A DNA stretch of 49,107 nucleotides, from positions 1 through 49,107 of the forward strand of contig CAIQNH010000018.1 in NCBI GenBank assembly GCA_903873135.1. The letters run 5' to 3'. This DNA is from an uncultured Actinomycetes bacterium. GTDB taxonomy: Bacteria > Actinomycetota > Acidimicrobiia > Acidimicrobiales > Microtrichaceae. Shown here one piece after another: positions 1 to 49,107 of this stretch (within the stretch, counting starts at the first letter, position 1; each line of letters begins with the position of its first letter). The notes beneath the pieces are model-generated. The model was not told the origin of the DNA and did no database searches. It saw only the letters and a program-made list of their open reading frames with translations. The translations under genes and the position numbers were made by a program.

Positions 1-2
1 CG

Positions 3-230
3 TCGGGCCGGGACCTGGTGGACGCGCTGGTGGACGAGGCGGCGGTCGCCGGCGCCACGGTCCTGTTCGCCTCGCACGAGCTCGAGCGCGCCGAGGCGGT
101 GGCCCGCCGGGTGGTCACGCTGTCCGGGGGCGTCGTCACCGACGACGATGCAGTCGACGACGATGCAGTCGACGACGCGACGGACGTGACGCACTCCGAC
201 GACCTCGAGGAGGTCGACGGTGCTCCGTGA
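3..230 (+). CDS. ccmA: Heme exporter ATP-binding subunit CcmA, 3' end only
   Basis: Only the C-terminal 75 residues lie in the window; the gene begins upstream of base 1 and its frame enters at base 3. The visible text (LFASHELERAEAVARRVVTL) is the end of an ABC ATPase: the H-loop region SHELE followed by the terminal beta strands. The product is expected to power the CcmABCD complex that releases holo-CcmE at the cytoplasmic membrane. Identity rests mainly on position, since its stop overlaps ccmB by 11 bp and the whole downstream order is ccm. The C-terminus is odd: an acidic Asp/Val/Ala tail built from a 15-bp tandem repeat, absent from typical CcmA. The Walker motifs are outside the window. 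Confidence 0.8.
   Translation, partial: SGRDLVDALVDEAAVAGATVLFASHELERAEAVARRVVTLSGGVVTDDDAVDDDAVDDATDVTHSDDLEEVDGAP
141..170 (+). repeat. 15-bp tandem repeat in the ccmA 3' end
   Basis: The unit GACGACGATGCAGTC occurs twice head to tail, followed by a partial third copy (GACGACGCG). It is in frame and encodes DDDAV-DDDAV-DDATD, so copy-number change would alter the acidic tail of CcmA by five residues at a time without a frameshift. Confidence 0.85.
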
Positions 231-888
231 CGCGCTGCTCGTCGCCCGCAAGGACCTGCGTCTCGAGTGGCGCAGCCGCGTGGGAGTGGGCCAGGTGCTG
301 CCGTTCGCGCTCCTCTGCGTCCTGCTGTTCGCGTTCGCGCTCGACGTGGACCGCGGCGTGCTGCAGCAGGCCACCGCCGGCCTGTTCTGGGTGGTGGTGC
401 TGTTCGCCGCCGTCCTCGTGGTGCAGCGCGCGTTCGCTGTCGAGGCCGACGACGGTGTGCTCGACGCCCTCCGGCTGTCCGGCCTGTCCCCCGCGTCGGT
501 CTACCTGGGCAAGGTGGCGGCGATCACCGTGGAGCTGCTCGCCCTCGAGCTGGTCCTCTGGCTGGCCGTGGCGGTCCTCTACGACACGACCCTGCGGGGC
601 TGGGGACTGCTGGTGGTGACGGCCGTCCTGGCGACCCTCGGGGCGGCCGCCGCCGGGGCCACGTACGGCGTGGTCGGCCTGCGTCTGCGGGGCGCCGAGA
701 CCCTGCTGCCCCTGCTCCTGCTGCCGCTGCTGGCACCGGTGCTGATCGGCGCCACGAGGGCCTCGGACGTGGCGCTCGGGCGCTCGGCTGGCCCCGGCTG
801 GCCGTGGGCCGCATTGTTGGGCATCTTTTCTGGTGTGTACCTGCTGCTCGGGTCCCTGTTGTTCAGGCCCCTGATGGAGGATCTGTGA
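220..888 (+). CDS. ccmB: Heme exporter membrane subunit CcmB
   Basis: This 222-aa, very hydrophobic protein has about six membrane segments and the family's usual length. The N-terminus (LLVARKDLRLEWRSR) is the typical cytoplasmic start of CcmB, followed by hydrophobic stretches around residues 25-42, 50-68, 95-115, 125-145, 160-178 and 190-215. With CcmA it forms an ABC module that acts with CcmC and CcmD to release heme-loaded CcmE. The GTG start at 220 lies inside the ccmA 3' end behind a GGAGG at 6-nt spacing; the stop overlaps the ccmC start by 4 bp, so translation is coupled. Confidence 0.9.
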   Translation: MLRDALLVARKDLRLEWRSRVGVGQVLPFALLCVLLFAFALDVDRGVLQQATAGLFWVVVLFAAVLVVQRAFAVEADDGVLDALRLSGLSPASVYLGKVAAITVELLALELVLWLAVAVLYDTTLRGWGLLVVTAVLATLGAAAAGATYGVVGLRLRGAETLLPLLLLPLLAPVLIGATRASDVALGRSAGPGWPWAALLGIFSGVYLLLGSLLFRPLMEDL

Positions 889-1700
889 CGATCGATCCAG
901 CGCCGGCGACGGCCCCCACCGACCTGCCGACGACCGTCGGGGGCGAACCGGCGACCCGGGGCGGGCCCGCGCCGGTGTCCACCTCCTCCCGGGCGACCCG
1001 CATCCTCGGGGCGCTGTCGCTCGTGGGGATCGCCGTGCTCGTGGTGTTCGGTCTGTTCATCACACCCCCCGACGCCGAGCTCGGCGAGACGATCCGGATC
1101 CTCTACATGCACGTCCCGACCGTGTCCGCCGCCTACGTGGCGTTCATCGTCACCGCCGTCGGCTCGGTGGCCTACCTCTGGAAGCGCAGCGAGTTCTGGG
1201 ATCTGGTGGCGGCCAGCTCGGCCGAGATCGGCGTCCTGTTCTTCGCGCTCACGATCTTCAACGGGATGCTCTGGGGTCGCATCACCTGGGGTGTGTTCTG
1301 GCGGTGGGAGCCACGGCTGACGACGACGACGGTCCTCTTCCTCACCTACCTCGGCTACCTGGCGGTGCGCCGCATCCCGGCGTCGGTGCGCACCCGCGCC
1401 ACCGTCAGCGCCGTGATCGGGATCCTGGCGGTGGTCAACATCCCCATCACCCACAAGGCGGTCGACTGGTGGCGGGGGCTGCACCAGGAGAAGACGATCT
1501 TCGGGACGGTGGACCCGGAGATGCAGGGGACGCAGCTGTTCACCGCCTACCTCGGGCTCACCGTGTTCCTCCTGTTGTTCGCGTGGTTGCTGATCCACCG
1601 GTTCCGGCTGGCGTGGTTGACCGAGCGGGCCGAGGAGCGTGGGCTGGACGCCGCCATCGCCGCCCGCCGGGCCGAGGGTGCCGAGGAGGTCGCCCCGTGA
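885..1700 (+). CDS. ccmC: Heme lyase/heme handling protein CcmC
   Basis: CcmC binds heme at the outer face of the membrane through a tryptophan-rich WWD-type loop and two histidines, and passes it to CcmE. The 271-aa product shows the family's landmarks: LYMHVP with the first axial His, the Trp-rich loop WGVFWRWEPRLT, and HKAVDWWRGLHQ with the second His. Membrane segments surround these motifs. A roughly 45-residue N-terminal extension rich in Pro/Thr precedes the first membrane segment. The GTG start at 885 overlaps the ccmB stop and has GGAGG 4 nt upstream. A much longer ORF reading through from 267 in the same frame is a by-product of high GC and ignores this start. Confidence 0.93.
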   Translation: MTIDPAPATAPTDLPTTVGGEPATRGGPAPVSTSSRATRILGALSLVGIAVLVVFGLFITPPDAELGETIRILYMHVPTVSAAYVAFIVTAVGSVAYLWKRSEFWDLVAASSAEIGVLFFALTIFNGMLWGRITWGVFWRWEPRLTTTTVLFLTYLGYLAVRRIPASVRTRATVSAVIGILAVVNIPITHKAVDWWRGLHQEKTIFGTVDPEMQGTQLFTAYLGLTVFLLLFAWLLIHRFRLAWLTERAEERGLDAAIAARRAEGAEEVAP

Positions 1701-1831
1701 GCACGACCGGGTACATCGCCGCCGCGTGGATCGGCACGTTCGCGTCGGTCGGGGCCTACGCCCTGTGGATCGTCCGTCGAGGCCGACGTGCCTCGGCACT
1801 GGTGCCCGAGGAGGAGCGACGGTGGATGTGA
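1697..1831 (+). CDS. ccmD: CcmD-like single-span membrane peptide
   Basis: This 44-residue ORF starts with GTG overlapping the ccmC stop (GTGA) behind a GGAGG, and overlaps the ccmE start by 10 bp. The product has one membrane helix (roughly residues 5-24, YIAAAWIGTFASVGAYALWI) followed by a basic RRGRR patch. CcmD is a small, poorly conserved peptide of exactly this size and topology that stabilises CcmABC and helps release holo-CcmE. The call rests on size, topology and the canonical ccmC-ccmD-ccmE position rather than on sequence identity. Confidence 0.75.
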   Translation: MSTTGYIAAAWIGTFASVGAYALWIVRRGRRASALVPEEERRWM

Positions 1832-2382
1832 ACCCGCCGGTCGCCGACGACCCGGAGTCCCCCGACGCCGCCGAACTGGACGGTGCGACGGGACCCCGTC
1901 TGGACCTGACCCCTCGGACCTCCCAGCACGCCGCGTCCGGACCCCGACGCTCGTGGCGGGCCGGTCTGGCGGTGGGGGCGCTGGTGCTCGTGGTGGTGGC
2001 GCTCGTGGCGGTGCTCGTCACCGGGCTCCGCGACGCATCGACGTTCTTCTACAACGTCGACGAGGCCGTGGCCCGGAGGGACGACCTGTCGGGTGATCGA
2101 TTCCGCATGCAGGGCAGCGTCGTGCCCGGTTCGGTGTCGACCACCTCCGATGGTGTGTCGTTCGTGATCGCCTACGCCGGCGCCGAGGTGCCGGTCGACC
2201 ACGTGGGCGACCCGCCGGAGCTGTTCGGACCGAGGATCCCGGTGGTCCTGGAGGGGACGTTCGAGGGGGACCGGTTCGCGAGCGACGAGATCCTGGTCCG
2301 GCACGACAACGCCTACGACGAGGCCAACCCGGATCGCATCCAGCAGGCCGAGCAGGACGCCCAGCAGGGCGCAGCCGGGTGA
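1822..2382 (+). CDS. ccmE: Periplasmic heme chaperone CcmE (HxxxY type)
   Basis: CcmE binds heme covalently through a histidine and delivers it to CcmF for attachment to apocytochrome c. The 186-aa protein has a long N-terminal cytoplasmic leader (about 45 aa), one membrane anchor (residues about 47-68) and the soluble OB-fold domain with FFYNVDEAV, FRMQGSVVPGS and VVLEGTF. The covalent heme site reads RHDNAY, giving His161 and Tyr165 in HxxxY spacing, so this is the histidine rather than the CxxxY variant. The GTG start at 1822 has GGAGG upstream and lies inside the ccmD-like gene. Confidence 0.92.
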   Translation: MDVNPPVADDPESPDAAELDGATGPRLDLTPRTSQHAASGPRRSWRAGLAVGALVLVVVALVAVLVTGLRDASTFFYNVDEAVARRDDLSGDRFRMQGSVVPGSVSTTSDGVSFVIAYAGAEVPVDHVGDPPELFGPRIPVVLEGTFEGDRFASDEILVRHDNAYDEANPDRIQQAEQDAQQGAAG

Positions 2383-2386
2383 TGCC

Positions 2387-2408
2387 CCGGCGTCCGGGCC
2401 GACGCCGG
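2387..2408 (+). other. Intercistronic hairpin between ccmE and ccmF
   Basis: CCGGCGTC, a 6-nt loop, then GACGCCGG form a perfect 8-bp stem 4 nt after the ccmE stop. No T-tract follows. It may be an attenuating or RNA-stabilising element that separates ccmABCDE from ccmFGHI expression, or a weak terminator. Confidence 0.5.
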
Positions 2409-2443
2409 AGGGTGGGCGACCGTCCCACGACGGAGGCGGGGGC

Positions 2444-4405
2444 GTGAACCGCGCGCTCGGGCTCACCGGGCTCCTGGTGTCGCTCGGGGGCTGCCTCATC
2501 GGGATCGGTGTGCTGCTCACCGGCCTGCGCCGGAACCGGCCGCACCTGCTCCGGCTCGGGCTGCCGTACGCGATCGTGCTGCTCGGCGGTGCCGTGCTGT
2601 CGACCGTCGCCATGCAGCTGGCCCTGTTCCAGCGCGACTACACCGTCGAGTTCGTCTTCGACCACGGGTCGTCGGCAACGCCGTTCCTGTTCAACGTGGC
2701 GACGATGTGGTCCGCCCTGGAGGGGTCGATCCTCCTGTGGGGCCTGGTGCTGGCGGGGTTCACCGTGGCGGTCGCAGTGAAGTTCCGGAACCGGCTCGAG
2801 GACCCGCTCGTGGCGTGGGCGCTCGTCACCATGTTCGCCGTCGCCCTGTTCTTCACCGGGCTCATGCTCACCGCCGCCAACCCGTTCCGGGGTGTGGTCC
2901 CCCCGGTCGGCTACGAGGGTCCGGGGCCGAACCCGTTGCTGCAGAACCACCTGCTGATGGCGTTCCACCCGCCCATGCTCTACCTGGGTTACGTCGGGTT
3001 CACCGTGCCGTTCGCGTTCGCCGTCGCGGCGCTGGCCACGGGCCGGATCGGCGAGGGCTGGTTGGTCGAGACGCGCCGGTGGACCCTGCTCGCGTGGGGG
3101 TTCCTGACCGGCGGGATCATCCTCGGCGCGTGGTGGAGCTACGAGGTGCTGGGCTGGGGCGGGTACTGGAAGTGGGACCCGGTCGAGAACGCGTCGTTCC
3201 TCCCGTGGCTGACCGGCACCGCCTACCTGCACTCGGTCATGGTGCAGGAACGACGAGGGATGCTCCGCGTGTGGAACCTGTCCCTGTTGTGCGCCACGTT
3301 CGCGCTCACGATCCTGGGGACGTTCCTGACCCGCTCGGGTGTGGTCGAGTCGGTCCACGCGTTCTCGAGCGGCAGCGTCGGCCCGATCCTCCTCGGGTTC
3401 TTCGCCGTGATCGTCGTGGTGTCGGTCGGGCTCATCGGCTGGCGTGCGGACGAGCTGCGCTCCCCGGGCCGGATCGACTCGCCGGTGTCCCGGGAGGGTG
3501 CGTTCCTGGCCAACAACGTGCTGTTCGCCGCGTTCGCCTTCGTGGTCCTGCTCGGCACGGTCTTCCCGCTGATCGTCGAGGCCCTCAACGGTGAGCGCCT
3601 CAGCGTGGGCGTGCCGTTCTTCAGTCGGATGACGATGCCCATCGGGTTCGCGCTGTTGACGCTGATGGCCGTCGCCCCGGTCCTGCCGTGGCGCAAGGGC
3701 ACCGGCGAGGTGCTCCGCGACCGGCTCTGGTGGCCGGCCTGGGGCGGCGTCGCCACGCTGCTCCTCGCCCTGGCGGTGGGTGCCACCGGGCCGACGGTGC
3801 TGCTGGCGTTCGGGCTGGCCGGGTTCGCTGCGGGCTCGGCGATCCGCCAGTTGGTCCTGGCCACCCGGCGGCAGGGCTGGCGGGGCCTGGTCGGTCGGGC
3901 CAACGGCGGCATGGTGGTCCACCTGGGCACGATCCTGGTGGCCGTGGCGTTCGCGGCGTCGACGAGCTACATCCGCAGCGCCGAGGTGACCCTCGCTCCG
4001 GGAGCCACCGCGACCGTCGCCGGCCACGAGGTCACGTACCTGGGCAGCCGCACGGTCGAGCGGTCCAACCGTGTCGAGGTCGTCTCCGACGTCCGGGTCG
4101 ACGGCGGGCAGGTCTACGAGCCGCGCCTCAACCGGTACCGGATGGGCGGCATGACGATCGGGACGCCCTCGGTGCGCGTCGGTCCGACGCACGACGTCTA
4201 CCTCTCGGTCAGCTCCTCGCCGGACCCCGTGACCGGCGAGGTGACGATCCGGGTGATCGTCCAACCGCTCGTCGTGTGGCTGTGGATCGGCGGGATGGTC
4301 ATGCTGGTCGGCACGCTCCTGTCGTTGTTCCCGGGTCGTCGACGTGACCCGCTCGCACCGGCCTCGGCACCGGTGCCCACCGCCTCGGGGGAGTCGGTCG
4401 CTTGA
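2444..4405 (+). CDS. ccmF: Cytochrome c heme lyase subunit CcmF
   Basis: CcmF, with CcmH, ligates heme from CcmE to CxxCH motifs of apocytochromes c at the outer face of the membrane. At 653 aa it has the family's size and multi-span topology. The WWD-type loop GWGGYWKWDPVENASFLPW, the segment NHLLMAFHPPMLYLGYVG with conserved His residues, and FLTRSGVVESVHAF are all present. A large C-terminal extracytoplasmic domain (about residues 500-610) precedes a final membrane helix. The GTG start is 7 nt after a GGAGG. The stop overlaps the next start by 4 bp (TTGA). Confidence 0.95.
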   Translation: MNRALGLTGLLVSLGGCLIGIGVLLTGLRRNRPHLLRLGLPYAIVLLGGAVLSTVAMQLALFQRDYTVEFVFDHGSSATPFLFNVATMWSALEGSILLWGLVLAGFTVAVAVKFRNRLEDPLVAWALVTMFAVALFFTGLMLTAANPFRGVVPPVGYEGPGPNPLLQNHLLMAFHPPMLYLGYVGFTVPFAFAVAALATGRIGEGWLVETRRWTLLAWGFLTGGIILGAWWSYEVLGWGGYWKWDPVENASFLPWLTGTAYLHSVMVQERRGMLRVWNLSLLCATFALTILGTFLTRSGVVESVHAFSSGSVGPILLGFFAVIVVVSVGLIGWRADELRSPGRIDSPVSREGAFLANNVLFAAFAFVVLLGTVFPLIVEALNGERLSVGVPFFSRMTMPIGFALLTLMAVAPVLPWRKGTGEVLRDRLWWPAWGGVATLLLALAVGATGPTVLLAFGLAGFAAGSAIRQLVLATRRQGWRGLVGRANGGMVVHLGTILVAVAFAASTSYIRSAEVTLAPGATATVAGHEVTYLGSRTVERSNRVEVVSDVRVDGGQVYEPRLNRYRMGGMTIGTPSVRVGPTHDVYLSVSSSPDPVTGEVTIRVIVQPLVVWLWIGGMVMLVGTLLSLFPGRRRDPLAPASAPVPTASGESVA

Positions 4406-4923
4406 GTCGTCGCACCGCCGTGGTGGTCGGGGTCGTGCTGGTCGTGGCGCTCGCCTTCGTCGTGCTCCTCGCCACCCGCTCACCCGCCGAGGGGGGGTCG
4501 GCCGACGCTGCGGTGGGCTCGCTCGCACCACCGCTGGTCGGCACCACGCTCGACGGTGAGCCCTTCGACGTCGACGACCTGCGCGGTCAGTGGGTGGTGG
4601 TGAACTTCTTCGCCACCTGGTGCCCGCCGTGCGTCACCGAGCACCCGGAGCTGGTCCGCTTCGCCGAGGCCAACCGCGGCCGCGCCGAGGTGGTGAGCGT
4701 GGCCTTCGACGACACCGCCGAGAACGTCGAGGCGTTCTTCAGGGACAACGGCGGCTCGTGGCCAGTGCTCACCGGTGACACCGGCGACGCCTCCCTCGAC
4801 TACGGCGTGGTGAAGCTCCCCGAGTCCTACGTGATCGACCCGCAGGGCACCGTGGTGGCCAAGCTCGACGGTGGCGTGACCGCGGCCGAGCTCCAGGGGA
4901 TCGTCGACGGGGGCGGGTCGTGA
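4402..4923 (+). CDS. ccmG: Membrane-anchored thioredoxin-like CcmG/DsbE
   Basis: This 173-aa protein has an N-terminal membrane anchor (about residues 6-24) and a TlpA/ResA-type thioredoxin domain. The active site is ATWCPPC (Cys74, Cys77), followed by EHPEL and the cis-Pro region VVKLPESYVID. It is expected to keep apocytochrome c cysteines reduced for heme ligation. The start is a TTG that overlaps the ccmF stop by 4 bp; no better ATG/GTG exists before the anchor, so the TTG is preferred. The next gene overlaps its stop by 4 bp. Confidence 0.9.
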   Translation: MSRRTAVVVGVVLVVALAFVVLLATRSPAEGGSADAAVGSLAPPLVGTTLDGEPFDVDDLRGQWVVVNFFATWCPPCVTEHPELVRFAEANRGRAEVVSVAFDDTAENVEAFFRDNGGSWPVLTGDTGDASLDYGVVKLPESYVIDPQGTVVAKLDGGVTAAELQGIVDGGGS

Positions 4924-5447
4924 CCGGCCGACGGCACGGCTGGCGCCAGCAGTGGTGGGCGTGGGCGCTCATGGGCGTGGTGGTGCTGAGCGCGCTCTGG
5001 CTCTCGGTCGACACCACCCCGCGGACGGGGACCGACGACACGCGGCTCTACGCCATCGCCACGCAGCTCAAGTGCCTCCAGTGCGTGGGGGAGTCCGTCG
5101 GCGCGTCCCAGGCGCCGTTGGCGGTGCAGTTCCGCGAGGAGATCGCGTCGCAGATGCGGCAGGGGCGCACCGACGACGAGATCCTGGCCTTCTTCTCGCA
5201 GCGCTACGGGCAGGAGGTGCTCCTGTCCCCGCCGTCGAGCGGGTTGGGCTCGCTCGTGTGGATCGTGCCCGTGGTGGCCGTGGCCGCCGCCGGTCTGGCG
5301 TTGGCGGCCACGTTCGGTCGGTGGCGACGTGAGATCGGCGCCCGGTCGACCGACGCCGACCGGGACCTGGTCGCCGAGGCGCTCCGTCGACGGGACCCGG
5401 TCGACGTCGGGGGAGCCGACGACGGACCGGGCCCGGACGGGTCGTGA
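4920..5447 (+). CDS. ccmH: Cytochrome c maturation thiol-reductase CcmH
   Basis: This 175-aa protein combines an anchor segment (about residues 13-30), an extracytoplasmic three-helix domain with the redox motif LKCLQC (Cys52, Cys55), and a second membrane helix (about residues 105-127), the standard CcmH N-domain layout. Supporting motifs are FREEIASQMRQGRTDDEIL and SQRYGQEVLLSPP. It works with CcmG to present reduced apocytochrome to CcmF. The C-terminal tail after the second helix is charged and cytoplasmic. Both ends overlap neighbours by 4 bp. Confidence 0.92.
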   Translation: MTGRRHGWRQQWWAWALMGVVVLSALWLSVDTTPRTGTDDTRLYAIATQLKCLQCVGESVGASQAPLAVQFREEIASQMRQGRTDDEILAFFSQRYGQEVLLSPPSSGLGSLVWIVPVVAVAAAGLALAATFGRWRREIGARSTDADRDLVAEALRRRDPVDVGGADDGPGPDGS

Positions 5448-6706
5448 CCGACCGGCAGGCGCTCGAGGACGAGCGCGACCACCTCCTCGCCTCGCTCGAG
5501 GACCTCGAGCGTGAGCACGACGCCGGCGACCTCGACGACGCCGACTACGAGACGCTCCGCGACGACTACACGGCGAGGGCCGCCGCCGTCCTCCGCCGGC
5601 TCGAGGAGGGCGAGGGCCCCGACGGGCTCGACGTCCCGGTCGAGCCCGTGGCCGCCACCGACTCCGGAGGGTCGCGCTGGCGGGGAGCGGCCGTGGCGGC
5701 CGTGGTGCTCCTCCTCGCCGTCGGGGCGGGGGTGGTCGTGGCTCGGAGCGCCGGTCAGCGCGGGGGAGGGACGCTGACCGGGAACGACGACACCGTGCGG
5801 GCCCGGCTCGCCAACTGCCAGCCGCTCGCCTTCTCGGACCCGACCGCTGGGGTCGAGTGCTACGAGGAGCTCCTCGCGGACTCGCCCGACAACGTGGAGG
5901 CACTGACCTACCAGGGGTGGGCGTTGGTGCGTGCGGGCGACGTGGCAGCGGGGAGCGAGCGGTTCGACTCGGTGGTGGCGATCGACCCGACCTACCCCGA
6001 CGTCCACGTGTTCCGGGCGGTCGTGGCCGCCCGCGCCGCCGAGGTGGCCCGGCGGCGGGGCGACGTCGACGCCGCTCGCGCCGCGTACCAGGAGGCCGCC
6101 GACGAGCTCGCCGCCTTCTCCCGGAACGATCCGCCCGAGATCGCCCGACAGGTGCTGCGTCAGGAGCTGCTCGAGCTCAAGGTGTTCCTCGGCCTGCTCG
6201 ACGAGGGCGCGTCGCAGTGCTGGACGGCGACGATCACCGCCCGCGGGGAGGACCTGGCGTTCGACCAGCGTCTCTACGACGAGCTGGCGGGCTGCCTCGA
6301 CGGCGTGCTCGCCGGCCGCCCCGACGACGTGGACGCGCTGGTGTCCCGCGGTGTCGCCGCGCTCGGCCCGGACCGTCCCGACCCGGGTGCGGCGGGTCGC
6401 TACGCGGCGCGCGCCCTGGCCGCCGATCCGTCGTCGCCGGATGCCCTGCTGCTCTCGGCCGCCGTGGCGTTGTCGGAGGAGCGACTCGACGACGCCGAGG
6501 TGCTGGTGGCCCGACTGGGGACGGGGCCGTGGCCGACCGCGGCGTTCCTGCTCGGGTCGCCCGAGGAGCTCGCCGAGGTGGTCCGCGCGGCCCGGCGGTC
6601 GACGGCCGGGCCGGCCGGCGACGGGCCGACGACCACGGCTGCCACGGGCGGTGTGGTCACGAGTGCTCCGGGTGGGCCTCCCATTCCCAACCCGGGCGGC
6701 GGGTAA
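5444..6706 (+). CDS. ccmI: CcmI-like TPR protein of the heme ligation complex
   Basis: CcmI (CycH) escorts apocytochrome c to CcmFH. This 420-aa protein begins with a coiled, charged segment (DERDHLLASLEDLEREHDAG), typical of the CcmI cytoplasmic loop, then a membrane helix at about residues 85-103 and a TPR-rich region (ADSPDNVEALTYQGWALVRAGD and AADPSSPDALLLSAAVALSE). The classical CcmI N-terminal membrane helix is missing because that part seems to be covered by the end of CcmH. A low-complexity Pro/Thr/Gly tail ends the protein. Its role follows from position at the end of the ccm operon plus the TPRs. Confidence 0.78.
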   Translation: MTDRQALEDERDHLLASLEDLEREHDAGDLDDADYETLRDDYTARAAAVLRRLEEGEGPDGLDVPVEPVAATDSGGSRWRGAAVAAVVLLLAVGAGVVVARSAGQRGGGTLTGNDDTVRARLANCQPLAFSDPTAGVECYEELLADSPDNVEALTYQGWALVRAGDVAAGSERFDSVVAIDPTYPDVHVFRAVVAARAAEVARRRGDVDAARAAYQEAADELAAFSRNDPPEIARQVLRQELLELKVFLGLLDEGASQCWTATITARGEDLAFDQRLYDELAGCLDGVLAGRPDDVDALVSRGVAALGPDRPDPGAAGRYAARALAADPSSPDALLLSAAVALSEERLDDAEVLVARLGTGPWPTAAFLLGSPEELAEVVRAARRSTAGPAGDGPTTTAATGGVVTSAPGGPPIPNPGGG

Positions 6707-6709
6707 CGT
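6704..6709 (+). promoter_or_regulatory. -10 box of a probable leaderless transcript
   Basis: TAACGT lies exactly 6 nt before the GTG start at 6716, where no Shine-Dalgarno sequence is present. TANNNT followed by 6-7 nt to the start codon is the arrangement known for leaderless actinobacterial mRNAs. No convincing -35 box is visible. Confidence 0.5.
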
Positions 6710-6715
6710 CTCGCC

Positions 6716-7957
6716 GTGCGAATCCTGCTCGTGGGTGCCGGTGGCGTGGGCGACGCCTTCGCGGCGATCGCCTCCCGTCGCCCGTTCGTCGAGACCATCG
6801 TCGCCGCCGACATCGACCCGACCCGGGCGGCGCGGGTCGCGGCCCGTGACGACCGCTACTCGTCGATCACCCTCGACGCCTCCGACGCCACCGCCGTCGC
6901 GGCCGCCGCCACGTCGGTCCGGGCCGATCTGGTCATGAACGCCGCCGACCCCCGGTTCGTGATGCCGATCTTCGAGGGGGCGCTCGCCGCCGGGGCCCAC
7001 TACGTGGACATGGCCATGTCGGTCTCCACCCCGCACCCCGAGCGCCCGCACGCCGAGTGCGGCGTGAAGCTCGGCGACCTCCAGTTCGAGCGGGCGGCGG
7101 CCTGGGAGGAGCGGGGTCTGCTGGCCCTGTGCGGCATGGGCATCGAGCCCGGGGTGGCCGACGTGTTCGCCCGGTACGCCGCGGACGAGCTGTTCTCGTC
7201 GATCCGGGAGATCGGCATCCGGGACGGGGCGAACATGAGCGTCCGGGGCCACGGGTTCGCCCCGACCTTCTCGATCTGGACGGTCATCGAGGAGTGCCTC
7301 AACCCGCCGGTCGTCTGGGAGCGGGACCGAGGGTGGTTCACCACGCCGCCGTTCTCCGAGCCGGAGGTCTTCACGTTCCCCGGGGGCATCGGCGACGTCG
7401 AGTGCGTCAACGTGGAGCACGAGGAGGTCCTCCTGGTGCCCCGCTGGATCGACTGCGAGCGGGTCACGTTCAAGTACGGGCTCGGCGACGAGTTCATCAA
7501 CGTGCTCCAGGTGCTCCACCAGCTCGGCCTCGACTCGACCGACCCGGTCGAGGTCCGCGGCGCCAGCGTCTCACCCCGGGACGTGGTGGCGGCGTGCCTG
7601 CCCAACCCCGCCGAGCTCGGCGACCGGATCGAGGGCCGCACCTGCGCCGGCACCTGGGTCACGGGAGTGGGAGCCGACGCCGACGGTCGACCGACGGGCG
7701 AGCGCGAGGTGTACCTGTACCACGTGGTCGACAACGCCGAGACGATGGCCCGGGACGGCGCCCAGGCGGTCGTGTGGCAGACGGCGGTCGGCCCGGTCGT
7801 GGCCTGCGAGCTGATCGACGCCGGCGTGTGGTCCGGTTCGGGGGTGCTGGGGCCGGAGGCGCTGCCGCCGGTGCCGTTCCTCGACCTGCTCGGCGGCGAC
7901 TACGACTCGCCGTGGGGCATCGAGGAGCGGACGCCCGCCGCGCCCACGACGGACTGA
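6716..7957 (+). CDS. Saccharopine dehydrogenase family oxidoreductase
   Basis: This 413-aa NAD(P)-dependent enzyme opens with a Rossmann fingerprint (LLVGAGGVGDAFAAIA) and has the middle signature of the saccharopine/carboxynorspermidine dehydrogenase family (VMNAADPRFVMPIFEGAL, AGAHYVDMAMS, CGMGIEPGVADVFARYA). The family covers reductases of lysine, carboxynorspermidine and homospermidine pathways; no residue visible here decides among them. It sits 9 nt after the ccmI-like gene but has its own -10 box, so it may be transcribed separately. There is no partner (for example a carboxynorspermidine decarboxylase) in the window. Confidence 0.82.
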   Translation: MRILLVGAGGVGDAFAAIASRRPFVETIVAADIDPTRAARVAARDDRYSSITLDASDATAVAAAATSVRADLVMNAADPRFVMPIFEGALAAGAHYVDMAMSVSTPHPERPHAECGVKLGDLQFERAAAWEERGLLALCGMGIEPGVADVFARYAADELFSSIREIGIRDGANMSVRGHGFAPTFSIWTVIEECLNPPVVWERDRGWFTTPPFSEPEVFTFPGGIGDVECVNVEHEEVLLVPRWIDCERVTFKYGLGDEFINVLQVLHQLGLDSTDPVEVRGASVSPRDVVAACLPNPAELGDRIEGRTCAGTWVTGVGADADGRPTGEREVYLYHVVDNAETMARDGAQAVVWQTAVGPVVACELIDAGVWSGSGVLGPEALPPVPFLDLLGGDYDSPWGIEERTPAAPTTD

Positions 7958-7971
7958 GCCGGTCGGACGGT

Positions 7972-7987
7972 GCCGCCGTGGAGCGGC
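7972..7987. terminator. Weak hairpin between convergent genes
   Basis: GCCGC, a 6-nt loop and GCGGC form a short GC stem in the 37-bp gap between the convergent genes ending at 7957 and 7995. There is no T-tract and the stem is only 5 bp, so this is a tentative bidirectional terminator. Confidence 0.3.
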
Positions 7988-7994
7988 GCTCGGA

Positions 7995-8885
7995 TCAGCC
8001 CGGGACGACGCTCGAGCGGTACACGTAGGACGTGCCCGGGATCCCGATGGGCAGGTCCACCGTGGACGGGCTCAACGCACCGACCCGGATCTTGATGCCG
8101 GAGCCCAGATCGTCGAGCGGCAGCACGCCGATCGCCAGGTCCGGATCGAACAGGCCAGCGACCTGGAAGGCGCCGGCGAGCAGGTCCGTGAACGTGCCGG
8201 CCGTGGGGAGGTGGATCTGAGCGGCGATGCCGATGATGTCGTCGGGGTTGCCGAGACCCTCGAGCACCGCTGCGATCAGGCCGCCGATCACACCCAGCAG
8301 CGAGCTGATGTTGTCGGTGATGAGCGCGATCAGCTGCTCCTGGGTGGGTGGCACGGGCTGCGAGGCGATGAGCAGCTCGAGGGCGTCGGTCAGCAGCGGC
8401 GTCAGCGAGCTGTCCAGCAGGTCGGTGATGGCGCAGCTGGCGAAGATGCCGTCGCGCTCGGTGACGAACGCCAGCGTCCCGATGATCTCGAGCGGTGCCA
8501 GCCCGAGCGCCAGGTCGCCGACGTCGAGGTTGGTCACGTCGTCGAAGCGGATGTCGGCGCTCCCCGGCGGGACGGCCACCGTGGTGCCGACCCGGCCGGC
8601 GTCGTTGGCCGGCAGGGCACCCGAGCGGCACTGCGAGGCCACGTCCACGTCGGTCGACCCGGCCACACCGAGCTTGGAGCGGAACCCGACCTGGATCACG
8701 TAGGGCTCGTCGCCGGCGTCGGTGTCCTCCTGGTCCTGCACGGTGATGGAGACCGGGCGCACGACCCAGTCCCGCGGCGGCGGACCGGCCGGCGGGGTGC
8801 ACGACGCAGCCACGACGGACAGCCCGGCGAGCGCCGCGACGACGATCGCAATGGAACGGTGACGGTGGACGGTTGGCTTCGCCAT
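7995..8885 (-). CDS. Secreted lipoprotein of unknown function
   Basis: The 296-aa product has a basic N-terminus, a hydrophobic segment and Cys29 in VVAASC, an imperfect lipobox. After a Pro-rich linker the protein is mostly beta-rich text with two hydrophobic Leu/Ile-rich stretches (roughly residues 160-225, e.g. SSLLGVIGGLIAAVLEGLG). I recognise no family. The ATG at 8885 is chosen over an upstream in-frame ATG at 8927 because it gives a normal signal peptide. It lies 88 bp downstream of the SixA-type gene on the same strand; the gap has no clear promoter. Confidence 0.7.
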   Translation of the reverse strand: MAKPTVHRHRSIAIVVAALAGLSVVAASCTPPAGPPPRDWVVRPVSITVQDQEDTDAGDEPYVIQVGFRSKLGVAGSTDVDVASQCRSGALPANDAGRVGTTVAVPPGSADIRFDDVTNLDVGDLALGLAPLEIIGTLAFVTERDGIFASCAITDLLDSSLTPLLTDALELLIASQPVPPTQEQLIALITDNISSLLGVIGGLIAAVLEGLGNPDDIIGIAAQIHLPTAGTFTDLLAGAFQVAGLFDPDLAIGVLPLDDLGSGIKIRVGALSPSTVDLPIGIPGTSYVYRSSVVPG

Positions 8886-8973
8886 GGTCGCTCGACTCCC
8901 CCGGTGCCGGGCCCCTCGCCGAGGCACCGCCCCCGAGGCTAGCGCAACCGACCGGGTCCGTCCCGGCCGACGG

Positions 8974-9444
8974 TCAGACCTTCACCGGGGTGTAGAGACC
9001 GGTGGCGAACCGCTCGCCGTCCCAGTGCTGGAGCACCCAGGTGGACCCCTTGCTGCAGCCGCTCCGTCCCGGGACCTGCATGCCCCGCCGCCTGAGCCGG
9101 CTCACCAGCTCGGGGATCAGGTCGCCGTGGCTGCACAGGACGCTGTCGCCCTGGGCGGCGGCGGCCTCGACCAACGCCGACCAGGCATCGGACAGGTCGG
9201 CGCCCTCGCCGAGTCGGGGGTCGGCGACCACCGTCAGCTCGAGCTGCTTGGCGAGCGGCTCGACCGTCTGGACGCACCGTCGGACGGGGCTGCTCACGAT
9301 GGAGCGCACGTCCTCGTGCCGGAGCCAGTCGGCGAGCCGTTCAGCCTGCAGCGTCCCCGTGGCGTCGAGGATCCGGCCCTGGTCGCTCGGGTCCGCGTCG
9401 TTGCGGGTCCCTGCGGACGCGTGGCGGACCAGGAAGACCGTCAT
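8974..9444 (-). CDS. Histidine phosphatase superfamily protein (SixA type)
   Basis: This 156-aa protein carries the RHG motif at the very N-terminus (VFLVRHASAG), with the catalytic phospho-accepting His, an SSPVRRCVQT segment with the phosphate-binding Arg, and CSHGDLIPEL with the second catalytic His. Length and motifs match short SixA-like phosphohistidine phosphatases. The natural substrate is not predictable; actinobacterial relatives include NUDIX-linked and stand-alone forms. The ATG start has no Shine-Dalgarno sequence, and a TACCGT box lies 9 nt upstream, so the mRNA may be nearly leaderless. Confidence 0.85.
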   Translation of the reverse strand: MTVFLVRHASAGTRNDADPSDQGRILDATGTLQAERLADWLRHEDVRSIVSSPVRRCVQTVEPLAKQLELTVVADPRLGEGADLSDAWSALVEAAAAQGDSVLCSHGDLIPELVSRLRRRGMQVPGRSGCSKGSTWVLQHWDGERFATGLYTPVKV

Positions 9445-9503
9445 CGGAGGGGAACGGTAGCGACGGCGGGCCGCCCGGGGCCACCCGTCCGGCCGGTCGC
9501 CGC

Positions 9504-12500
9504 TCAGGCCGGTCGGATGCGGACCGTCGCGATCTGGAACGGGCGCAGCCGGAACCGGACCCCGTCGTCGCCCCGGGTGAGGTCCGGACGCCGCACCCGG
9601 GTGTCCGTCGACTCGTGGGCGTCGGTGGCCACGATCTCGCCGGCGGCGAAGCCCGGTCGCAGCGTGACGTCGGACTGCCCGCCCCTCGACTCGTACAGAC
9701 GGACGACCACGTCGCCCGAACCGTCGTCGGCGAGCTTCACCGCCTCGACGACGACGCCCTCGCCGTCGACCTCGACGACCGGTGCCGCCGACGCCGCGAG
9801 CGTGCCCTCGGTGACGAACCGGACCGGCAGGTTGAGGCGGTACCCCTCCGCTGCGACCCCGGCGCGGTCCGGGTCACCGTCGTGGGGCAGCAGCGACCAC
9901 GTGCAGCGGTGCCGGCCCTGGTCCTGGCGCGGGTCGGGGTAGCGGGAGCCGCGGAGGAGGGTGAGGAACAGCGTCGTGCACGACTCACCGCCGGCGGTGC
10001 GCCGCCGTTCGGCGTGGTGGCCGTAGCGGCCGTCGTTCAGCAGGGCCAGTCCGGCGCCGTGCTCGGAGACGTCCACCCACCGGTGGGCGCACACCTCGAA
10101 CCGGGCGGCGTCCCAGCTGGTGTTGGTGTGGATGGGGGTGGTGGTCCGTCCGAACTGGATCTCGCGCGTCATCTCGGTGGTGTGGATGTCCAGCGGGAAG
10201 GCCACCTGCAGCAGCTGCTCCTGCTCGTGCCAGTCGAACTCGGCGTGCACGTCGAGACGGGGGGACCCGGCGCGCAGCTCGACGGTCTGGCGGACGGTCG
10301 AGGAACGGAACGACCGCTCGACGACCACCCGGGCGACCAGTGGTCCGGAGTCGGTGAGCTCGACGCTGACCGGTCCCTCGACGGGGGTCACGCGGCGGCG
10401 GTTGAAGTGCTCGATGTCCCAGGCGTCGAAGGCGTTGGGCAGGTCGGGGTGCAGCTGCAGCTCGTTGGCCCGTTCGCCGGGTGCGACGAACTCCCGCCCG
10501 GTGGGCCGGTGCACGAGCGAGCCGATCGTCCCGTCGTGCTCGACGCGCACCTCGAGGTGGGCGTTGCGGAGCACGACGCCCCCGTCGACGGCCTCGGCCT
10601 CGACCGCGTCGCCGAGGTCGACGGCGTCGACAGGTGCCGTGCCGAGCGCGGGTACCGACACGGCGAGGGCCGCCGACCCGTCGGCGAGGGTCTGGGCGCC
10701 GGCTGCGGCCACGGCGGCCACGGCCGGGTCGGTCGGGGCGACGACCGCGACCTCCCTCCGGGCATCAGGAGCGGCGTTGGCCGCCGCCAGTCCGCTGGCG
10801 GCGACGAGCGTGAGCGCCTCGCCGACCAGCGCCTCGAGGCGACCACCCACCTCCGCGTAGGTGGCGGCGGCCTCCCGGTGGACCCAGCCGATCGAGCTGC
10901 CCGGCAGGATGTCGTGGAACTGGTGGAGCAGGACCGTCTTCCAGATGCGGTCCAGCTCGGCAGCGGGGTAGCGGTCCGGGTCGCCGAGGAGCGTCGCGGC
11001 CGTCGACCACCACAGCTCGGCCTCGCGGAGGAGCAGCTCGCTGCGCCGGTTCCCGACCTTGGTGTCGGCCTGCGAGGTGAGCGTGCCCCGGTGCATCTCC
11101 AGGTAGAGCTCGCCGATCCACCGGGGCGCGTCGGGGTACTCCTCGATCGCCGCGTCGAAGAACACCTCCGGGGCCTCGATCTCGAGCCTCGGCACCCACT
11201 CCAGGTCCCGGGTCCGGCGGAAGGTCTCCATCATGTCGGGGCTCGGTCCGCCACCGCCGTCGCCCCAGCCGAAGGGCATGAGGCTCCGCGACGCCCGGCC
11301 GCGCTCGGCGAAGTTGCGCACGGAGAAGAACAGCTCGTGCGGCTCGAACGTGGCGTTGTAGGTCTCGACGGGTGGGAAGTGGGTGAACACGGTCGACCCG
11401 TCGATGCCCTCCCACCAGAACGTCTGGTGCGGGAACCGGTTGGTCTGGTTCCACGAGAGCTTCTGGGTGAGGAACCGGTCGATGCCTGCGTGCGACATGA
11501 TCCCCGGCAGCGACGCCGGGTACCCGAAGACGTCGGGGATCCACGTCTCGGTGCAGCGCACACCGAAGTGCTCCTCGAAGAACCGCTGCCCGTGGGTGAA
11601 CTGACGGAGGAGGGCCTCGCCGCCCGCCAGGTTGGTGTCGGCCTCGACCCACATCCCGCCGACCGGCACCCAGCGACCCTCGGCGACACGGGCCCGGATC
11701 TCCTCGAACAGGTGCGGGTACCCCTCGAGGATCCACTCGTACTGCGCGGCCTGGGAGCAGCAGAACCGGAACTCGGGGAAGTCCTCCATCAGCCGCAGCG
11801 CGTTGGCGAAGGTCCTCGAGCACTTCCGCTGCGTCTCCCGGATCGGCCACAGCCACGCCGTGTCCATGTGGGCGTGTCCGATCGCCGAGACCCGGTGTGC
11901 CGAGGCCGGTGCGGGCCGGGCCAGGACGTCGGCCAGCGCGGCGCGTGCGGCGGGTGCGGTACCCGGGATGTCCTCGAGGTCCGTGGCCTCGATCGCCGCC
12001 TCGAGCGCGGCGAGGACCTCGTACCGAGGCGGCTGCTCCAGGGGCAGCTGCCGCATGATGCTCCGCAGGACGGAGACGTCGTGGACGAGCCCGTGCACCT
12101 CGTCGTCGCGCACGACCAGCCGGGCCGAGGCGAGCGTGTGGATCGGCGTCGTGCCGGCGGTGTCGAGGTCGCTGTTCGGGTCCGGTCGTCCCTCGATGAT
12201 CGAGGGGTTCGACGCCGCCTCGACGAGGAGTTCGACCACCTCGCCACCCACGGCTGCTCGGGCGACGGTGACGTGGTGGGCGGCCGGGTGCACACCGCGC
12301 CAGGGCGTCCAGTCACCGTCGGGCGTCCGGGTCCAGATGAGCGCCTCGGAGGTGAACCCCGGCATGTCGGAGTAGGCCAGGTGGATCTCGGCCTGCACGT
12401 GCTCGCCCGCCCACGCCTCGGGGATCGTGGCGCGCATGCGGAACCACGTGGTGCCCCACGGACGGGCGAAGCCCGACCCCACCGCGAACGGTTCGTAGTC

Positions 12501-12653
12501 GGCGGCGAGCGCCTCGGCGACGGACACGGGCTCGCCGGGCACCTCCCACGCCTCGACGGTGAACGTCAGCGAGTCGGTGAACACCGACTGGCGGATCCGC
12601 TCGTTGAACACCCGGTCGATCCGGGCCTCGGTGATCCTGCGGTCGTCGTGCAC
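9504..12653 (-). CDS. Alpha-mannosidase, glycoside hydrolase family 38
   Basis: This 1049-aa enzyme has no signal peptide and is therefore cytoplasmic. GH38 enzymes are Zn-dependent retaining alpha-mannosidases. The first Zn motif is GHAHMDTAWLWP (His262 and Asp264 as ligands), the nucleophile region is TWIPDVFGYPASLPG (Asp374), and the rest of the catalytic domain (QAAQYEWILE, GGMWVEADTNLAGGEAL, WNQTNRFPHQTFWWEG) is intact. The N-terminal ~250 residues form the beta domain seen in bacterial homologues, and the C-terminal half is the family beta-sandwich. The GTG start has a GGAGG about 12 nt upstream. It follows the dehydrogenase gene by 36 bp in one operon. It would release alpha-mannose from imported oligosaccharide. 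Confidence 0.93.
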   Translation of the reverse strand: MHDDRRITEARIDRVFNERIRQSVFTDSLTFTVEAWEVPGEPVSVAEALAADYEPFAVGSGFARPWGTTWFRMRATIPEAWAGEHVQAEIHLAYSDMPGFTSEALIWTRTPDGDWTPWRGVHPAAHHVTVARAAVGGEVVELLVEAASNPSIIEGRPDPNSDLDTAGTTPIHTLASARLVVRDDEVHGLVHDVSVLRSIMRQLPLEQPPRYEVLAALEAAIEATDLEDIPGTAPAARAALADVLARPAPASAHRVSAIGHAHMDTAWLWPIRETQRKCSRTFANALRLMEDFPEFRFCCSQAAQYEWILEGYPHLFEEIRARVAEGRWVPVGGMWVEADTNLAGGEALLRQFTHGQRFFEEHFGVRCTETWIPDVFGYPASLPGIMSHAGIDRFLTQKLSWNQTNRFPHQTFWWEGIDGSTVFTHFPPVETYNATFEPHELFFSVRNFAERGRASRSLMPFGWGDGGGGPSPDMMETFRRTRDLEWVPRLEIEAPEVFFDAAIEEYPDAPRWIGELYLEMHRGTLTSQADTKVGNRRSELLLREAELWWSTAATLLGDPDRYPAAELDRIWKTVLLHQFHDILPGSSIGWVHREAAATYAEVGGRLEALVGEALTLVAASGLAAANAAPDARREVAVVAPTDPAVAAVAAAGAQTLADGSAALAVSVPALGTAPVDAVDLGDAVEAEAVDGGVVLRNAHLEVRVEHDGTIGSLVHRPTGREFVAPGERANELQLHPDLPNAFDAWDIEHFNRRRVTPVEGPVSVELTDSGPLVARVVVERSFRSSTVRQTVELRAGSPRLDVHAEFDWHEQEQLLQVAFPLDIHTTEMTREIQFGRTTTPIHTNTSWDAARFEVCAHRWVDVSEHGAGLALLNDGRYGHHAERRRTAGGESCTTLFLTLLRGSRYPDPRQDQGRHRCTWSLLPHDGDPDRAGVAAEGYRLNLPVRFVTEGTLAASAAPVVEVDGEGVVVEAVKLADDGSGDVVVRLYESRGGQSDVTLRPGFAAGEIVATDAHESTDTRVRRPDLTRGDDGVRFRLRPFQIATVRIRPA

Positions 12654-12689
12654 CTGGGTCGATCCTCCGTCTCGGGCTGTCGGCGGGTG

Positions 12690-13703
12690 TCAGTCCACCA
12701 CGCGGAGCGCCGCGCGAGCGGCGTCGAGCTGCTCCCGGCCGACCTGCAGGCCGTTCGCAACGGAGTACCACAGGCCCTGCTCCTCCACGAAGGACGGGAG
12801 TCTGACGAGGGCTGCCTCGACCTCGGACCACGCGACGCCCAGCTCGTCGAGGTCGGTGCGTGTGCCGGCGGCGTCCGCGATGCGGCGCGGCCGGGCCGGA
12901 TCGTTGCCCTGCAGGGTGGACATCACCAGGACGCCGAGCGTGACCAGCTCGCCGTGCATGATCGTCCGGCCGGTGACGTGCTCGAACGCGTAGGCCCAGA
13001 AGTGCTCCGAGCCCTCCTCGAATCGGGCGTGACCGAGCTCGTGGCACAGCCAGCCGATGTCCCGGTGGCACTCCATGAGCATCTGCACGCCTCGGTCGTC
13101 GCCCGTGGCCAGCAGGGGTGCGAGCACCTCGAGGTCGTCGAGGTACTCCCGGGCCCGCGCCGCGGCGGTCTCGTCCCACGGGGCGTCACGACCGGCCGCC
13201 GCACCGAGTGCCCAGTCGTGGAGTCCGGTGTGACAGGACAGGACGTCGCCGATGCCGCCGGCGACCAGGGCCCGGGGGGCCGACCAGATCAGGTCGAAGT
13301 CGACGATCACCACCTCGGGCACCGAGTCGCCCTCGTAGCGCACGCCGCCGGCGTCGCGCAGGGCGGTCATGCGGGTGAAGCAGGCGTCCACCGAGGGCAG
13401 CGACGGGACCTGGATCAGCGTCCGGCCCGTGCGGTGGTGGAGCCACTTGGCCGTGTCCATCGCGGAGCCGCCGCCGATGCCGACGAGTGCGGCGCCGTCG
13501 GGCAGGTCGGCGACGAGGCCGTCGAGGTGGGCGGGTCGCAGGTCGCCGGACCAGAGGAGCTGTGCCGGCTCGGTGGGCAGGGTCGCCGCGAGGCGCTCCC
13601 ACGGCTCCGGCTGCGTGATCGCCACCCACGGGCCCAGATCGGCGAGCCGGTCCGCGAGCTGGCCCCGCCCGTAGTCGACGTCGAATCCTCGGGCGGTGAT
13701 CAC
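12690..13703 (-). CDS. Glycerol-1-phosphate dehydrogenase-like (Fe-ADH superfamily) enzyme
   Basis: This 337-aa protein belongs to the iron-type alcohol dehydrogenase/glycerol dehydrogenase superfamily, closest in text to the sn-glycerol-1-phosphate dehydrogenase (EgsA/AraM) branch. Visible are the NAD-binding GIGGGSAMDTAKW, the substrate segment QVPSLPSVDACFT, the metal Asp in GGIGDVLS, and His residues in CHELGHARFEEGSEHFWAY and HGELVTLG. The GTG at 13703 is preferred to an upstream in-frame GTG at 13754 because GGGAGG lies 10 nt before it. Its place beside an alpha-mannosidase suggests oxidation of a sugar or polyol phosphate from the same substrate; this is inference. Ether-lipid synthesis is the alternative role. 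Confidence 0.75.
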   Translation of the reverse strand: MITARGFDVDYGRGQLADRLADLGPWVAITQPEPWERLAATLPTEPAQLLWSGDLRPAHLDGLVADLPDGAALVGIGGGSAMDTAKWLHHRTGRTLIQVPSLPSVDACFTRMTALRDAGGVRYEGDSVPEVVIVDFDLIWSAPRALVAGGIGDVLSCHTGLHDWALGAAAGRDAPWDETAAARAREYLDDLEVLAPLLATGDDRGVQMLMECHRDIGWLCHELGHARFEEGSEHFWAYAFEHVTGRTIMHGELVTLGVLVMSTLQGNDPARPRRIADAAGTRTDLDELGVAWSEVEAALVRLPSFVEEQGLWYSVANGLQVGREQLDAARAALRVVD

Positions 13704-13783
13704 GCTCGTCCGTCCTCCCTGCCGGTCGTCCGATCGGGACGAGCCGGCCGTCACGCCCCGGTGGATCTGCCCACCGGCCGTCG

Positions 13784-13812
13784 TTGCTCGGATTCGTGAG
13801 GTTACCTAACAT
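13784..13812 (+). promoter_or_regulatory. Sigma70-type promoter for the lipoprotein at 13922
   Basis: TTGCTC and TAACAT are separated by exactly 17 bp in the divergent intergenic region, one of the few AT-containing patches here. The predicted start point is near 13819, leaving a 5' UTR of about 100 nt that contains a strong hairpin. Confidence 0.6.
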
Positions 13813-13874
13813 GGTGGTGTGCACCGTCCGGCGATGCGGTCGGGGCACGGGCAACCGAGGGTGCCGGGAGGCAG

Positions 13875-13895
13875 GCTCCGGTCGCTGACCGGAGC
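13875..13895 (+). promoter_or_regulatory. 5' UTR hairpin upstream of the lipoprotein gene
   Basis: GCTCCGGTC, loop GCT and GACCGGAGC form a perfect 9-bp stem about 16 nt before the ribosome binding site GGAG. It may control translation or mRNA stability. A similar CCGGTC/GACCGG stem is found ahead of the subtilase lipoprotein (41229-41248). Confidence 0.55.
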
Positions 13896-13921
13896 GACGC
13901 AGTCGACGGGGGGAGTGCGTG

Positions 13922-16006
13922 ATGGCGAGGTCGTTCGGTCGTGGAGGTCGACGTCCGGTGGGCGTGGCGCTGCTGGTGGCGGTGGCGCTCGTCGGGATGG
14001 TGACGGCAGCGTGCGTCTCGACCGCACCGCCGCCGGTCGGTGCGCCGACGTCGCCGACCGTGGAGGGTCTGACCTTCATCCCGGCGACCCGCGCCTCCCA
14101 GTACGTCGAGCAGGCGCCCTACAACGACGACGGTGGTCTCCTGCTCGTGCGGATCGACAACCCGAACGCCACCCCGGACCGGGTGGAGCAGGTGTTCGTC
14201 AACGGGACGCCGGTCGAGTCGATGCCCGGCCTGAAGTGGTGGCGGGTGTGGCCGCCCGAGCTCGGCCCGGCCGGCTCCGACACCTCCTCGGCGGTGGTGA
14301 CGATCAAGGGCATCAGCGCTCCGCTCCGTGGCGGTGAGCAGGTGACCGTGGCGGTGCAGACGGAGCAAGGTGTCGGGGTCTCCCGCTCGGCCCGCCTCCG
14401 GGGGCCCGTCCTGAAGGTCGGTTCGATCGTGGCGAGCGCGGACCGCAGCGAGCTGGTGGTGTTCGTCCGCAACCAGTCGCAGGTCACCTACACCGTCGAC
14501 CACCTGGCGGTGAACGACGACGTGCGGATCCCCGTGACCGATCCGTCGGTCTCCACGCCCGACGGCGACTGGACGGTGGAGCCGGGCCGGGTGCTCATCG
14601 CCCGGATCCAGCTCGACGCCCCGGCTCCGGTGATGGCCCCGATCGCGCTGCAGGTCGGTGCGACCGGACCCTCGGCGCAGCGGGAGTGGGTCCTCGGCGC
14701 CCTCCGGCTCATCGAGCCCGAGTTCGACCTGGGCACCTGGCACAGCGAGCTGCCCGAACGCGGCGCCGACGCCAAGCGCGCCACCAAGGAGGTGCCGGTC
14801 GACCAGATCGTCGGTGGCGCCCAGTCCCGGTACCGGGAGCTGTGGGACCGCTGGCGGATCCAGACCAACGCCCAGCGGTTCGCGGACCCGGCGACCGTCG
14901 CCGCCCAGCAGGGCAACCCCGGCATCCGGTCGTGGCTGCTGAGCGACGAGCCCGACCTCGGCGACGAGCCCGAGGACACCTCGGCCGCCGTCGCCGCCCG
15001 GGTGGACGAGTACCGCCAGCTCGACCCGACCCACCCGATGTGGGTGAACTTCGCCATGCAGCGCAAGTTCAACGAGTACGGCCAGGTCCCCGACATCACC
15101 GGCCACGACCACTACGTGGTGTGCGCGCCGAACGCGATCGCCGGCTCCAACTGGGCCCGGCTGGCCGAGATGCCGGAGGCGCTCGACTACACCGACGTCC
15201 TCAAGGACAACACCGAGCCGCTCCCCATGTGGATCTGGCCGCAGCTCGCCGCCAGCTCGGCGTGGAACTGCCAACCCGACGCCTGGGCGGTGAGCACCCA
15301 GTTCTGGCTCTCGGTGATGGGTGGCGCCGACGGCTTCAACTGGTTCGTCTGGAACAGCGACTACCTCGGCGACCCGAAGTACGCCGCCGCCATGGCCCAG
15401 GCGCCCCGTGACGTGCAGGTGGTCCGGCAGGTGCGCGACGTGCTCACCTACGGCGAGGTCGAGCGGTCGTCCACGTCGTCGACGCCGTACATCGAGACCC
15501 GGACGATCGTGGGCGAGGAGCGTCAGGTCGTCGTGGCCTGCAACCTCAAGTACACCGTCGACGGGCCGCCGTGGTTCCCGACCTACCGGAACTACCCGGT
15601 CGACGGCAGCGTGACGGTGGACGTGCCCGACTGGGTGTCGACCTCCACGGTCCGTCGGGTGACCCCGACGGGCACCGAGTCGGTCGCGGCGACGGTCTCC
15701 GGACAGAGCGTCACCCTGCCCGTCTCGCTCGACGAGGAGTGCGCCGTGTTCACGATCGGATCGCCCGACACGGTGGCGCCCGTGGCGCCCACCGGTCTGA
15801 CCCGGGCCGAGTCGGACACGCTCGCGTGGGTCGAGGGTCGTGACGACGTCGGCGTCGTCGGCTACCGCGTCTACCTCGACGGTGTCGAGGTGGCCAGCAC
15901 GCCCACCGCCGTCTACCGGTCGCCCGCCGTGGTGGCCGGCTCGTGGACCGTGGCGGCGGTCGACTCGGCCGGCAACGTCGGACCACCGAGCGCTCCGGTC
16001 GCCTGA
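13922..16006 (+). CDS. Secreted lipoprotein, glycoside-hydrolase-like barrel with C-terminal Fn3-like domain
   Basis: This product of about 694 aa has a signal peptide ending in a lipobox (VTAAC, Cys31). An N-terminal beta-rich region (about residues 45-280) precedes a segment that reads like a TIM-barrel glycosidase: SWLLSDEPDLGDEPED, THPMWVNFA, DITGHDHYVV, PLPMWIWPQL and GFNWFVWNSDYLGDP. The Glu of SDEPD is a candidate catalytic acid, but I cannot assign a GH family. The last ~80 residues resemble a fibronectin type III domain (APTGLTRAESDTLAWVEGRD). The ATG at 13922 lies 6 nt after GGAG; GTG at 13919 is possible. As the only surface glycosidase-like protein here, it may trim or bind the polymer outside the cell. 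Confidence 0.75.
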   Translation: MARSFGRGGRRPVGVALLVAVALVGMVTAACVSTAPPPVGAPTSPTVEGLTFIPATRASQYVEQAPYNDDGGLLLVRIDNPNATPDRVEQVFVNGTPVESMPGLKWWRVWPPELGPAGSDTSSAVVTIKGISAPLRGGEQVTVAVQTEQGVGVSRSARLRGPVLKVGSIVASADRSELVVFVRNQSQVTYTVDHLAVNDDVRIPVTDPSVSTPDGDWTVEPGRVLIARIQLDAPAPVMAPIALQVGATGPSAQREWVLGALRLIEPEFDLGTWHSELPERGADAKRATKEVPVDQIVGGAQSRYRELWDRWRIQTNAQRFADPATVAAQQGNPGIRSWLLSDEPDLGDEPEDTSAAVAARVDEYRQLDPTHPMWVNFAMQRKFNEYGQVPDITGHDHYVVCAPNAIAGSNWARLAEMPEALDYTDVLKDNTEPLPMWIWPQLAASSAWNCQPDAWAVSTQFWLSVMGGADGFNWFVWNSDYLGDPKYAAAMAQAPRDVQVVRQVRDVLTYGEVERSSTSSTPYIETRTIVGEERQVVVACNLKYTVDGPPWFPTYRNYPVDGSVTVDVPDWVSTSTVRRVTPTGTESVAATVSGQSVTLPVSLDEECAVFTIGSPDTVAPVAPTGLTRAESDTLAWVEGRDDVGVVGYRVYLDGVEVASTPTAVYRSPAVVAGSWTVAAVDSAGNVGPPSAPVA

Positions 16007-16016
16007 GCGGCCCCGG

Positions 16017-16041
16017 CCCCGTCGGGTCGGACCCGTCGGGG
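16017..16041. terminator. Bidirectional terminator-like inverted repeat
   Basis: CCCCG(T)CGGGTCGGACCCG(T)CGGGG is a 25-bp near-perfect palindrome with one internal mismatch. It lies between the convergent genes ending at 16006 and 16047. There is no T-run, as is usual for such GC-rich genomes. Confidence 0.65.
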
Positions 16042-16046
16042 ACGGC

Positions 16047-16799
16047 TCAGGAGAGGTCGCCCGCAGCGTCCCGGTCGAGCACGACCGTGACCCGCGGGTG
16101 AAGTCGGAGCGAGGACGCCGGGCACGCCGTGTCCAACGGTCCCTCCAGCGCGGCCGCGACCGCCGGAGCCTTGGCGGCCCCGGTCGCCGCGAGCAGCAGG
16201 TGCCGGGCGCGTCCGATGGTGGCGAGCCCCTGCGTGACGGCGTGGGTCGGGACCAGGTCGGGCGACGCGAAGAACCGGGCGTTGTCGGACCGGGTCGTGG
16301 CGCTGAGCTCGACCACGTGGGTCGTCCACTCGAACGGCGTCCCCGGCTCGTTGAAGCCCAGGTGTCCGTTCCGGCCGATCCCGAGCAGCTGGAGGTCCAC
16401 GCCGCTGCCGAGCAGCGACTCGTAGTCCGCGCAGGAGGCCTCGAGGTCCCCCGTCGTCACGGGCGCGTGCACCCGTTCCGCCGGCACCCCGATCGCGTCG
16501 GTCAGCTCGCGGCGGATCGTGGCCCGGTACGACGCCGGGTCGCCCGTGGGGAGCCCGACGTACTCGTCGAGCAGGAAGGCGGTCACGTCGACGAACAGGT
16601 CGGTGGTGGCGAGCTCGTGGACGAGCAGTCGGTAGGCGGGTGAGGGGGTGGCTCCCGTGGCCAGCCCCAGCCGGCACGAGGGGTCGACCTCGACGGCGGC
16701 CCGGATCGTCCGGGCCACGACCACGGCGGCCTGCTCGGCGTCGCCGGCGACCACGACGCGCGGACCCGACCCCCCGGGCGGGACGGCCGGGTCCGTCAC
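16047..16799 (-). CDS. nagB: Glucosamine-6-phosphate deaminase NagB
   Basis: NagB converts glucosamine-6-phosphate to fructose-6-phosphate and ammonia, the exit from amino-sugar catabolism into glycolysis. The 250-aa protein has the usual size and motifs: LGLATGATPSPAY, FLLDEYVGLP with the catalytic Asp/Glu pair, and LLGIGRNGHLGFNEPG with the active-site His and Glu. It is the last gene of the leftward operon, 3 bp after the alpha/beta-hydrolase gene, with a GTG start. Its presence argues that the imported glycan yields GlcN-6-P, fitting with the PIG-L deacetylase and the BadF-type kinase. Confidence 0.95.
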   Translation of the reverse strand: MTDPAVPPGGSGPRVVVAGDAEQAAVVVARTIRAAVEVDPSCRLGLATGATPSPAYRLLVHELATTDLFVDVTAFLLDEYVGLPTGDPASYRATIRRELTDAIGVPAERVHAPVTTGDLEASCADYESLLGSGVDLQLLGIGRNGHLGFNEPGTPFEWTTHVVELSATTRSDNARFFASPDLVPTHAVTQGLATIGRARHLLLAATGAAKAPAVAAALEGPLDTACPASSLRLHPRVTVVLDRDAAGDLS

Positions 16800-16802
16800 G
16801 GC

Positions 16803-18956
16803 TCAGAACCCGTAGGTGGCGGCCTTGGCCGCCCGGCACGGCTGCCCGCCGCAGGTGTCCTCGATCCGGCCGTCGGGCCGGAAGAACAGCTCCTTCTGCC
16901 GCATGGACTCCGGTGCCCGCCGCGGGTCCTCGTGGCTGTCCCCGCACACCACGTCGTCGTCGCGCCGCTCGGGTGGCACCGACGCGCAGGCGGCGGCGTA
17001 GGCCGGCGAGCTCCGCGTCGTGGTGTTGGACTCCGGTGGGGCGAGCGTGCCCGAGTCCCAGTAGACGAGCACCGAGTCCGTGGTCGGCCACGCGGTGACG
17101 GGCTCCAGGCCGGCGAACGGGACGGCGTCCGGGTGCCGGCCCGGGGCCAGCGCCGGTGCCCGGAGCCGGGCGCCGAGCGCCCGGGCCTGGATCTCGGCGG
17201 CGACCTGTGGCACCTGGAAGTCGCCGAAGCCCACGTGGAGCAGCACCTGCTTGGCCGGGGTGTCCGGGTAGGGGTTCGTGGTGGTGTGCTGGGCGTACCC
17301 GTTCCCCTCGGCCCGGTCCCACAGCATCTGCAGGACCCCGAAGATCAGCTGCTGGTCGATCGGGTCCGGGTACGCCTGCCGCAGGAACGAGAAGTAGAGG
17401 TCGAAGTCGGTGCTCCGGTTCAACAGCAGCGAGTAGTTCATCCCCGGCACGCCGAGCGTGGCCTTGGTCCAGTCCTGCGCCACCGCCGTGGCCGCCGCGC
17501 CGATGATCCCGCCCTGGCTGTTGCCGTCGTAGTACACCTCGCCGGTCCGGAACACCGCCGCGCCGGTCGCCGTCTGGAACGCCGGGTCGGCGGCGAAGCC
17601 GTCGGGGCGGGCCAGCAGCCTGGCCAGGAACAGCGTGTTGAGGATGCCCTGCTGGACCCGGTCGGCGAGCTTCGGGAACTGCGAGATGTCGCCGAGGATC
17701 TCCACGGCGGTGGGGAAGTCCTGCTCGCTCATCCCGATCCAGTCGGTGGCGCAGTAGACGTCGTCGTTGGCGACGGCGACGGCCGCCACCGAGGTGCCGT
17801 TGGCCTCGGTCGCCGAGCCCAGGAGCCCGTGCCCGTAGACCACGGGTTCGGCGGGGTCCCCGCCGTCGAGCGCCTCGCTCGGGATCTGGCAGGTGAACCG
17901 GGCCGGGTAGGTGGCGCCGCTGGTCACGGGCAGGCCGTCGGGGCCGAGCTGGAAGGTGCTCCCCGTCGAGCCGTCGCCGGTGAGGTACAGCGGGACGTCG
18001 AAGCGGCCGACGACCCGGCGGCCGATGCCCGGAGGGAGGTCGCTCCCGCCGACGAAGTCCACGGTGTACGACGGCGCGGCGTCGCCGAGGCGGTCGAAGG
18101 CGTCGTCCCGGATGTGGAGCATCCGTCCGGCGAGGGCGTCGGCGCTGGCCACGGGGAAGCTCCACGCCTGCTGGAGACCGGCCCGGTCCACTCCGGCGAT
18201 CGACAGCCCGGCGAACAGCTCCTCCATCTGGCTCCGACGCTCCTCGACGGCCGGGGTCGAGGTGGTGAGGGCGTCCCGGTACGCCCGGAAGGCCACGTTC
18301 GGCTCCACGGGCCGACCCGTGGCGTCCACGAGCCCGCGCACGGCCACGCCGATCCGGTGTGCCTCGGGGAGGGGTACCGCCGCGCGGAGGATCAGCAGTC
18401 GGCTCCCGGCCGGCGCCCGCGCGTCGAGCTCGGCCCAGTGCGGGATCCGTTCGCCCGTGGTCAGGTCGAGCACCACCGTGGCCGAGTCCGGATCGAGCGA
18501 CCGCGCGAGGTCGCCGATCGGTGGGGCGCCGCTCGCGACGAGGTCGACGTCGCCGAGGAGCGTGAGCATGGGTGTGCCGGGGCTGAACCCGTCGAGGGAG
18601 CGCCACGGCTCGACCTGGAGCGCAGCTCCACCCACGTTCGTGAGCTGGCCCTCGGGCAGCTCGACCCGGACACCCGTCGGCGTCGTCGGGTCAGGGGTCG
18701 TGAACCGGAAGCTCGGGAACGGGAGCAGGCAGCGGGCGGCGTCGAGCTCGTCGCAGCGACCGTCGACGCCGAGTGCGTCGATCGCGGCCTGGTCGGTGGC
18801 CGAGACGGGGGTCGCCGCCGGAGGGGGCGGTGCGGTCGGTGCGGGGGCGGCGGGCTCGTCCCCGCTGCACGCCGCGGCCAGCAGGGCCACCGTCAGGATC
18901 GCCGCGAGCAGCGGGGCCGTGATCGTCCGGCGGGCGGACGGGTCAGATCTGCTCAC
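16803..18956 (-). CDS. Exported lipoprotein with alpha/beta-hydrolase features
   Basis: This 717-aa lipoprotein has lipobox LLAAAC (Cys30) after a clean signal peptide, then a Pro/Ala-rich linker. The C-terminal half has an alpha/beta-hydrolase look: VVYGHGLLGS (oxyanion-type loop, about residue 375) and YYDGNSQGGIIG (about residue 480), where GNSQG fits the GxSxG nucleophile elbow with Ser480. The N-terminal half (residues 70-300) is unassigned. Role inferred: an esterase or acyl hydrolase on the outer face of the membrane. The GTG start at 18956 overlaps the PIG-L gene by 14 bp and has GGAGG 6 nt upstream, so it belongs to the amino-sugar operon. Confidence 0.78.
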   Translation of the reverse strand: MSRSDPSARRTITAPLLAAILTVALLAAACSGDEPAAPAPTAPPPPAATPVSATDQAAIDALGVDGRCDELDAARCLLPFPSFRFTTPDPTTPTGVRVELPEGQLTNVGGAALQVEPWRSLDGFSPGTPMLTLLGDVDLVASGAPPIGDLARSLDPDSATVVLDLTTGERIPHWAELDARAPAGSRLLILRAAVPLPEAHRIGVAVRGLVDATGRPVEPNVAFRAYRDALTTSTPAVEERRSQMEELFAGLSIAGVDRAGLQQAWSFPVASADALAGRMLHIRDDAFDRLGDAAPSYTVDFVGGSDLPPGIGRRVVGRFDVPLYLTGDGSTGSTFQLGPDGLPVTSGATYPARFTCQIPSEALDGGDPAEPVVYGHGLLGSATEANGTSVAAVAVANDDVYCATDWIGMSEQDFPTAVEILGDISQFPKLADRVQQGILNTLFLARLLARPDGFAADPAFQTATGAAVFRTGEVYYDGNSQGGIIGAAATAVAQDWTKATLGVPGMNYSLLLNRSTDFDLYFSFLRQAYPDPIDQQLIFGVLQMLWDRAEGNGYAQHTTTNPYPDTPAKQVLLHVGFGDFQVPQVAAEIQARALGARLRAPALAPGRHPDAVPFAGLEPVTAWPTTDSVLVYWDSGTLAPPESNTTTRSSPAYAAACASVPPERRDDDVVCGDSHEDPRRAPESMRQKELFFRPDGRIEDTCGGQPCRAAKAATYGF

Positions 18957-19800
18957 CGAACACCTCCAGGAGTTCCTCCATGCCGCCGAACCTGACCACC
19001 CGGAACTCCTCGGCGGCGTCGAGCCCGTGGGGCGCACCGGCGGCGGCGGCCCGGGAACGCAGGAGCGGGTCCACCAGGTCGGTCAGGTCGTCGTCCGGGT
19101 CGGACGCGGCGACGTCGTCGAGCAGCGGGATCCGCCACCCGCCGGTCCGGGCCTGCAGGCGCCACTGCTGCACCAGGTTCCGCAGCGGCGTGCGGTGCGC
19201 CGCCGCCGCGGCCACCATCGCGTCCATCGTCGCCGAGGTGTCGACCACGTGGGTCACCTCGCCCGGCGGCCGCCCGAAGTACCACTGCTCGAACACGCCG
19301 TGGACCTCGAGGCCCTCGGCCAGGTGCTCGGGGTGGTGGAGGTCGAACTGGGAGCACCAGACCGCCTCGGCCACCGCTGCGCCGACCACCAGGTGGTCCA
19401 GGTTGTCCTCGCCCACACCCGAGTGCGGGTCGTGGGCGACGATCGTGTGGGGCCGGTGGGTGCGCACCAGTCGGATCACCTGCTCGCGCAGGGCGACCTC
19501 GCTCGCGTCGCCGAGCGAGTCGGTCGGCCAGCCCAGGTCCACGACCTCGGCCACGCCGAGGAGCTCGGCGGCGGCCCGCAGCTCGGACGCGGCGCGGGCG
19601 ACGGTCGTCGCCTCGTCGAGTCCGACCGAGTCCCAGCGGTCGTCGGTGACCCGGACCAGGACGACGTGCCACCCCGCCCCGCTCCAGGCGGCGACGGTCC
19701 CGCCGACGAACAGGGCGGCGTCGTCCGCGTGCGCCGTGACCACCAGGACGACCCGGCCGTCCCCGGGTTGGACCTGGCGGACGACCGTGGGACCGCTCAC
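18943..19800 (-). CDS. PIG-L family N-acetylglucosamine deacetylase
   Basis: PIG-L/LmbE family proteins are Zn-dependent amidases that remove N-acetyl groups from GlcNAc-type sugars (GPI precursor, mycothiol precursor, chitobiose). The 285-aa protein has the metal motif TAHADDAALFVGG (His24, Asp27; Asp26 catalytic), with Ala instead of the usual Pro between His and Asp, and the third ligand in DNLDHLVVG (His136). There is no signal peptide, so it acts in the cytoplasm. The GTG start at 19800 overlaps the preceding gene by 4 bp. Between a ceramidase-like hydrolase and NagB it probably deacetylates an imported HexNAc glycoside. Confidence 0.88.
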   Translation of the reverse strand: MSGPTVVRQVQPGDGRVVLVVTAHADDAALFVGGTVAAWSGAGWHVVLVRVTDDRWDSVGLDEATTVARAASELRAAAELLGVAEVVDLGWPTDSLGDASEVALREQVIRLVRTHRPHTIVAHDPHSGVGEDNLDHLVVGAAVAEAVWCSQFDLHHPEHLAEGLEVHGVFEQWYFGRPPGEVTHVVDTSATMDAMVAAAAAHRTPLRNLVQQWRLQARTGGWRIPLLDDVAASDPDDDLTDLVDPLLRSRAAAAGAPHGLDAAEEFRVVRFGGMEELLEVFGEQI

Positions 19801-21002
19801 GGCGTGGCGATCAGCTGCTCGAGCGCGGCGACGACCCGCGGCGCCACGTCGGGACCGGCCGAGAACGACTCCTCGTAGCTCGAGCCCGGGTCGAGGTAGT
19901 CCTCGGGGGCGACGAAGTCCTCCTCGGGGATGATGTAGCCGACCTCGTCGTCCGCGAGTCCGACGACGACCGGCACGCGCACGCCGGCGTCGCGCATGGC
20001 CGACTTCAGCCGGAGGCCGAGCTCGGGGAAGATCTCGCCGGGGACGAACGCGAACCCGGCCGGCCCGACCCGCAGGTAGGACACCTCGGTCACCACCTCG
20101 CCGTCCCGGCGCTCGGCGGCGGGGACGAGCCCGATCTCCATCCCGAGCTCGTAGAGCGGGTTCTGGAGGGTGACGCTGATCTCGGCCCGGGCGAAGCTCA
20201 CCGCTGCCCGATCGACCGGGTCGGCACCGTCGACCGCCCGTTCGACGGCGGCGGCGAGCACCTCGCCGAACCGTTCGGCCTCGTCGTGGGTGCGGACCTC
20301 GGTGCGGGGCGACTGCATGCCGCCGATCGCCCCGACGGCGAAGACGGCCACGCCGCCGCGGTCCGCCTCGATCCGCCGGCACAGGTGGCCGGGGAAGTCG
20401 GCGGTGACCTCGGAGCCCTCGGGGTCGAACACCTCGGGGTGACAGGCGTAGTCGACGAAGGTGGCGACGGTCGATCCGTCCGACCTGACGAAGCGCACCA
20501 CCGAGAGCTCGTCGTCGAGGATGTGGGGGTTGCGGATGTTGTGGACGAGTTCCGGGACGGGCACCGAACCCACCAGGGCGACCACCGGCTCCAACGAGGC
20601 GATCGCCGCCTCCTGGGACGCCTCGACGGTGGCCCGGACCCGGGCCAGGTAGTCGTGGTCGATGCCGCTCACACCCTCGAAGGGACGACCCCAGAAGCCG
20701 AGTCCGTCGGGACCGTGGTGGGTGTGGGTGCAGGCCAGGACCCGACGCCCCTTGGGTGTGTGCACCCTCGTGAGGCCGACCAGGTCGCAGACCGAGACCA
20801 CCACCGGCTCCCCGTCGCCCGACCGGACGGCGAGCGTTCGGACCATGAGGTCGTCGTGGACGCTGCGGGCCGGTCGGTCGGGTTGGAACCCCGCCAGGAA
20901 GACGGTGTCCCGACCGAGGTCCGGGGTGATGGGCCGGGCGTCGGCTCCGGCGCTCAACCGGTCGCCGACCGAGGTGCCACCTGTGTCGTCCGCACTCACC
21001 AC
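19797..21002 (-). CDS. Neutral ceramidase N-terminal-domain-like hydrolase
   Basis: This 401-aa protein matches the catalytic-domain layout of neutral/alkaline ceramidases: DLVGLTRVHTPKGRR, ACTHTHHGPDG (His93/His95 region, a metal site in the family) and FVDYACHPEVF (a second metal His), then VFAVGAIGGMQSP. It lacks a signal peptide and the C-terminal Ig-like domain of secreted ceramidases, so it is likely cytoplasmic. Family members in bacterial sugar loci are mostly uncharacterised; amide or ester hydrolysis of a glycoconjugate is the reasonable guess. It is the first gene of the leftward operon, with GTG-GTG start codons behind GGAGG. Confidence 0.75.
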   Translation of the reverse strand: MVSADDTGGTSVGDRLSAGADARPITPDLGRDTVFLAGFQPDRPARSVHDDLMVRTLAVRSGDGEPVVVSVCDLVGLTRVHTPKGRRVLACTHTHHGPDGLGFWGRPFEGVSGIDHDYLARVRATVEASQEAAIASLEPVVALVGSVPVPELVHNIRNPHILDDELSVVRFVRSDGSTVATFVDYACHPEVFDPEGSEVTADFPGHLCRRIEADRGGVAVFAVGAIGGMQSPRTEVRTHDEAERFGEVLAAAVERAVDGADPVDRAAVSFARAEISVTLQNPLYELGMEIGLVPAAERRDGEVVTEVSYLRVGPAGFAFVPGEIFPELGLRLKSAMRDAGVRVPVVVGLADDEVGYIIPEEDFVAPEDYLDPGSSYEESFSAGPDVAPRVVAALEQLIATP

Positions 21003-21058
21003 GTGCCCCTCCGATCCCCACCTGACTCCGGGACCCGGAACCGACCCGGGCCGTGCGT

Positions 21059-21073
21059 GTAAGCAACGCTTAC
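21059..21073. promoter_or_regulatory. Probable ROK repressor operator in divergent promoter region
   Basis: GTAAGC-AAC-GCTTAC is a perfect 6+6 bp palindrome with a 3-bp centre, in the 86-bp gap between the divergent operons starting at 21002 (-) and 21089 (+). It ends 3 bp before the rightward -10 box and its AT content stands out from the surroundings. Its position would let the adjacent ROK repressor block both promoters. Confidence 0.72.
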
Positions 21074-21075
21074 TC

Positions 21076-21081
21076 TAGACT
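21076..21081 (+). promoter_or_regulatory. -10 box for the rightward glycan operon
   Basis: TAGACT lies 7 nt before the GTG start at 21089, with no Shine-Dalgarno sequence, so the ROK gene is probably translated from a leaderless mRNA. The palindrome at 21059-21073 fills the spacer just upstream. TACTCT at 21071 is an alternative -10. Confidence 0.5.
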
Positions 21082-21088
21082 CCCGGCG

Positions 21089-22372
21089 GTGGACGAGCCT
21101 GTCGGGGAGTCACCCGATCCGACCGAGGAGTCGTCGTCGACCCGTCCCGGTGTCGGACCGGTCGGCCCGGCCCAGCCGGCGCTCCTGCGGGAGCTGAACG
21201 AGCGGACCGTGCTCGACGTCATCCGTCGGCTCCGCAGCGTCAGCCGGGCCGAGGTGGCGCGCCGGACGGGGCTGTCCAAGCCGACGGTGTCGCTCGCCCT
21301 CCGCACGCTCGAGGCGAGCGGACTGGTGCGGCCGGTGGGCACCGAGAGCGGCCGGCGCGGCCGGGCCGGCGTCCTGTTCGAGCCGATCGCCGACGCGGCG
21401 CTCGGCGGCGCCGTCGAGATCGCCGTGTGGGGGGTCCGGGCGGTCGTGGTCGACCTGGACGGCACGACCCTCCACGAGCACGTGGCGACGTGGGACCCGC
21501 CGCCGACCACCGCCGCGGCCGTGGTCGACACCGTCGGTCGGGCCGTGTCCGAGCTGGAGCGGGCCGTGGGACGGCCGTTCGACGCCCTGGTGATCGGCAC
21601 GCCGGGCGTGCGCGACCCGCGGACCGGCGTGCTGACCCGGGTCGGGACCATTCCGGCACTCGAGGGTGCCGCCCTCGGTGAGCTCGTCGCCGAGCGGACG
21701 GGCCGGGACCCGGCGGTGCACAACGACGTCGACCTGGTGGCGCTCGGCGAGCAGGCCGAGGGGCAGGGCCGGGAGGTCGAGGACTTCGCCGTGCTCTGGA
21801 TCGGATCCGGGCTCGGTTCCGCCCTCGTGCTCCGGGGCGAGCTCGTCGTGGGCCACGGCGGGGGAGCGGGCGAGATCTTCGACGTGCCCTTCGCCCGGGC
21901 GCTGCGGTCCTCCGGGAGCGAGCCGAACGAGTTCACCGAGCTGGGCCTCACCACCGACGGCACCCTGGCCCTCGCCAGGCGGCTCGCCGGCGGTGCGCCG
22001 GGCTGGAACCGCGCCGAGGACGTGCTCGACGCCGCCATCCTCGGCGACGACGTGGCGGGGAGCGTCCTCGACGAGGTCGCCACGTGGACGGCCTGGTACG
22101 TGGCGACGCTCGTGGCCCTCGTCGACCCCGCGCTGGTGGTCCTGGCCGGACCGCTCGGCGCGCACGACGCCCTGCGGCCGGTGGTGGAGCGCCGTCTGGG
22201 CGAGTGGATCGGCACGCCCCCCGGACTGGTGTCGTCCAAGCTGGGCGCACGCTCGGTGCTGTCGGGCGCAGCCGCGGTGGCGGTGCGTCTGGCGGCCGAC
22301 GCCGCCTTCGCCAACCGGATCCTCGACCGTGACGGCACGGACGAGTCGGAGTCCACGGGAGGACGTTCGTGA
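21089..22372 (+). CDS. ROK family transcriptional repressor
   Basis: This 427-aa protein has an N-terminal winged helix-turn-helix (residues about 35-85, e.g. VSRAEVARRTGLSKPTVSLAL) and a ROK sugar-kinase-like domain (VVVDLDGTTL, VIGTPGVRDPRTG, WIGSGLGSALVLRG, GHGGGAGEIFD). The Cys-rich Zn site and its following His, present in most ROK proteins, are missing, which fits a regulator without kinase activity. An upstream in-frame GTG at 21053 would put the operator inside the gene; the GTG at 21089 is preferred because a -10 box lies 7 nt before it. It probably senses a sugar (GlcNAc- or mannose-like) and controls both divergent operons. Confidence 0.9.
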   Translation: MDEPVGESPDPTEESSSTRPGVGPVGPAQPALLRELNERTVLDVIRRLRSVSRAEVARRTGLSKPTVSLALRTLEASGLVRPVGTESGRRGRAGVLFEPIADAALGGAVEIAVWGVRAVVVDLDGTTLHEHVATWDPPPTTAAAVVDTVGRAVSELERAVGRPFDALVIGTPGVRDPRTGVLTRVGTIPALEGAALGELVAERTGRDPAVHNDVDLVALGEQAEGQGREVEDFAVLWIGSGLGSALVLRGELVVGHGGGAGEIFDVPFARALRSSGSEPNEFTELGLTTDGTLALARRLAGGAPGWNRAEDVLDAAILGDDVAGSVLDEVATWTAWYVATLVALVDPALVVLAGPLGAHDALRPVVERRLGEWIGTPPGLVSSKLGARSVLSGAAAVAVRLAADAAFANRILDRDGTDESESTGGRS

Positions 22373-23625
22373 CCACGCTGACCGGCGAGCGACCGGCGAT
22401 CCTGGGCGGGACACCGGTCCGGACGACCGACTACCCGGCCTGGCCCGTCTGGGACGAGCGCGAGCGGGACCTGCTGGTCGGCACCCTCGACGCCGGCGGC
22501 TGGTGGCAGGGCGACGGCGACGTGGCCGCCGCGTTCGCCACCGCGTTCGCCACCTACCACTCCGCCCGGCACGGGCTCGCGCTCACCAACGGGACCCACA
22601 CGCTGGAGGCGGCCCTGGCCGCGTGCGACGTCGGCGAGGGCGACGAGGTCGTCGTCCCGGGGATCACGTTCATCGCCTCGGCGTCCGCGGTCCTCGCCGT
22701 CAACGCCACCCCGGTGCTGGTGGACGTCGACCCGGAGACGCTCTGCATCGACCCGGCCGCCGTCGAGGCCGCGATCACCCCGGCGACCAAGGCCGTGGTG
22801 GCCGTCCACGTGGCCGGTGCCGCCGCCGACCTGGACGCCCTCACGGACCTGTGCGCCCGGCGCGGCCTGCGGCTCGTCGAGGACTGCGCCCACGCGCACG
22901 GCACGTTCTGGCGGGGTCGCGGTGTCGGGTCCTGGGGCGACTTCGGGAGCTTCTCCATGCAGCGCTCGAAGCTCATGACCGCCGGCGAGGGCGGCGTCCT
23001 GATCTGCAACGACGACGAGCTGCGGGAACGGGCCTGGTCGTACGCCGACTGCGGTCGACAGGCGGGCGAGTGGTTCTACCACCACCCGAACTACGGCTCG
23101 AACCTCCGGATGACCGAGTGGCAGGGAGCGGTGCTCACCGCCCAGCTCGAACGGTTCCCCGAGCAGAACGAACGTCGGAACACCGCAGCCGTGGCGCTCG
23201 GCGCCGCGCTCGACGAGATCGAGGGAGTGCGGCCGCAGCGCCGGGACGAGCGCATGGACTCCCAGGGGAACTACTGCTACGTGTTCCACTACGACGCCGA
23301 GGCCTTCGCCGGACTCCCGCTGCGGCAGTTCGAGGCGGCGCTCGGTGCCGAGGGCATCCCGATGGGCGTGTCCTACCCGAGCCTGAACGAGCTCGCCATC
23401 TTCCGCACGGGGAACTTCGGTCCGCGCCTGCGGGCCTCGGCCCCGGAGATCGACTACTCGTCGGTCCGCCTGCCGGTCGCCGAGCACGCCGCTGCGTCGA
23501 CCGTCTGGCTGCAGCACCGACTGCTGCTCGCCGAGGTCGAGGACGTCCTCGACGTGGCCCGGGCCGTGTCCCGGATCCAGCAGCACGCAGCAGAGATCGT
23601 CTCGACCACGGGGAGCACCACATGA
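22369..23625 (+). CDS. DegT/DnrJ/EryC1/StrS PLP-dependent aminotransferase
   Basis: This 418-aa fold-type I aminotransferase of the sugar/cyclitol family is the usual length. Seen are HGLALTNGTHTLEAAL for cofactor binding, DVDPETLCIDP, VEDCAHAHGTF (Asp172) and FSMQRSKLMTAGEGG with the PLP lysine Lys201. Family members aminate keto sugars or scyllo-inosose, usually for antibiotics or surface sugars. Here it lies between a catabolic repressor and a sugar-binding protein, with 4-bp overlaps on both sides, so a catabolic role (removal of an amino group from a sugar) or conversion of a keto intermediate made by the Gfo/Idh enzyme is plausible. Confidence 0.88.
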   Translation: MTTLTGERPAILGGTPVRTTDYPAWPVWDERERDLLVGTLDAGGWWQGDGDVAAAFATAFATYHSARHGLALTNGTHTLEAALAACDVGEGDEVVVPGITFIASASAVLAVNATPVLVDVDPETLCIDPAAVEAAITPATKAVVAVHVAGAAADLDALTDLCARRGLRLVEDCAHAHGTFWRGRGVGSWGDFGSFSMQRSKLMTAGEGGVLICNDDELRERAWSYADCGRQAGEWFYHHPNYGSNLRMTEWQGAVLTAQLERFPEQNERRNTAAVALGAALDEIEGVRPQRRDERMDSQGNYCYVFHYDAEAFAGLPLRQFEAALGAEGIPMGVSYPSLNELAIFRTGNFGPRLRASAPEIDYSSVRLPVAEHAAASTVWLQHRLLLAEVEDVLDVARAVSRIQQHAAEIVSTTGSTT

Positions 23626-25040
23626 GTCACCACCCACCCTCCACCCACCGTCGGCGCCTCGGCTCCCGGCTGGCCGTCCTGGTCGTCGCAGCGGTGTCGC
23701 TCGTCGCCGCCGCCTGCAGCGGTGGCGAGTCGGCCGACCAGGCCCCCACGACCGTCTCGCCGACGACGACCCCGCCCGAGAACCGGGCCCCGGTGACGCT
23801 GGAGCTCTGGTCGAGCTTCACCGACCAGGTGTCGATCGACGCGTTCGCGCCGATCGTCGAGCGCTGCCAGACCGACAACCCGTGGCTCACGATCAACTAC
23901 GTGGCCAAGGACGACATGACCAACGCCGTCACGGCGGCCGCCGAGGCCGGGACCCTGCCCGACGTGATCCAGGCCGACTTCGCCGGCGGCCTGGCCAAGC
24001 TGCAGGCCTCCGGTGCGGTGCTCCCGCTCGACGACTTCGCGACCCGCGAGGGCTTCGACTGGAACCAGTTCACCCCGGGCGCCCAGAAGTTGGTCAGCTT
24101 CGACGGGAAGAAGTGGGGCCTGCCGCTGTCGCTCGACACCGCGGCGTTGTTCTACAACGGCGACGTGCTGGCCGAGGCCGGCCTCGAGCCGCCGACCTCC
24201 TTCGCCGAGATCGAGACGGCGGCCGAGCAGCTCATCGTGCGCGGTCCGGACGGATCGCTCGAACGGATCGGCTGGGTGCCCGACGTCGGCGACGGCTCGT
24301 CGGTGATCCCGATCGGCATCCTCTTCGGTGGGAAGCTCTTCAGCGACGACGGCCGGCAGGTCCTGATCTCCGAGGGTGACGGTTGGGCCGAGTCCTTCCG
24401 GATGCAGAAGCGGTTCCTCGACCTGCTCGGTCCACCCGAGGACGCCGCCCGGTTCGCCGCCTCGCTCGGGGCCTACGACTCGGCGCAGAACTTCTTCATC
24501 ACGGGTCAGGTGCCGCTCTACACCGAGGCGTCGTACTTCACCACGTGGCCGAGCCGCTTCGGTCAGGGCAAGCCCGCCGAGTGGGGCGTCGTACCGATGC
24601 CCGGACCGAACGGTGTGGCCGACGCCGACGAGTTCTCGCTCATCGCCTCGGGCAACAGCTTCTTCCTGCCGGCGAAGCCGGCCGCCGGGGACCCGGAGGC
24701 GTCCTGGATCGCCGCCCGCTGCATGGCCACCGCGGCCCAGCAGATCGCGGACTTCGAGGTGGTGCAGGGCAACATCCCGGCCAACGTGGAGGCGCTCGGG
24801 CTCTTCGAGGAGATCGAGGCGACCAAGGTGCCGGAGTACCAGACCTTCATCGACCTGGCCCGGTCGCCGAACGCCGTCGTGCCCGGCAACTCCGTGGTCA
24901 TCGAGGCCGCCTACGACGAGCTCACCACCCTGGCCCTGCGCTACCGGAGGGGCGAGGTTCCCGACGACCAGCTCCAGGCCGAGCTCGAGGCGCTCGACGC
25001 CCGTCTGCAGGACGAGCTGGACCTCGAGACCGGAGGCTGA
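23622..25040 (+). CDS. ABC transporter sugar-binding lipoprotein
   Basis: This 472-aa family 1 solute-binding protein has a lipobox (LVAAAC, Cys32) and a Thr/Pro linker. Typical elements are VTLELWSSFTDQ, GTLPDVIQADFAGG, KKWGLPLSLDTAALFYNGD and WGVVPMPGPNG. Such proteins capture mono- or oligosaccharides for carbohydrate importers of the CUT1 class. The ATG at 23622 overlaps the aminotransferase stop (ATGA). The two permeases follow immediately, and the ATPase is the last gene of the operon at 36500. Confidence 0.93.
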   Translation: MSHHPPSTHRRRLGSRLAVLVVAAVSLVAAACSGGESADQAPTTVSPTTTPPENRAPVTLELWSSFTDQVSIDAFAPIVERCQTDNPWLTINYVAKDDMTNAVTAAAEAGTLPDVIQADFAGGLAKLQASGAVLPLDDFATREGFDWNQFTPGAQKLVSFDGKKWGLPLSLDTAALFYNGDVLAEAGLEPPTSFAEIETAAEQLIVRGPDGSLERIGWVPDVGDGSSVIPIGILFGGKLFSDDGRQVLISEGDGWAESFRMQKRFLDLLGPPEDAARFAASLGAYDSAQNFFITGQVPLYTEASYFTTWPSRFGQGKPAEWGVVPMPGPNGVADADEFSLIASGNSFFLPAKPAAGDPEASWIAARCMATAAQQIADFEVVQGNIPANVEALGLFEEIEATKVPEYQTFIDLARSPNAVVPGNSVVIEAAYDELTTLALRYRRGEVPDDQLQAELEALDARLQDELDLETGG

Positions 25041-26057
25041 GTGACCGAGACCGCGGCGCGCCCTGCTGCGCCCGACGGGGCCGGCGACACCGTCGTCGGC
25101 CCCCGGTCGTCGTCGGTGCCCGTCGTGCCCCCGGAACGGCTCCGGGCCAAGCGGCGGGCCGACCGCAAGCGGCGGCTCACGGTGCTGCTCCTGCTGTCGC
25201 CGTGGATCATCGGGTTCCTCGTCTTCACGCTCTACCCGATCGTCAACTCGTTCTACTGGTCCTTCACGGTCAAGCGGTACGGGTCGCCGGCGAAGTGGGT
25301 GGGCCTGGCCAACTACGAGCTCCTGTTCACCAACGACGAGCTGCTCACCTCGCTCGGCAACACCGCCTACCTGGCCGTCTTCGGGATGCCGGTGCGGATC
25401 GGCATCGCCCTCCTCGCCGCGTCACTGCTGGTGCGGGCCCGGCGGGGCAACGGCGTCTACCGGACGATGTTCTACGTGCCGTCCATCGTCCCGGCGGTGG
25501 CCAGCGGCGCGCTGTTCTTCTTCCTCCTGAAGGAGGGTGGCCCGCTGTCGAGTCTCTTCGGGGTGTTCGGCGCCGAGGCGCCCCTGTGGTTCCGCGACCC
25601 GCAGTGGGCCAAGCCGGCCCTGATCATGGTCACCACCTGGGCCCTCGGCGACCTCATGCTGATCCTGCTCGCCGGGCTGGTCGACATCCCGCGGAGCCTC
25701 TACGAGGCGGCCGAGCTCGACGGTGCCGGACGCTGGGCCAGGTTCCGGCACGTGACGCTCCCGATGATCAGCCCGGTCATCTTCTTCATCGTGCTCACCG
25801 GTCTGATCGGCGTCCTCCAGAGCTTCGACCAGGCGTACGTGTTCAGCCAGGGGGTGCGCGAGGGCCGCCTCACCGGCGAGCCCGGTGGCTCCCTGCTCAC
25901 CTACGCCATGCTGCAGCTGCGACTCTTCCAGGACGGCCGCATCGGGTTCGCCTCGGCGATGGCCTGGGTCATGTTCCTGATCACGTTCGCGATCACCATG
26001 GTCATGCTCGCCACCCGCCGCCGGTGGGTCCACACCGCCACCGAGGAGTGGGCGTGA
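25041..26057 (+). CDS. CUT1-type ABC sugar permease, first subunit
   Basis: This 338-aa MalF/UgpA-like permease has a long N-terminal basic leader, six membrane segments (first at LLLLSPWIIGFLVFTLYPIV) and the ATPase-docking EAA loop AAELDGAGRWARFRHVTLP. GTG follows the preceding stop with no gap. It pairs with the next permease to form the membrane channel. Confidence 0.93.
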   Translation: MTETAARPAAPDGAGDTVVGPRSSSVPVVPPERLRAKRRADRKRRLTVLLLLSPWIIGFLVFTLYPIVNSFYWSFTVKRYGSPAKWVGLANYELLFTNDELLTSLGNTAYLAVFGMPVRIGIALLAASLLVRARRGNGVYRTMFYVPSIVPAVASGALFFFLLKEGGPLSSLFGVFGAEAPLWFRDPQWAKPALIMVTTWALGDLMLILLAGLVDIPRSLYEAAELDGAGRWARFRHVTLPMISPVIFFIVLTGLIGVLQSFDQAYVFSQGVREGRLTGEPGGSLLTYAMLQLRLFQDGRIGFASAMAWVMFLITFAITMVMLATRRRWVHTATEEWA

Positions 26058-26887
26058 CCCGCACCCGCCGGCTGCTCGGTGTGGTGGGGCAGCACTCGGT
26101 CCTGATCGGGCTGGCGATCATCTTCGCCCTGCCGTTCTTCTTCATGCTGCTGCAGTCGGTCACCCCGCTCGAGGAGGCCAAGACCACGGTCCTGTGGCCG
26201 TCGTCGTTCGACTTCGGCAACTACAGCGAGGTCTTCGACCGGGTGCCGCTCGCCAGGTACATCCGCAACACGCTCCTGGTCTGCGCGCTCGTCGTGACCG
26301 GGACCATCGTGAGCTGCGTCCCGGTCGCCTACGCCTTCAGCCACATGCGCTGGCGCGGTCGGGGCGTGGTGTTCGTGCTGGTGCTCTCCACCATGATGCT
26401 GCCGTTCCAGGTGCTGTTCGTCAGCCAGTACGAGATCTTCTCGAACCTCGGATGGTTGAACACGATCCTCCCGCTGGTCGTCCCGTCGTTCTTCGCCAAC
26501 GCGTTCAGCATCTTCCTGCTGCGCCAGTTCTTCCTCACCCTGCCGACCGAGACCATCGACGCCGCCCGGGCCGACGGTGCCGGCGAGTTCCAGATCCTCA
26601 CCCGGATCGTCGTGCCCATGGCCAAGCCGGGGATCATGGCCGTGGCGATCTTCCAGTTCCTGTTCGCCTGGAGCGACTTCTTCGGGCCGAACATCTACCT
26701 GTCCGACGAGTCGAACCTCACGCTCGCCGTCGGGCTCGTCCGGCTCAACACGGCCGCCGCCCGACTCGGCGAGTCCAACCTGACCATGGCGGCGTCGGTG
26801 ATCTTCGTCATGCCCCTCGTGGTCATCTTCTTCTTCGCCCAGAAGATCTTCATCGAGGGCGTCACGCTCACGGGCACCAAGGGCTGA
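26054..26887 (+). CDS. CUT1-type ABC sugar permease, second subunit
   Basis: This 277-aa MalG/UgpE-like permease has six membrane segments and the EAA loop AARADGAGEFQILTRIVVP. The C-terminus (KIFIEGVTLTGTKG) is the typical ending of this subunit. The GTG start overlaps the first permease by 4 bp. Confidence 0.93.
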   Translation: MTRTRRLLGVVGQHSVLIGLAIIFALPFFFMLLQSVTPLEEAKTTVLWPSSFDFGNYSEVFDRVPLARYIRNTLLVCALVVTGTIVSCVPVAYAFSHMRWRGRGVVFVLVLSTMMLPFQVLFVSQYEIFSNLGWLNTILPLVVPSFFANAFSIFLLRQFFLTLPTETIDAARADGAGEFQILTRIVVPMAKPGIMAVAIFQFLFAWSDFFGPNIYLSDESNLTLAVGLVRLNTAAARLGESNLTMAASVIFVMPLVVIFFFAQKIFIEGVTLTGTKG

Positions 26888-26895
26888 GCGCCGCC

Positions 26896-29394
26896 GTGAC
26901 CGAGTCGTCGACCACCCCGGAGCCGACTGCCTCCCCGGCCCACCCCGTCGTGCCCGGTTCCCCGGCCCACCCGGCGCTCCCGGCCGACACCATCCGGGCG
27001 GTCGAGGTGCACTACTACCGGGTGCCGCACGAGCGCTGGGAGCTGATGCTGCTGCGCGCCGTGCAGTCCGGGGCCAACGCCGTGTCCACCTACGTCCCGT
27101 GGATCCACCACGCGCCCCGGCCCGACGTGCTGGACCTCACCGGCGCCACGGCCCCCGAGCGCGACCTCGTCGGCTTCGTGGAGCGCTGCGCCGCCCACGG
27201 ACTGGGGTTCATCGCCAAGCCGGGCCCGTTCTGCGACTCCGAGATGCTCGGTGGCGGCGTCCCGACGTGGCTGATCGAGGCGCACCCCGACTGGTGGGCG
27301 GTCCGCCACGACGGCCGCCCCTACCGCCACGGCGACTCCGACGACCCCCGGCTCGGCTACGACCACCCCGAGGCGGTCGCCGCGTCCTGCGAGTGGATCC
27401 GCGCCGTCTGTGGAGCGCTGGAGCCGTTCGCGTCCCGCGGCGACGGCCCCGGGTGGCTGTGGGCGGTGCAGGTCGACAACGAGACCCCCGGCGACGGCAT
27501 GTGGATCCACGAGGACGGAGCGGCCCCGTCGCCGATCCGGGCCGACCTGGCCGACGTCGGTCGTTGGCGGGCCTTCCTGGCCGCTCGATACGGCGACGTC
27601 GACACGCTGGACCGGGCCTGGGGGACGGTCCACGGGAGTCTGGACGAGGTGGGGTTCCCGGGTCCGTGGGACGCGCCGGTCACGGTCGAGGGCCTGCGTC
27701 CGTGGATCGACCTCGACCGCTTCGCCGACCACCAGCTGGCGGTGGGGCTCGGTGCGTACGCCACGGCCGTGCGCGACGTGCTGGGTGATCGGGTCCCGTT
27801 GTTCCACGACCTCCTGTGCATGCCCTGGCCGCTGGCGGGGATGCTGGTCGACCCGTCGGTCCCGGCCGAGACCTGCGGGTGGGTCGGCCAGAACGTCTAC
27901 GCCGAGGGGGTCGACCCGGGGGAGATGATCGCCGGGACGGCGTGGTACCGGATGGACGACGACGAGTACGTGCACCACGCGTGGTGGCGGACCCGGCTCT
28001 GCCACACCCTCTCGCCCGCCGGCCTGCCGCACCTCGTCCCCGAGATCTCCGCCCGGCAGGCCTTCTACCTGCAGTGCTCGCTGGTCGGCGGCATGGACGC
28101 CCCCTGCATCTACGTGCTGCACTCCTCCGAGCCCGAGCCGGTCGGCGTCGGCGCGTTCCAGCGCTGGGCCGAGGAGGCCCCCGTGCTGCCCGACGGGAAC
28201 GTGCTCGAGTGGTGGTGGAACCTCCGGTGCCTGTTCCTCTGTCTCGCCGCCGGCGGCGCCGACCTGGCCGCCGCACCGCTCGAGTCGCCGGTCGCGATCG
28301 TCACCGACCACGCCGGCGAACGACTCGCCCGTTGGTCGGGACTCATCCCGGGTGCCGGTTGGCCGGAGGGCGCACCGCTCGCTGCGCTGGCCGAGGGCTC
28401 CAACACCTCTGCGGCCGGACTCCGACTGGCGCGACGGCTCGTCGACGCCGGGGTGCCCTTCGACGTGGTCACCGCCGACCGGGACCCGCTCGACGGCTAC
28501 GAGGTGGTGCTCGTGCCCGACACCCGGGTGCTCAGCCGCGCGGCCCGCGACCGCCTGGCCGACCTGGCTGCCGCCCACCCGGGGCGCGTCCTGCTCGACG
28601 GCTCCGCTCCCGAACTGGACGAGGACCTGCGGCCGATCGAGCCGATCGTCGCACCCGTCGGGGTCGACGTGGAGGCGCTCCCGGGCCGGCGGGCGACCCC
28701 GGACGGCGTCGACGTGGGCGTGCGGACCGGTCCCTCGGGGCGGCGCTACGTCACGGTGGTCAACCGGACCCACGGCTCGGCACGACTCGAGGTCGACGGG
28801 GTGCCGGTCACCGCAGGTGCGGCGTCGGTGACGTGGTTCGCCCACGACGACGGTCGGGTGGTCGCCGCCATGCTCCACGGCGAGGACGCCGCGGTCGGTC
28901 CGGTCACGTCGTCCCAGGGTCAGGTGGCCGTCGCCCTCCTCGGGGGTCCGGAGGGTCCGCCCGTGTGGCACGTGGTGGCCGAGGAGCGGACCCGGGTGAC
29001 GTTGCCGGACCTGGCGGAGGGTGCCGTCGCCGTGCGGACGACCCTCGCGGGCAGCGTCGACGAGCTCGGACCGCTCGACGGTGCCGCGCTGCGCTTCGTG
29101 CACCTCGACGACGCGGGCCGCACCGACCGGGTGCTCGTGGGTGCGCCTGCAGCCGCCCGGGCCGCCGCCGACGCCGTGGTCGCGCCGGTGGTCGAGTACA
29201 TGCTCGCCGCGCTGGCCCGGGTCGAGGCCGACGCCGCCGAGCTCGGGCTGAGCGGCGCCGAGGTCGTCGACCGGATCCGCCGGATCCGCAGCGCCCGCGT
29301 GGCGGGGACCGCGACCGAGGAGGAACTCGAGCTGCTCGACCGGCTCACGCCGATCGCCGTGCGGGCCAACGACATCCGACTGGGGGTCTCGTGA
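26896..29394 (+). CDS. Glycoside hydrolase family 35-like beta-galactosidase
   Basis: This 832-aa, leaderless (cytoplasmic) clan GH-A enzyme has a GH35 signature in KPGPFCDSEMLGGGVPTWL, the acid/base Glu in VQVDNETPG (Glu196), where family members usually read QVENE, and a candidate nucleophile in LVPEISARQAF (Glu383). The C-terminal half (about residues 440-700) has a Rossmann-like beta-galactosidase trimerisation-type region and beta-sandwich text. Retaining beta-galactosidase activity is the default expectation, but GH35 also includes exo-glucosaminidases, which would fit this amino-sugar locus. GTG at 26896 starts 8 bp after the permease stop. Confidence 0.82.
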   Translation: MTESSTTPEPTASPAHPVVPGSPAHPALPADTIRAVEVHYYRVPHERWELMLLRAVQSGANAVSTYVPWIHHAPRPDVLDLTGATAPERDLVGFVERCAAHGLGFIAKPGPFCDSEMLGGGVPTWLIEAHPDWWAVRHDGRPYRHGDSDDPRLGYDHPEAVAASCEWIRAVCGALEPFASRGDGPGWLWAVQVDNETPGDGMWIHEDGAAPSPIRADLADVGRWRAFLAARYGDVDTLDRAWGTVHGSLDEVGFPGPWDAPVTVEGLRPWIDLDRFADHQLAVGLGAYATAVRDVLGDRVPLFHDLLCMPWPLAGMLVDPSVPAETCGWVGQNVYAEGVDPGEMIAGTAWYRMDDDEYVHHAWWRTRLCHTLSPAGLPHLVPEISARQAFYLQCSLVGGMDAPCIYVLHSSEPEPVGVGAFQRWAEEAPVLPDGNVLEWWWNLRCLFLCLAAGGADLAAAPLESPVAIVTDHAGERLARWSGLIPGAGWPEGAPLAALAEGSNTSAAGLRLARRLVDAGVPFDVVTADRDPLDGYEVVLVPDTRVLSRAARDRLADLAAAHPGRVLLDGSAPELDEDLRPIEPIVAPVGVDVEALPGRRATPDGVDVGVRTGPSGRRYVTVVNRTHGSARLEVDGVPVTAGAASVTWFAHDDGRVVAAMLHGEDAAVGPVTSSQGQVAVALLGGPEGPPVWHVVAEERTRVTLPDLAEGAVAVRTTLAGSVDELGPLDGAALRFVHLDDAGRTDRVLVGAPAAARAAADAVVAPVVEYMLAALARVEADAAELGLSGAEVVDRIRRIRSARVAGTATEEELELLDRLTPIAVRANDIRLGVS

Positions 29395-31562
29395 CCGGGT
29401 TCGTCGAGCCGGACGGCTGGGAGCTGTCGAGCTCGCCCGAGGGCCCCTGGCAGCCGGCGTCCGTCCCCGGCAACTGGTACCTCGACGGCGTCGACGGGCC
29501 GGAGACGGTCTGGTACCGCACACGCGTCGAGGTCCCCGCCGACTGGGGTGACGGACCGGTCGAGGTGCAGGTCGGTGCGGCCGACTACCGGGCGACGGTG
29601 CTCTGGGACGGCGTCGAGGTCGGCTCGCACACGGGCGGGTTCGCCCCGTTCACGGTCGGGGCACCCGGCGGGGTCGGGACCCACGAGCTGGTGGTCAGGG
29701 TCGAGTGCCCGACCGACGAGTTCGGCACGGTCTGGCCCCACTCCAAGACCACGTTGCGCGGCGTCATGGGGCACCACGACGCCCGGCCCGGGAGCTGGTC
29801 CGAGCGCGGCCAGGAGCGCTCCACCGGCGGCATCTGGGGATCCGTGACGGTCCGTCCCCGTCCCGAGTTCGCGCTGCGGGCGCTCCGGTTGTCCACGGAG
29901 GTCCGCGGCGCCGACGCCGACCTGCGGCTCGTCGCCGTGGTCGACCACCACGGGAGCGAACCCTCGTGGGTCCGCCTCCGGGTGTCGCTGGTCGAGGACG
30001 GTGGCGAGGGTGCCGCCCGCCACCACCTCTGGGCCGACACCTTCGTGGACCCCGGTCGCCAGGAGGTCGAGCTCACCGGAACGCTGGCCGCACCCCGGCT
30101 GTGGTGGACCTGGGACCAGGGCGAGCCGCACCTCCACCTGGCGCGGACCGAGCTCGTGGTCGTCGACGGCGGCCCGTCCGCCGACGCCTCGACCGGTCGG
30201 GTCGTCGTCGCCGACGAGCGACTCGTCGGCGTGCGCACCCTCGAGGTCGGTGCCGACTGGGTGTGGCGGCTCAACGGCCGTCCCGTGTTCGTGCGCGGCG
30301 TGAACTACATCGGCGAGCAGTGGCTCTCGGCGCTGGACGCCGACCGGGCGGCGGGCGACGTCGCCCTGGCCGTGGGCGCGAACCTCAACACGGTGCGGGT
30401 CCACGCCCACGTGAGCGTGCCCGCGTTCTACGACGCGTGCGACGCCGCCGGGGTGCTGGTCTGGCAGGACCTCCCCATGCAGTGGGGCTACGCCGACACC
30501 GCCGAGACCTACCGGGTGGCCCGGGCGATGGTGTCCGAGGTCGTCGACCTGCACGGGTGGCGGCCGTCGGTCGCCTACTGGTGCGCGCACAACGAGTCGC
30601 CGTGGAACGAGCCGTGGATGGCCGACGAGGCCGGCCGGTTCGTCCCGGACCAGAACCAGCGGCTCGACCACGAGCTCGCCGGCCTGTTCCGTCGGCTCGA
30701 CCCGTCGCGTCCGGTGATCGCCAACTCCGGTGCCGGTGACGGCCACACCTACCCCGGTTGGTACTGGGGGAGCTGGCGGGTCGCCTCGGAGATCCCCGGC
30801 GGTGCCTTCGTCACGGAGTACGGCGCCCAGGCCGTCCCGGACCTCGAGACCCTGCGGACGTGGCTGCCCGAGCACCCGACCCTCGAGGACTGGTCGTTCC
30901 ACGGCTTCCAGCACCACGAGGTCGGTCGTCACGTCGGGGTGAACGTCTTCGCCAACACCGTGGAGGAGATCGTCGAGGCCACCCAGCGCTACCAGGCCCG
31001 CCTGCTGCAGTTCGCCACCGAGCACTACCGGCGGCGCAAGCGTGAGCGGGTGCAGGGTGTGATCCCGTTCATGCTCGTCGACCCGTGGCCGTGCGTGAGC
31101 TGGTCGGTCGTGGACCACCTCCGCCGGCCGAAGCTCGGCTACGACGCGCTCGCCCGGGCCATGCAGCCGGTCCTCCCGAGCATCGAGGCGGCGAGCGACG
31201 CCTACCCGGGTGACGACCCGTTCGACCCGGACCCGTGCGTGTTCGGCGTCTGGTGGGTCAACGACCGGCACGAGTCCTACCCCGGGGCCTCGCTCGGGTG
31301 GCGGCTCGTCACCGCCGGTGGGCGCGAGCTCGACCGGGCCGAGCGCCGGGTCGACGTGTTCGCCGACGGCGCACGCCGGGTGCTGCAGGCGGGACCGTTC
31401 GAGCTGGCACCCGGGGCCTACGCGCTCGAGAGCTGGCTGATCGACGCCGACGGACGACCGCTCGGCGAGAACCGCTGGGACTTCTCGGTGAACGCCGCCC
31501 CCGACTGGCCGGCCGAGGTCGCCGGGGACGTCGCCACCGAGCAGGAGGAGGTCGGTTCGTGA
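29391..31562 (+). CDS. Glycoside hydrolase family 2 enzyme (beta-mannosidase/beta-galactosidase type)
   Basis: This 723-aa GH2 protein has the canonical order: sugar-binding beta-sandwich (residues 1-155, with PGNWYLDGVDGPETVWYRT), Ig-like domain (to about 265) and TIM barrel. The acid/base is in YWCAHNESPW (Glu402) and the nucleophile in AFVTEYGAQAVP (Glu476). The run RGVNYIGEQWL and NTVRVHAHV mark the barrel start. Sequence alone does not separate beta-mannosidase, beta-glucuronidase and beta-galactosidase; the text leans to beta-mannosidase-like. It has no signal peptide, so it acts after import. GTG overlaps the GH35 gene by 4 bp. Confidence 0.87.
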   Translation: MTGFVEPDGWELSSSPEGPWQPASVPGNWYLDGVDGPETVWYRTRVEVPADWGDGPVEVQVGAADYRATVLWDGVEVGSHTGGFAPFTVGAPGGVGTHELVVRVECPTDEFGTVWPHSKTTLRGVMGHHDARPGSWSERGQERSTGGIWGSVTVRPRPEFALRALRLSTEVRGADADLRLVAVVDHHGSEPSWVRLRVSLVEDGGEGAARHHLWADTFVDPGRQEVELTGTLAAPRLWWTWDQGEPHLHLARTELVVVDGGPSADASTGRVVVADERLVGVRTLEVGADWVWRLNGRPVFVRGVNYIGEQWLSALDADRAAGDVALAVGANLNTVRVHAHVSVPAFYDACDAAGVLVWQDLPMQWGYADTAETYRVARAMVSEVVDLHGWRPSVAYWCAHNESPWNEPWMADEAGRFVPDQNQRLDHELAGLFRRLDPSRPVIANSGAGDGHTYPGWYWGSWRVASEIPGGAFVTEYGAQAVPDLETLRTWLPEHPTLEDWSFHGFQHHEVGRHVGVNVFANTVEEIVEATQRYQARLLQFATEHYRRRKRERVQGVIPFMLVDPWPCVSWSVVDHLRRPKLGYDALARAMQPVLPSIEAASDAYPGDDPFDPDPCVFGVWWVNDRHESYPGASLGWRLVTAGGRELDRAERRVDVFADGARRVLQAGPFELAPGAYALESWLIDADGRPLGENRWDFSVNAAPDWPAEVAGDVATEQEEVGS

Positions 31563-32548
31563 GCACCCGGATCGCAGTCCTGGGGTACGGCTTCATCGCC
31601 GACCTCCACACCCGGGCGGCGCAGGCTGCCGGGGCCACGGTCGTCTCGGTGACCGGACACCGCCCGGAGTCCGCCGCGGCGTTCGCCGAGCGGCACGGGA
31701 TCGGGCGCTCCGGCTCCGACTGGACCGAGGCGGTCGCAGCCGCCGACGTCGACGCCGTCGTGGTGGGCACGCCGAACTCGCTGCACCACCCGCAGACGAT
31801 GGCGGCCGTCGCCGCGGGCAAGCACGTCCTGGTGGACAAGCCGATGGCGCTCGACACCGCGCAGGCCACGGAGATGCGCGACGCGGCGGCGGCAGCGGGC
31901 GTCACGCTCTGCGTCGGCCACATGTGGCGCTACCGGGACGAGGTGACCCGGTTGCGGGACCGGATCGCCGCAGGCGAGCTGGGTCGGGTGGTGCGGACCC
32001 GCGGCTACGGGATCCACGCCGGGTGGGGTCCATCCGGTTGGTTCCGGGACCCGGCGCTGGCCGGGGGAGGGGCCCTGATCGACATGGGCATCCACGCGAT
32101 CGACACGGTCCGGTACCTGCTCGGGGACCCGACCGCCACGCGGGTCGTGGCGTCGATCGGCACCGGTTTCGACGACCCGGCAGGTGCGACGGCCGACCCG
32201 CGCATCGACACCGACGGCGTGGTCCTCGTCGACTGGTCCGACGGCGTCCGCAGCGTGGTGGAGTCGGGCTGGTGGCAGCCGGTGCTCGAGGGCGTCGAGG
32301 CCGAGACCGAGGTCTACGCCACCGCCGGACACGCTCGGATCTGGCCGGCGTTCACGGCGGCCTCACCGCCACCGGCGGACTACGAGCACTGCGCGCTGCC
32401 CATGTACGCCGCCCAGATGGCCGACTTCCTGGAGTGCGCCGCGACCGGGGCGCAGCCCCGTGCCTCGGCGGAGGTCGGTCTCGAGGCGTTGCGCATCGTC
32501 GAGGCGGCGTACCGGTCCGCCGCCGAGGTCCCCGGGAGGTCGTCGTGA
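31559..32548 (+). CDS. Gfo/Idh/MocA family oxidoreductase
   Basis: This 329-aa NAD(P)-dependent sugar or cyclitol dehydrogenase has Rossmann motif IAVLGYGFIADLHTRAA, the DKPMA motif that holds the catalytic Lys, and GGGALIDMGIHAID with the active-site Asp/His. Members oxidise inositols, glucose derivatives and UDP-sugars, and also make 3-keto glycosides. Here it may oxidise a released sugar to a keto sugar that the aminotransferase or GH4 enzyme uses; that is inference. GTG overlaps the GH2 gene by 4 bp. Confidence 0.9.
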   Translation: MSTRIAVLGYGFIADLHTRAAQAAGATVVSVTGHRPESAAAFAERHGIGRSGSDWTEAVAAADVDAVVVGTPNSLHHPQTMAAVAAGKHVLVDKPMALDTAQATEMRDAAAAAGVTLCVGHMWRYRDEVTRLRDRIAAGELGRVVRTRGYGIHAGWGPSGWFRDPALAGGGALIDMGIHAIDTVRYLLGDPTATRVVASIGTGFDDPAGATADPRIDTDGVVLVDWSDGVRSVVESGWWQPVLEGVEAETEVYATAGHARIWPAFTAASPPPADYEHCALPMYAAQMADFLECAATGAQPRASAEVGLEALRIVEAAYRSAAEVPGRSS

Positions 32549-33825
32549 AGGTCGCCGTGGTCGGTGGAGGGTCCACCTACACCCCCGAACTGGTCGACGG
32601 ACTGCTCCGACGCCGCGAGGAGCTCGACCTCTCCGAGCTGGTCCTGGTCGACGTGGACGCGTCCCGCCTGGCCGTCCTGGGTCCGCTCGCCGCCCGGATG
32701 GCCGAGCGTCAGGCGCCCGGGGTGCGGGTGTCGTGGGGGCTCGACGTGGCCGAGGGGGTGCGCGACGCCCGCTACGTCGTCAGCCAGATCCGCGTCGGAG
32801 GCATGGAGGCCCGGGAGCGGGACGAACAGCTCGGTCGTGAGTTCGGTCTCGTCGGCCAGGAGACCGTGGGCGTGGGTGGGTTCGCCAACGCGCTGCGCAC
32901 CATCCCGGTGGCGCTGCGCATCTCGGAGATCATCGACGACGAGGCGCCGGACGCCACCCTGTTCAACTTCACCAACCCGGCGGGGCTGGTGACCGAGGCG
33001 CTGTGCCGGCACGGTCACGTGCCGACCGTCGGGTTGTGCAACGTGCCGTGGTCGACCAAGGCCGAGATCGCGGCGGCCTTCGGGGCGGCCCCCGAGGACG
33101 TGGACCTGGACACGGTCGGCCTGAACCACCTCACGTGGACCCGACGGGTGGTCGTGGCCGGGGAGGACCGGACCGAGGAGGTGCTCACGGCGCTCCGCGG
33201 GCTCGTCGGCAAGCAGCTGTCCTCCGACGGTGAGCCCGACTGGACGCGCGACACCATCGGCCTGATCGACGCGATCCCGAACTACTACCTCCTCTACTAC
33301 TACGAGACCGAGGCGTGGCTCCGGTACCAGGCCACCCACCCGACCCGGGCGGCCGAGGTGATGGCGATCGAGTCACGACTGCTCGAGCAGTACGCCGACC
33401 CGGAGCTCGACGAGAAGCCGCCCGAGCTCGCTCAGCGCGGTGGCGCCTACTACTCCGAGGCGGCTGCGGCGCTCATGGCCGACATGGCGAGCGACGCCGG
33501 CACCGTCCACGTGGTGAACCTCGAGAACCGCGGGGCCATCCCCGGGTTGCCCGACGACGTCGTGGTGGAGACCGCTGCGGTCGTCACCTCGAACGGACCG
33601 GTCGCCCGCCCCACCGAGCCACTCCGGCCCGACGTGGACGCGCTCGTCCGGACGGTCAAGGACGTGGAGCTGCTCACGGTGCAGGCGGCGGCCGAGGGCG
33701 ACGAGGAGGCCGCCCGCCTGGCGCTGCTCACCCACCCGCTCGGCCCATCCGCCCACCAGGTCGACGCCGTGTGGTCACGTCTGCGTGAGGTCAACGCCGG
33801 GCTCCTCGGGAGGCTCGATGCCTGA
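32545..33825 (+). CDS. Glycoside hydrolase family 4, 6-phospho-beta-glycosidase type
   Basis: GH4 enzymes cleave glycosides by an NAD+ and Mn2+ dependent redox-elimination mechanism. The 426-aa protein begins with the NAD site VAVVGGGSTYTPELVDGLL, and shows NFTNPAGLVTEAL, VGLCNVPWS with metal ligand Cys165 and GLNHLTWTRR with metal ligand His195. The N-terminal text is of the 6-phospho-beta-glucosidase (CelF/LicH) type. No PTS gene is present, so the phosphorylated substrate would have to be made by the kinase encoded next door. GTG overlaps the oxidoreductase gene by 4 bp. Confidence 0.92.
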   Translation: MKVAVVGGGSTYTPELVDGLLRRREELDLSELVLVDVDASRLAVLGPLAARMAERQAPGVRVSWGLDVAEGVRDARYVVSQIRVGGMEARERDEQLGREFGLVGQETVGVGGFANALRTIPVALRISEIIDDEAPDATLFNFTNPAGLVTEALCRHGHVPTVGLCNVPWSTKAEIAAAFGAAPEDVDLDTVGLNHLTWTRRVVVAGEDRTEEVLTALRGLVGKQLSSDGEPDWTRDTIGLIDAIPNYYLLYYYETEAWLRYQATHPTRAAEVMAIESRLLEQYADPELDEKPPELAQRGGAYYSEAAAALMADMASDAGTVHVVNLENRGAIPGLPDDVVVETAAVVTSNGPVARPTEPLRPDVDALVRTVKDVELLTVQAAAEGDEEAARLALLTHPLGPSAHQVDAVWSRLREVNAGLLGRLDA

Positions 33826-34792
33826 GGCCCCGGTCGTCGTCGGCGTCGACGGCGGCGGCACGAAGACCGACCTGCTCGTCGTCGACGCGCAGGGGGCCGT
33901 CGTCGGCCGGGCCTCGGGCGGTGGTGCCAACTGGGAGGGGGTCGGCACCGACGCCGTGGGGGAGGTGCTCGGCGGACTGCTCGACGAGGCGCTCGGTGCG
34001 TCCGGTCGGAGCCGCGACGACGTGGCGGCGTGGGTGTGCTGCCTGGCCGGGGTCGACTGGCCGTCGGACCCGCACCGACTCGCCCCGGCCCTCGACGGAC
34101 TCGGGGTCGGTGGCGAGCGTGTCGTGCTCAACGACTCCTTCGCCGCGCTGCGTGCCGGTACCTCCGGACCCGTCGGCTGCGTCTCGATCGCCGGGACCGG
34201 CGGGGTCTGTGCCGGCCGGAACGCCCGTGGGGAGGTGGCGCGCACCATGGGGGTGGGCATCGGTGAGGGGTCGGGAGCGTGGACGCTCGTCAGCGGGGCC
34301 CTGGGCGCCGTGGCCGAGGCCCACCACCACAGCGGCCCGCCCACGGCGCTGAGCGAGCGGTTCACCGCGCAGGCCGGCGTCGACGGCGTCGAGGCGTTCT
34401 TCGAGGGGGTGACGCGCGGGACGGTCCCGGTCGGGGCCGACCTGGCCCCGCTGGTGCTCGAGGTGGCCGCCGCCGGCGACGACGTGGCCCGGGCCGTGGC
34501 CAGCGACGCCGGCGAGCGGCACGGCCGCGACCTGGCGGGCCTCGCCGACCGACTCGACATGTGCGACGAGCCGGTCGAGGTGGTGCTCGCGGGCGGTGTC
34601 CACGTCCACGGTGCCGGTCCGTTCCGCGACTCGTTCTGCGACGCGGTCCGCAGCCGGGTACCGGCTGCCGAGTTCGTGGTGCTCGCCACCGCTCCGGTGG
34701 TGGGTGCGGCCCTGCTGGCGCTCGAGCTCGCCGGGTGGCCGGCGGAGTCCGTCCGCGCCGCGCTGGTCGAGGCAGTGACGGGAGCGGCGTGA
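33818..34792 (+). CDS. BadF/BadG-type sugar kinase (GlcNAc kinase-like)
   Basis: This 324-aa ASKHA-fold ATPase of the BadF/BadG/BcrA/BcrD family has phosphate-1 motif GVDGGGTKTDLLVVD, SIAGTGGVCAGRN (phosphate-2) and VVLAGGVHVHGAG (adenosine motif). This family includes N-acetylglucosamine kinase. The ATG at 33818 lies 4 nt after GGGAGG and overlaps the GH4 gene by 8 bp; an in-frame start at 33785 is rejected because it is inside GH4. It probably phosphorylates GlcN(Ac) or a disaccharide at O6, supplying NagB and GH4. Confidence 0.87.
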   Translation: MPEAPVVVGVDGGGTKTDLLVVDAQGAVVGRASGGGANWEGVGTDAVGEVLGGLLDEALGASGRSRDDVAAWVCCLAGVDWPSDPHRLAPALDGLGVGGERVVLNDSFAALRAGTSGPVGCVSIAGTGGVCAGRNARGEVARTMGVGIGEGSGAWTLVSGALGAVAEAHHHSGPPTALSERFTAQAGVDGVEAFFEGVTRGTVPVGADLAPLVLEVAAAGDDVARAVASDAGERHGRDLAGLADRLDMCDEPVEVVLAGGVHVHGAGPFRDSFCDAVRSRVPAAEFVVLATAPVVGAALLALELAGWPAESVRAALVEAVTGAA

Positions 34793-36498
34793 GGTCGCCC
34801 TGCCCGCCACCCCGTTGGGACAGCCTCGTCGACGATGGCGAGCCACCCGACCTGCCCGACCACGAGGAGGCCTACCGGATCGACGTGGGTCCGGGCGGGG
34901 TCGAGGTCCGGGCAGCGACCGAGGTGGCCCGCTACCGAGCGGCCACGACCGTGGCCCAGCTCGAGCGGCTCGGGGAGCTCGGCGCGGGGCGCACGATCGT
35001 GGACTGGCCGGAGTTCGACTGGCGCGGCGTGACGCTGGACGTCTCCCGCGGTCGGGTGCCGACCGTCGCCGAGCTCGAGCTCACCCTCGAGCGGTTGGCC
35101 GGGCTCAAGGTCAACCACGTCGAGTTGTACCTCGAGGCGACCTTCGCCCACCCGGGCCACGCCGCCGTGTGCGAGCCGCACGGCGCGTACCGCGCCGACG
35201 AGGTGGAGCGGTTGGTCGCGCACGCCCGGACGCACCACGTGGAGCTGATCGGACTGCAGGCCTCGTTGGGACACCTCGAGCACTTCCTGGCGCACCCCGA
35301 ACACGCGCACCTCGCCGCGCTGCCCGGCGGCTACGTGACACCCGACGGCTCGGGCCACGAGCCGCCTGCGTGCCTCGATCCGAGGAGCGACGAGGCCTTC
35401 GCGCTGGCCGCCGAGCTGGTGACCGACGTGGCCGAGGCCTTCGACCAGCCCCGGGTGCACGTCGGTCTGGACGAGCCGATCGACCTGAACCCTGCGGTCT
35501 GGGACGCCATCTTCGACGTGCCCGGCGCTCCGGTGCCGTGGGCCGACGTCGACGGCGGCGCGTTCTGCATCCCGCTGCCCCCGGACCGGGTGGCCGACTA
35601 CGCCGCGTGGGTGCGTCGGCTGCGGTCGCTGCCCGCGCTGCGCGACCGCGAGGTGCTCATGTGGGCCGACGTGGTGGCCGCCCAGCCCGAGCTGCTCGAC
35701 CTGCTGCCCGAGGGGGTCACGCTGGTCGAGTGGGGCTACGAGGCGGACCACCCCTTCGACGCCCGGGTCGGCCGCATCCGTGCCGCCGGGCGACCGTGCT
35801 GGGTGGCCGCCGGGACGTCCGGGTGGTCGTCGATCTCCGGGCGCCTCACCAACGTGGAGGGCAACGTGCGCGCCGCCGTGGACGCCGCCCGTCGTCACGG
35901 GGCCACCGGGGTGCTCGTCACCAGCTGGGAGGTGCTGCCGTCGGTGTCGGACTGGCCCGGGTTCGTCCTGGGGGCCGCCACCGCGTGGAACCCGGACCGG
36001 CCGGTCGAACTGGCCGCCTCGCTCGACCTGACCGTCGCCGGCGGCGAGGGTCTGGGTGCGGTGTGGGTCCGGCTCGGCCGGGTCCACGACCACGTCGTGC
36101 CCGGCACCCCCGAGACGGGTGCGGTCTCGGAGCTGTTCCGCAGCGGCGGGATGGCGGTGGTCGGTCTGGTGCTCCGCGGCATGGAGGCCGGGGTGCTCGA
36201 CGCCGTGGTGGCCGACCTCGACCTCGCGGCCGCCGACCTGGCCCGGGCGACCACCGACGCGCCCGACGGCGAGGTGCTCCGCGCCGAGCTGTGGTGGGTC
36301 CACGACGCGCTCCGCTGGGGTGTGGCCGCAGCGCGACACTGCCTCGACTGGGACGAGCCGATCGGCGGCCGCGAGTGGCTGGCCGCCGAGCACGACCGGC
36401 TCGTCGTCGAGCACGAGCGGCTCTGGCGCTGCCGGAACCGTCAGGATGGGTACGACCGTGTGGCGTCGGCACTGGCCGCCACCAGGGGAGGGTTCTGA
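34789..36498 (+). CDS. Glycoside hydrolase family 20-like beta-N-acetylhexosaminidase
   Basis: This 569-aa protein has a short N-terminal GH20b-like domain (to about residue 75), then a barrel beginning WRGVTLDVSRGRVPTVAEL and NHVELYLEATFA. The catalytic Asp-Glu pair characteristic of GH20 is in RVHVGLDEP (Asp228, Glu229). Substrate-assisted hydrolysis of terminal beta-GlcNAc or GalNAc is expected. It lacks a signal peptide. The C-terminal ~130 residues are alpha-helical and unassigned. GTG overlaps the kinase gene by 4 bp. Confidence 0.83.
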   Translation: MRSPCPPPRWDSLVDDGEPPDLPDHEEAYRIDVGPGGVEVRAATEVARYRAATTVAQLERLGELGAGRTIVDWPEFDWRGVTLDVSRGRVPTVAELELTLERLAGLKVNHVELYLEATFAHPGHAAVCEPHGAYRADEVERLVAHARTHHVELIGLQASLGHLEHFLAHPEHAHLAALPGGYVTPDGSGHEPPACLDPRSDEAFALAAELVTDVAEAFDQPRVHVGLDEPIDLNPAVWDAIFDVPGAPVPWADVDGGAFCIPLPPDRVADYAAWVRRLRSLPALRDREVLMWADVVAAQPELLDLLPEGVTLVEWGYEADHPFDARVGRIRAAGRPCWVAAGTSGWSSISGRLTNVEGNVRAAVDAARRHGATGVLVTSWEVLPSVSDWPGFVLGAATAWNPDRPVELAASLDLTVAGGEGLGAVWVRLGRVHDHVVPGTPETGAVSELFRSGGMAVVGLVLRGMEAGVLDAVVADLDLAAADLARATTDAPDGEVLRAELWWVHDALRWGVAAARHCLDWDEPIGGREWLAAEHDRLVVEHERLWRCRNRQDGYDRVASALAATRGGF

Positions 36499-36499
36499 G

Positions 36500-37642
36500 G
36501 TGGCATCGATCACGCTCGACCACGTGAGCAAGGTGTTCGACAAGCAGGTGACGGCGGTCGACGACGTCTCGCTCGAGATCGGCGACGGTGAGTTCCTCGT
36601 GCTCGTCGGACCGTCGGGGTGCGGCAAGTCGACCCTGCTCCGCATGATCGCCGGCCTCGAGGAGACCACCTCGGGTGGCGTGTACCTGGGGGAGCGTGAC
36701 ATCACCTGGGTGCCGCCCCGGGAGCGCAACCTGGCCATGGTGTTCCAGAACTACGCGCTCTACCCCCACATGACGGTGCGTCGGAACCTGGCGTTCAGTC
36801 TCAAGCTGCGTCGTCGCCCGAAGGCGGAGATCGCCGCGCAGGTGGACCGGGTGGCGGGCATGCTGGGGCTCGAGGAGCTGCTCGACCGCAAGCCGGGTCA
36901 GCTCTCCGGAGGTCAGCGCCAGCGGGTGGCCATGGGCCGTGCGCTCGTGCGTGACCCCGAGGCGTTCCTGATGGACGAGCCGCTGTCGAACCTCGACGCC
37001 AAGCTGCGGGTCACCATGCGGGCCGAGCTGGCCGAGCTGCACCAGCGGACGGGGACGACGACCGTCTACGTCACGCACGACCAGATCGAGGCCATGACGC
37101 TGGGCCACCGGGTCGCGGTCCTGCGGGGTGGCGTGCTGCAGCAGTGCGCCTCACCGACGGAGTTGTTCCACCGTCCCGTCAACCTGTTCTGCGCCACGTT
37201 CATCGGCTCGCCCGAGATGAACCTGGTCGACGCCACCCTCGAGGGCGACCTGGTCCGCTTCGCCGGTGTCGAGCTCCCCGTGTCGGGGCGACCCGAGGGT
37301 CCGGCGGCCTCGTGGACGCTGGGGGTCCGCCCGTCGGACCTGGTGCTGGCCTCCACGGCACCCGGGCTCCCGACGATCGAGGCCCGGATCGACCACGTCG
37401 AGCACCTCGGCGCCCAGGTGCAGGTGTCGTTCGCGCTGGATGCGCCGCAGGTGCGACTCGAGGCCGACTCGGAGGACGAGGAGCTGGAGCAGGCCGCGGT
37501 GCGGTCCGACCGGGCCCGCTGGACCGCCGAGCTGCCCGACGGCTCGGGGGTCTCGGTGGGCGACGTCGTCACGCTCGGTGTGGTCACCGAGCGGCTCCAC
37601 TGGTTCGACCCCGACTCCGGCGAGCGCGCCGCCGGCACCTGA
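36500..37642 (+). CDS. ABC sugar importer ATPase (UgpC/MsmK/MalK type)
   Basis: This 380-aa ATPase has Walker A GPSGCGKST, Q-loop VFQNYALYPHMTV, signature QLSGGQRQRV, Walker B AFLMDEP and H-loop VYVTHDQIEAMT, then the C-terminal TOBE-type regulatory domain (about residues 235-380) of MalK-like proteins. It energises the binding protein and permeases encoded 9.6 kb upstream in the same operon. GTG at 36500 begins 1 bp after the GH20 stop. Having its own ATPase suggests the importer does not depend on a shared MsiK-type subunit. Confidence 0.95.
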   Translation: MASITLDHVSKVFDKQVTAVDDVSLEIGDGEFLVLVGPSGCGKSTLLRMIAGLEETTSGGVYLGERDITWVPPRERNLAMVFQNYALYPHMTVRRNLAFSLKLRRRPKAEIAAQVDRVAGMLGLEELLDRKPGQLSGGQRQRVAMGRALVRDPEAFLMDEPLSNLDAKLRVTMRAELAELHQRTGTTTVYVTHDQIEAMTLGHRVAVLRGGVLQQCASPTELFHRPVNLFCATFIGSPEMNLVDATLEGDLVRFAGVELPVSGRPEGPAASWTLGVRPSDLVLASTAPGLPTIEARIDHVEHLGAQVQVSFALDAPQVRLEADSEDEELEQAAVRSDRARWTAELPDGSGVSVGDVVTLGVVTERLHWFDPDSGERAAGT

Positions 37643-37649
37643 GACCCGT

Positions 37650-37662
37650 CCCCCGGTGGGGG
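37650..37662. terminator. Short terminator-like hairpin at the end of the glycan operon
   Basis: CCCCC-GGT-GGGGG is a 5-bp GC stem 8 nt after the ATPase stop and before the convergent subtilase gene. Position supports a terminator; there is no T-tract. Confidence 0.5.
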
Positions 37663-37674
37663 CAGGTCACCGAC

Positions 37675-40600
37675 TCAGCGGGAGCCGGTGTTGCGGTCGT
37701 TCCCGCCGAAGCGCACCCAGTCGCCGATCGCGCCGGCCGGCGTGGGCAGGTCCCAGACGATCAGGCGTCCGTCCCGGCGCACCACGGTGACCTCGGCGGT
37801 GCCGTCGCCGTCCCAGTCGCCGAATCCCGGCGTCCCGACGACCCAGCCGCCGGTCAGCTTGGGCCAGCCCGCGGGCTGTGGGCCCGCAGCTCCGAAGGCG
37901 TCGATGGTCTGGATGCCGTTGCCGGCCACCACCTCGTTGCGACCGTCGCCGTCGACGTCGGCGATCGCCGGCGTGACGAAGAACGCCAGGTCGGCGGTCA
38001 CCCGCGGGAACCCGGGGACGATCCCGCCGTCGCGACCGCGCCAGACGGTCATCTGCGGGTCGGCGTCGGCCTGCCGGTTGGGGGCCAGGGCGTCGACGGC
38101 CCGGCGGAGGCCGCTGGTCGGTCCGGCGATGTCGAGGCCGGAGGTGGAGACGATCCGTCCCAGTGCCGGACCGCCGAAGGCGCCGAGGATCGCCTCGGTG
38201 TCGGTCGAGTTGGTGCCCGGAGGTGCGGCGTCGAACCAGGTGAGACCGAAGGGGATGTTGGTCGGCTTGCCGTAGGCCGAGGTGCCGTCCCGTTCGAACA
38301 CCCGGTACTGGCCGGCTGCGGAGACCGCCACGACCTCCGGCTGCCGGTCGCCGTCCACGTCGCCGACCGCCGCCTGGATCGACACGCCCTGACCGATCGC
38401 CGGGAGGACCTGCAGGATCGCCATCGGCACGGCCACCGGCCAGCCGTTGAGGTAGGCCCGGTCGTCGGGGTGGACCGAGGAGCGGTCCCGTCCGGCCGGG
38501 TTGTCGGTGCCGTACGACGACAGCGCGTAGAGCCGGGAGTTGCCGGCGCCGATCCCCGGGAAGATGTTGATCGGCTCGGTGTACTGCTCCTGGGCCCCGA
38601 CGACGATCTCGGGTCGACCGTCGCCGGTCAGGTCGGCCAGCGCCGGTGTGGCGGTGAGCTCGCCGCCCTGGCCGGTGTAGGTCGGGCTGCGGAAGGTGAC
38701 CCGTTCGGTCGTCGGGTCCACCGCCGAGATCCTGGTCGGGTCGACCAGCAGCACCGGGAAGCCGCTCACGCCCGAGCCGTCGTGGTGGAAGGCGTAGACG
38801 TGCCGGTCCTGGGCCGCGACGACGATCTCGAGGTCGCCGTCGGCGTCCAGGTCGCCGAGCGATGCCCCGCCCAGGATCCCCGGCTTCAGGCGGTTGCGCT
38901 GGTCGGTCGTGGACTCGGGGCTGAACGTCGGATCGGTCTGCGCCCGGGCCTCGACGCTCCCGTTCGCGCCGATCACCGTCACGCCGCCGTCGAGGTCGGT
39001 CACGACCACCTCGAGGGCGCCGTCCTCGTCGACGTCGGCGACGGCCGGAGCGCCCACCGAGATCGCCCGGCCCGGCGTGGGGATGCCGTCGGCGAGCACC
39101 GTGGGGGACTGCTCGTTCCAGTACGGCGCCGGCAGGGTCCGCGCCGGCCAGCCGGGCAGCAGTGAACCGTCGGGTCGGATCGCCCGGACCAGTCCGTCGT
39201 CGGAGGACAGCACGATCTCGTCCGCACCGTCGCCGTCCAGGTCGGCGAACACGGGTGAGGAGGTCCCGGTCCCGGCGATCTTGGTGTAGGCCTCGCGGTC
39301 CGGGTCGTCGTGCACCTGCACGATCCGGTGCATGGTGCCGACCAGGCCACGGTCGTCGGTGACCACCACCCGGATCCGCACGGTGAAGCGGTCGGGGAGC
39401 GGCTTGCCGTTGGCGTCGGAGGGGGTGCCCCGCCCGCCGTCGGGCAGCGCGGCGGCCACCTGGGACAGGTCGATGGTGCCGAGCACGCCGTCCACCGGGG
39501 CGGTCAGGCCCGAGCGCTCCTCCACCACCCGCCACTGGTCGACCGCCGGGTGGGGGCCGGTCTGCAGACCCGTGGTCCACTCGACCCGGTAGGCGTAGGA
39601 CGAGGACCGCACGGCCGCGACCCGACCCCGGACGTCCACGGTGCCGGCGACGGGGAGGGTCTCGAAGAACTCCGGACCGACGATGTCGGCCTCGGGCGGG
39701 ATCCGGCCGTCGACGACCGCCGCGACCGACTCGTACAGGTTGATCTGGCCGTAGCCGTGGGTGGCGTCCCACCCCTTGACGGTCGGGAAGCGCGGCTGGC
39801 CGAACTGATCGGTGAACTCGTTGGCCGGATCGACGCTGTTCGGCGTGGCGAAGTCGATGTCGTCGGCCCCCGCCCTGACCAGCTGGGCGGTCTCGTTGGC
39901 GGACAGCACGTTGTCACCGGATCCGCCGGCACCCCGGGCCACCAGGTCCGGGTGCGGTGCCACGCCGGCGTTGCGGGCTGCAGCGTTGATCAGCCCCAGC
40001 ATGCCCGCCCCGTTGCCCGTCGCCTCGGAGGAGCAGCCCGTCGACGGCACCGACACCCAGGCGATCCCGCCGAAGTTCGTGCAGCCGTTGACCAACTGGG
40101 CCTCACGCTGCCCGCCGACGAACTTGGAGATCCGGGACAGGTCCGGCAGCTCGGTGATCGAGTTCATCGGGATGGTGTGGTTCATCGCCGCCGGGAGGTT
40201 GGCGTGCTGCGACTGCTCGTCGGCCATGGAGGCAGCGATCGGCACGCCGCGGTAGTAGGCGGCGTCGACCGCGGCCTGCGCCTGCGGAGGGTTGGAGATC
40301 GCTCCGAGCGCCTCGAGGATCACGTCGGCCCCGGCGTCCAGGCTGAACACCACGCCGGCGGCGAAGCGCCCACCCTCGGCGATGAAGGAGTCGGCCACCC
40401 GCACGTGCAGGGCCAGACACTCGGGGCAGGTGCCGTAGTCGCCGGCCCCGTCGTGGGCGCCCACGGCGTCGCGGGCCTCGCCCGAGCCGTGGCCGTAGTC
40501 GACGTTGTCGAGGGGGTTGTTGTCGTCGTTCTGGAGGTCCCAGCCGGAGATGTCGTCGACGTAGGAGTTGCCGTCGGCGTCGGTGCCGTCGCTGAAGGTC

Positions 40601-41208
40601 AGGATCAGGTCCTCGGGGTCGAGGAACCCGCTGCCGTTGGCGTCGGTCACCCGTGGGTCCGCCGCGTAGTCGGTCACCGTGAAGCGGCCGTCACCGTTGC
40701 TGTCGTCCGGATCGTCGGCAGGACCGGCGGGGACGGGCGTCGGGAGCTCGCCGGGGTTGATGTAGGTCTTGTCGGCCAGGTCGGCCATCTTCTGCTCGTC
40801 ACGCCACTGGACGCCGGAGTCGAGCACGGCGACCACCACGTCGGACCGGCCCCTGTCGAGGGTCCACGCCAGGTCGGCAGCGGCGCCGACCTGCCCGCAG
40901 AGTCGGTGCGGCGAGTTGGCCGTCGTGGTGTCGCGGAACGACCCGAACCGGTACTCGCCCGACTCGTTCCACTCGGCGGGACGAGTCGCCGTCAGGCCGT
41001 CGTAGCGCCAGCGGAGGCAGTCGAGGTGGGCGGGGAGGAGGGCGTCGCCCGCCGGCGGGACGGGTGTGTCGGGACGCGGCGTGCGCGGGGTGGGGGTGCA
41101 GGCTGCGGCGACGAGCGCCACGGCGAGCCCGACGCCGGCCAGCCAGCCACCGATCCCCACGGTGCGCCGTCCGCCCGACCGCCCCCGACCGTTCGTCGCG
41201 TTCTGCAA
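37675..41208 (-). CDS. Subtilisin-like (S8) lipoprotein with FG-GAP/VCBS-like repeats, divergent active site
   Basis: The 1177-aa product has an Arg-rich N-terminus and lipobox (VAAAC, Cys37). In an S8-like domain the Asp is in VVAVLDSGVQ (Asp130), the His in YGHGSGEA (His240, replacing HGTH) and a Ser in CSSEATGNGAGMLGLI (Ser394, replacing GTSMAAPHVAG). The oxyanion Asn position reads Asp330 in AASMADEQ. Between Asp and His lie three EF-hand-like loops (DSNGDGRFTVTD, DANGSGFLDPED, DADGNSYVDD). The C-terminal half has seven FG-GAP motifs such as DLDGDGADEIVL. A TTG start at 41208 is chosen because AGGAGG precedes it and the longer ORF start at 41307 covers a promoter. Activity is uncertain. 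Confidence 0.82.
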   Translation of the reverse strand: MQNATNGRGRSGGRRTVGIGGWLAGVGLAVALVAAACTPTPRTPRPDTPVPPAGDALLPAHLDCLRWRYDGLTATRPAEWNESGEYRFGSFRDTTTANSPHRLCGQVGAAADLAWTLDRGRSDVVVAVLDSGVQWRDEQKMADLADKTYINPGELPTPVPAGPADDPDDSNGDGRFTVTDYAADPRVTDANGSGFLDPEDLILTFSDGTDADGNSYVDDISGWDLQNDDNNPLDNVDYGHGSGEARDAVGAHDGAGDYGTCPECLALHVRVADSFIAEGGRFAAGVVFSLDAGADVILEALGAISNPPQAQAAVDAAYYRGVPIAASMADEQSQHANLPAAMNHTIPMNSITELPDLSRISKFVGGQREAQLVNGCTNFGGIAWVSVPSTGCSSEATGNGAGMLGLINAAARNAGVAPHPDLVARGAGGSGDNVLSANETAQLVRAGADDIDFATPNSVDPANEFTDQFGQPRFPTVKGWDATHGYGQINLYESVAAVVDGRIPPEADIVGPEFFETLPVAGTVDVRGRVAAVRSSSYAYRVEWTTGLQTGPHPAVDQWRVVEERSGLTAPVDGVLGTIDLSQVAAALPDGGRGTPSDANGKPLPDRFTVRIRVVVTDDRGLVGTMHRIVQVHDDPDREAYTKIAGTGTSSPVFADLDGDGADEIVLSSDDGLVRAIRPDGSLLPGWPARTLPAPYWNEQSPTVLADGIPTPGRAISVGAPAVADVDEDGALEVVVTDLDGGVTVIGANGSVEARAQTDPTFSPESTTDQRNRLKPGILGGASLGDLDADGDLEIVVAAQDRHVYAFHHDGSGVSGFPVLLVDPTRISAVDPTTERVTFRSPTYTGQGGELTATPALADLTGDGRPEIVVGAQEQYTEPINIFPGIGAGNSRLYALSSYGTDNPAGRDRSSVHPDDRAYLNGWPVAVPMAILQVLPAIGQGVSIQAAVGDVDGDRQPEVVAVSAAGQYRVFERDGTSAYGKPTNIPFGLTWFDAAPPGTNSTDTEAILGAFGGPALGRIVSTSGLDIAGPTSGLRRAVDALAPNRQADADPQMTVWRGRDGGIVPGFPRVTADLAFFVTPAIADVDGDGRNEVVAGNGIQTIDAFGAAGPQPAGWPKLTGGWVVGTPGFGDWDGDGTAEVTVVRRDGRLIVWDLPTPAGAIGDWVRFGGNDRNTGSR

Positions 41209-41228
41209 CTTCCGCCCTCCTCGTCGCC

Positions 41229-41248
41229 GACCGGTCCCCCGACCGGTC
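41229..41248 (-). promoter_or_regulatory. 5' UTR hairpin of the subtilase gene
   Basis: Two copies of the self-complementary GACCGGTC separated by 4 nt form an 8-bp stem, 20 nt upstream of the TTG start. The stem sequence resembles the one ahead of the lipoprotein at 13922. Confidence 0.5.
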
Positions 41249-41289
41249 CGGTGCCGCACCGATCCGCCGTCCCCGACTCCTGAGGGCGA

Positions 41290-41318
41290 AGAGTAAAGGT
41301 TCCTCACCCACCTGTCAC
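41290..41318 (-). promoter_or_regulatory. Sigma70-type promoter for the subtilase lipoprotein
   Basis: On the minus strand GTGACA and TACTCT are separated by exactly 17 bp, in an AT-richer patch. The predicted start point is near 41283, giving a 5' UTR of about 75 nt before the TTG at 41208. This argues against the longer reading frame starting at 41307. Confidence 0.65.
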
Positions 41319-41328
41319 GCCAGCAGAA

Positions 41329-41997
41329 CTACCCGGTCGGGAGGTCGGGGGAGTCGACGGCGACACCCCACCGTGCCAGCGCCTCGACCGTCGAGGGGAG
41401 GTCGGTGTGCTGGTGGGCGACCAGACCCGCCGACCGGGCGCCGGCCACGTTCTCGGGCAGGTCGTCGATGAACAGGGTCGACGCCGGCGGGCTCCCGAGC
41501 CGGTCGCAGACCAGCTCGAAGACCGCGGGGTCGGGCTTGGCGATCCCCAGCTCGGCGGTGTTGAACACGGCGTCGAACTCGTCGAGCAGGTCGAGCACGT
41601 GGAGGTCGCGCCGCAGGCGGGTGGTGCCGTTCGAGAGCAGGGCGACCGTCGTGACGCTCCGCACCCGACGCAGGACCTCCAGCATTCCGACGTCCACCCG
41701 GCCCACGTTCACCTCCCACGCGTCGAGCGCGCCGACGGCGTCGGGGCCGAACCGGTCGAGCACCCGGACCCGGATCTCGTCCATCCACTGCCGGTACGTG
41801 AGCTGCCCCGTCGTGGCGGCCCGGCCCAGGTCGGGACCGAACGCCACCTCGAGGATCGACCGGGCGGGGAGGCCGTGGGCGGTCTCCACGTCGTCGAGCT
41901 CGTCGTCGTTCCACTGTCGGATCACGCCGTCGAGGTCGAACACGACCGTCCCGACCCGGTCCGGGACGGTCCGCCCGTCGACTGCGTCGTCGTTCAC
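41329..41997 (-). CDS. HAD-superfamily hydrolase
   Basis: This 222-aa protein has the HAD motif I nucleophile in VVFDLDGVIRQW, motif II in ALLSNGTTRL, the Lys of motif III in ELGIAKPDP and the acidic motif IV in LFIDDLPENV. A helical cap sits between motifs I and II, as in phosphatases and epoxide hydrolase N-terminal-type HADs. The substrate is unknown. The GTG start overlaps the PhnZ-like gene by 4 bp, so it belongs to the phosphonate-type operon and might remove phosphate from a related metabolite. Confidence 0.88.
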   Translation of the reverse strand: MNDDAVDGRTVPDRVGTVVFDLDGVIRQWNDDELDDVETAHGLPARSILEVAFGPDLGRAATTGQLTYRQWMDEIRVRVLDRFGPDAVGALDAWEVNVGRVDVGMLEVLRRVRSVTTVALLSNGTTRLRRDLHVLDLLDEFDAVFNTAELGIAKPDPAVFELVCDRLGSPPASTLFIDDLPENVAGARSAGLVAHQHTDLPSTVEALARWGVAVDSPDLPTG

Positions 41998-42554
41998 GGT
42001 CGAACCCGGGAGCGCAGCAGGTCGGCGTAGTCCTCGAACGGGGGAACCGTGAGGTCCTCGACCTTGCCGGCGTCGTCCCACCGGCGCAGCGCCACCGCGT
42101 CGGCGTGCGCCCGCTCGGCCCTGAAGTCGTCGAGCTCGGAGCCCCGCAGCGGCCCGCCCTGTCGTTCCAGGCTGGACACCGACGCCGGTGAGAGTCGGTC
42201 GAGCAGCTCGGGCTCGACGGCGACCAGGTACCGCTTGGCCCGGACGTGGAGCCGGACCGGCTCGGTGACCTCCGGCCCGAACACGCCGGCGAGGTAGTCG
42301 GCCCCGCGGTCCTCGTGGTGCAGGTCCTCGGGGACCGGACCCCGGCCGCCGTCGCGCAGGTGCAGGAGGTGACCGACGTCGTGCAGGAGGGCGGCCACCA
42401 CGAGCGCGTCCGGGGCGCCGTCGCGCCGGGCGAGCGCCGCGCACTGCAGCCCGTGGTCGAGCTGGCTCACCGTCTCGTCGTAGCGGTGGCCGGCGAACTC
42501 GTCGTACAGCGCCAGCACCTCGTCGACGTCCCGTGCGGGCGGCCCGCCGGTCAC
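41994..42554 (-). CDS. HD-domain mixed-valent diiron oxygenase, PhnZ/TmpB-like
   Basis: PhnZ-type enzymes oxidatively cleave the C-P bond of 1-hydroxy-phosphonates made by a partner dioxygenase, giving phosphate. The 186-aa protein matches the family layout: ETVSQLDHGLQCA (His34), ALLHDVGH (His58, Asp59), LHHEDRGADYL (His80 region), RLHVRAKRYL (His103) and RRWDDAGK (Asp160/161). From memory these ligand positions fall in nearly the same register as PhnZ. A Glu at 27 is kept while the Tyr is at 25 rather than 24, which could alter substrate choice. GTG overlaps the dioxygenase gene by 4 bp. Annotation as a plain HD hydrolase would miss this. Confidence 0.82.
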   Translation of the reverse strand: MTGGPPARDVDEVLALYDEFAGHRYDETVSQLDHGLQCAALARRDGAPDALVVAALLHDVGHLLHLRDGGRGPVPEDLHHEDRGADYLAGVFGPEVTEPVRLHVRAKRYLVAVEPELLDRLSPASVSSLERQGGPLRGSELDDFRAERAHADAVALRRWDDAGKVEDLTVPPFEDYADLLRSRVRP

Positions 42555-43375
42555 GTGGACGTCCCTGGTGGGTGGTCGGCGACGTCGTCGGGGACGGCGA
42601 GTCCCTGGAAGTCGTTGATCAGCGAGACGCGCACCATCCCGTCCGCGCGGCCCCCGCTCCGGAACGCAGCCAGCTTCTCGGCGTAGTACTCGTTGCGGAG
42701 GTCGCCCTCGGAGCGGGCGTTGTAGGTCGGGTAGAGCGCACGCCGCGGTACGTCGGTGTGGTTCGGTCCGCTGCGGTGCGGGGTCCGCGAGTGGAACCAG
42801 AGCGTCTGGCCCGCCCGGACGGGCACGCTCACCCACTCGAGCGAGTCGACCACCTCGGCGGTGATCACCCCGTCCTCCATGGGCAGGATCCGGTCGTGCG
42901 CGCCCGAGACCACCTCGAGGCAACCGTTCGCCGCGGTCGCGTCGTCGACGGCGACCATGCAGCTCACGTGCGAGTCGATGAAGGGGTACGCCGGAGCGTC
43001 CTGGTGTGGTGCGTACCCGGCCCCGCCGGGGAGCTTGTAGTTGATCTTCTCCTTGTAGAGCACGGCCGGCTCGCCGAGGAGGTTGGAGGCGATCGCGACC
43101 ATTCCCCCGGTGCGCAGGAGGTCGTGGAGACCCTGGTGGAACGGGGTGAAGTTCTCCGTGCGGCACAGGGCCGGGCCGGTCTCGGTGAGCTCGCGGTGGT
43201 GGAGCCAGTCGCCACCGTCCGCCGGCCACGCCGCCACCTCCTCGACCCACCGCCGGACCTCGACGGCGCCGTCGGGTCCGAGGGTGTCGGTCAGCACCCA
43301 GCCGTTGGTCGCGAAGTGCTCGGCCGACTCGGCGTCGGTGCCGGCCATGACGGGGATCCGGGACGTCGGGTTCAC
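42551..43375 (-). CDS. Fe(II)/2-oxoglutarate dioxygenase, PhnY*/TmpA-like (phytanoyl-CoA dioxygenase family)
   Basis: This 274-aa protein is a phytanoyl-CoA hydroxylase family dioxygenase. The iron triad is HQD in AGYAPHQDAPAY (His124, Asp126) and His200 in RTPHRSGPN, with a 2-oxoglutarate-binding Arg in RRALYPTYN. LYKEKINYKLPGGAG just before the iron site is strongly conserved in this branch. In PhnY*/TmpA systems the enzyme hydroxylates the carbon next to phosphorus, for example of 2-aminoethylphosphonate, and the product is cleaved by the PhnZ/TmpB partner, which is the next gene. The GTG start lies 6 nt after a GACAAT box and lacks a Shine-Dalgarno sequence, so it is probably leaderless. 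Confidence 0.83.
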   Translation of the reverse strand: MNPTSRIPVMAGTDAESAEHFATNGWVLTDTLGPDGAVEVRRWVEEVAAWPADGGDWLHHRELTETGPALCRTENFTPFHQGLHDLLRTGGMVAIASNLLGEPAVLYKEKINYKLPGGAGYAPHQDAPAYPFIDSHVSCMVAVDDATAANGCLEVVSGAHDRILPMEDGVITAEVVDSLEWVSVPVRAGQTLWFHSRTPHRSGPNHTDVPRRALYPTYNARSEGDLRNEYYAEKLAAFRSGGRADGMVRVSLINDFQGLAVPDDVADHPPGTST

Positions 43376-43381
43376 CAGCGC

Positions 43382-43387
43382 ATTGTC
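43382..43387 (-). promoter_or_regulatory. -10 box of the phosphonate-type operon
   Basis: On the minus strand GACAAT is followed by 6 nt and the GTG start at 43375. CTGGCG 17 bp upstream is a poor -35. A separate promoter here would uncouple this operon from the cysteine desulfurase gene 54 bp upstream. Confidence 0.45.
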
Positions 43388-43429
43388 TCAGGTTCGGGGC
43401 GGCGCGCCAGACGGATCGGGCCCGGTCGC

Positions 43430-44569
43430 TCAGGGGCGGAGCGCCCGGAGCTCGCCCAGGACCCGGGTCGCGGCGGAGGTGAACCGCTCCACGTCCTCGT
43501 CGTCGTTGGCCCAGCTGACCGACACCCGCAGCGACCGCTGGGCGTCCACGCCCATGGCCTCCAGCACGGGTGACGGTTCGAGCGACTCCGACGAGCACGA
43601 CGACCCCGAGTGGACGGAGACCAGGAGCGCGTCCAGTCCCAGGAGCATCGGCTGCGGCTCGACCCCGGCCAACCCCAGGCACACGAGGTGGGGGAGCGAT
43701 CCGTCGGCGGGAGCTCCCAGCACCTCCACGCCCTCGGCGCCGGCGGCCCAGGCCCGGACCCGATCGGTGAGCGCCCGGCAGCGGGCCTCGACGGCGGGGA
43801 GCGTCCGGGTCAGCTCGGCCGCCGCCGCGCCCAGTCCGACGATGCCGGCGGTGTGCTCCAGTCCGGCACGTCGGGCCCGCTCCTGGTCGCCGCCCACCAG
43901 CAGCGGTGGGATCCGCAGCCCACGACGCACGGCCAGGACCCCGGTGCCGGTCGGTCCACCGAGCTTGTGGCCCGACACGGACACGAGGTCGGCGCCGAGC
44001 TCCCGGAGTCCGAGCGGGACGCGTCCGGCGGCCTGCGCGGCGTCGACGTGCACCAGCACCCCTCGCTCACGGCAGGCTGCGACGACCGGCGCCACGGGCT
44101 GCAGGGTGCCGACCTCGTGGTTGCCCCACTGCAGGTGGACCAGCGCCGTGTCCGGTCGCACCGCGTCGAGGAGCTGGTCCGGGTCGACCCGGCCGGTGCG
44201 GTCGACGCCGACGACCGTGCACGGTCCGCGCTCGGCCCACTCGCGCACGGCCGAGTGCTCGACGGCGGCCAGCACCACGTGGTCGCGCTCCGGGTCGCGT
44301 GCCCGCGCCCCCCCGGTCGCCGCGGCGATCGACTCGGTCGCTCCCGAGGTGAACACCACCTCGCGGGCCGAGCAGCCGAGCAGCTCGGCGACGAGCGTGC
44401 GGGCGTCCTCGACGGCGACCCGGCTCCGCATGCCGTCGTGGTGGATCCGGCCGGGATCGCCGTGCACCTCCGCGGTGCCGTACCACTCGAGCAGCGCCGC
44501 CCGGGCGGCGGGCAGGAGCGGTGTCGTGGACGCCGCATCCAGGTAGGCGCGGACGGGCCCGTCCTCCAC
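43430..44569 (-). CDS. Cysteine desulfurase (IscS/NifS family)
   Basis: This 379-aa class V aminotransferase-fold enzyme has AYLDAASTTPLLPAA at the start, the PLP lysine in SVSGHKLGGPTGTG (Lys202) and the persulfide-forming cysteine in VHSGSSCSSESLEPS (Cys325), which together define the NifS/IscS group. It mobilises sulfur from cysteine for Fe-S clusters or thio-modification. Its neighbours, a SufR-like repressor 13 bp upstream and a divergent Mrp-type carrier, support an Fe-S role; no scaffold gene is in the window. An AEP transaminase role was considered because of the phosphonate genes nearby, but the Cys loop rules against it. Confidence 0.9.
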   Translation of the reverse strand: MEDGPVRAYLDAASTTPLLPAARAALLEWYGTAEVHGDPGRIHHDGMRSRVAVEDARTLVAELLGCSAREVVFTSGATESIAAATGGARARDPERDHVVLAAVEHSAVREWAERGPCTVVGVDRTGRVDPDQLLDAVRPDTALVHLQWGNHEVGTLQPVAPVVAACRERGVLVHVDAAQAAGRVPLGLRELGADLVSVSGHKLGGPTGTGVLAVRRGLRIPPLLVGGDQERARRAGLEHTAGIVGLGAAAAELTRTLPAVEARCRALTDRVRAWAAGAEGVEVLGAPADGSLPHLVCLGLAGVEPQPMLLGLDALLVSVHSGSSCSSESLEPSPVLEAMGVDAQRSLRVSVSWANDDEDVERFTSAATRVLGELRALRP

Positions 44570-44582
44570 GTCGTCCGTCCGG

Positions 44583-45287
44583 TCAGTCGTCGACGGCGGT
44601 GACGCAGTGGTCGTCGCCGCTCGGTCGGGACGAGGTCAGGTCGACGCTCGTCTCCCCGTAGAAGCTGCCGAGCATCCCCCGCACCATGCCGCGGTCCACG
44701 GCGCAGATCACCGGGTGCTCCACGGCCGCCTCGCCGAACGGACAGTGCTCGGTGACGATCCGCAGGTCGCCCCCGTCCTTCTCCGCGTGGGCGGCGAACC
44801 CGTGGGCGCTCAGCGCGTCGGCGACGGCGTGGAGGGCGGCCCGGAACGACCTCGTCTGCGCCAGGCCGGCGTTCGCCGCCATCGAGCGTCCGTAGTCCTC
44901 GCCGACCTCCTCGGCGAGCGCGGTGGCGCGTGCAGGTCCGAGCTCCCCGAGCGCCCGCCCGAGGAGCTCGAGCAGGACCTCGTCGTGGCGGACGGGGAGG
45001 TCGAGCGTGACCTCGTCGCTGAGCGTCCGGTAGCGCTTGGAGGGTCGCCCCGCACCGCCCGCGGGCCGCTCGGTCGCGACCTCGAGGTAGCCGCCCGCCG
45101 CGAGCTTGTCGAGGTGGTGGCGGGCCACGTTGGCGTGGAGCTCGAACTGCTCCGCCACCTCCGAGGCGGTCACGCCGTCGTCGGAGGCGTGGGCGAAGAG
45201 GTAGATCTCCCGTCGGGTCGGGTCACCGAACGCCGAGGTGATCGCGGTCACGGCCGACGAGAAGTCGGTCGGGCTGAGCGACGTCAC
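44583..45287 (-). CDS. SufR-like winged-helix regulator with Cys cluster
   Basis: This 234-aa ArsR/DeoR-like winged-helix protein has a DNA-binding domain in residues 15-90 (DPTRREIYLFAH, ASEVAEQFELHANVARHHLDKL, RPSKRYRTL) and a C-terminal effector domain with Cys182 and Cys195 (HCPFGEAAVEHPVICAVD, 12 residues apart) plus Cys228. This pattern is that of SufR, a repressor that binds a [4Fe-4S] cluster and senses cluster supply. The GTG at 45287 sits 6 nt after a TACGAT box and is probably leaderless. It likely controls the downstream desulfurase gene and the divergent Mrp gene. Confidence 0.85.
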   Translation of the reverse strand: MTSLSPTDFSSAVTAITSAFGDPTRREIYLFAHASDDGVTASEVAEQFELHANVARHHLDKLAAGGYLEVATERPAGGAGRPSKRYRTLSDEVTLDLPVRHDEVLLELLGRALGELGPARATALAEEVGEDYGRSMAANAGLAQTRSFRAALHAVADALSAHGFAAHAEKDGGDLRIVTEHCPFGEAAVEHPVICAVDRGMVRGMLGSFYGETSVDLTSSRPSGDDHCVTAVDD

Positions 45288-45293
45288 CGAAGC

Positions 45294-45299
45294 ATCGTA
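45294..45299 (-). promoter_or_regulatory. -10 box of the SufR-like gene
   Basis: TACGAT on the minus strand is 6 nt before the GTG start at 45287 and there is no Shine-Dalgarno sequence, again the leaderless arrangement. The box lies in the 70-bp gap shared with the divergent Mrp gene, where autoregulation could occur. Confidence 0.5.
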
Positions 45300-45357
45300 C
45301 CGTCGACCCGGGGTCGGAGCCGGGGCGGCGGCTTGCCGATCACGTCCCCAGGGGGCG

Positions 45358-46512
45358 ATGCTCCAGGCCGTGACCACCACCCGTGACGACGTCCTGGAAG
45401 CACTCCGACCGGTGGAGGACCCGGAGCTGCACCGGTCCATCGTGGACCTGGGCATGGTCCGCGACATCGTGGTGGACCTGCCGCTCGTGCGGGTCGTCGT
45501 GGCGTTGACCGTGCCGGGGTGTCCGCTCAAGGCCGAGATCCAGTCGCGAGTGACGGGTGCCCTCGAGCAGCTCGCCGGTGTGGACGCCGCCGAGGTCGAG
45601 TTCACCTCCATGACCGACGAGGAGCGGACCGAGCTGCGGACCCGGCTCCACGGGGACCCGGCCGCGACGGCGGGGTCGCAGGCGGCGCACGGTCACGCCG
45701 AGGGCCGAGCCATCCCCTTCGCCGATCCCGCCAACCGGACCCGGGTGATCCTGGTGGCGTCCGGCAAGGGTGGGGTGGGCAAGTCGTCGGTGACCACCAA
45801 CCTCGCCGTGGCGCTCGCGCAGCGGGGCTCGAGCGTGGCCGTCGTCGACGCCGACGTGTGGGGGTTCTCCATCCCGGCGATGCTCGGGATCGAGCGACCG
45901 CCCGTCGTGATCGACCAGATGCTCGTGCCGCCGGAGGCCTACGGGGTCAGGTGCATCTCGATGGGCTTCTTCGTCGAGGAGGACCAGCCGGTGATCTGGC
46001 GGGGTCCGATGCTCCACAAGGCGCTCGAGCAGTTCCTCACCGACGTGTTCTGGGACGACCCGGACTTCCTGCTCGTCGACCTGCCCCCGGGCACCGGCGA
46101 CATCTCCATCTCGCTCTCGCAGTTCCTGCCCCGGGCCCAGGTGCTCGTGGTGACGACCCCCCAGCCGGCGGCCCAGCGTGTGGCCCAGCGGGCGGGGACC
46201 ATGGCCGAGAAGGTCCGTCTCGACGTGGTCGGCGTGGTCGAGAACATGTCGTGGTTCACCGGCGACGACGGAGTCCGCTACGAGCTCTTCGGTGCCGGCG
46301 GCGGGGAGCAGCTCGCCGAGCGGCTCGACGTGCCGCTCCTCGGGCGGGTGCCGCTCGTCCCCGAGCTCCGCGAGGGTGGCGACGTGGGTCGACCCATCAC
46401 CGTCGTGGATCCGGAGTCGGAGGCCGCCGGAGCGTTCCGTGCCGTGGCCGAACGTCTCGCCGTCGACCTCGCTCCGACCAGGCGGGGACACCCCGAACTC
46501 AAGATCCTCTGA
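45358..46512 (+). CDS. mrp: Mrp/ApbC/NBP35-family Fe-S carrier ATPase
   Basis: This 384-aa P-loop protein has an N-terminal MIP18/DUF59 domain (residues 5-90, with DPELHRSIVDLGMV and VPGCPLKAEI), the deviant Walker A SGKGGVGKSS (residues 136-144), SMGFFVEEDQPVIWRGPM, and the Walker B-like DFLLVDLPPGTGD. The CxxC that many Mrp proteins have after VVENMSWF is absent: the text reads TGDDGVRYELFG. Its role is [4Fe-4S] cluster transfer to apo-proteins. ATG at 45358 is chosen; GTG at 45370 is possible. It is divergent to the SufR-like gene. Confidence 0.92.
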   Translation: MLQAVTTTRDDVLEALRPVEDPELHRSIVDLGMVRDIVVDLPLVRVVVALTVPGCPLKAEIQSRVTGALEQLAGVDAAEVEFTSMTDEERTELRTRLHGDPAATAGSQAAHGHAEGRAIPFADPANRTRVILVASGKGGVGKSSVTTNLAVALAQRGSSVAVVDADVWGFSIPAMLGIERPPVVIDQMLVPPEAYGVRCISMGFFVEEDQPVIWRGPMLHKALEQFLTDVFWDDPDFLLVDLPPGTGDISISLSQFLPRAQVLVVTTPQPAAQRVAQRAGTMAEKVRLDVVGVVENMSWFTGDDGVRYELFGAGGGEQLAERLDVPLLGRVPLVPELREGGDVGRPITVVDPESEAAGAFRAVAERLAVDLAPTRRGHPELKIL

Positions 46513-46528
46513 GGCCGCCGGGTGCGGG

Positions 46529-46552
46529 CGGGGCGACCGTCCCGTCGCCCCG
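46529..46552 (+). terminator. Terminator-like hairpin after mrp
   Basis: CGGGGCGAC, a 6-nt loop and GTCGCCCCG give a perfect 9-bp stem 17 nt after the mrp stop. There is no T-tract. Confidence 0.65.
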
Positions 46553-46584
46553 GTCAGCGCAGTGGAGCATTCTCCTCCGGAGTC

Positions 46585-46612
46585 CAAACCTCCCGGGGGC
46601 CTCCGTCGTGAC
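46585..46612 (+). promoter_or_regulatory. ECF sigma-type promoter of the sigma factor gene
   Basis: CAAACC and CGTGAC are 16 bp apart, the AAC/CGT style of ECF sigma promoters. The element within GTCCAAACCTCCC recurs with the same spacing at 47972-47999 ahead of the surface protein gene, which points to recognition by the sigma factor encoded right here. Confidence 0.72.
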
Positions 46613-46615
46613 ACC

Positions 46616-47200
46616 ATGGCGATGGCCATGATCGACCACGACCCGGGGGCAGTCCCCGTCGCTCCCGTCCCCCGACCGGGTCGGGGTGCGAGCTTCGACG
46701 ACGTGTTCCTGGCCGGGTACCCCCGGCTGGTGCGCAGCCTGACCGTCGTCTGCGGAGGCGACCGGGAGACGGCGGCGGACTGCGTGGCCGACGCCTTCGA
46801 GCGGGCGTTCGTGCGGTGGCGCCGGGTCTCGAGGCTCGACGACCCCACCGGCTGGATCCGTCGGGTGGCGATCAACCGGGCGATCGACCAGGGCCGACGC
46901 CGTCGTCGTCGTGACCGGGCGGTCGAGCGCCTCTCGACCCAGGATGCCGCCGCCACGTCCGGGGTGCTCGACGAGCGGATCGAGTCGGCCGGCAGCTCCG
47001 ACGGATCGCTCACCGCGGCGGTGGCGGGGCTGAGCCCGCAGCAACGGGCCGTGGTCGCACTGTTCTACGTGGACGACCTGAGCGTGGCCGAGGTCGCGGC
47101 CACCATGGAGCTGAGCGAGGGTGCGGTGAAGTACCACCTGCACCAGGCGCGTGAGCGGCTCCGGGTGACGTGGCAGCCTGAGGATGGAGGAGCACCGTGA
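46616..47200 (+). CDS. ECF-family RNA polymerase sigma factor
   Basis: This 194-aa protein has region 2 (VFLAGYPRLVRSLTVVCG, ADAFERAFVRW) and region 4 (LSPQQRAVVALFYVDDLSV, MELSEGAVKYHLHQARERL) in the usual ECF layout, with a basic linker (QGRRRRRRDRAVER). Three in-frame ATGs (46616, 46622, 46628) are possible; the first is given, but it lies only 3 nt after the -10 element, so one of the later ones is more likely used. The next gene overlaps by 4 bp and encodes a membrane protein in the usual anti-sigma position. The promoter suggests positive autoregulation. Confidence 0.9.
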   Translation: MAMAMIDHDPGAVPVAPVPRPGRGASFDDVFLAGYPRLVRSLTVVCGGDRETAADCVADAFERAFVRWRRVSRLDDPTGWIRRVAINRAIDQGRRRRRRDRAVERLSTQDAAATSGVLDERIESAGSSDGSLTAAVAGLSPQQRAVVALFYVDDLSVAEVAATMELSEGAVKYHLHQARERLRVTWQPEDGGAP

Positions 47201-47940
47201 ACGAGCACTTCGAGTTCGACGATCCCGACTTCGACCGGGCGCTCCGTGCCGGCCTGGGTGGGTCGGCCGCCGCCGGTGACGCACCGGCCGCGGCCGACCT
47301 GGCCGCGCTGACGGGCCGGTTCGTCGCCGCCCGTCGGCGGCGCCAGGTGGTCGTCGGCGCGACGACGTCGGTCGTGGCGCTGCTGCTGCTCGCGGCGGGA
47401 GCACTGGCGCTCGGTGGCCCCGCCCAGCAGGTGGACGTCGGCCCGGCCGACGGTTCCGACACCGGTGTCCCGACCACCGTGGGGACGTCGCTCGTCGAGC
47501 CGACCACGACGCTGCCGCCGGTCACGACTGCTCCGGCGCCCGTACCCGCCCCCGGCGGTGCGGTCCCCCCGCCAGTGTCCGGGGGCGTCGACGACGGGTC
47601 CTCGCCGACCGGGTCGTCCGGCTCCGGGTCCGGTGACAGCTCGTCGAGCGGCGGGTCCGGTTCGGGGTCGGGCGGCGGCTGGGACGATTCAGGCAGCGGA
47701 TCGGGCGGCAGCTCGGGCAGCGGCTCCGGCGGCAGTGGGTCGGGCAGCGGCTCCGGTGGCGGCGGGTCGGACGACTCGGGCTCCTCCGGTGGCGGCGGGT
47801 CGGACGACTCGGGGGGTTCCGACGACTCCGGCGGCGGGTCGGACGACTCGGGCGACGACGGCTCCGACGACTCGGGCCAGGGTCGGGGACGCGGTCGGGG
47901 TGGCGACTCCGGCGGCGGGTCCGACTCCGTCGACGACTGA
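47197..47940 (+). CDS. Membrane protein with Ser-Gly-Asp-rich tail, putative anti-sigma partner
   Basis: This 247-aa protein has a short cytoplasmic N-terminus (about 47 aa), one membrane helix (about residues 50-72), a Thr/Pro linker and a ~130-residue extracytoplasmic tail made of Ser, Gly and Asp (repeats like GGGSDDSG, ending GRGRGRGG). The GTG start overlaps the sigma stop by 4 bp behind GGAGGAG. Position and topology suggest an anti-sigma role with the tail as sensor, but the ZAS Zn motif (HxxxCxxC) is missing and the cytoplasmic part is short. Function otherwise unknown. Confidence 0.7.
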   Translation: MNEHFEFDDPDFDRALRAGLGGSAAAGDAPAAADLAALTGRFVAARRRRQVVVGATTSVVALLLLAAGALALGGPAQQVDVGPADGSDTGVPTTVGTSLVEPTTTLPPVTTAPAPVPAPGGAVPPPVSGGVDDGSSPTGSSGSGSGDSSSSGGSGSGSGGGWDDSGSGSGGSSGSGSGGSGSGSGSGGGGSDDSGSSGGGGSDDSGGSDDSGGGSDDSGDDGSDDSGQGRGRGRGGDSGGGSDSVDD

Positions 47941-47971
47941 TCCCGGTTCCGGAGATTTTCCCCGGTCCGTC

Positions 47972-47999
47972 CAAACCTCCCCGCCCGGTGCGGCGTGTC
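47972..47999 (+). promoter_or_regulatory. Second ECF-type promoter, for the surface protein gene
   Basis: CAAACC, 16 bp, CGTGTC. It shares GTCCAAACCTCCC exactly with the promoter at 46585 and keeps the same spacing to CGTGwC, so both should be read by the same ECF sigma factor. Confidence 0.7.
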
Positions 48000-48072
48000 T
48001 GGTGTCGAGTGGTTCGGGAGCGACCCGGACACGACGAGCCGGACCGACAGGACCGGGGAAGGTGGGTGGATC

Positions 48073-48960
48073 GTGGAGCAGCGCAGCACGGGGGACGAGG
48101 GGAACGAGGTCTCGGGCGGGGTCACGGGCGTTGGTTCCCGGACCCGACGCCTGCTCGAGCGGGCCGGCATGGGTGCCGTCGCGACGGTGGTGCTCGGCGG
48201 GGTCCTCGTCGGAGGACTGACCGCAGCCGGCGCCGTCGGCGGCATCGGCCGGGTCCTCGACGACTCGCCGACGAGCACCACCTCCACGGTGCCCGAGGAG
48301 ACCTCCACGACGGTGACCACGACCGAGCCGCCGACCACCGTGACGGTGCCGGCGCCGCCCACCCGGACCATCGACGTGCCGGGGGTCGGGCAGGTGGTCG
48401 TGGTGGACGGTCCCGTCCCGACGGTCGTGTCCGTCACCGCACTGCCGGGATTCACCGTGGTGCCCGACGACGACCCGAGCGAACCGGGTGAGGTCCACCT
48501 CAAGTTCTTCGACGCCTCCGGAGGCCGGATCGACGTCCAGGCGGAGTTCGAGGACGGAGCCCTGCGGGTCCGGGTGCGGGACCGTCGCCTCGAGCAGGGC
48601 TCGGGCCGCGGTGGCGACGACGAGGTCGAGGACTCCGACGACGACCGCCGTGACGACGACCGCTCCGGTTCCTCGGGTGGCGGCGCCTCCGCCGGCGCTC
48701 CGTGGGGTGGCGGGTCCGGTGGCGGTGCCTCCGCCGGCGCCCCCTGGGGTGGTGGCTCCGGTGGCGGTTCGTCCGCCGGCGCCCCGTCCGGCGGGAGTTC
48801 GGGTGGCGGCCGGTCGAGCGGCGGCAGCGACGACGGCGGTTCCGGTCGGGGTCGCGGCGGCGACGACGGTGGTGACGACGACCGGGGCCGTGGTCGGGGC
48901 GGCGACGACGGCGCCGACGACCACGACTCGGACTCCGGCTCGGACTCCGACGACGACTGA
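48073..48960 (+). CDS. Membrane-anchored Gly/Ser/Asp-rich surface protein
   Basis: This 295-aa protein has one N-terminal membrane helix (about residues 33-56, AVATVVLGGVLVGGLTAAGAV), a Thr/Pro linker, a small folded domain (about residues 95-170, RTIDVPGVGQVVVVDG to GALRVRVRDRR) and a low-complexity tail of Gly, Ser, Asp and Arg with a 14-residue tandem repeat, ending in alternating Asp/Ser. The GTG at 48073 is chosen because the promoter at 47972-47999 places the start point near 48006, after the longer ORF start at 47995, and GGAAGG lies upstream. Function unknown; expression is predicted to follow the ECF factor. The acidic tail is compositionally like that of the preceding membrane protein. 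Confidence 0.72.
   Translation: MEQRSTGDEGNEVSGGVTGVGSRTRRLLERAGMGAVATVVLGGVLVGGLTAAGAVGGIGRVLDDSPTSTTSTVPEETSTTVTTTEPPTTVTVPAPPTRTIDVPGVGQVVVVDGPVPTVVSVTALPGFTVVPDDDPSEPGEVHLKFFDASGGRIDVQAEFEDGALRVRVRDRRLEQGSGRGGDDEVEDSDDDRRDDDRSGSSGGGASAGAPWGGGSGGGASAGAPWGGGSGGGSSAGAPSGGSSGGGRSSGGSDDGGSGRGRGGDDGGDDDRGRGRGGDDGADDHDSDSGSDSDDD
48676..48801 (+). repeat. 42-bp in-frame tandem repeat, three copies
   Basis: Units at 48676, 48718 and 48760 encode GGGASAGAPWGGGS twice and a diverged third copy. The DNA copies differ mainly at third codon positions, so the repeat is maintained at protein level. Confidence 0.8.
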
Positions 48961-48981
48961 CGACCGGCGTCGGGGCAGACT

Positions 48982-49003
48982 CCCGGGGTGACACCACCCC
49001 GGG
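48982..49003 (+). other. Hairpin overlapping a start codon
   Basis: CCCGGGGTG, loop ACAC, CACCCCGGG is a perfect 9-bp stem 22 nt after the surface protein stop. The GTG start of the last, partial gene lies in its 5' arm. It may terminate the upstream gene or sequester the start codon. Confidence 0.55.
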
Positions 49004-49107
49004 CGCGGCACCTCGACCTCCGGACGTTCCTCCGCACGGTGGCGGTCACCTGCACGGTGGCCGCCACCGTCGCGTGCGGGACCGCCGAGGCCCCGGACGG
49101 TGCCGCC
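48988..49107 (+). CDS. Probable lipoprotein, 5' end only
   Basis: Forty codons run to the edge of the window. The text is basic N-terminus, hydrophobic segment VAVTCTVAATVACG with a lipobox ending in Cys30, then GTAEAPDGAA, which is the start of a lipoprotein. The start is a GTG within a hairpin and there is no good Shine-Dalgarno sequence. Nothing more can be said about function. Confidence 0.55.
   Translation, partial: MTPPRARHLDLRTFLRTVAVTCTVAATVACGTAEAPDGAA

Follow-up and report, generated by a model that had tools for sequence, protein, structure and literature searches.

The locus described here lies in a window of 49,107 nucleotides (the whole stretch of DNA analyzed) and is best explained, with a probability of about one half, by import of an amino-sugar oligosaccharide, cleavage in the cytosol, deacetylate-first catabolism of GlcN, and removal of a second amine by a DegT aminotransferase and a Gfo/Idh oxidoreductase. 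The supporting observations were gene content, conserved linkage, common candidate operators, the exchange of one deacetylase or deaminase family for another, and kept catalytic motifs. A broader reading is offered only tentatively, namely that Actinomycetota have a widespread, undescribed catabolism of 3-amino or 2,3-diamino sugars, in which PIG-L or CE4 and a ceramidase-fold amidase would act first and DegT/Gfo would then convert the C3 amine into a hydroxyl, enabling GH4 and GlcN-6-P catabolism. No description in the open-licence PMC literature was recognized as this gene set, which does not prove absence from print.

Gene boundaries were taken from scans of the window for ORFs, codon composition, start sites and Pfam/NCBIfam profiles (Table 1). 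The rightward unit (21089-37642) comprised 12 same-strand genes, with an overlap or a gap of 0-8 bp at every joint. It was faced by a leftward unit encoding NagB, an exported protein, PIG-L and a protein of ceramidase fold; GH38 lay farther out. The ORF, start-site and profile scans upheld this arrangement, as described in a first-pass annotation of the same DNA, and its view of a single functional locus with two divergent units and a common promoter region was supported. The exported protein had been called an alpha/beta-hydrolase; a lipobox-like N-terminal stretch agreed with export, while no Pfam match was found at E ≤ 1 and the hydrolase assignment was by eye only. The iron-ADH and 695-aa genes were absent from the earlier list. 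The former also occurred in L013, L014, L026, L029 and L030, and in L069 at 42%; the latter had a homologue in G227 and G289, was found in 1/148 sampled genomes of the class (its own), and gave an unusable structure model (pLDDT 38). Rfam at gathering thresholds gave no match in the window. The host is a lake-dwelling actinobacterium.

Table 1. Features of the locus, with window coordinates and the basis of each assignment
Feature	Coordinates	Strand	Basis
GH38 alpha-mannosidase, accessory	9504..12653	-	Pfam GH38N 4.3e-93
Iron-ADH / glycerol-1-phosphate-dehydrogenase-like oxidoreductase	12690..13754	-	Profile scans
695-aa lipoprotein-like protein, possible exported glycosidase	13919..16006	+	Weak GH42 similarity, E 0.012, below cut-off
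NagB-type glucosamine-6-phosphate deaminase	16047..16799	-	Pfam 4.3e-21; NCBIfam subfamily 1.1e-74, below cut-off
Exported lipoprotein-like protein	16803..18956	-	N-terminal lipobox-like stretch; hydrolase by eye only
PIG-L (CE14-type) N-deacetylase	18943..19800	-	Pfam 6.8e-21
Neutral-ceramidase-fold protein, probable Zn amidase	19797..21002	-	Foldseek 2zws; profile match E 3.2e-8
Candidate ROK operator GTAAGCAACGCTTAC, divergent promoter region	21059..21073	.	15-bp palindrome
ROK-family repressor	21089..22372	+	HTH plus ROK domains
DegT/DnrJ/EryC1/StrS aminotransferase	22369..23625	+	Profile and PDB matches, tree
ABC solute-binding lipoprotein	23622..25040	+	Profile match
ABC permease 1	25041..26057	+	Profile match
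ABC permease 2	26054..26887	+	Profile match
GH35, GlmA-like similarity but Asn195-Glu196	26896..29394	+	Profile and PDB matches, alignment
GH2 beta-glycosidase	29391..31562	+	Profile match
Gfo/Idh/MocA oxidoreductase	31559..32548	+	Profile and PDB matches, motif count
GH4, nearest PDB entries 6-phospho-beta-glucosidases	32545..33825	+	Profile and PDB matches, motif count
BadF-type sugar kinase, GlcNAc/MurNAc kinase-like	33818..34792	+	Profile match
GH20 beta-N-acetylhexosaminidase-like	34789..36498	+	Profile match; G(L/M)DE motif
MalK/UgpC-type importer ATPase	36500..37642	+	436 bits vs cut-off 432

Homologous genes were not scattered in relatives, a point on which the first-pass annotation had staked its view. 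Neighboring genes were kept in 9 of the 13 contigs found via GH35, 8 of these 9 in window order (L031 being the rearranged exception), as far as each GH35-bearing contig shows, and the locus is therefore not a chance cluster. Five genomes carried this version (G000, G227, G289, G188 and G500). NagB was absent at the corresponding place in the congener G289, which has one other PF01182 match in its genome, and G188 (79% complete) had no PF01182 match. Catalytic motifs were counted across matches, some genomes being taken twice (L012/L013 = L028, L014 = L025, L015 = L030, L016 = L020 = L031, L071 = L107): NagB motifs DEY and GHxGFNEP were present in the window and 3/3 relatives, G(L/M)DE in 7/7 GH20 matches, and E/DKP in 22/22 Gfo matches. 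A BadF count was set aside, as many of its aligned pieces start past the motif. The GH4 alignment kept the metal Cys and His in 15/15, RxGG in 14/15, and RGG(A/V)xYS in 13/15, the misses of the last being the second GH4s of L063 and L066; these features are common to the 6-phospho-beta-glucosidase clade.

A reduced version, complete or partial, was found in 12 further actinobacterial genomes (f62/f68), with ROK, importer, DegT, GH4, MalK and mostly Gfo/Idh and BadF. Companions of DegT were ROK (12/12), GH4 (11), MalK (11), BadF (9) and Gfo (9), where G383 and G509 are each counted with a second contig. Gfo was missing only from the stretches of G412, G509 and G330, all of which stop at contig edges. 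DegT and Gfo were thus co-located in 9/12 of these genomes and in the window group. Both this wider distribution and the DegT and Gfo/Idh genes as a unit had been missed by the earlier annotation. A SIS deaminase-like protein (8/12 genomes) and a CE4 deacetylase (7/12) stand in for NagB and PIG-L in the reduced version; neither was seen in the two f68 stretches, and G316 had PIG-L (58%) together with SIS. The top models of the L063 SIS protein were GlmS, NagB-II and GlmD, and those of its CE4 were PdaB, PdaA and NodB, all below cut-off. NagA over cut-off was found elsewhere in the genome in G188 and the two f68 genomes, which may therefore use the ordinary route. No plasmid match was obtained with PIG-L (E ≤ 1e-15) or Gfo (E ≤ 1e-35) as query; a Chloroflexota plasmid had a similar GH4 with an 'ATPase' near DegT.

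Control by the ROK protein was considered from palindromes. In each of four genomes the divergent-promoter palindrome (≤1 mismatch) had a single place, which was this locus every time. The pattern read backwards, used as a control, gave 0 places in G000 and G289, 5 in G227 and 10 in G188. The weight of the palindrome therefore lies in its having the same place in all four genomes. Another palindrome, the same one on both halves of the reduced version, had 18/19 of its exact genome-wide places at the locus, in 9/12 genomes. The ROK protein would bind the 15-bp palindrome as a candidate operator; a promoter and terminator scan of 20900-21200 found none. A third palindrome place in G330 lay beside a GH9-CE4 gene, with homologues in G302, G335 and G383 (with G330 itself, 4/16 genomes). 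Outside the locus, G302 and G383 carried no other exact copy of the palindrome, and G335 lacked an exact copy altogether; the pairing is hence a one-genome lead.

The PIG-L protein matched PDB entries that include diacetylchitobiose deacetylases: 3wl4 (E 6.8e-12, an entry named as uncharacterized, which we take to be a Pyrococcus Dac), LnmX 5bmo (7.2e-12), PH0499, and a named Dac, 8bgn (6.1e-10). Its Zn motif was kept (HADD in 9/9 and NxDH in 8/9 matches from 7 genomes), the sole NxDH miss being L029, whose genes have many frame breaks. The ceramidase-like protein matched 2zws in Foldseek (E 1.4e-15, prob 1.0), and the fold assignment rests on a moderate model (mean pLDDT 61) plus a separate match to the neutral-ceramidase sequence profile. 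Its motifs HTH.GP (7/8) and CHPE, PGE and GY..P (8/8), from the same count as above, are Zn-ligand-like. Fold and motifs are shared with neutral ceramidase, whereas the Pfam Ceramidase_alk gathering score was missed (11 bits vs cut-off 32.1), and a role as a Zn amidase is probable. The protein is not general, as it was found in only 2/296 genomes of the phylum (E ≤ 1e-30).

Archaeal Dac-GlmA enzymes were among the best PDB matches of both GH35 and PIG-L, and a deacetylate-first chitobiose route as in Thermococcus/Pyrococcus was weighed, in which the parts of Dac, GlmA, glucosamine kinase and deaminase would fall to PIG-L, GH35, BadF and NagB, respectively, and DegT/Gfo would have side functions. 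The two routes have in common a PIG-L/CE14 deacetylase with its Zn motif, a GlmA-like GH35 and, presumably, deacetylation before deamination; the weak GlmD and NagB-II matches of the L063 SIS protein point the same way, and Dac and GlmA work in concert according to PMC3575233 and PMC9779004. The deaminase there is a SIS-type GlmD vs NagB in the window, with SIS in the reduced version. Against this reading, Asn195 aligned with GlmA Asp178 and was invariant in 5/5 aligned GH35s; Asp178 is the GlcN-binding residue and D178N was inactive according to PMC6566704. GH35 was accordingly rejected as GlmA. DegT and Gfo/Idh, moreover, are kept more widely than GH35, yet would be left jobless, and DegT, Gfo/Idh, GH4, GH20, GH2, ROK and the ceramidase-like protein are all additions to the archaeal route. 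We regard this explanation as unlikely, although it is the strongest of the alternatives.

The nearest PDB entries to DegT were AHBA synthase (best) and 2-deoxy-scyllo-inosose aminotransferases, and the top NCBIfam model of Gfo was inositol 2-dehydrogenase (IolG). The inosose aminotransferases and the IolG model favor degradation of an aminocyclitol or an inositol-linked amino-sugar glycan, the latter already listed in the first-pass annotation, with DegT/Gfo converting scyllo-inosamine into inositol. Gfo scored far under the IolG cut-off, however (138 vs 355 bits), and IolD was over cut-off in 2/13 carriers and in 0/5 GH35-version genomes (G000 included, unlike standard inositol catabolism); freed inositol would therefore be without the standard route, and this option is disfavored as improbable.

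A role of DegT/Gfo in building an amino sugar destined for a coat or some product, with the catabolic genes serving only as suppliers, is equally improbable. The two families are familiar mainly as biosynthetic enzymes, and in the AHBA-type cluster L074 a DegT homologue lies directly upstream of a Gfo/Idh gene; among L072-L074, DHQ synthase and class II DAHP synthase were shown for L074 only. The AHBA-cluster DegTs (L072-L074), though, formed their own 100/100 branch with the window DegT apart, in a tree with long branches and a partly open backbone in which L059/L060 may be misplaced, and DegT as AHBA synthase (RifK) was rejected. Window and AHBA-cluster Gfo shared 33% identity (88 bits, BLASTP) and many other Gfo/Idh enzymes matched in the PDB, so that the likeness to RifL is not specific and Gfo as RifL was not supported. 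Many genomes also link DegT/Gfo to the importer, to ROK and to GH4, beside the same palindrome, and no glycosyltransferase, nucleotidyltransferase, DHQ or DAHP synthase match was found among 40 window translations (E ≤ 0.001), a selection of the window's ORFs. Use of an N-glycan or other mannose-rich glycan via GH38, GH2, GH35 and GH20 is the least probable reading: within the window's genus GH38 adjoins the core in three genomes, among relatives only in G227 and G289 (L013, L014), but neither the neighborhood of the core in L026 and L029 nor the f62/f68 stretches gave a GH38 match, and mannose as a core part, as first annotated, was not borne out.

Amino-sugar oligosaccharide import and cytosolic dismantling, as proposed earlier, was supported, the glycosidases of the locus other than the possible exported 695-aa protein having no signal peptide (judged by eye from N-termini). 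For this preferred reading we infer the substrate, the reaction order, the carbon on which DegT/Gfo act and in which direction, and any role of the iron-ADH. The ROK-controlled ABC transporter would import an N-acetylated oligosaccharide, and GH20, GH35, GH2 and GH4 would cut its glycosidic bonds in the cytosol. PIG-L would take off acetyl (or other acyl) groups ahead of phosphorylation, a second N-acyl group would probably be removed by the ceramidase-fold protein, BadF would phosphorylate either GlcN or, as would suit a 6-phospho-type GH4, a disaccharide, and NagB would convert GlcN-6-P into fructose-6-P and ammonia. DegT would transaminate a ring-bound amine to a ketone, which Gfo/Idh would then reduce to a hydroxyl, leaving the free C3-OH needed by GH4 chemistry; the GH4 mechanism goes through C3 oxidation according to PMC10628242. 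The PDB neighbors of DegT, its adjacency to Gfo/Idh in L074 and the Dac-type PDB matches of PIG-L agree with this scheme. Several points speak against it: the NagB gap in G289/G188, the lack of SIS and CE4 in the two f68 stretches, a GH35 without the GlcN-binding Asp, a Gfo without specific likeness to RifL, the rarity of the ceramidase-like protein, an iron-ADH to which the scheme gives no step, and the best NCBIfam model of GH4, an alpha-galactosidase (below cut-off), the best PDB matches being named 6-phospho-beta-glucosidase. DegT could also use another carbon or ring, or run biosynthetically.

The NagC/NagA/NagB pathway for GlcNAc likewise has a ROK regulator and NagB; unlike it, the locus has no NagA match, PIG-L or CE4 instead, and ABC import. 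Disaccharide routes with a kinase and GH4 (6-phospho-beta-glucosidase) share a related GH4 beside a sugar kinase, but here the kinase is BadF rather than BglK or PTS, and is linked to amino-group removal. RifL/RifK and NtdC/NtdA, described as 3-amino-sugar biosynthetic pairs in PMC8788734, likewise join a DegT aminotransferase and an oxidoreductase for kanosamine. Unlike these, DegT/Gfo lie within an import-and-hydrolysis locus and would run in the opposite direction, and Gfo is not specifically RifL-like.

The conserved, apparently co-regulated set, in which DegT/Gfo stand with an importer, glycosidases and GlcN catabolism, suggests that bacteria recover the nitrogen and carbon of unusual amino sugars by this chemistry. 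Such sugars occur in bacterial envelopes and antibiotics. The locus offers named enzymes, a testable candidate operator and a binding protein as handles on the natural substrate, and the neutral-ceramidase-fold protein gains a plausible non-lipid setting.

The genes and coordinates that the first-pass annotation had listed were borne out by ORF and start-site listings, codon composition and Pfam/NCBIfam scans. On these scans, twelve genes lie on one strand at 21089-37642 with joints of 0-8 bp, and the leftward unit consists of a ceramidase-like gene, PIG-L, an exported protein and NagB. Further genes are tabulated below. Directly after the operon (37675-41307) comes a large protein that combines a subtilase domain with FG-GAP repeats; it takes the same position in L012, L024 and L028, three inspected contig stretches. 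Genes for cytochrome c maturation (CcmF, thioredoxin-like, CcmH, TPR protein) were found at 2444-6706.

Coordinates of further genes in the window, and their standing in the first-pass annotation
Gene	Position	Remark
GH38	9504-12653	
Iron-ADH/glycerol-1-phosphate-dehydrogenase-like gene	12690-13754	Absent from the first-pass list
695-aa lipoprotein-like gene	13919-16006	Absent from the first-pass list

The locus is real and conserved. GH35 is rare, matching at E ≤ 1e-20 in 4/296 genomes sampled from the class and 4/396 from the phylum (own genome counted in both); 13 GH35 loci turned up when named genome contigs were scanned, four of them on contigs seen before (L025 of genome G289, L028 of G227, L030 of G188 and L031 of G500). 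Window gene order was kept in eight of the 13 (L023-L030), over the part that each shows, L030 being without GH2. L031 retained the importer together with GH35 and Gfo, but its GH4, DegT and ROK were rearranged; order was not kept in L032-L035 (Anaerolineales, Paenibacillus/Cohnella). The best GH35 segment reached 64% in L026 and 68% in L029, and both stretches held iron-ADH, NagB, PIG-L and the ceramidase-like gene, followed by DegT, the binding protein, permeases, GH35, GH2, Gfo, GH4, BadF, GH20 and MalK. Neither stretch yielded ROK, and frame breaks are numerous in L029. The L026 locus matches the Acidimicrobiia set, yet its public record is titled as a Bifidobacterium breve MAG, a label that looks wrong. 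In the window's genus, both GH38 and the 695-aa gene were present in G227 and G289; neither gene stood beside iron-ADH in L026 or L029, and most other stretches end short of that region. The exported hydrolase was kept in close relatives and was a mere scrap in L029. NagB was missing from its usual place in G289 (L014, gap between 15371 and 15473, from the exported protein to the 695-aa gene, neighbours kept), and PIG-L, NagB and the ceramidase-like gene were not seen on the 15-kb contig of G188.

A wider version was found by a DegT search of the phylum, which matched 19/296 genomes (E ≤ 1e-80); the 18 besides the window's own were inspected as 19 stretches. DegT stood with the locus gene set in 12 genomes of two families (10 f62, 2 f68), accompanied by ROK (12/12), GH4 and MalK (11/12 each), and BadF and Gfo (9/12 each); for G383 and G509 a second contig was counted as well. 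All three stretches without Gfo end at contig edges. A SIS protein was present in 8/12 and a CE4 deacetylase in 7/12; in both f68 stretches neither was seen, and the stretches of G500 and G509 break off at the end of a contig. The SIS and CE4 proteins of L063 scored best against GlmS, NagB-II and GlmD models (SIS) and PdaB, PdaA and NodB models (CE4), all below cut-off. G316 carried DegT and Gfo with PIG-L (58%), iron-ADH (42%) and SIS, and no GH4 or BadF was found in its stretch. DegT was in other settings in the remaining six genomes (G486, G311, G478, G520, G482, G502), adjoining a different importer in G311 and G478. At L058:6431-10742 (G486), a DegT sharing 67% identity with that of the window lies beside an AAC(3)-like acetyltransferase and an FAD oxidoreductase; the DegT of L075 (G502) has one in-frame stop, with NagB-like (39%) and ceramidase-like (30%) genes within 20 kb. 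At L064:2850-3782, an f62 BadF-family protein beside Gfo has a degenerate phosphate-binding motif and is perhaps a sensor, not a kinase.

Deaminase and deacetylase families swap between versions, and both functions are retained in most carriers. This change of family with retained function argues more strongly than anything else for N-deacetylation and amino-sugar-phosphate deamination as real steps. On the other side, G289, without NagB at the locus, holds one other PF01182 protein, none was found in the G188 genome (79% complete), and NagA exceeded cut-off in three of 13 carriers (G188, G308, G335); the usual NagA pathway, or a different deaminase, may therefore serve in some carriers. The own genome may have a second amino-sugar gene set at L083:6541-12596 (contig C134), where a PIG-L paralogue and a galactokinase-family protein lie close to a NagA-like stretch (8718-9401) that scored below cut-off.

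PIG-L matched LnmX, PH0499, the named Dac (diacetylchitobiose deacetylase) of P. chitonophagus and 3wl4 in the PDB, the last listed as uncharacterised and presumably Pyrococcus Dac. Metal motifs of PIG-L and the NagB motifs were kept, and BadF resembled GlcNAc/MurNAc kinases. The ceramidase-like protein has a neutral-ceramidase fold and is thus likely an amidase. GH4 was nearest in the PDB to 6-phospho-beta-glucosidases, its top NCBIfam model was alpha-galactosidase (below cut-off), and the metal Cys and His were kept in 15/15 aligned GH4s. According to PMC10628242, both 6-phospho GH4s studied there require the 6-phosphate, and cleavage by GH4 enzymes proceeds with oxidation at C3. A kinase acting without a PTS would thus suit GH4 well as a partner. 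GH35 is GlmA-like, but carries Asn at the position of Asp178, essential in GlmA according to PMC6566704, and was therefore not accepted as an exo-glucosaminidase. Compared with the archaeal Dac route, the deacetylate-first GlcN part would work alike, whereas the locus fails the GlmA test.

The best solved relative of DegT was AHBA synthase. According to PMC8788734, RifL (an oxidoreductase) and AHBA synthase make UDP-kanosamine in rifamycin biosynthesis, and NtdC/NtdA carry out a like reaction on glucose-6-phosphate. In the L074 cluster (DHQ synthase, class II DAHP synthase) a Gfo/Idh gene directly follows DegT; in the tree, the DegTs of L072-L074 formed their own fully supported branch, separate from import-locus DegTs. 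The window Gfo matched inositol, UDP-GlcNAc-3-, levoglucosan and glycoside-3-dehydrogenase models, below cut-off for 9/9 models, and all 12 members tested matched these models (E ≤ 0.001). In this catabolic setting, the pair would convert amine to ketone to hydroxyl and could take off a second amine inaccessible to NagB. Two amidases (PIG-L, ceramidase-like) and two amine-removing steps are suggestive of a doubly aminated substrate.

Groupings outside the Actinomycetota carriers were compared by annotation. A Natrononativus plasmid (L078) groups DegT and a class III aminotransferase with PIG-L and a ceramidase-like gene; searches with window proteins did not recover its PIG-L or its ceramidase-like gene. 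An AAC(3)-like gene is also near its DegT. Devosia groups a GlcN-6-P deaminase, SIS, amidohydrolase, ceramidase-like gene, ABC importer and Gfo, Nitratireductor has a similar set without Gfo, and a Chloroflexota plasmid has a 6-phospho-beta-glucosidase and an 'ATPase' near DegT. As counter-examples, Haladaptatus and Teredinibacter have ceramidase-like genes in different surroundings.

Candidate operators were present in both versions. GTAAGCAACGCTTAC lies at 21059-21073, within the 86 bp that separate the divergent units, and four relatives have it in slightly altered form. GTAAGCNNNGCTTAC (≤1 mismatch) occurred at one place per genome in G000 (the own genome), G227, G289 and G188, each at the locus (backwards control 0, 5, 0 and 10, respectively) and in G188 between ROK and DegT; this type of palindrome was not in L026 or L029. 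TAGGAAASTTTCCTA (≤2 mismatches) was found in 11/12 wider-version stretches (twice in nine, once in two), one site at the ROK promoter and the other beside GH4, with none in L069 or in seven other stretches, window included (shuffle control 0-0.05 per stretch). Genome-wide, the exact core AGGAAASTTTCCT occurred at 19 places in 9/12 wider-version genomes (none in G316, G335 or G308; backwards controls zero), 18 of them at the locus, two of these on a second contig with its other part (G383, G509). The remaining place was in G330, upstream of an exported GH9-CE4 polysaccharide deacetylase fusion (L104:5769-8420; perfect extra f62 palindrome at L104:8473), which may, in this one genome, be a secreted enzyme feeding the regulon. 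Placement of the palindromes at the locus points to one regulon per lineage, with ROK as their putative binding protein. The locus is a probably co-regulated catabolic locus for an amino-sugar oligosaccharide, with putative substrate and chemistry, and the DegT/Gfo module is its new element.
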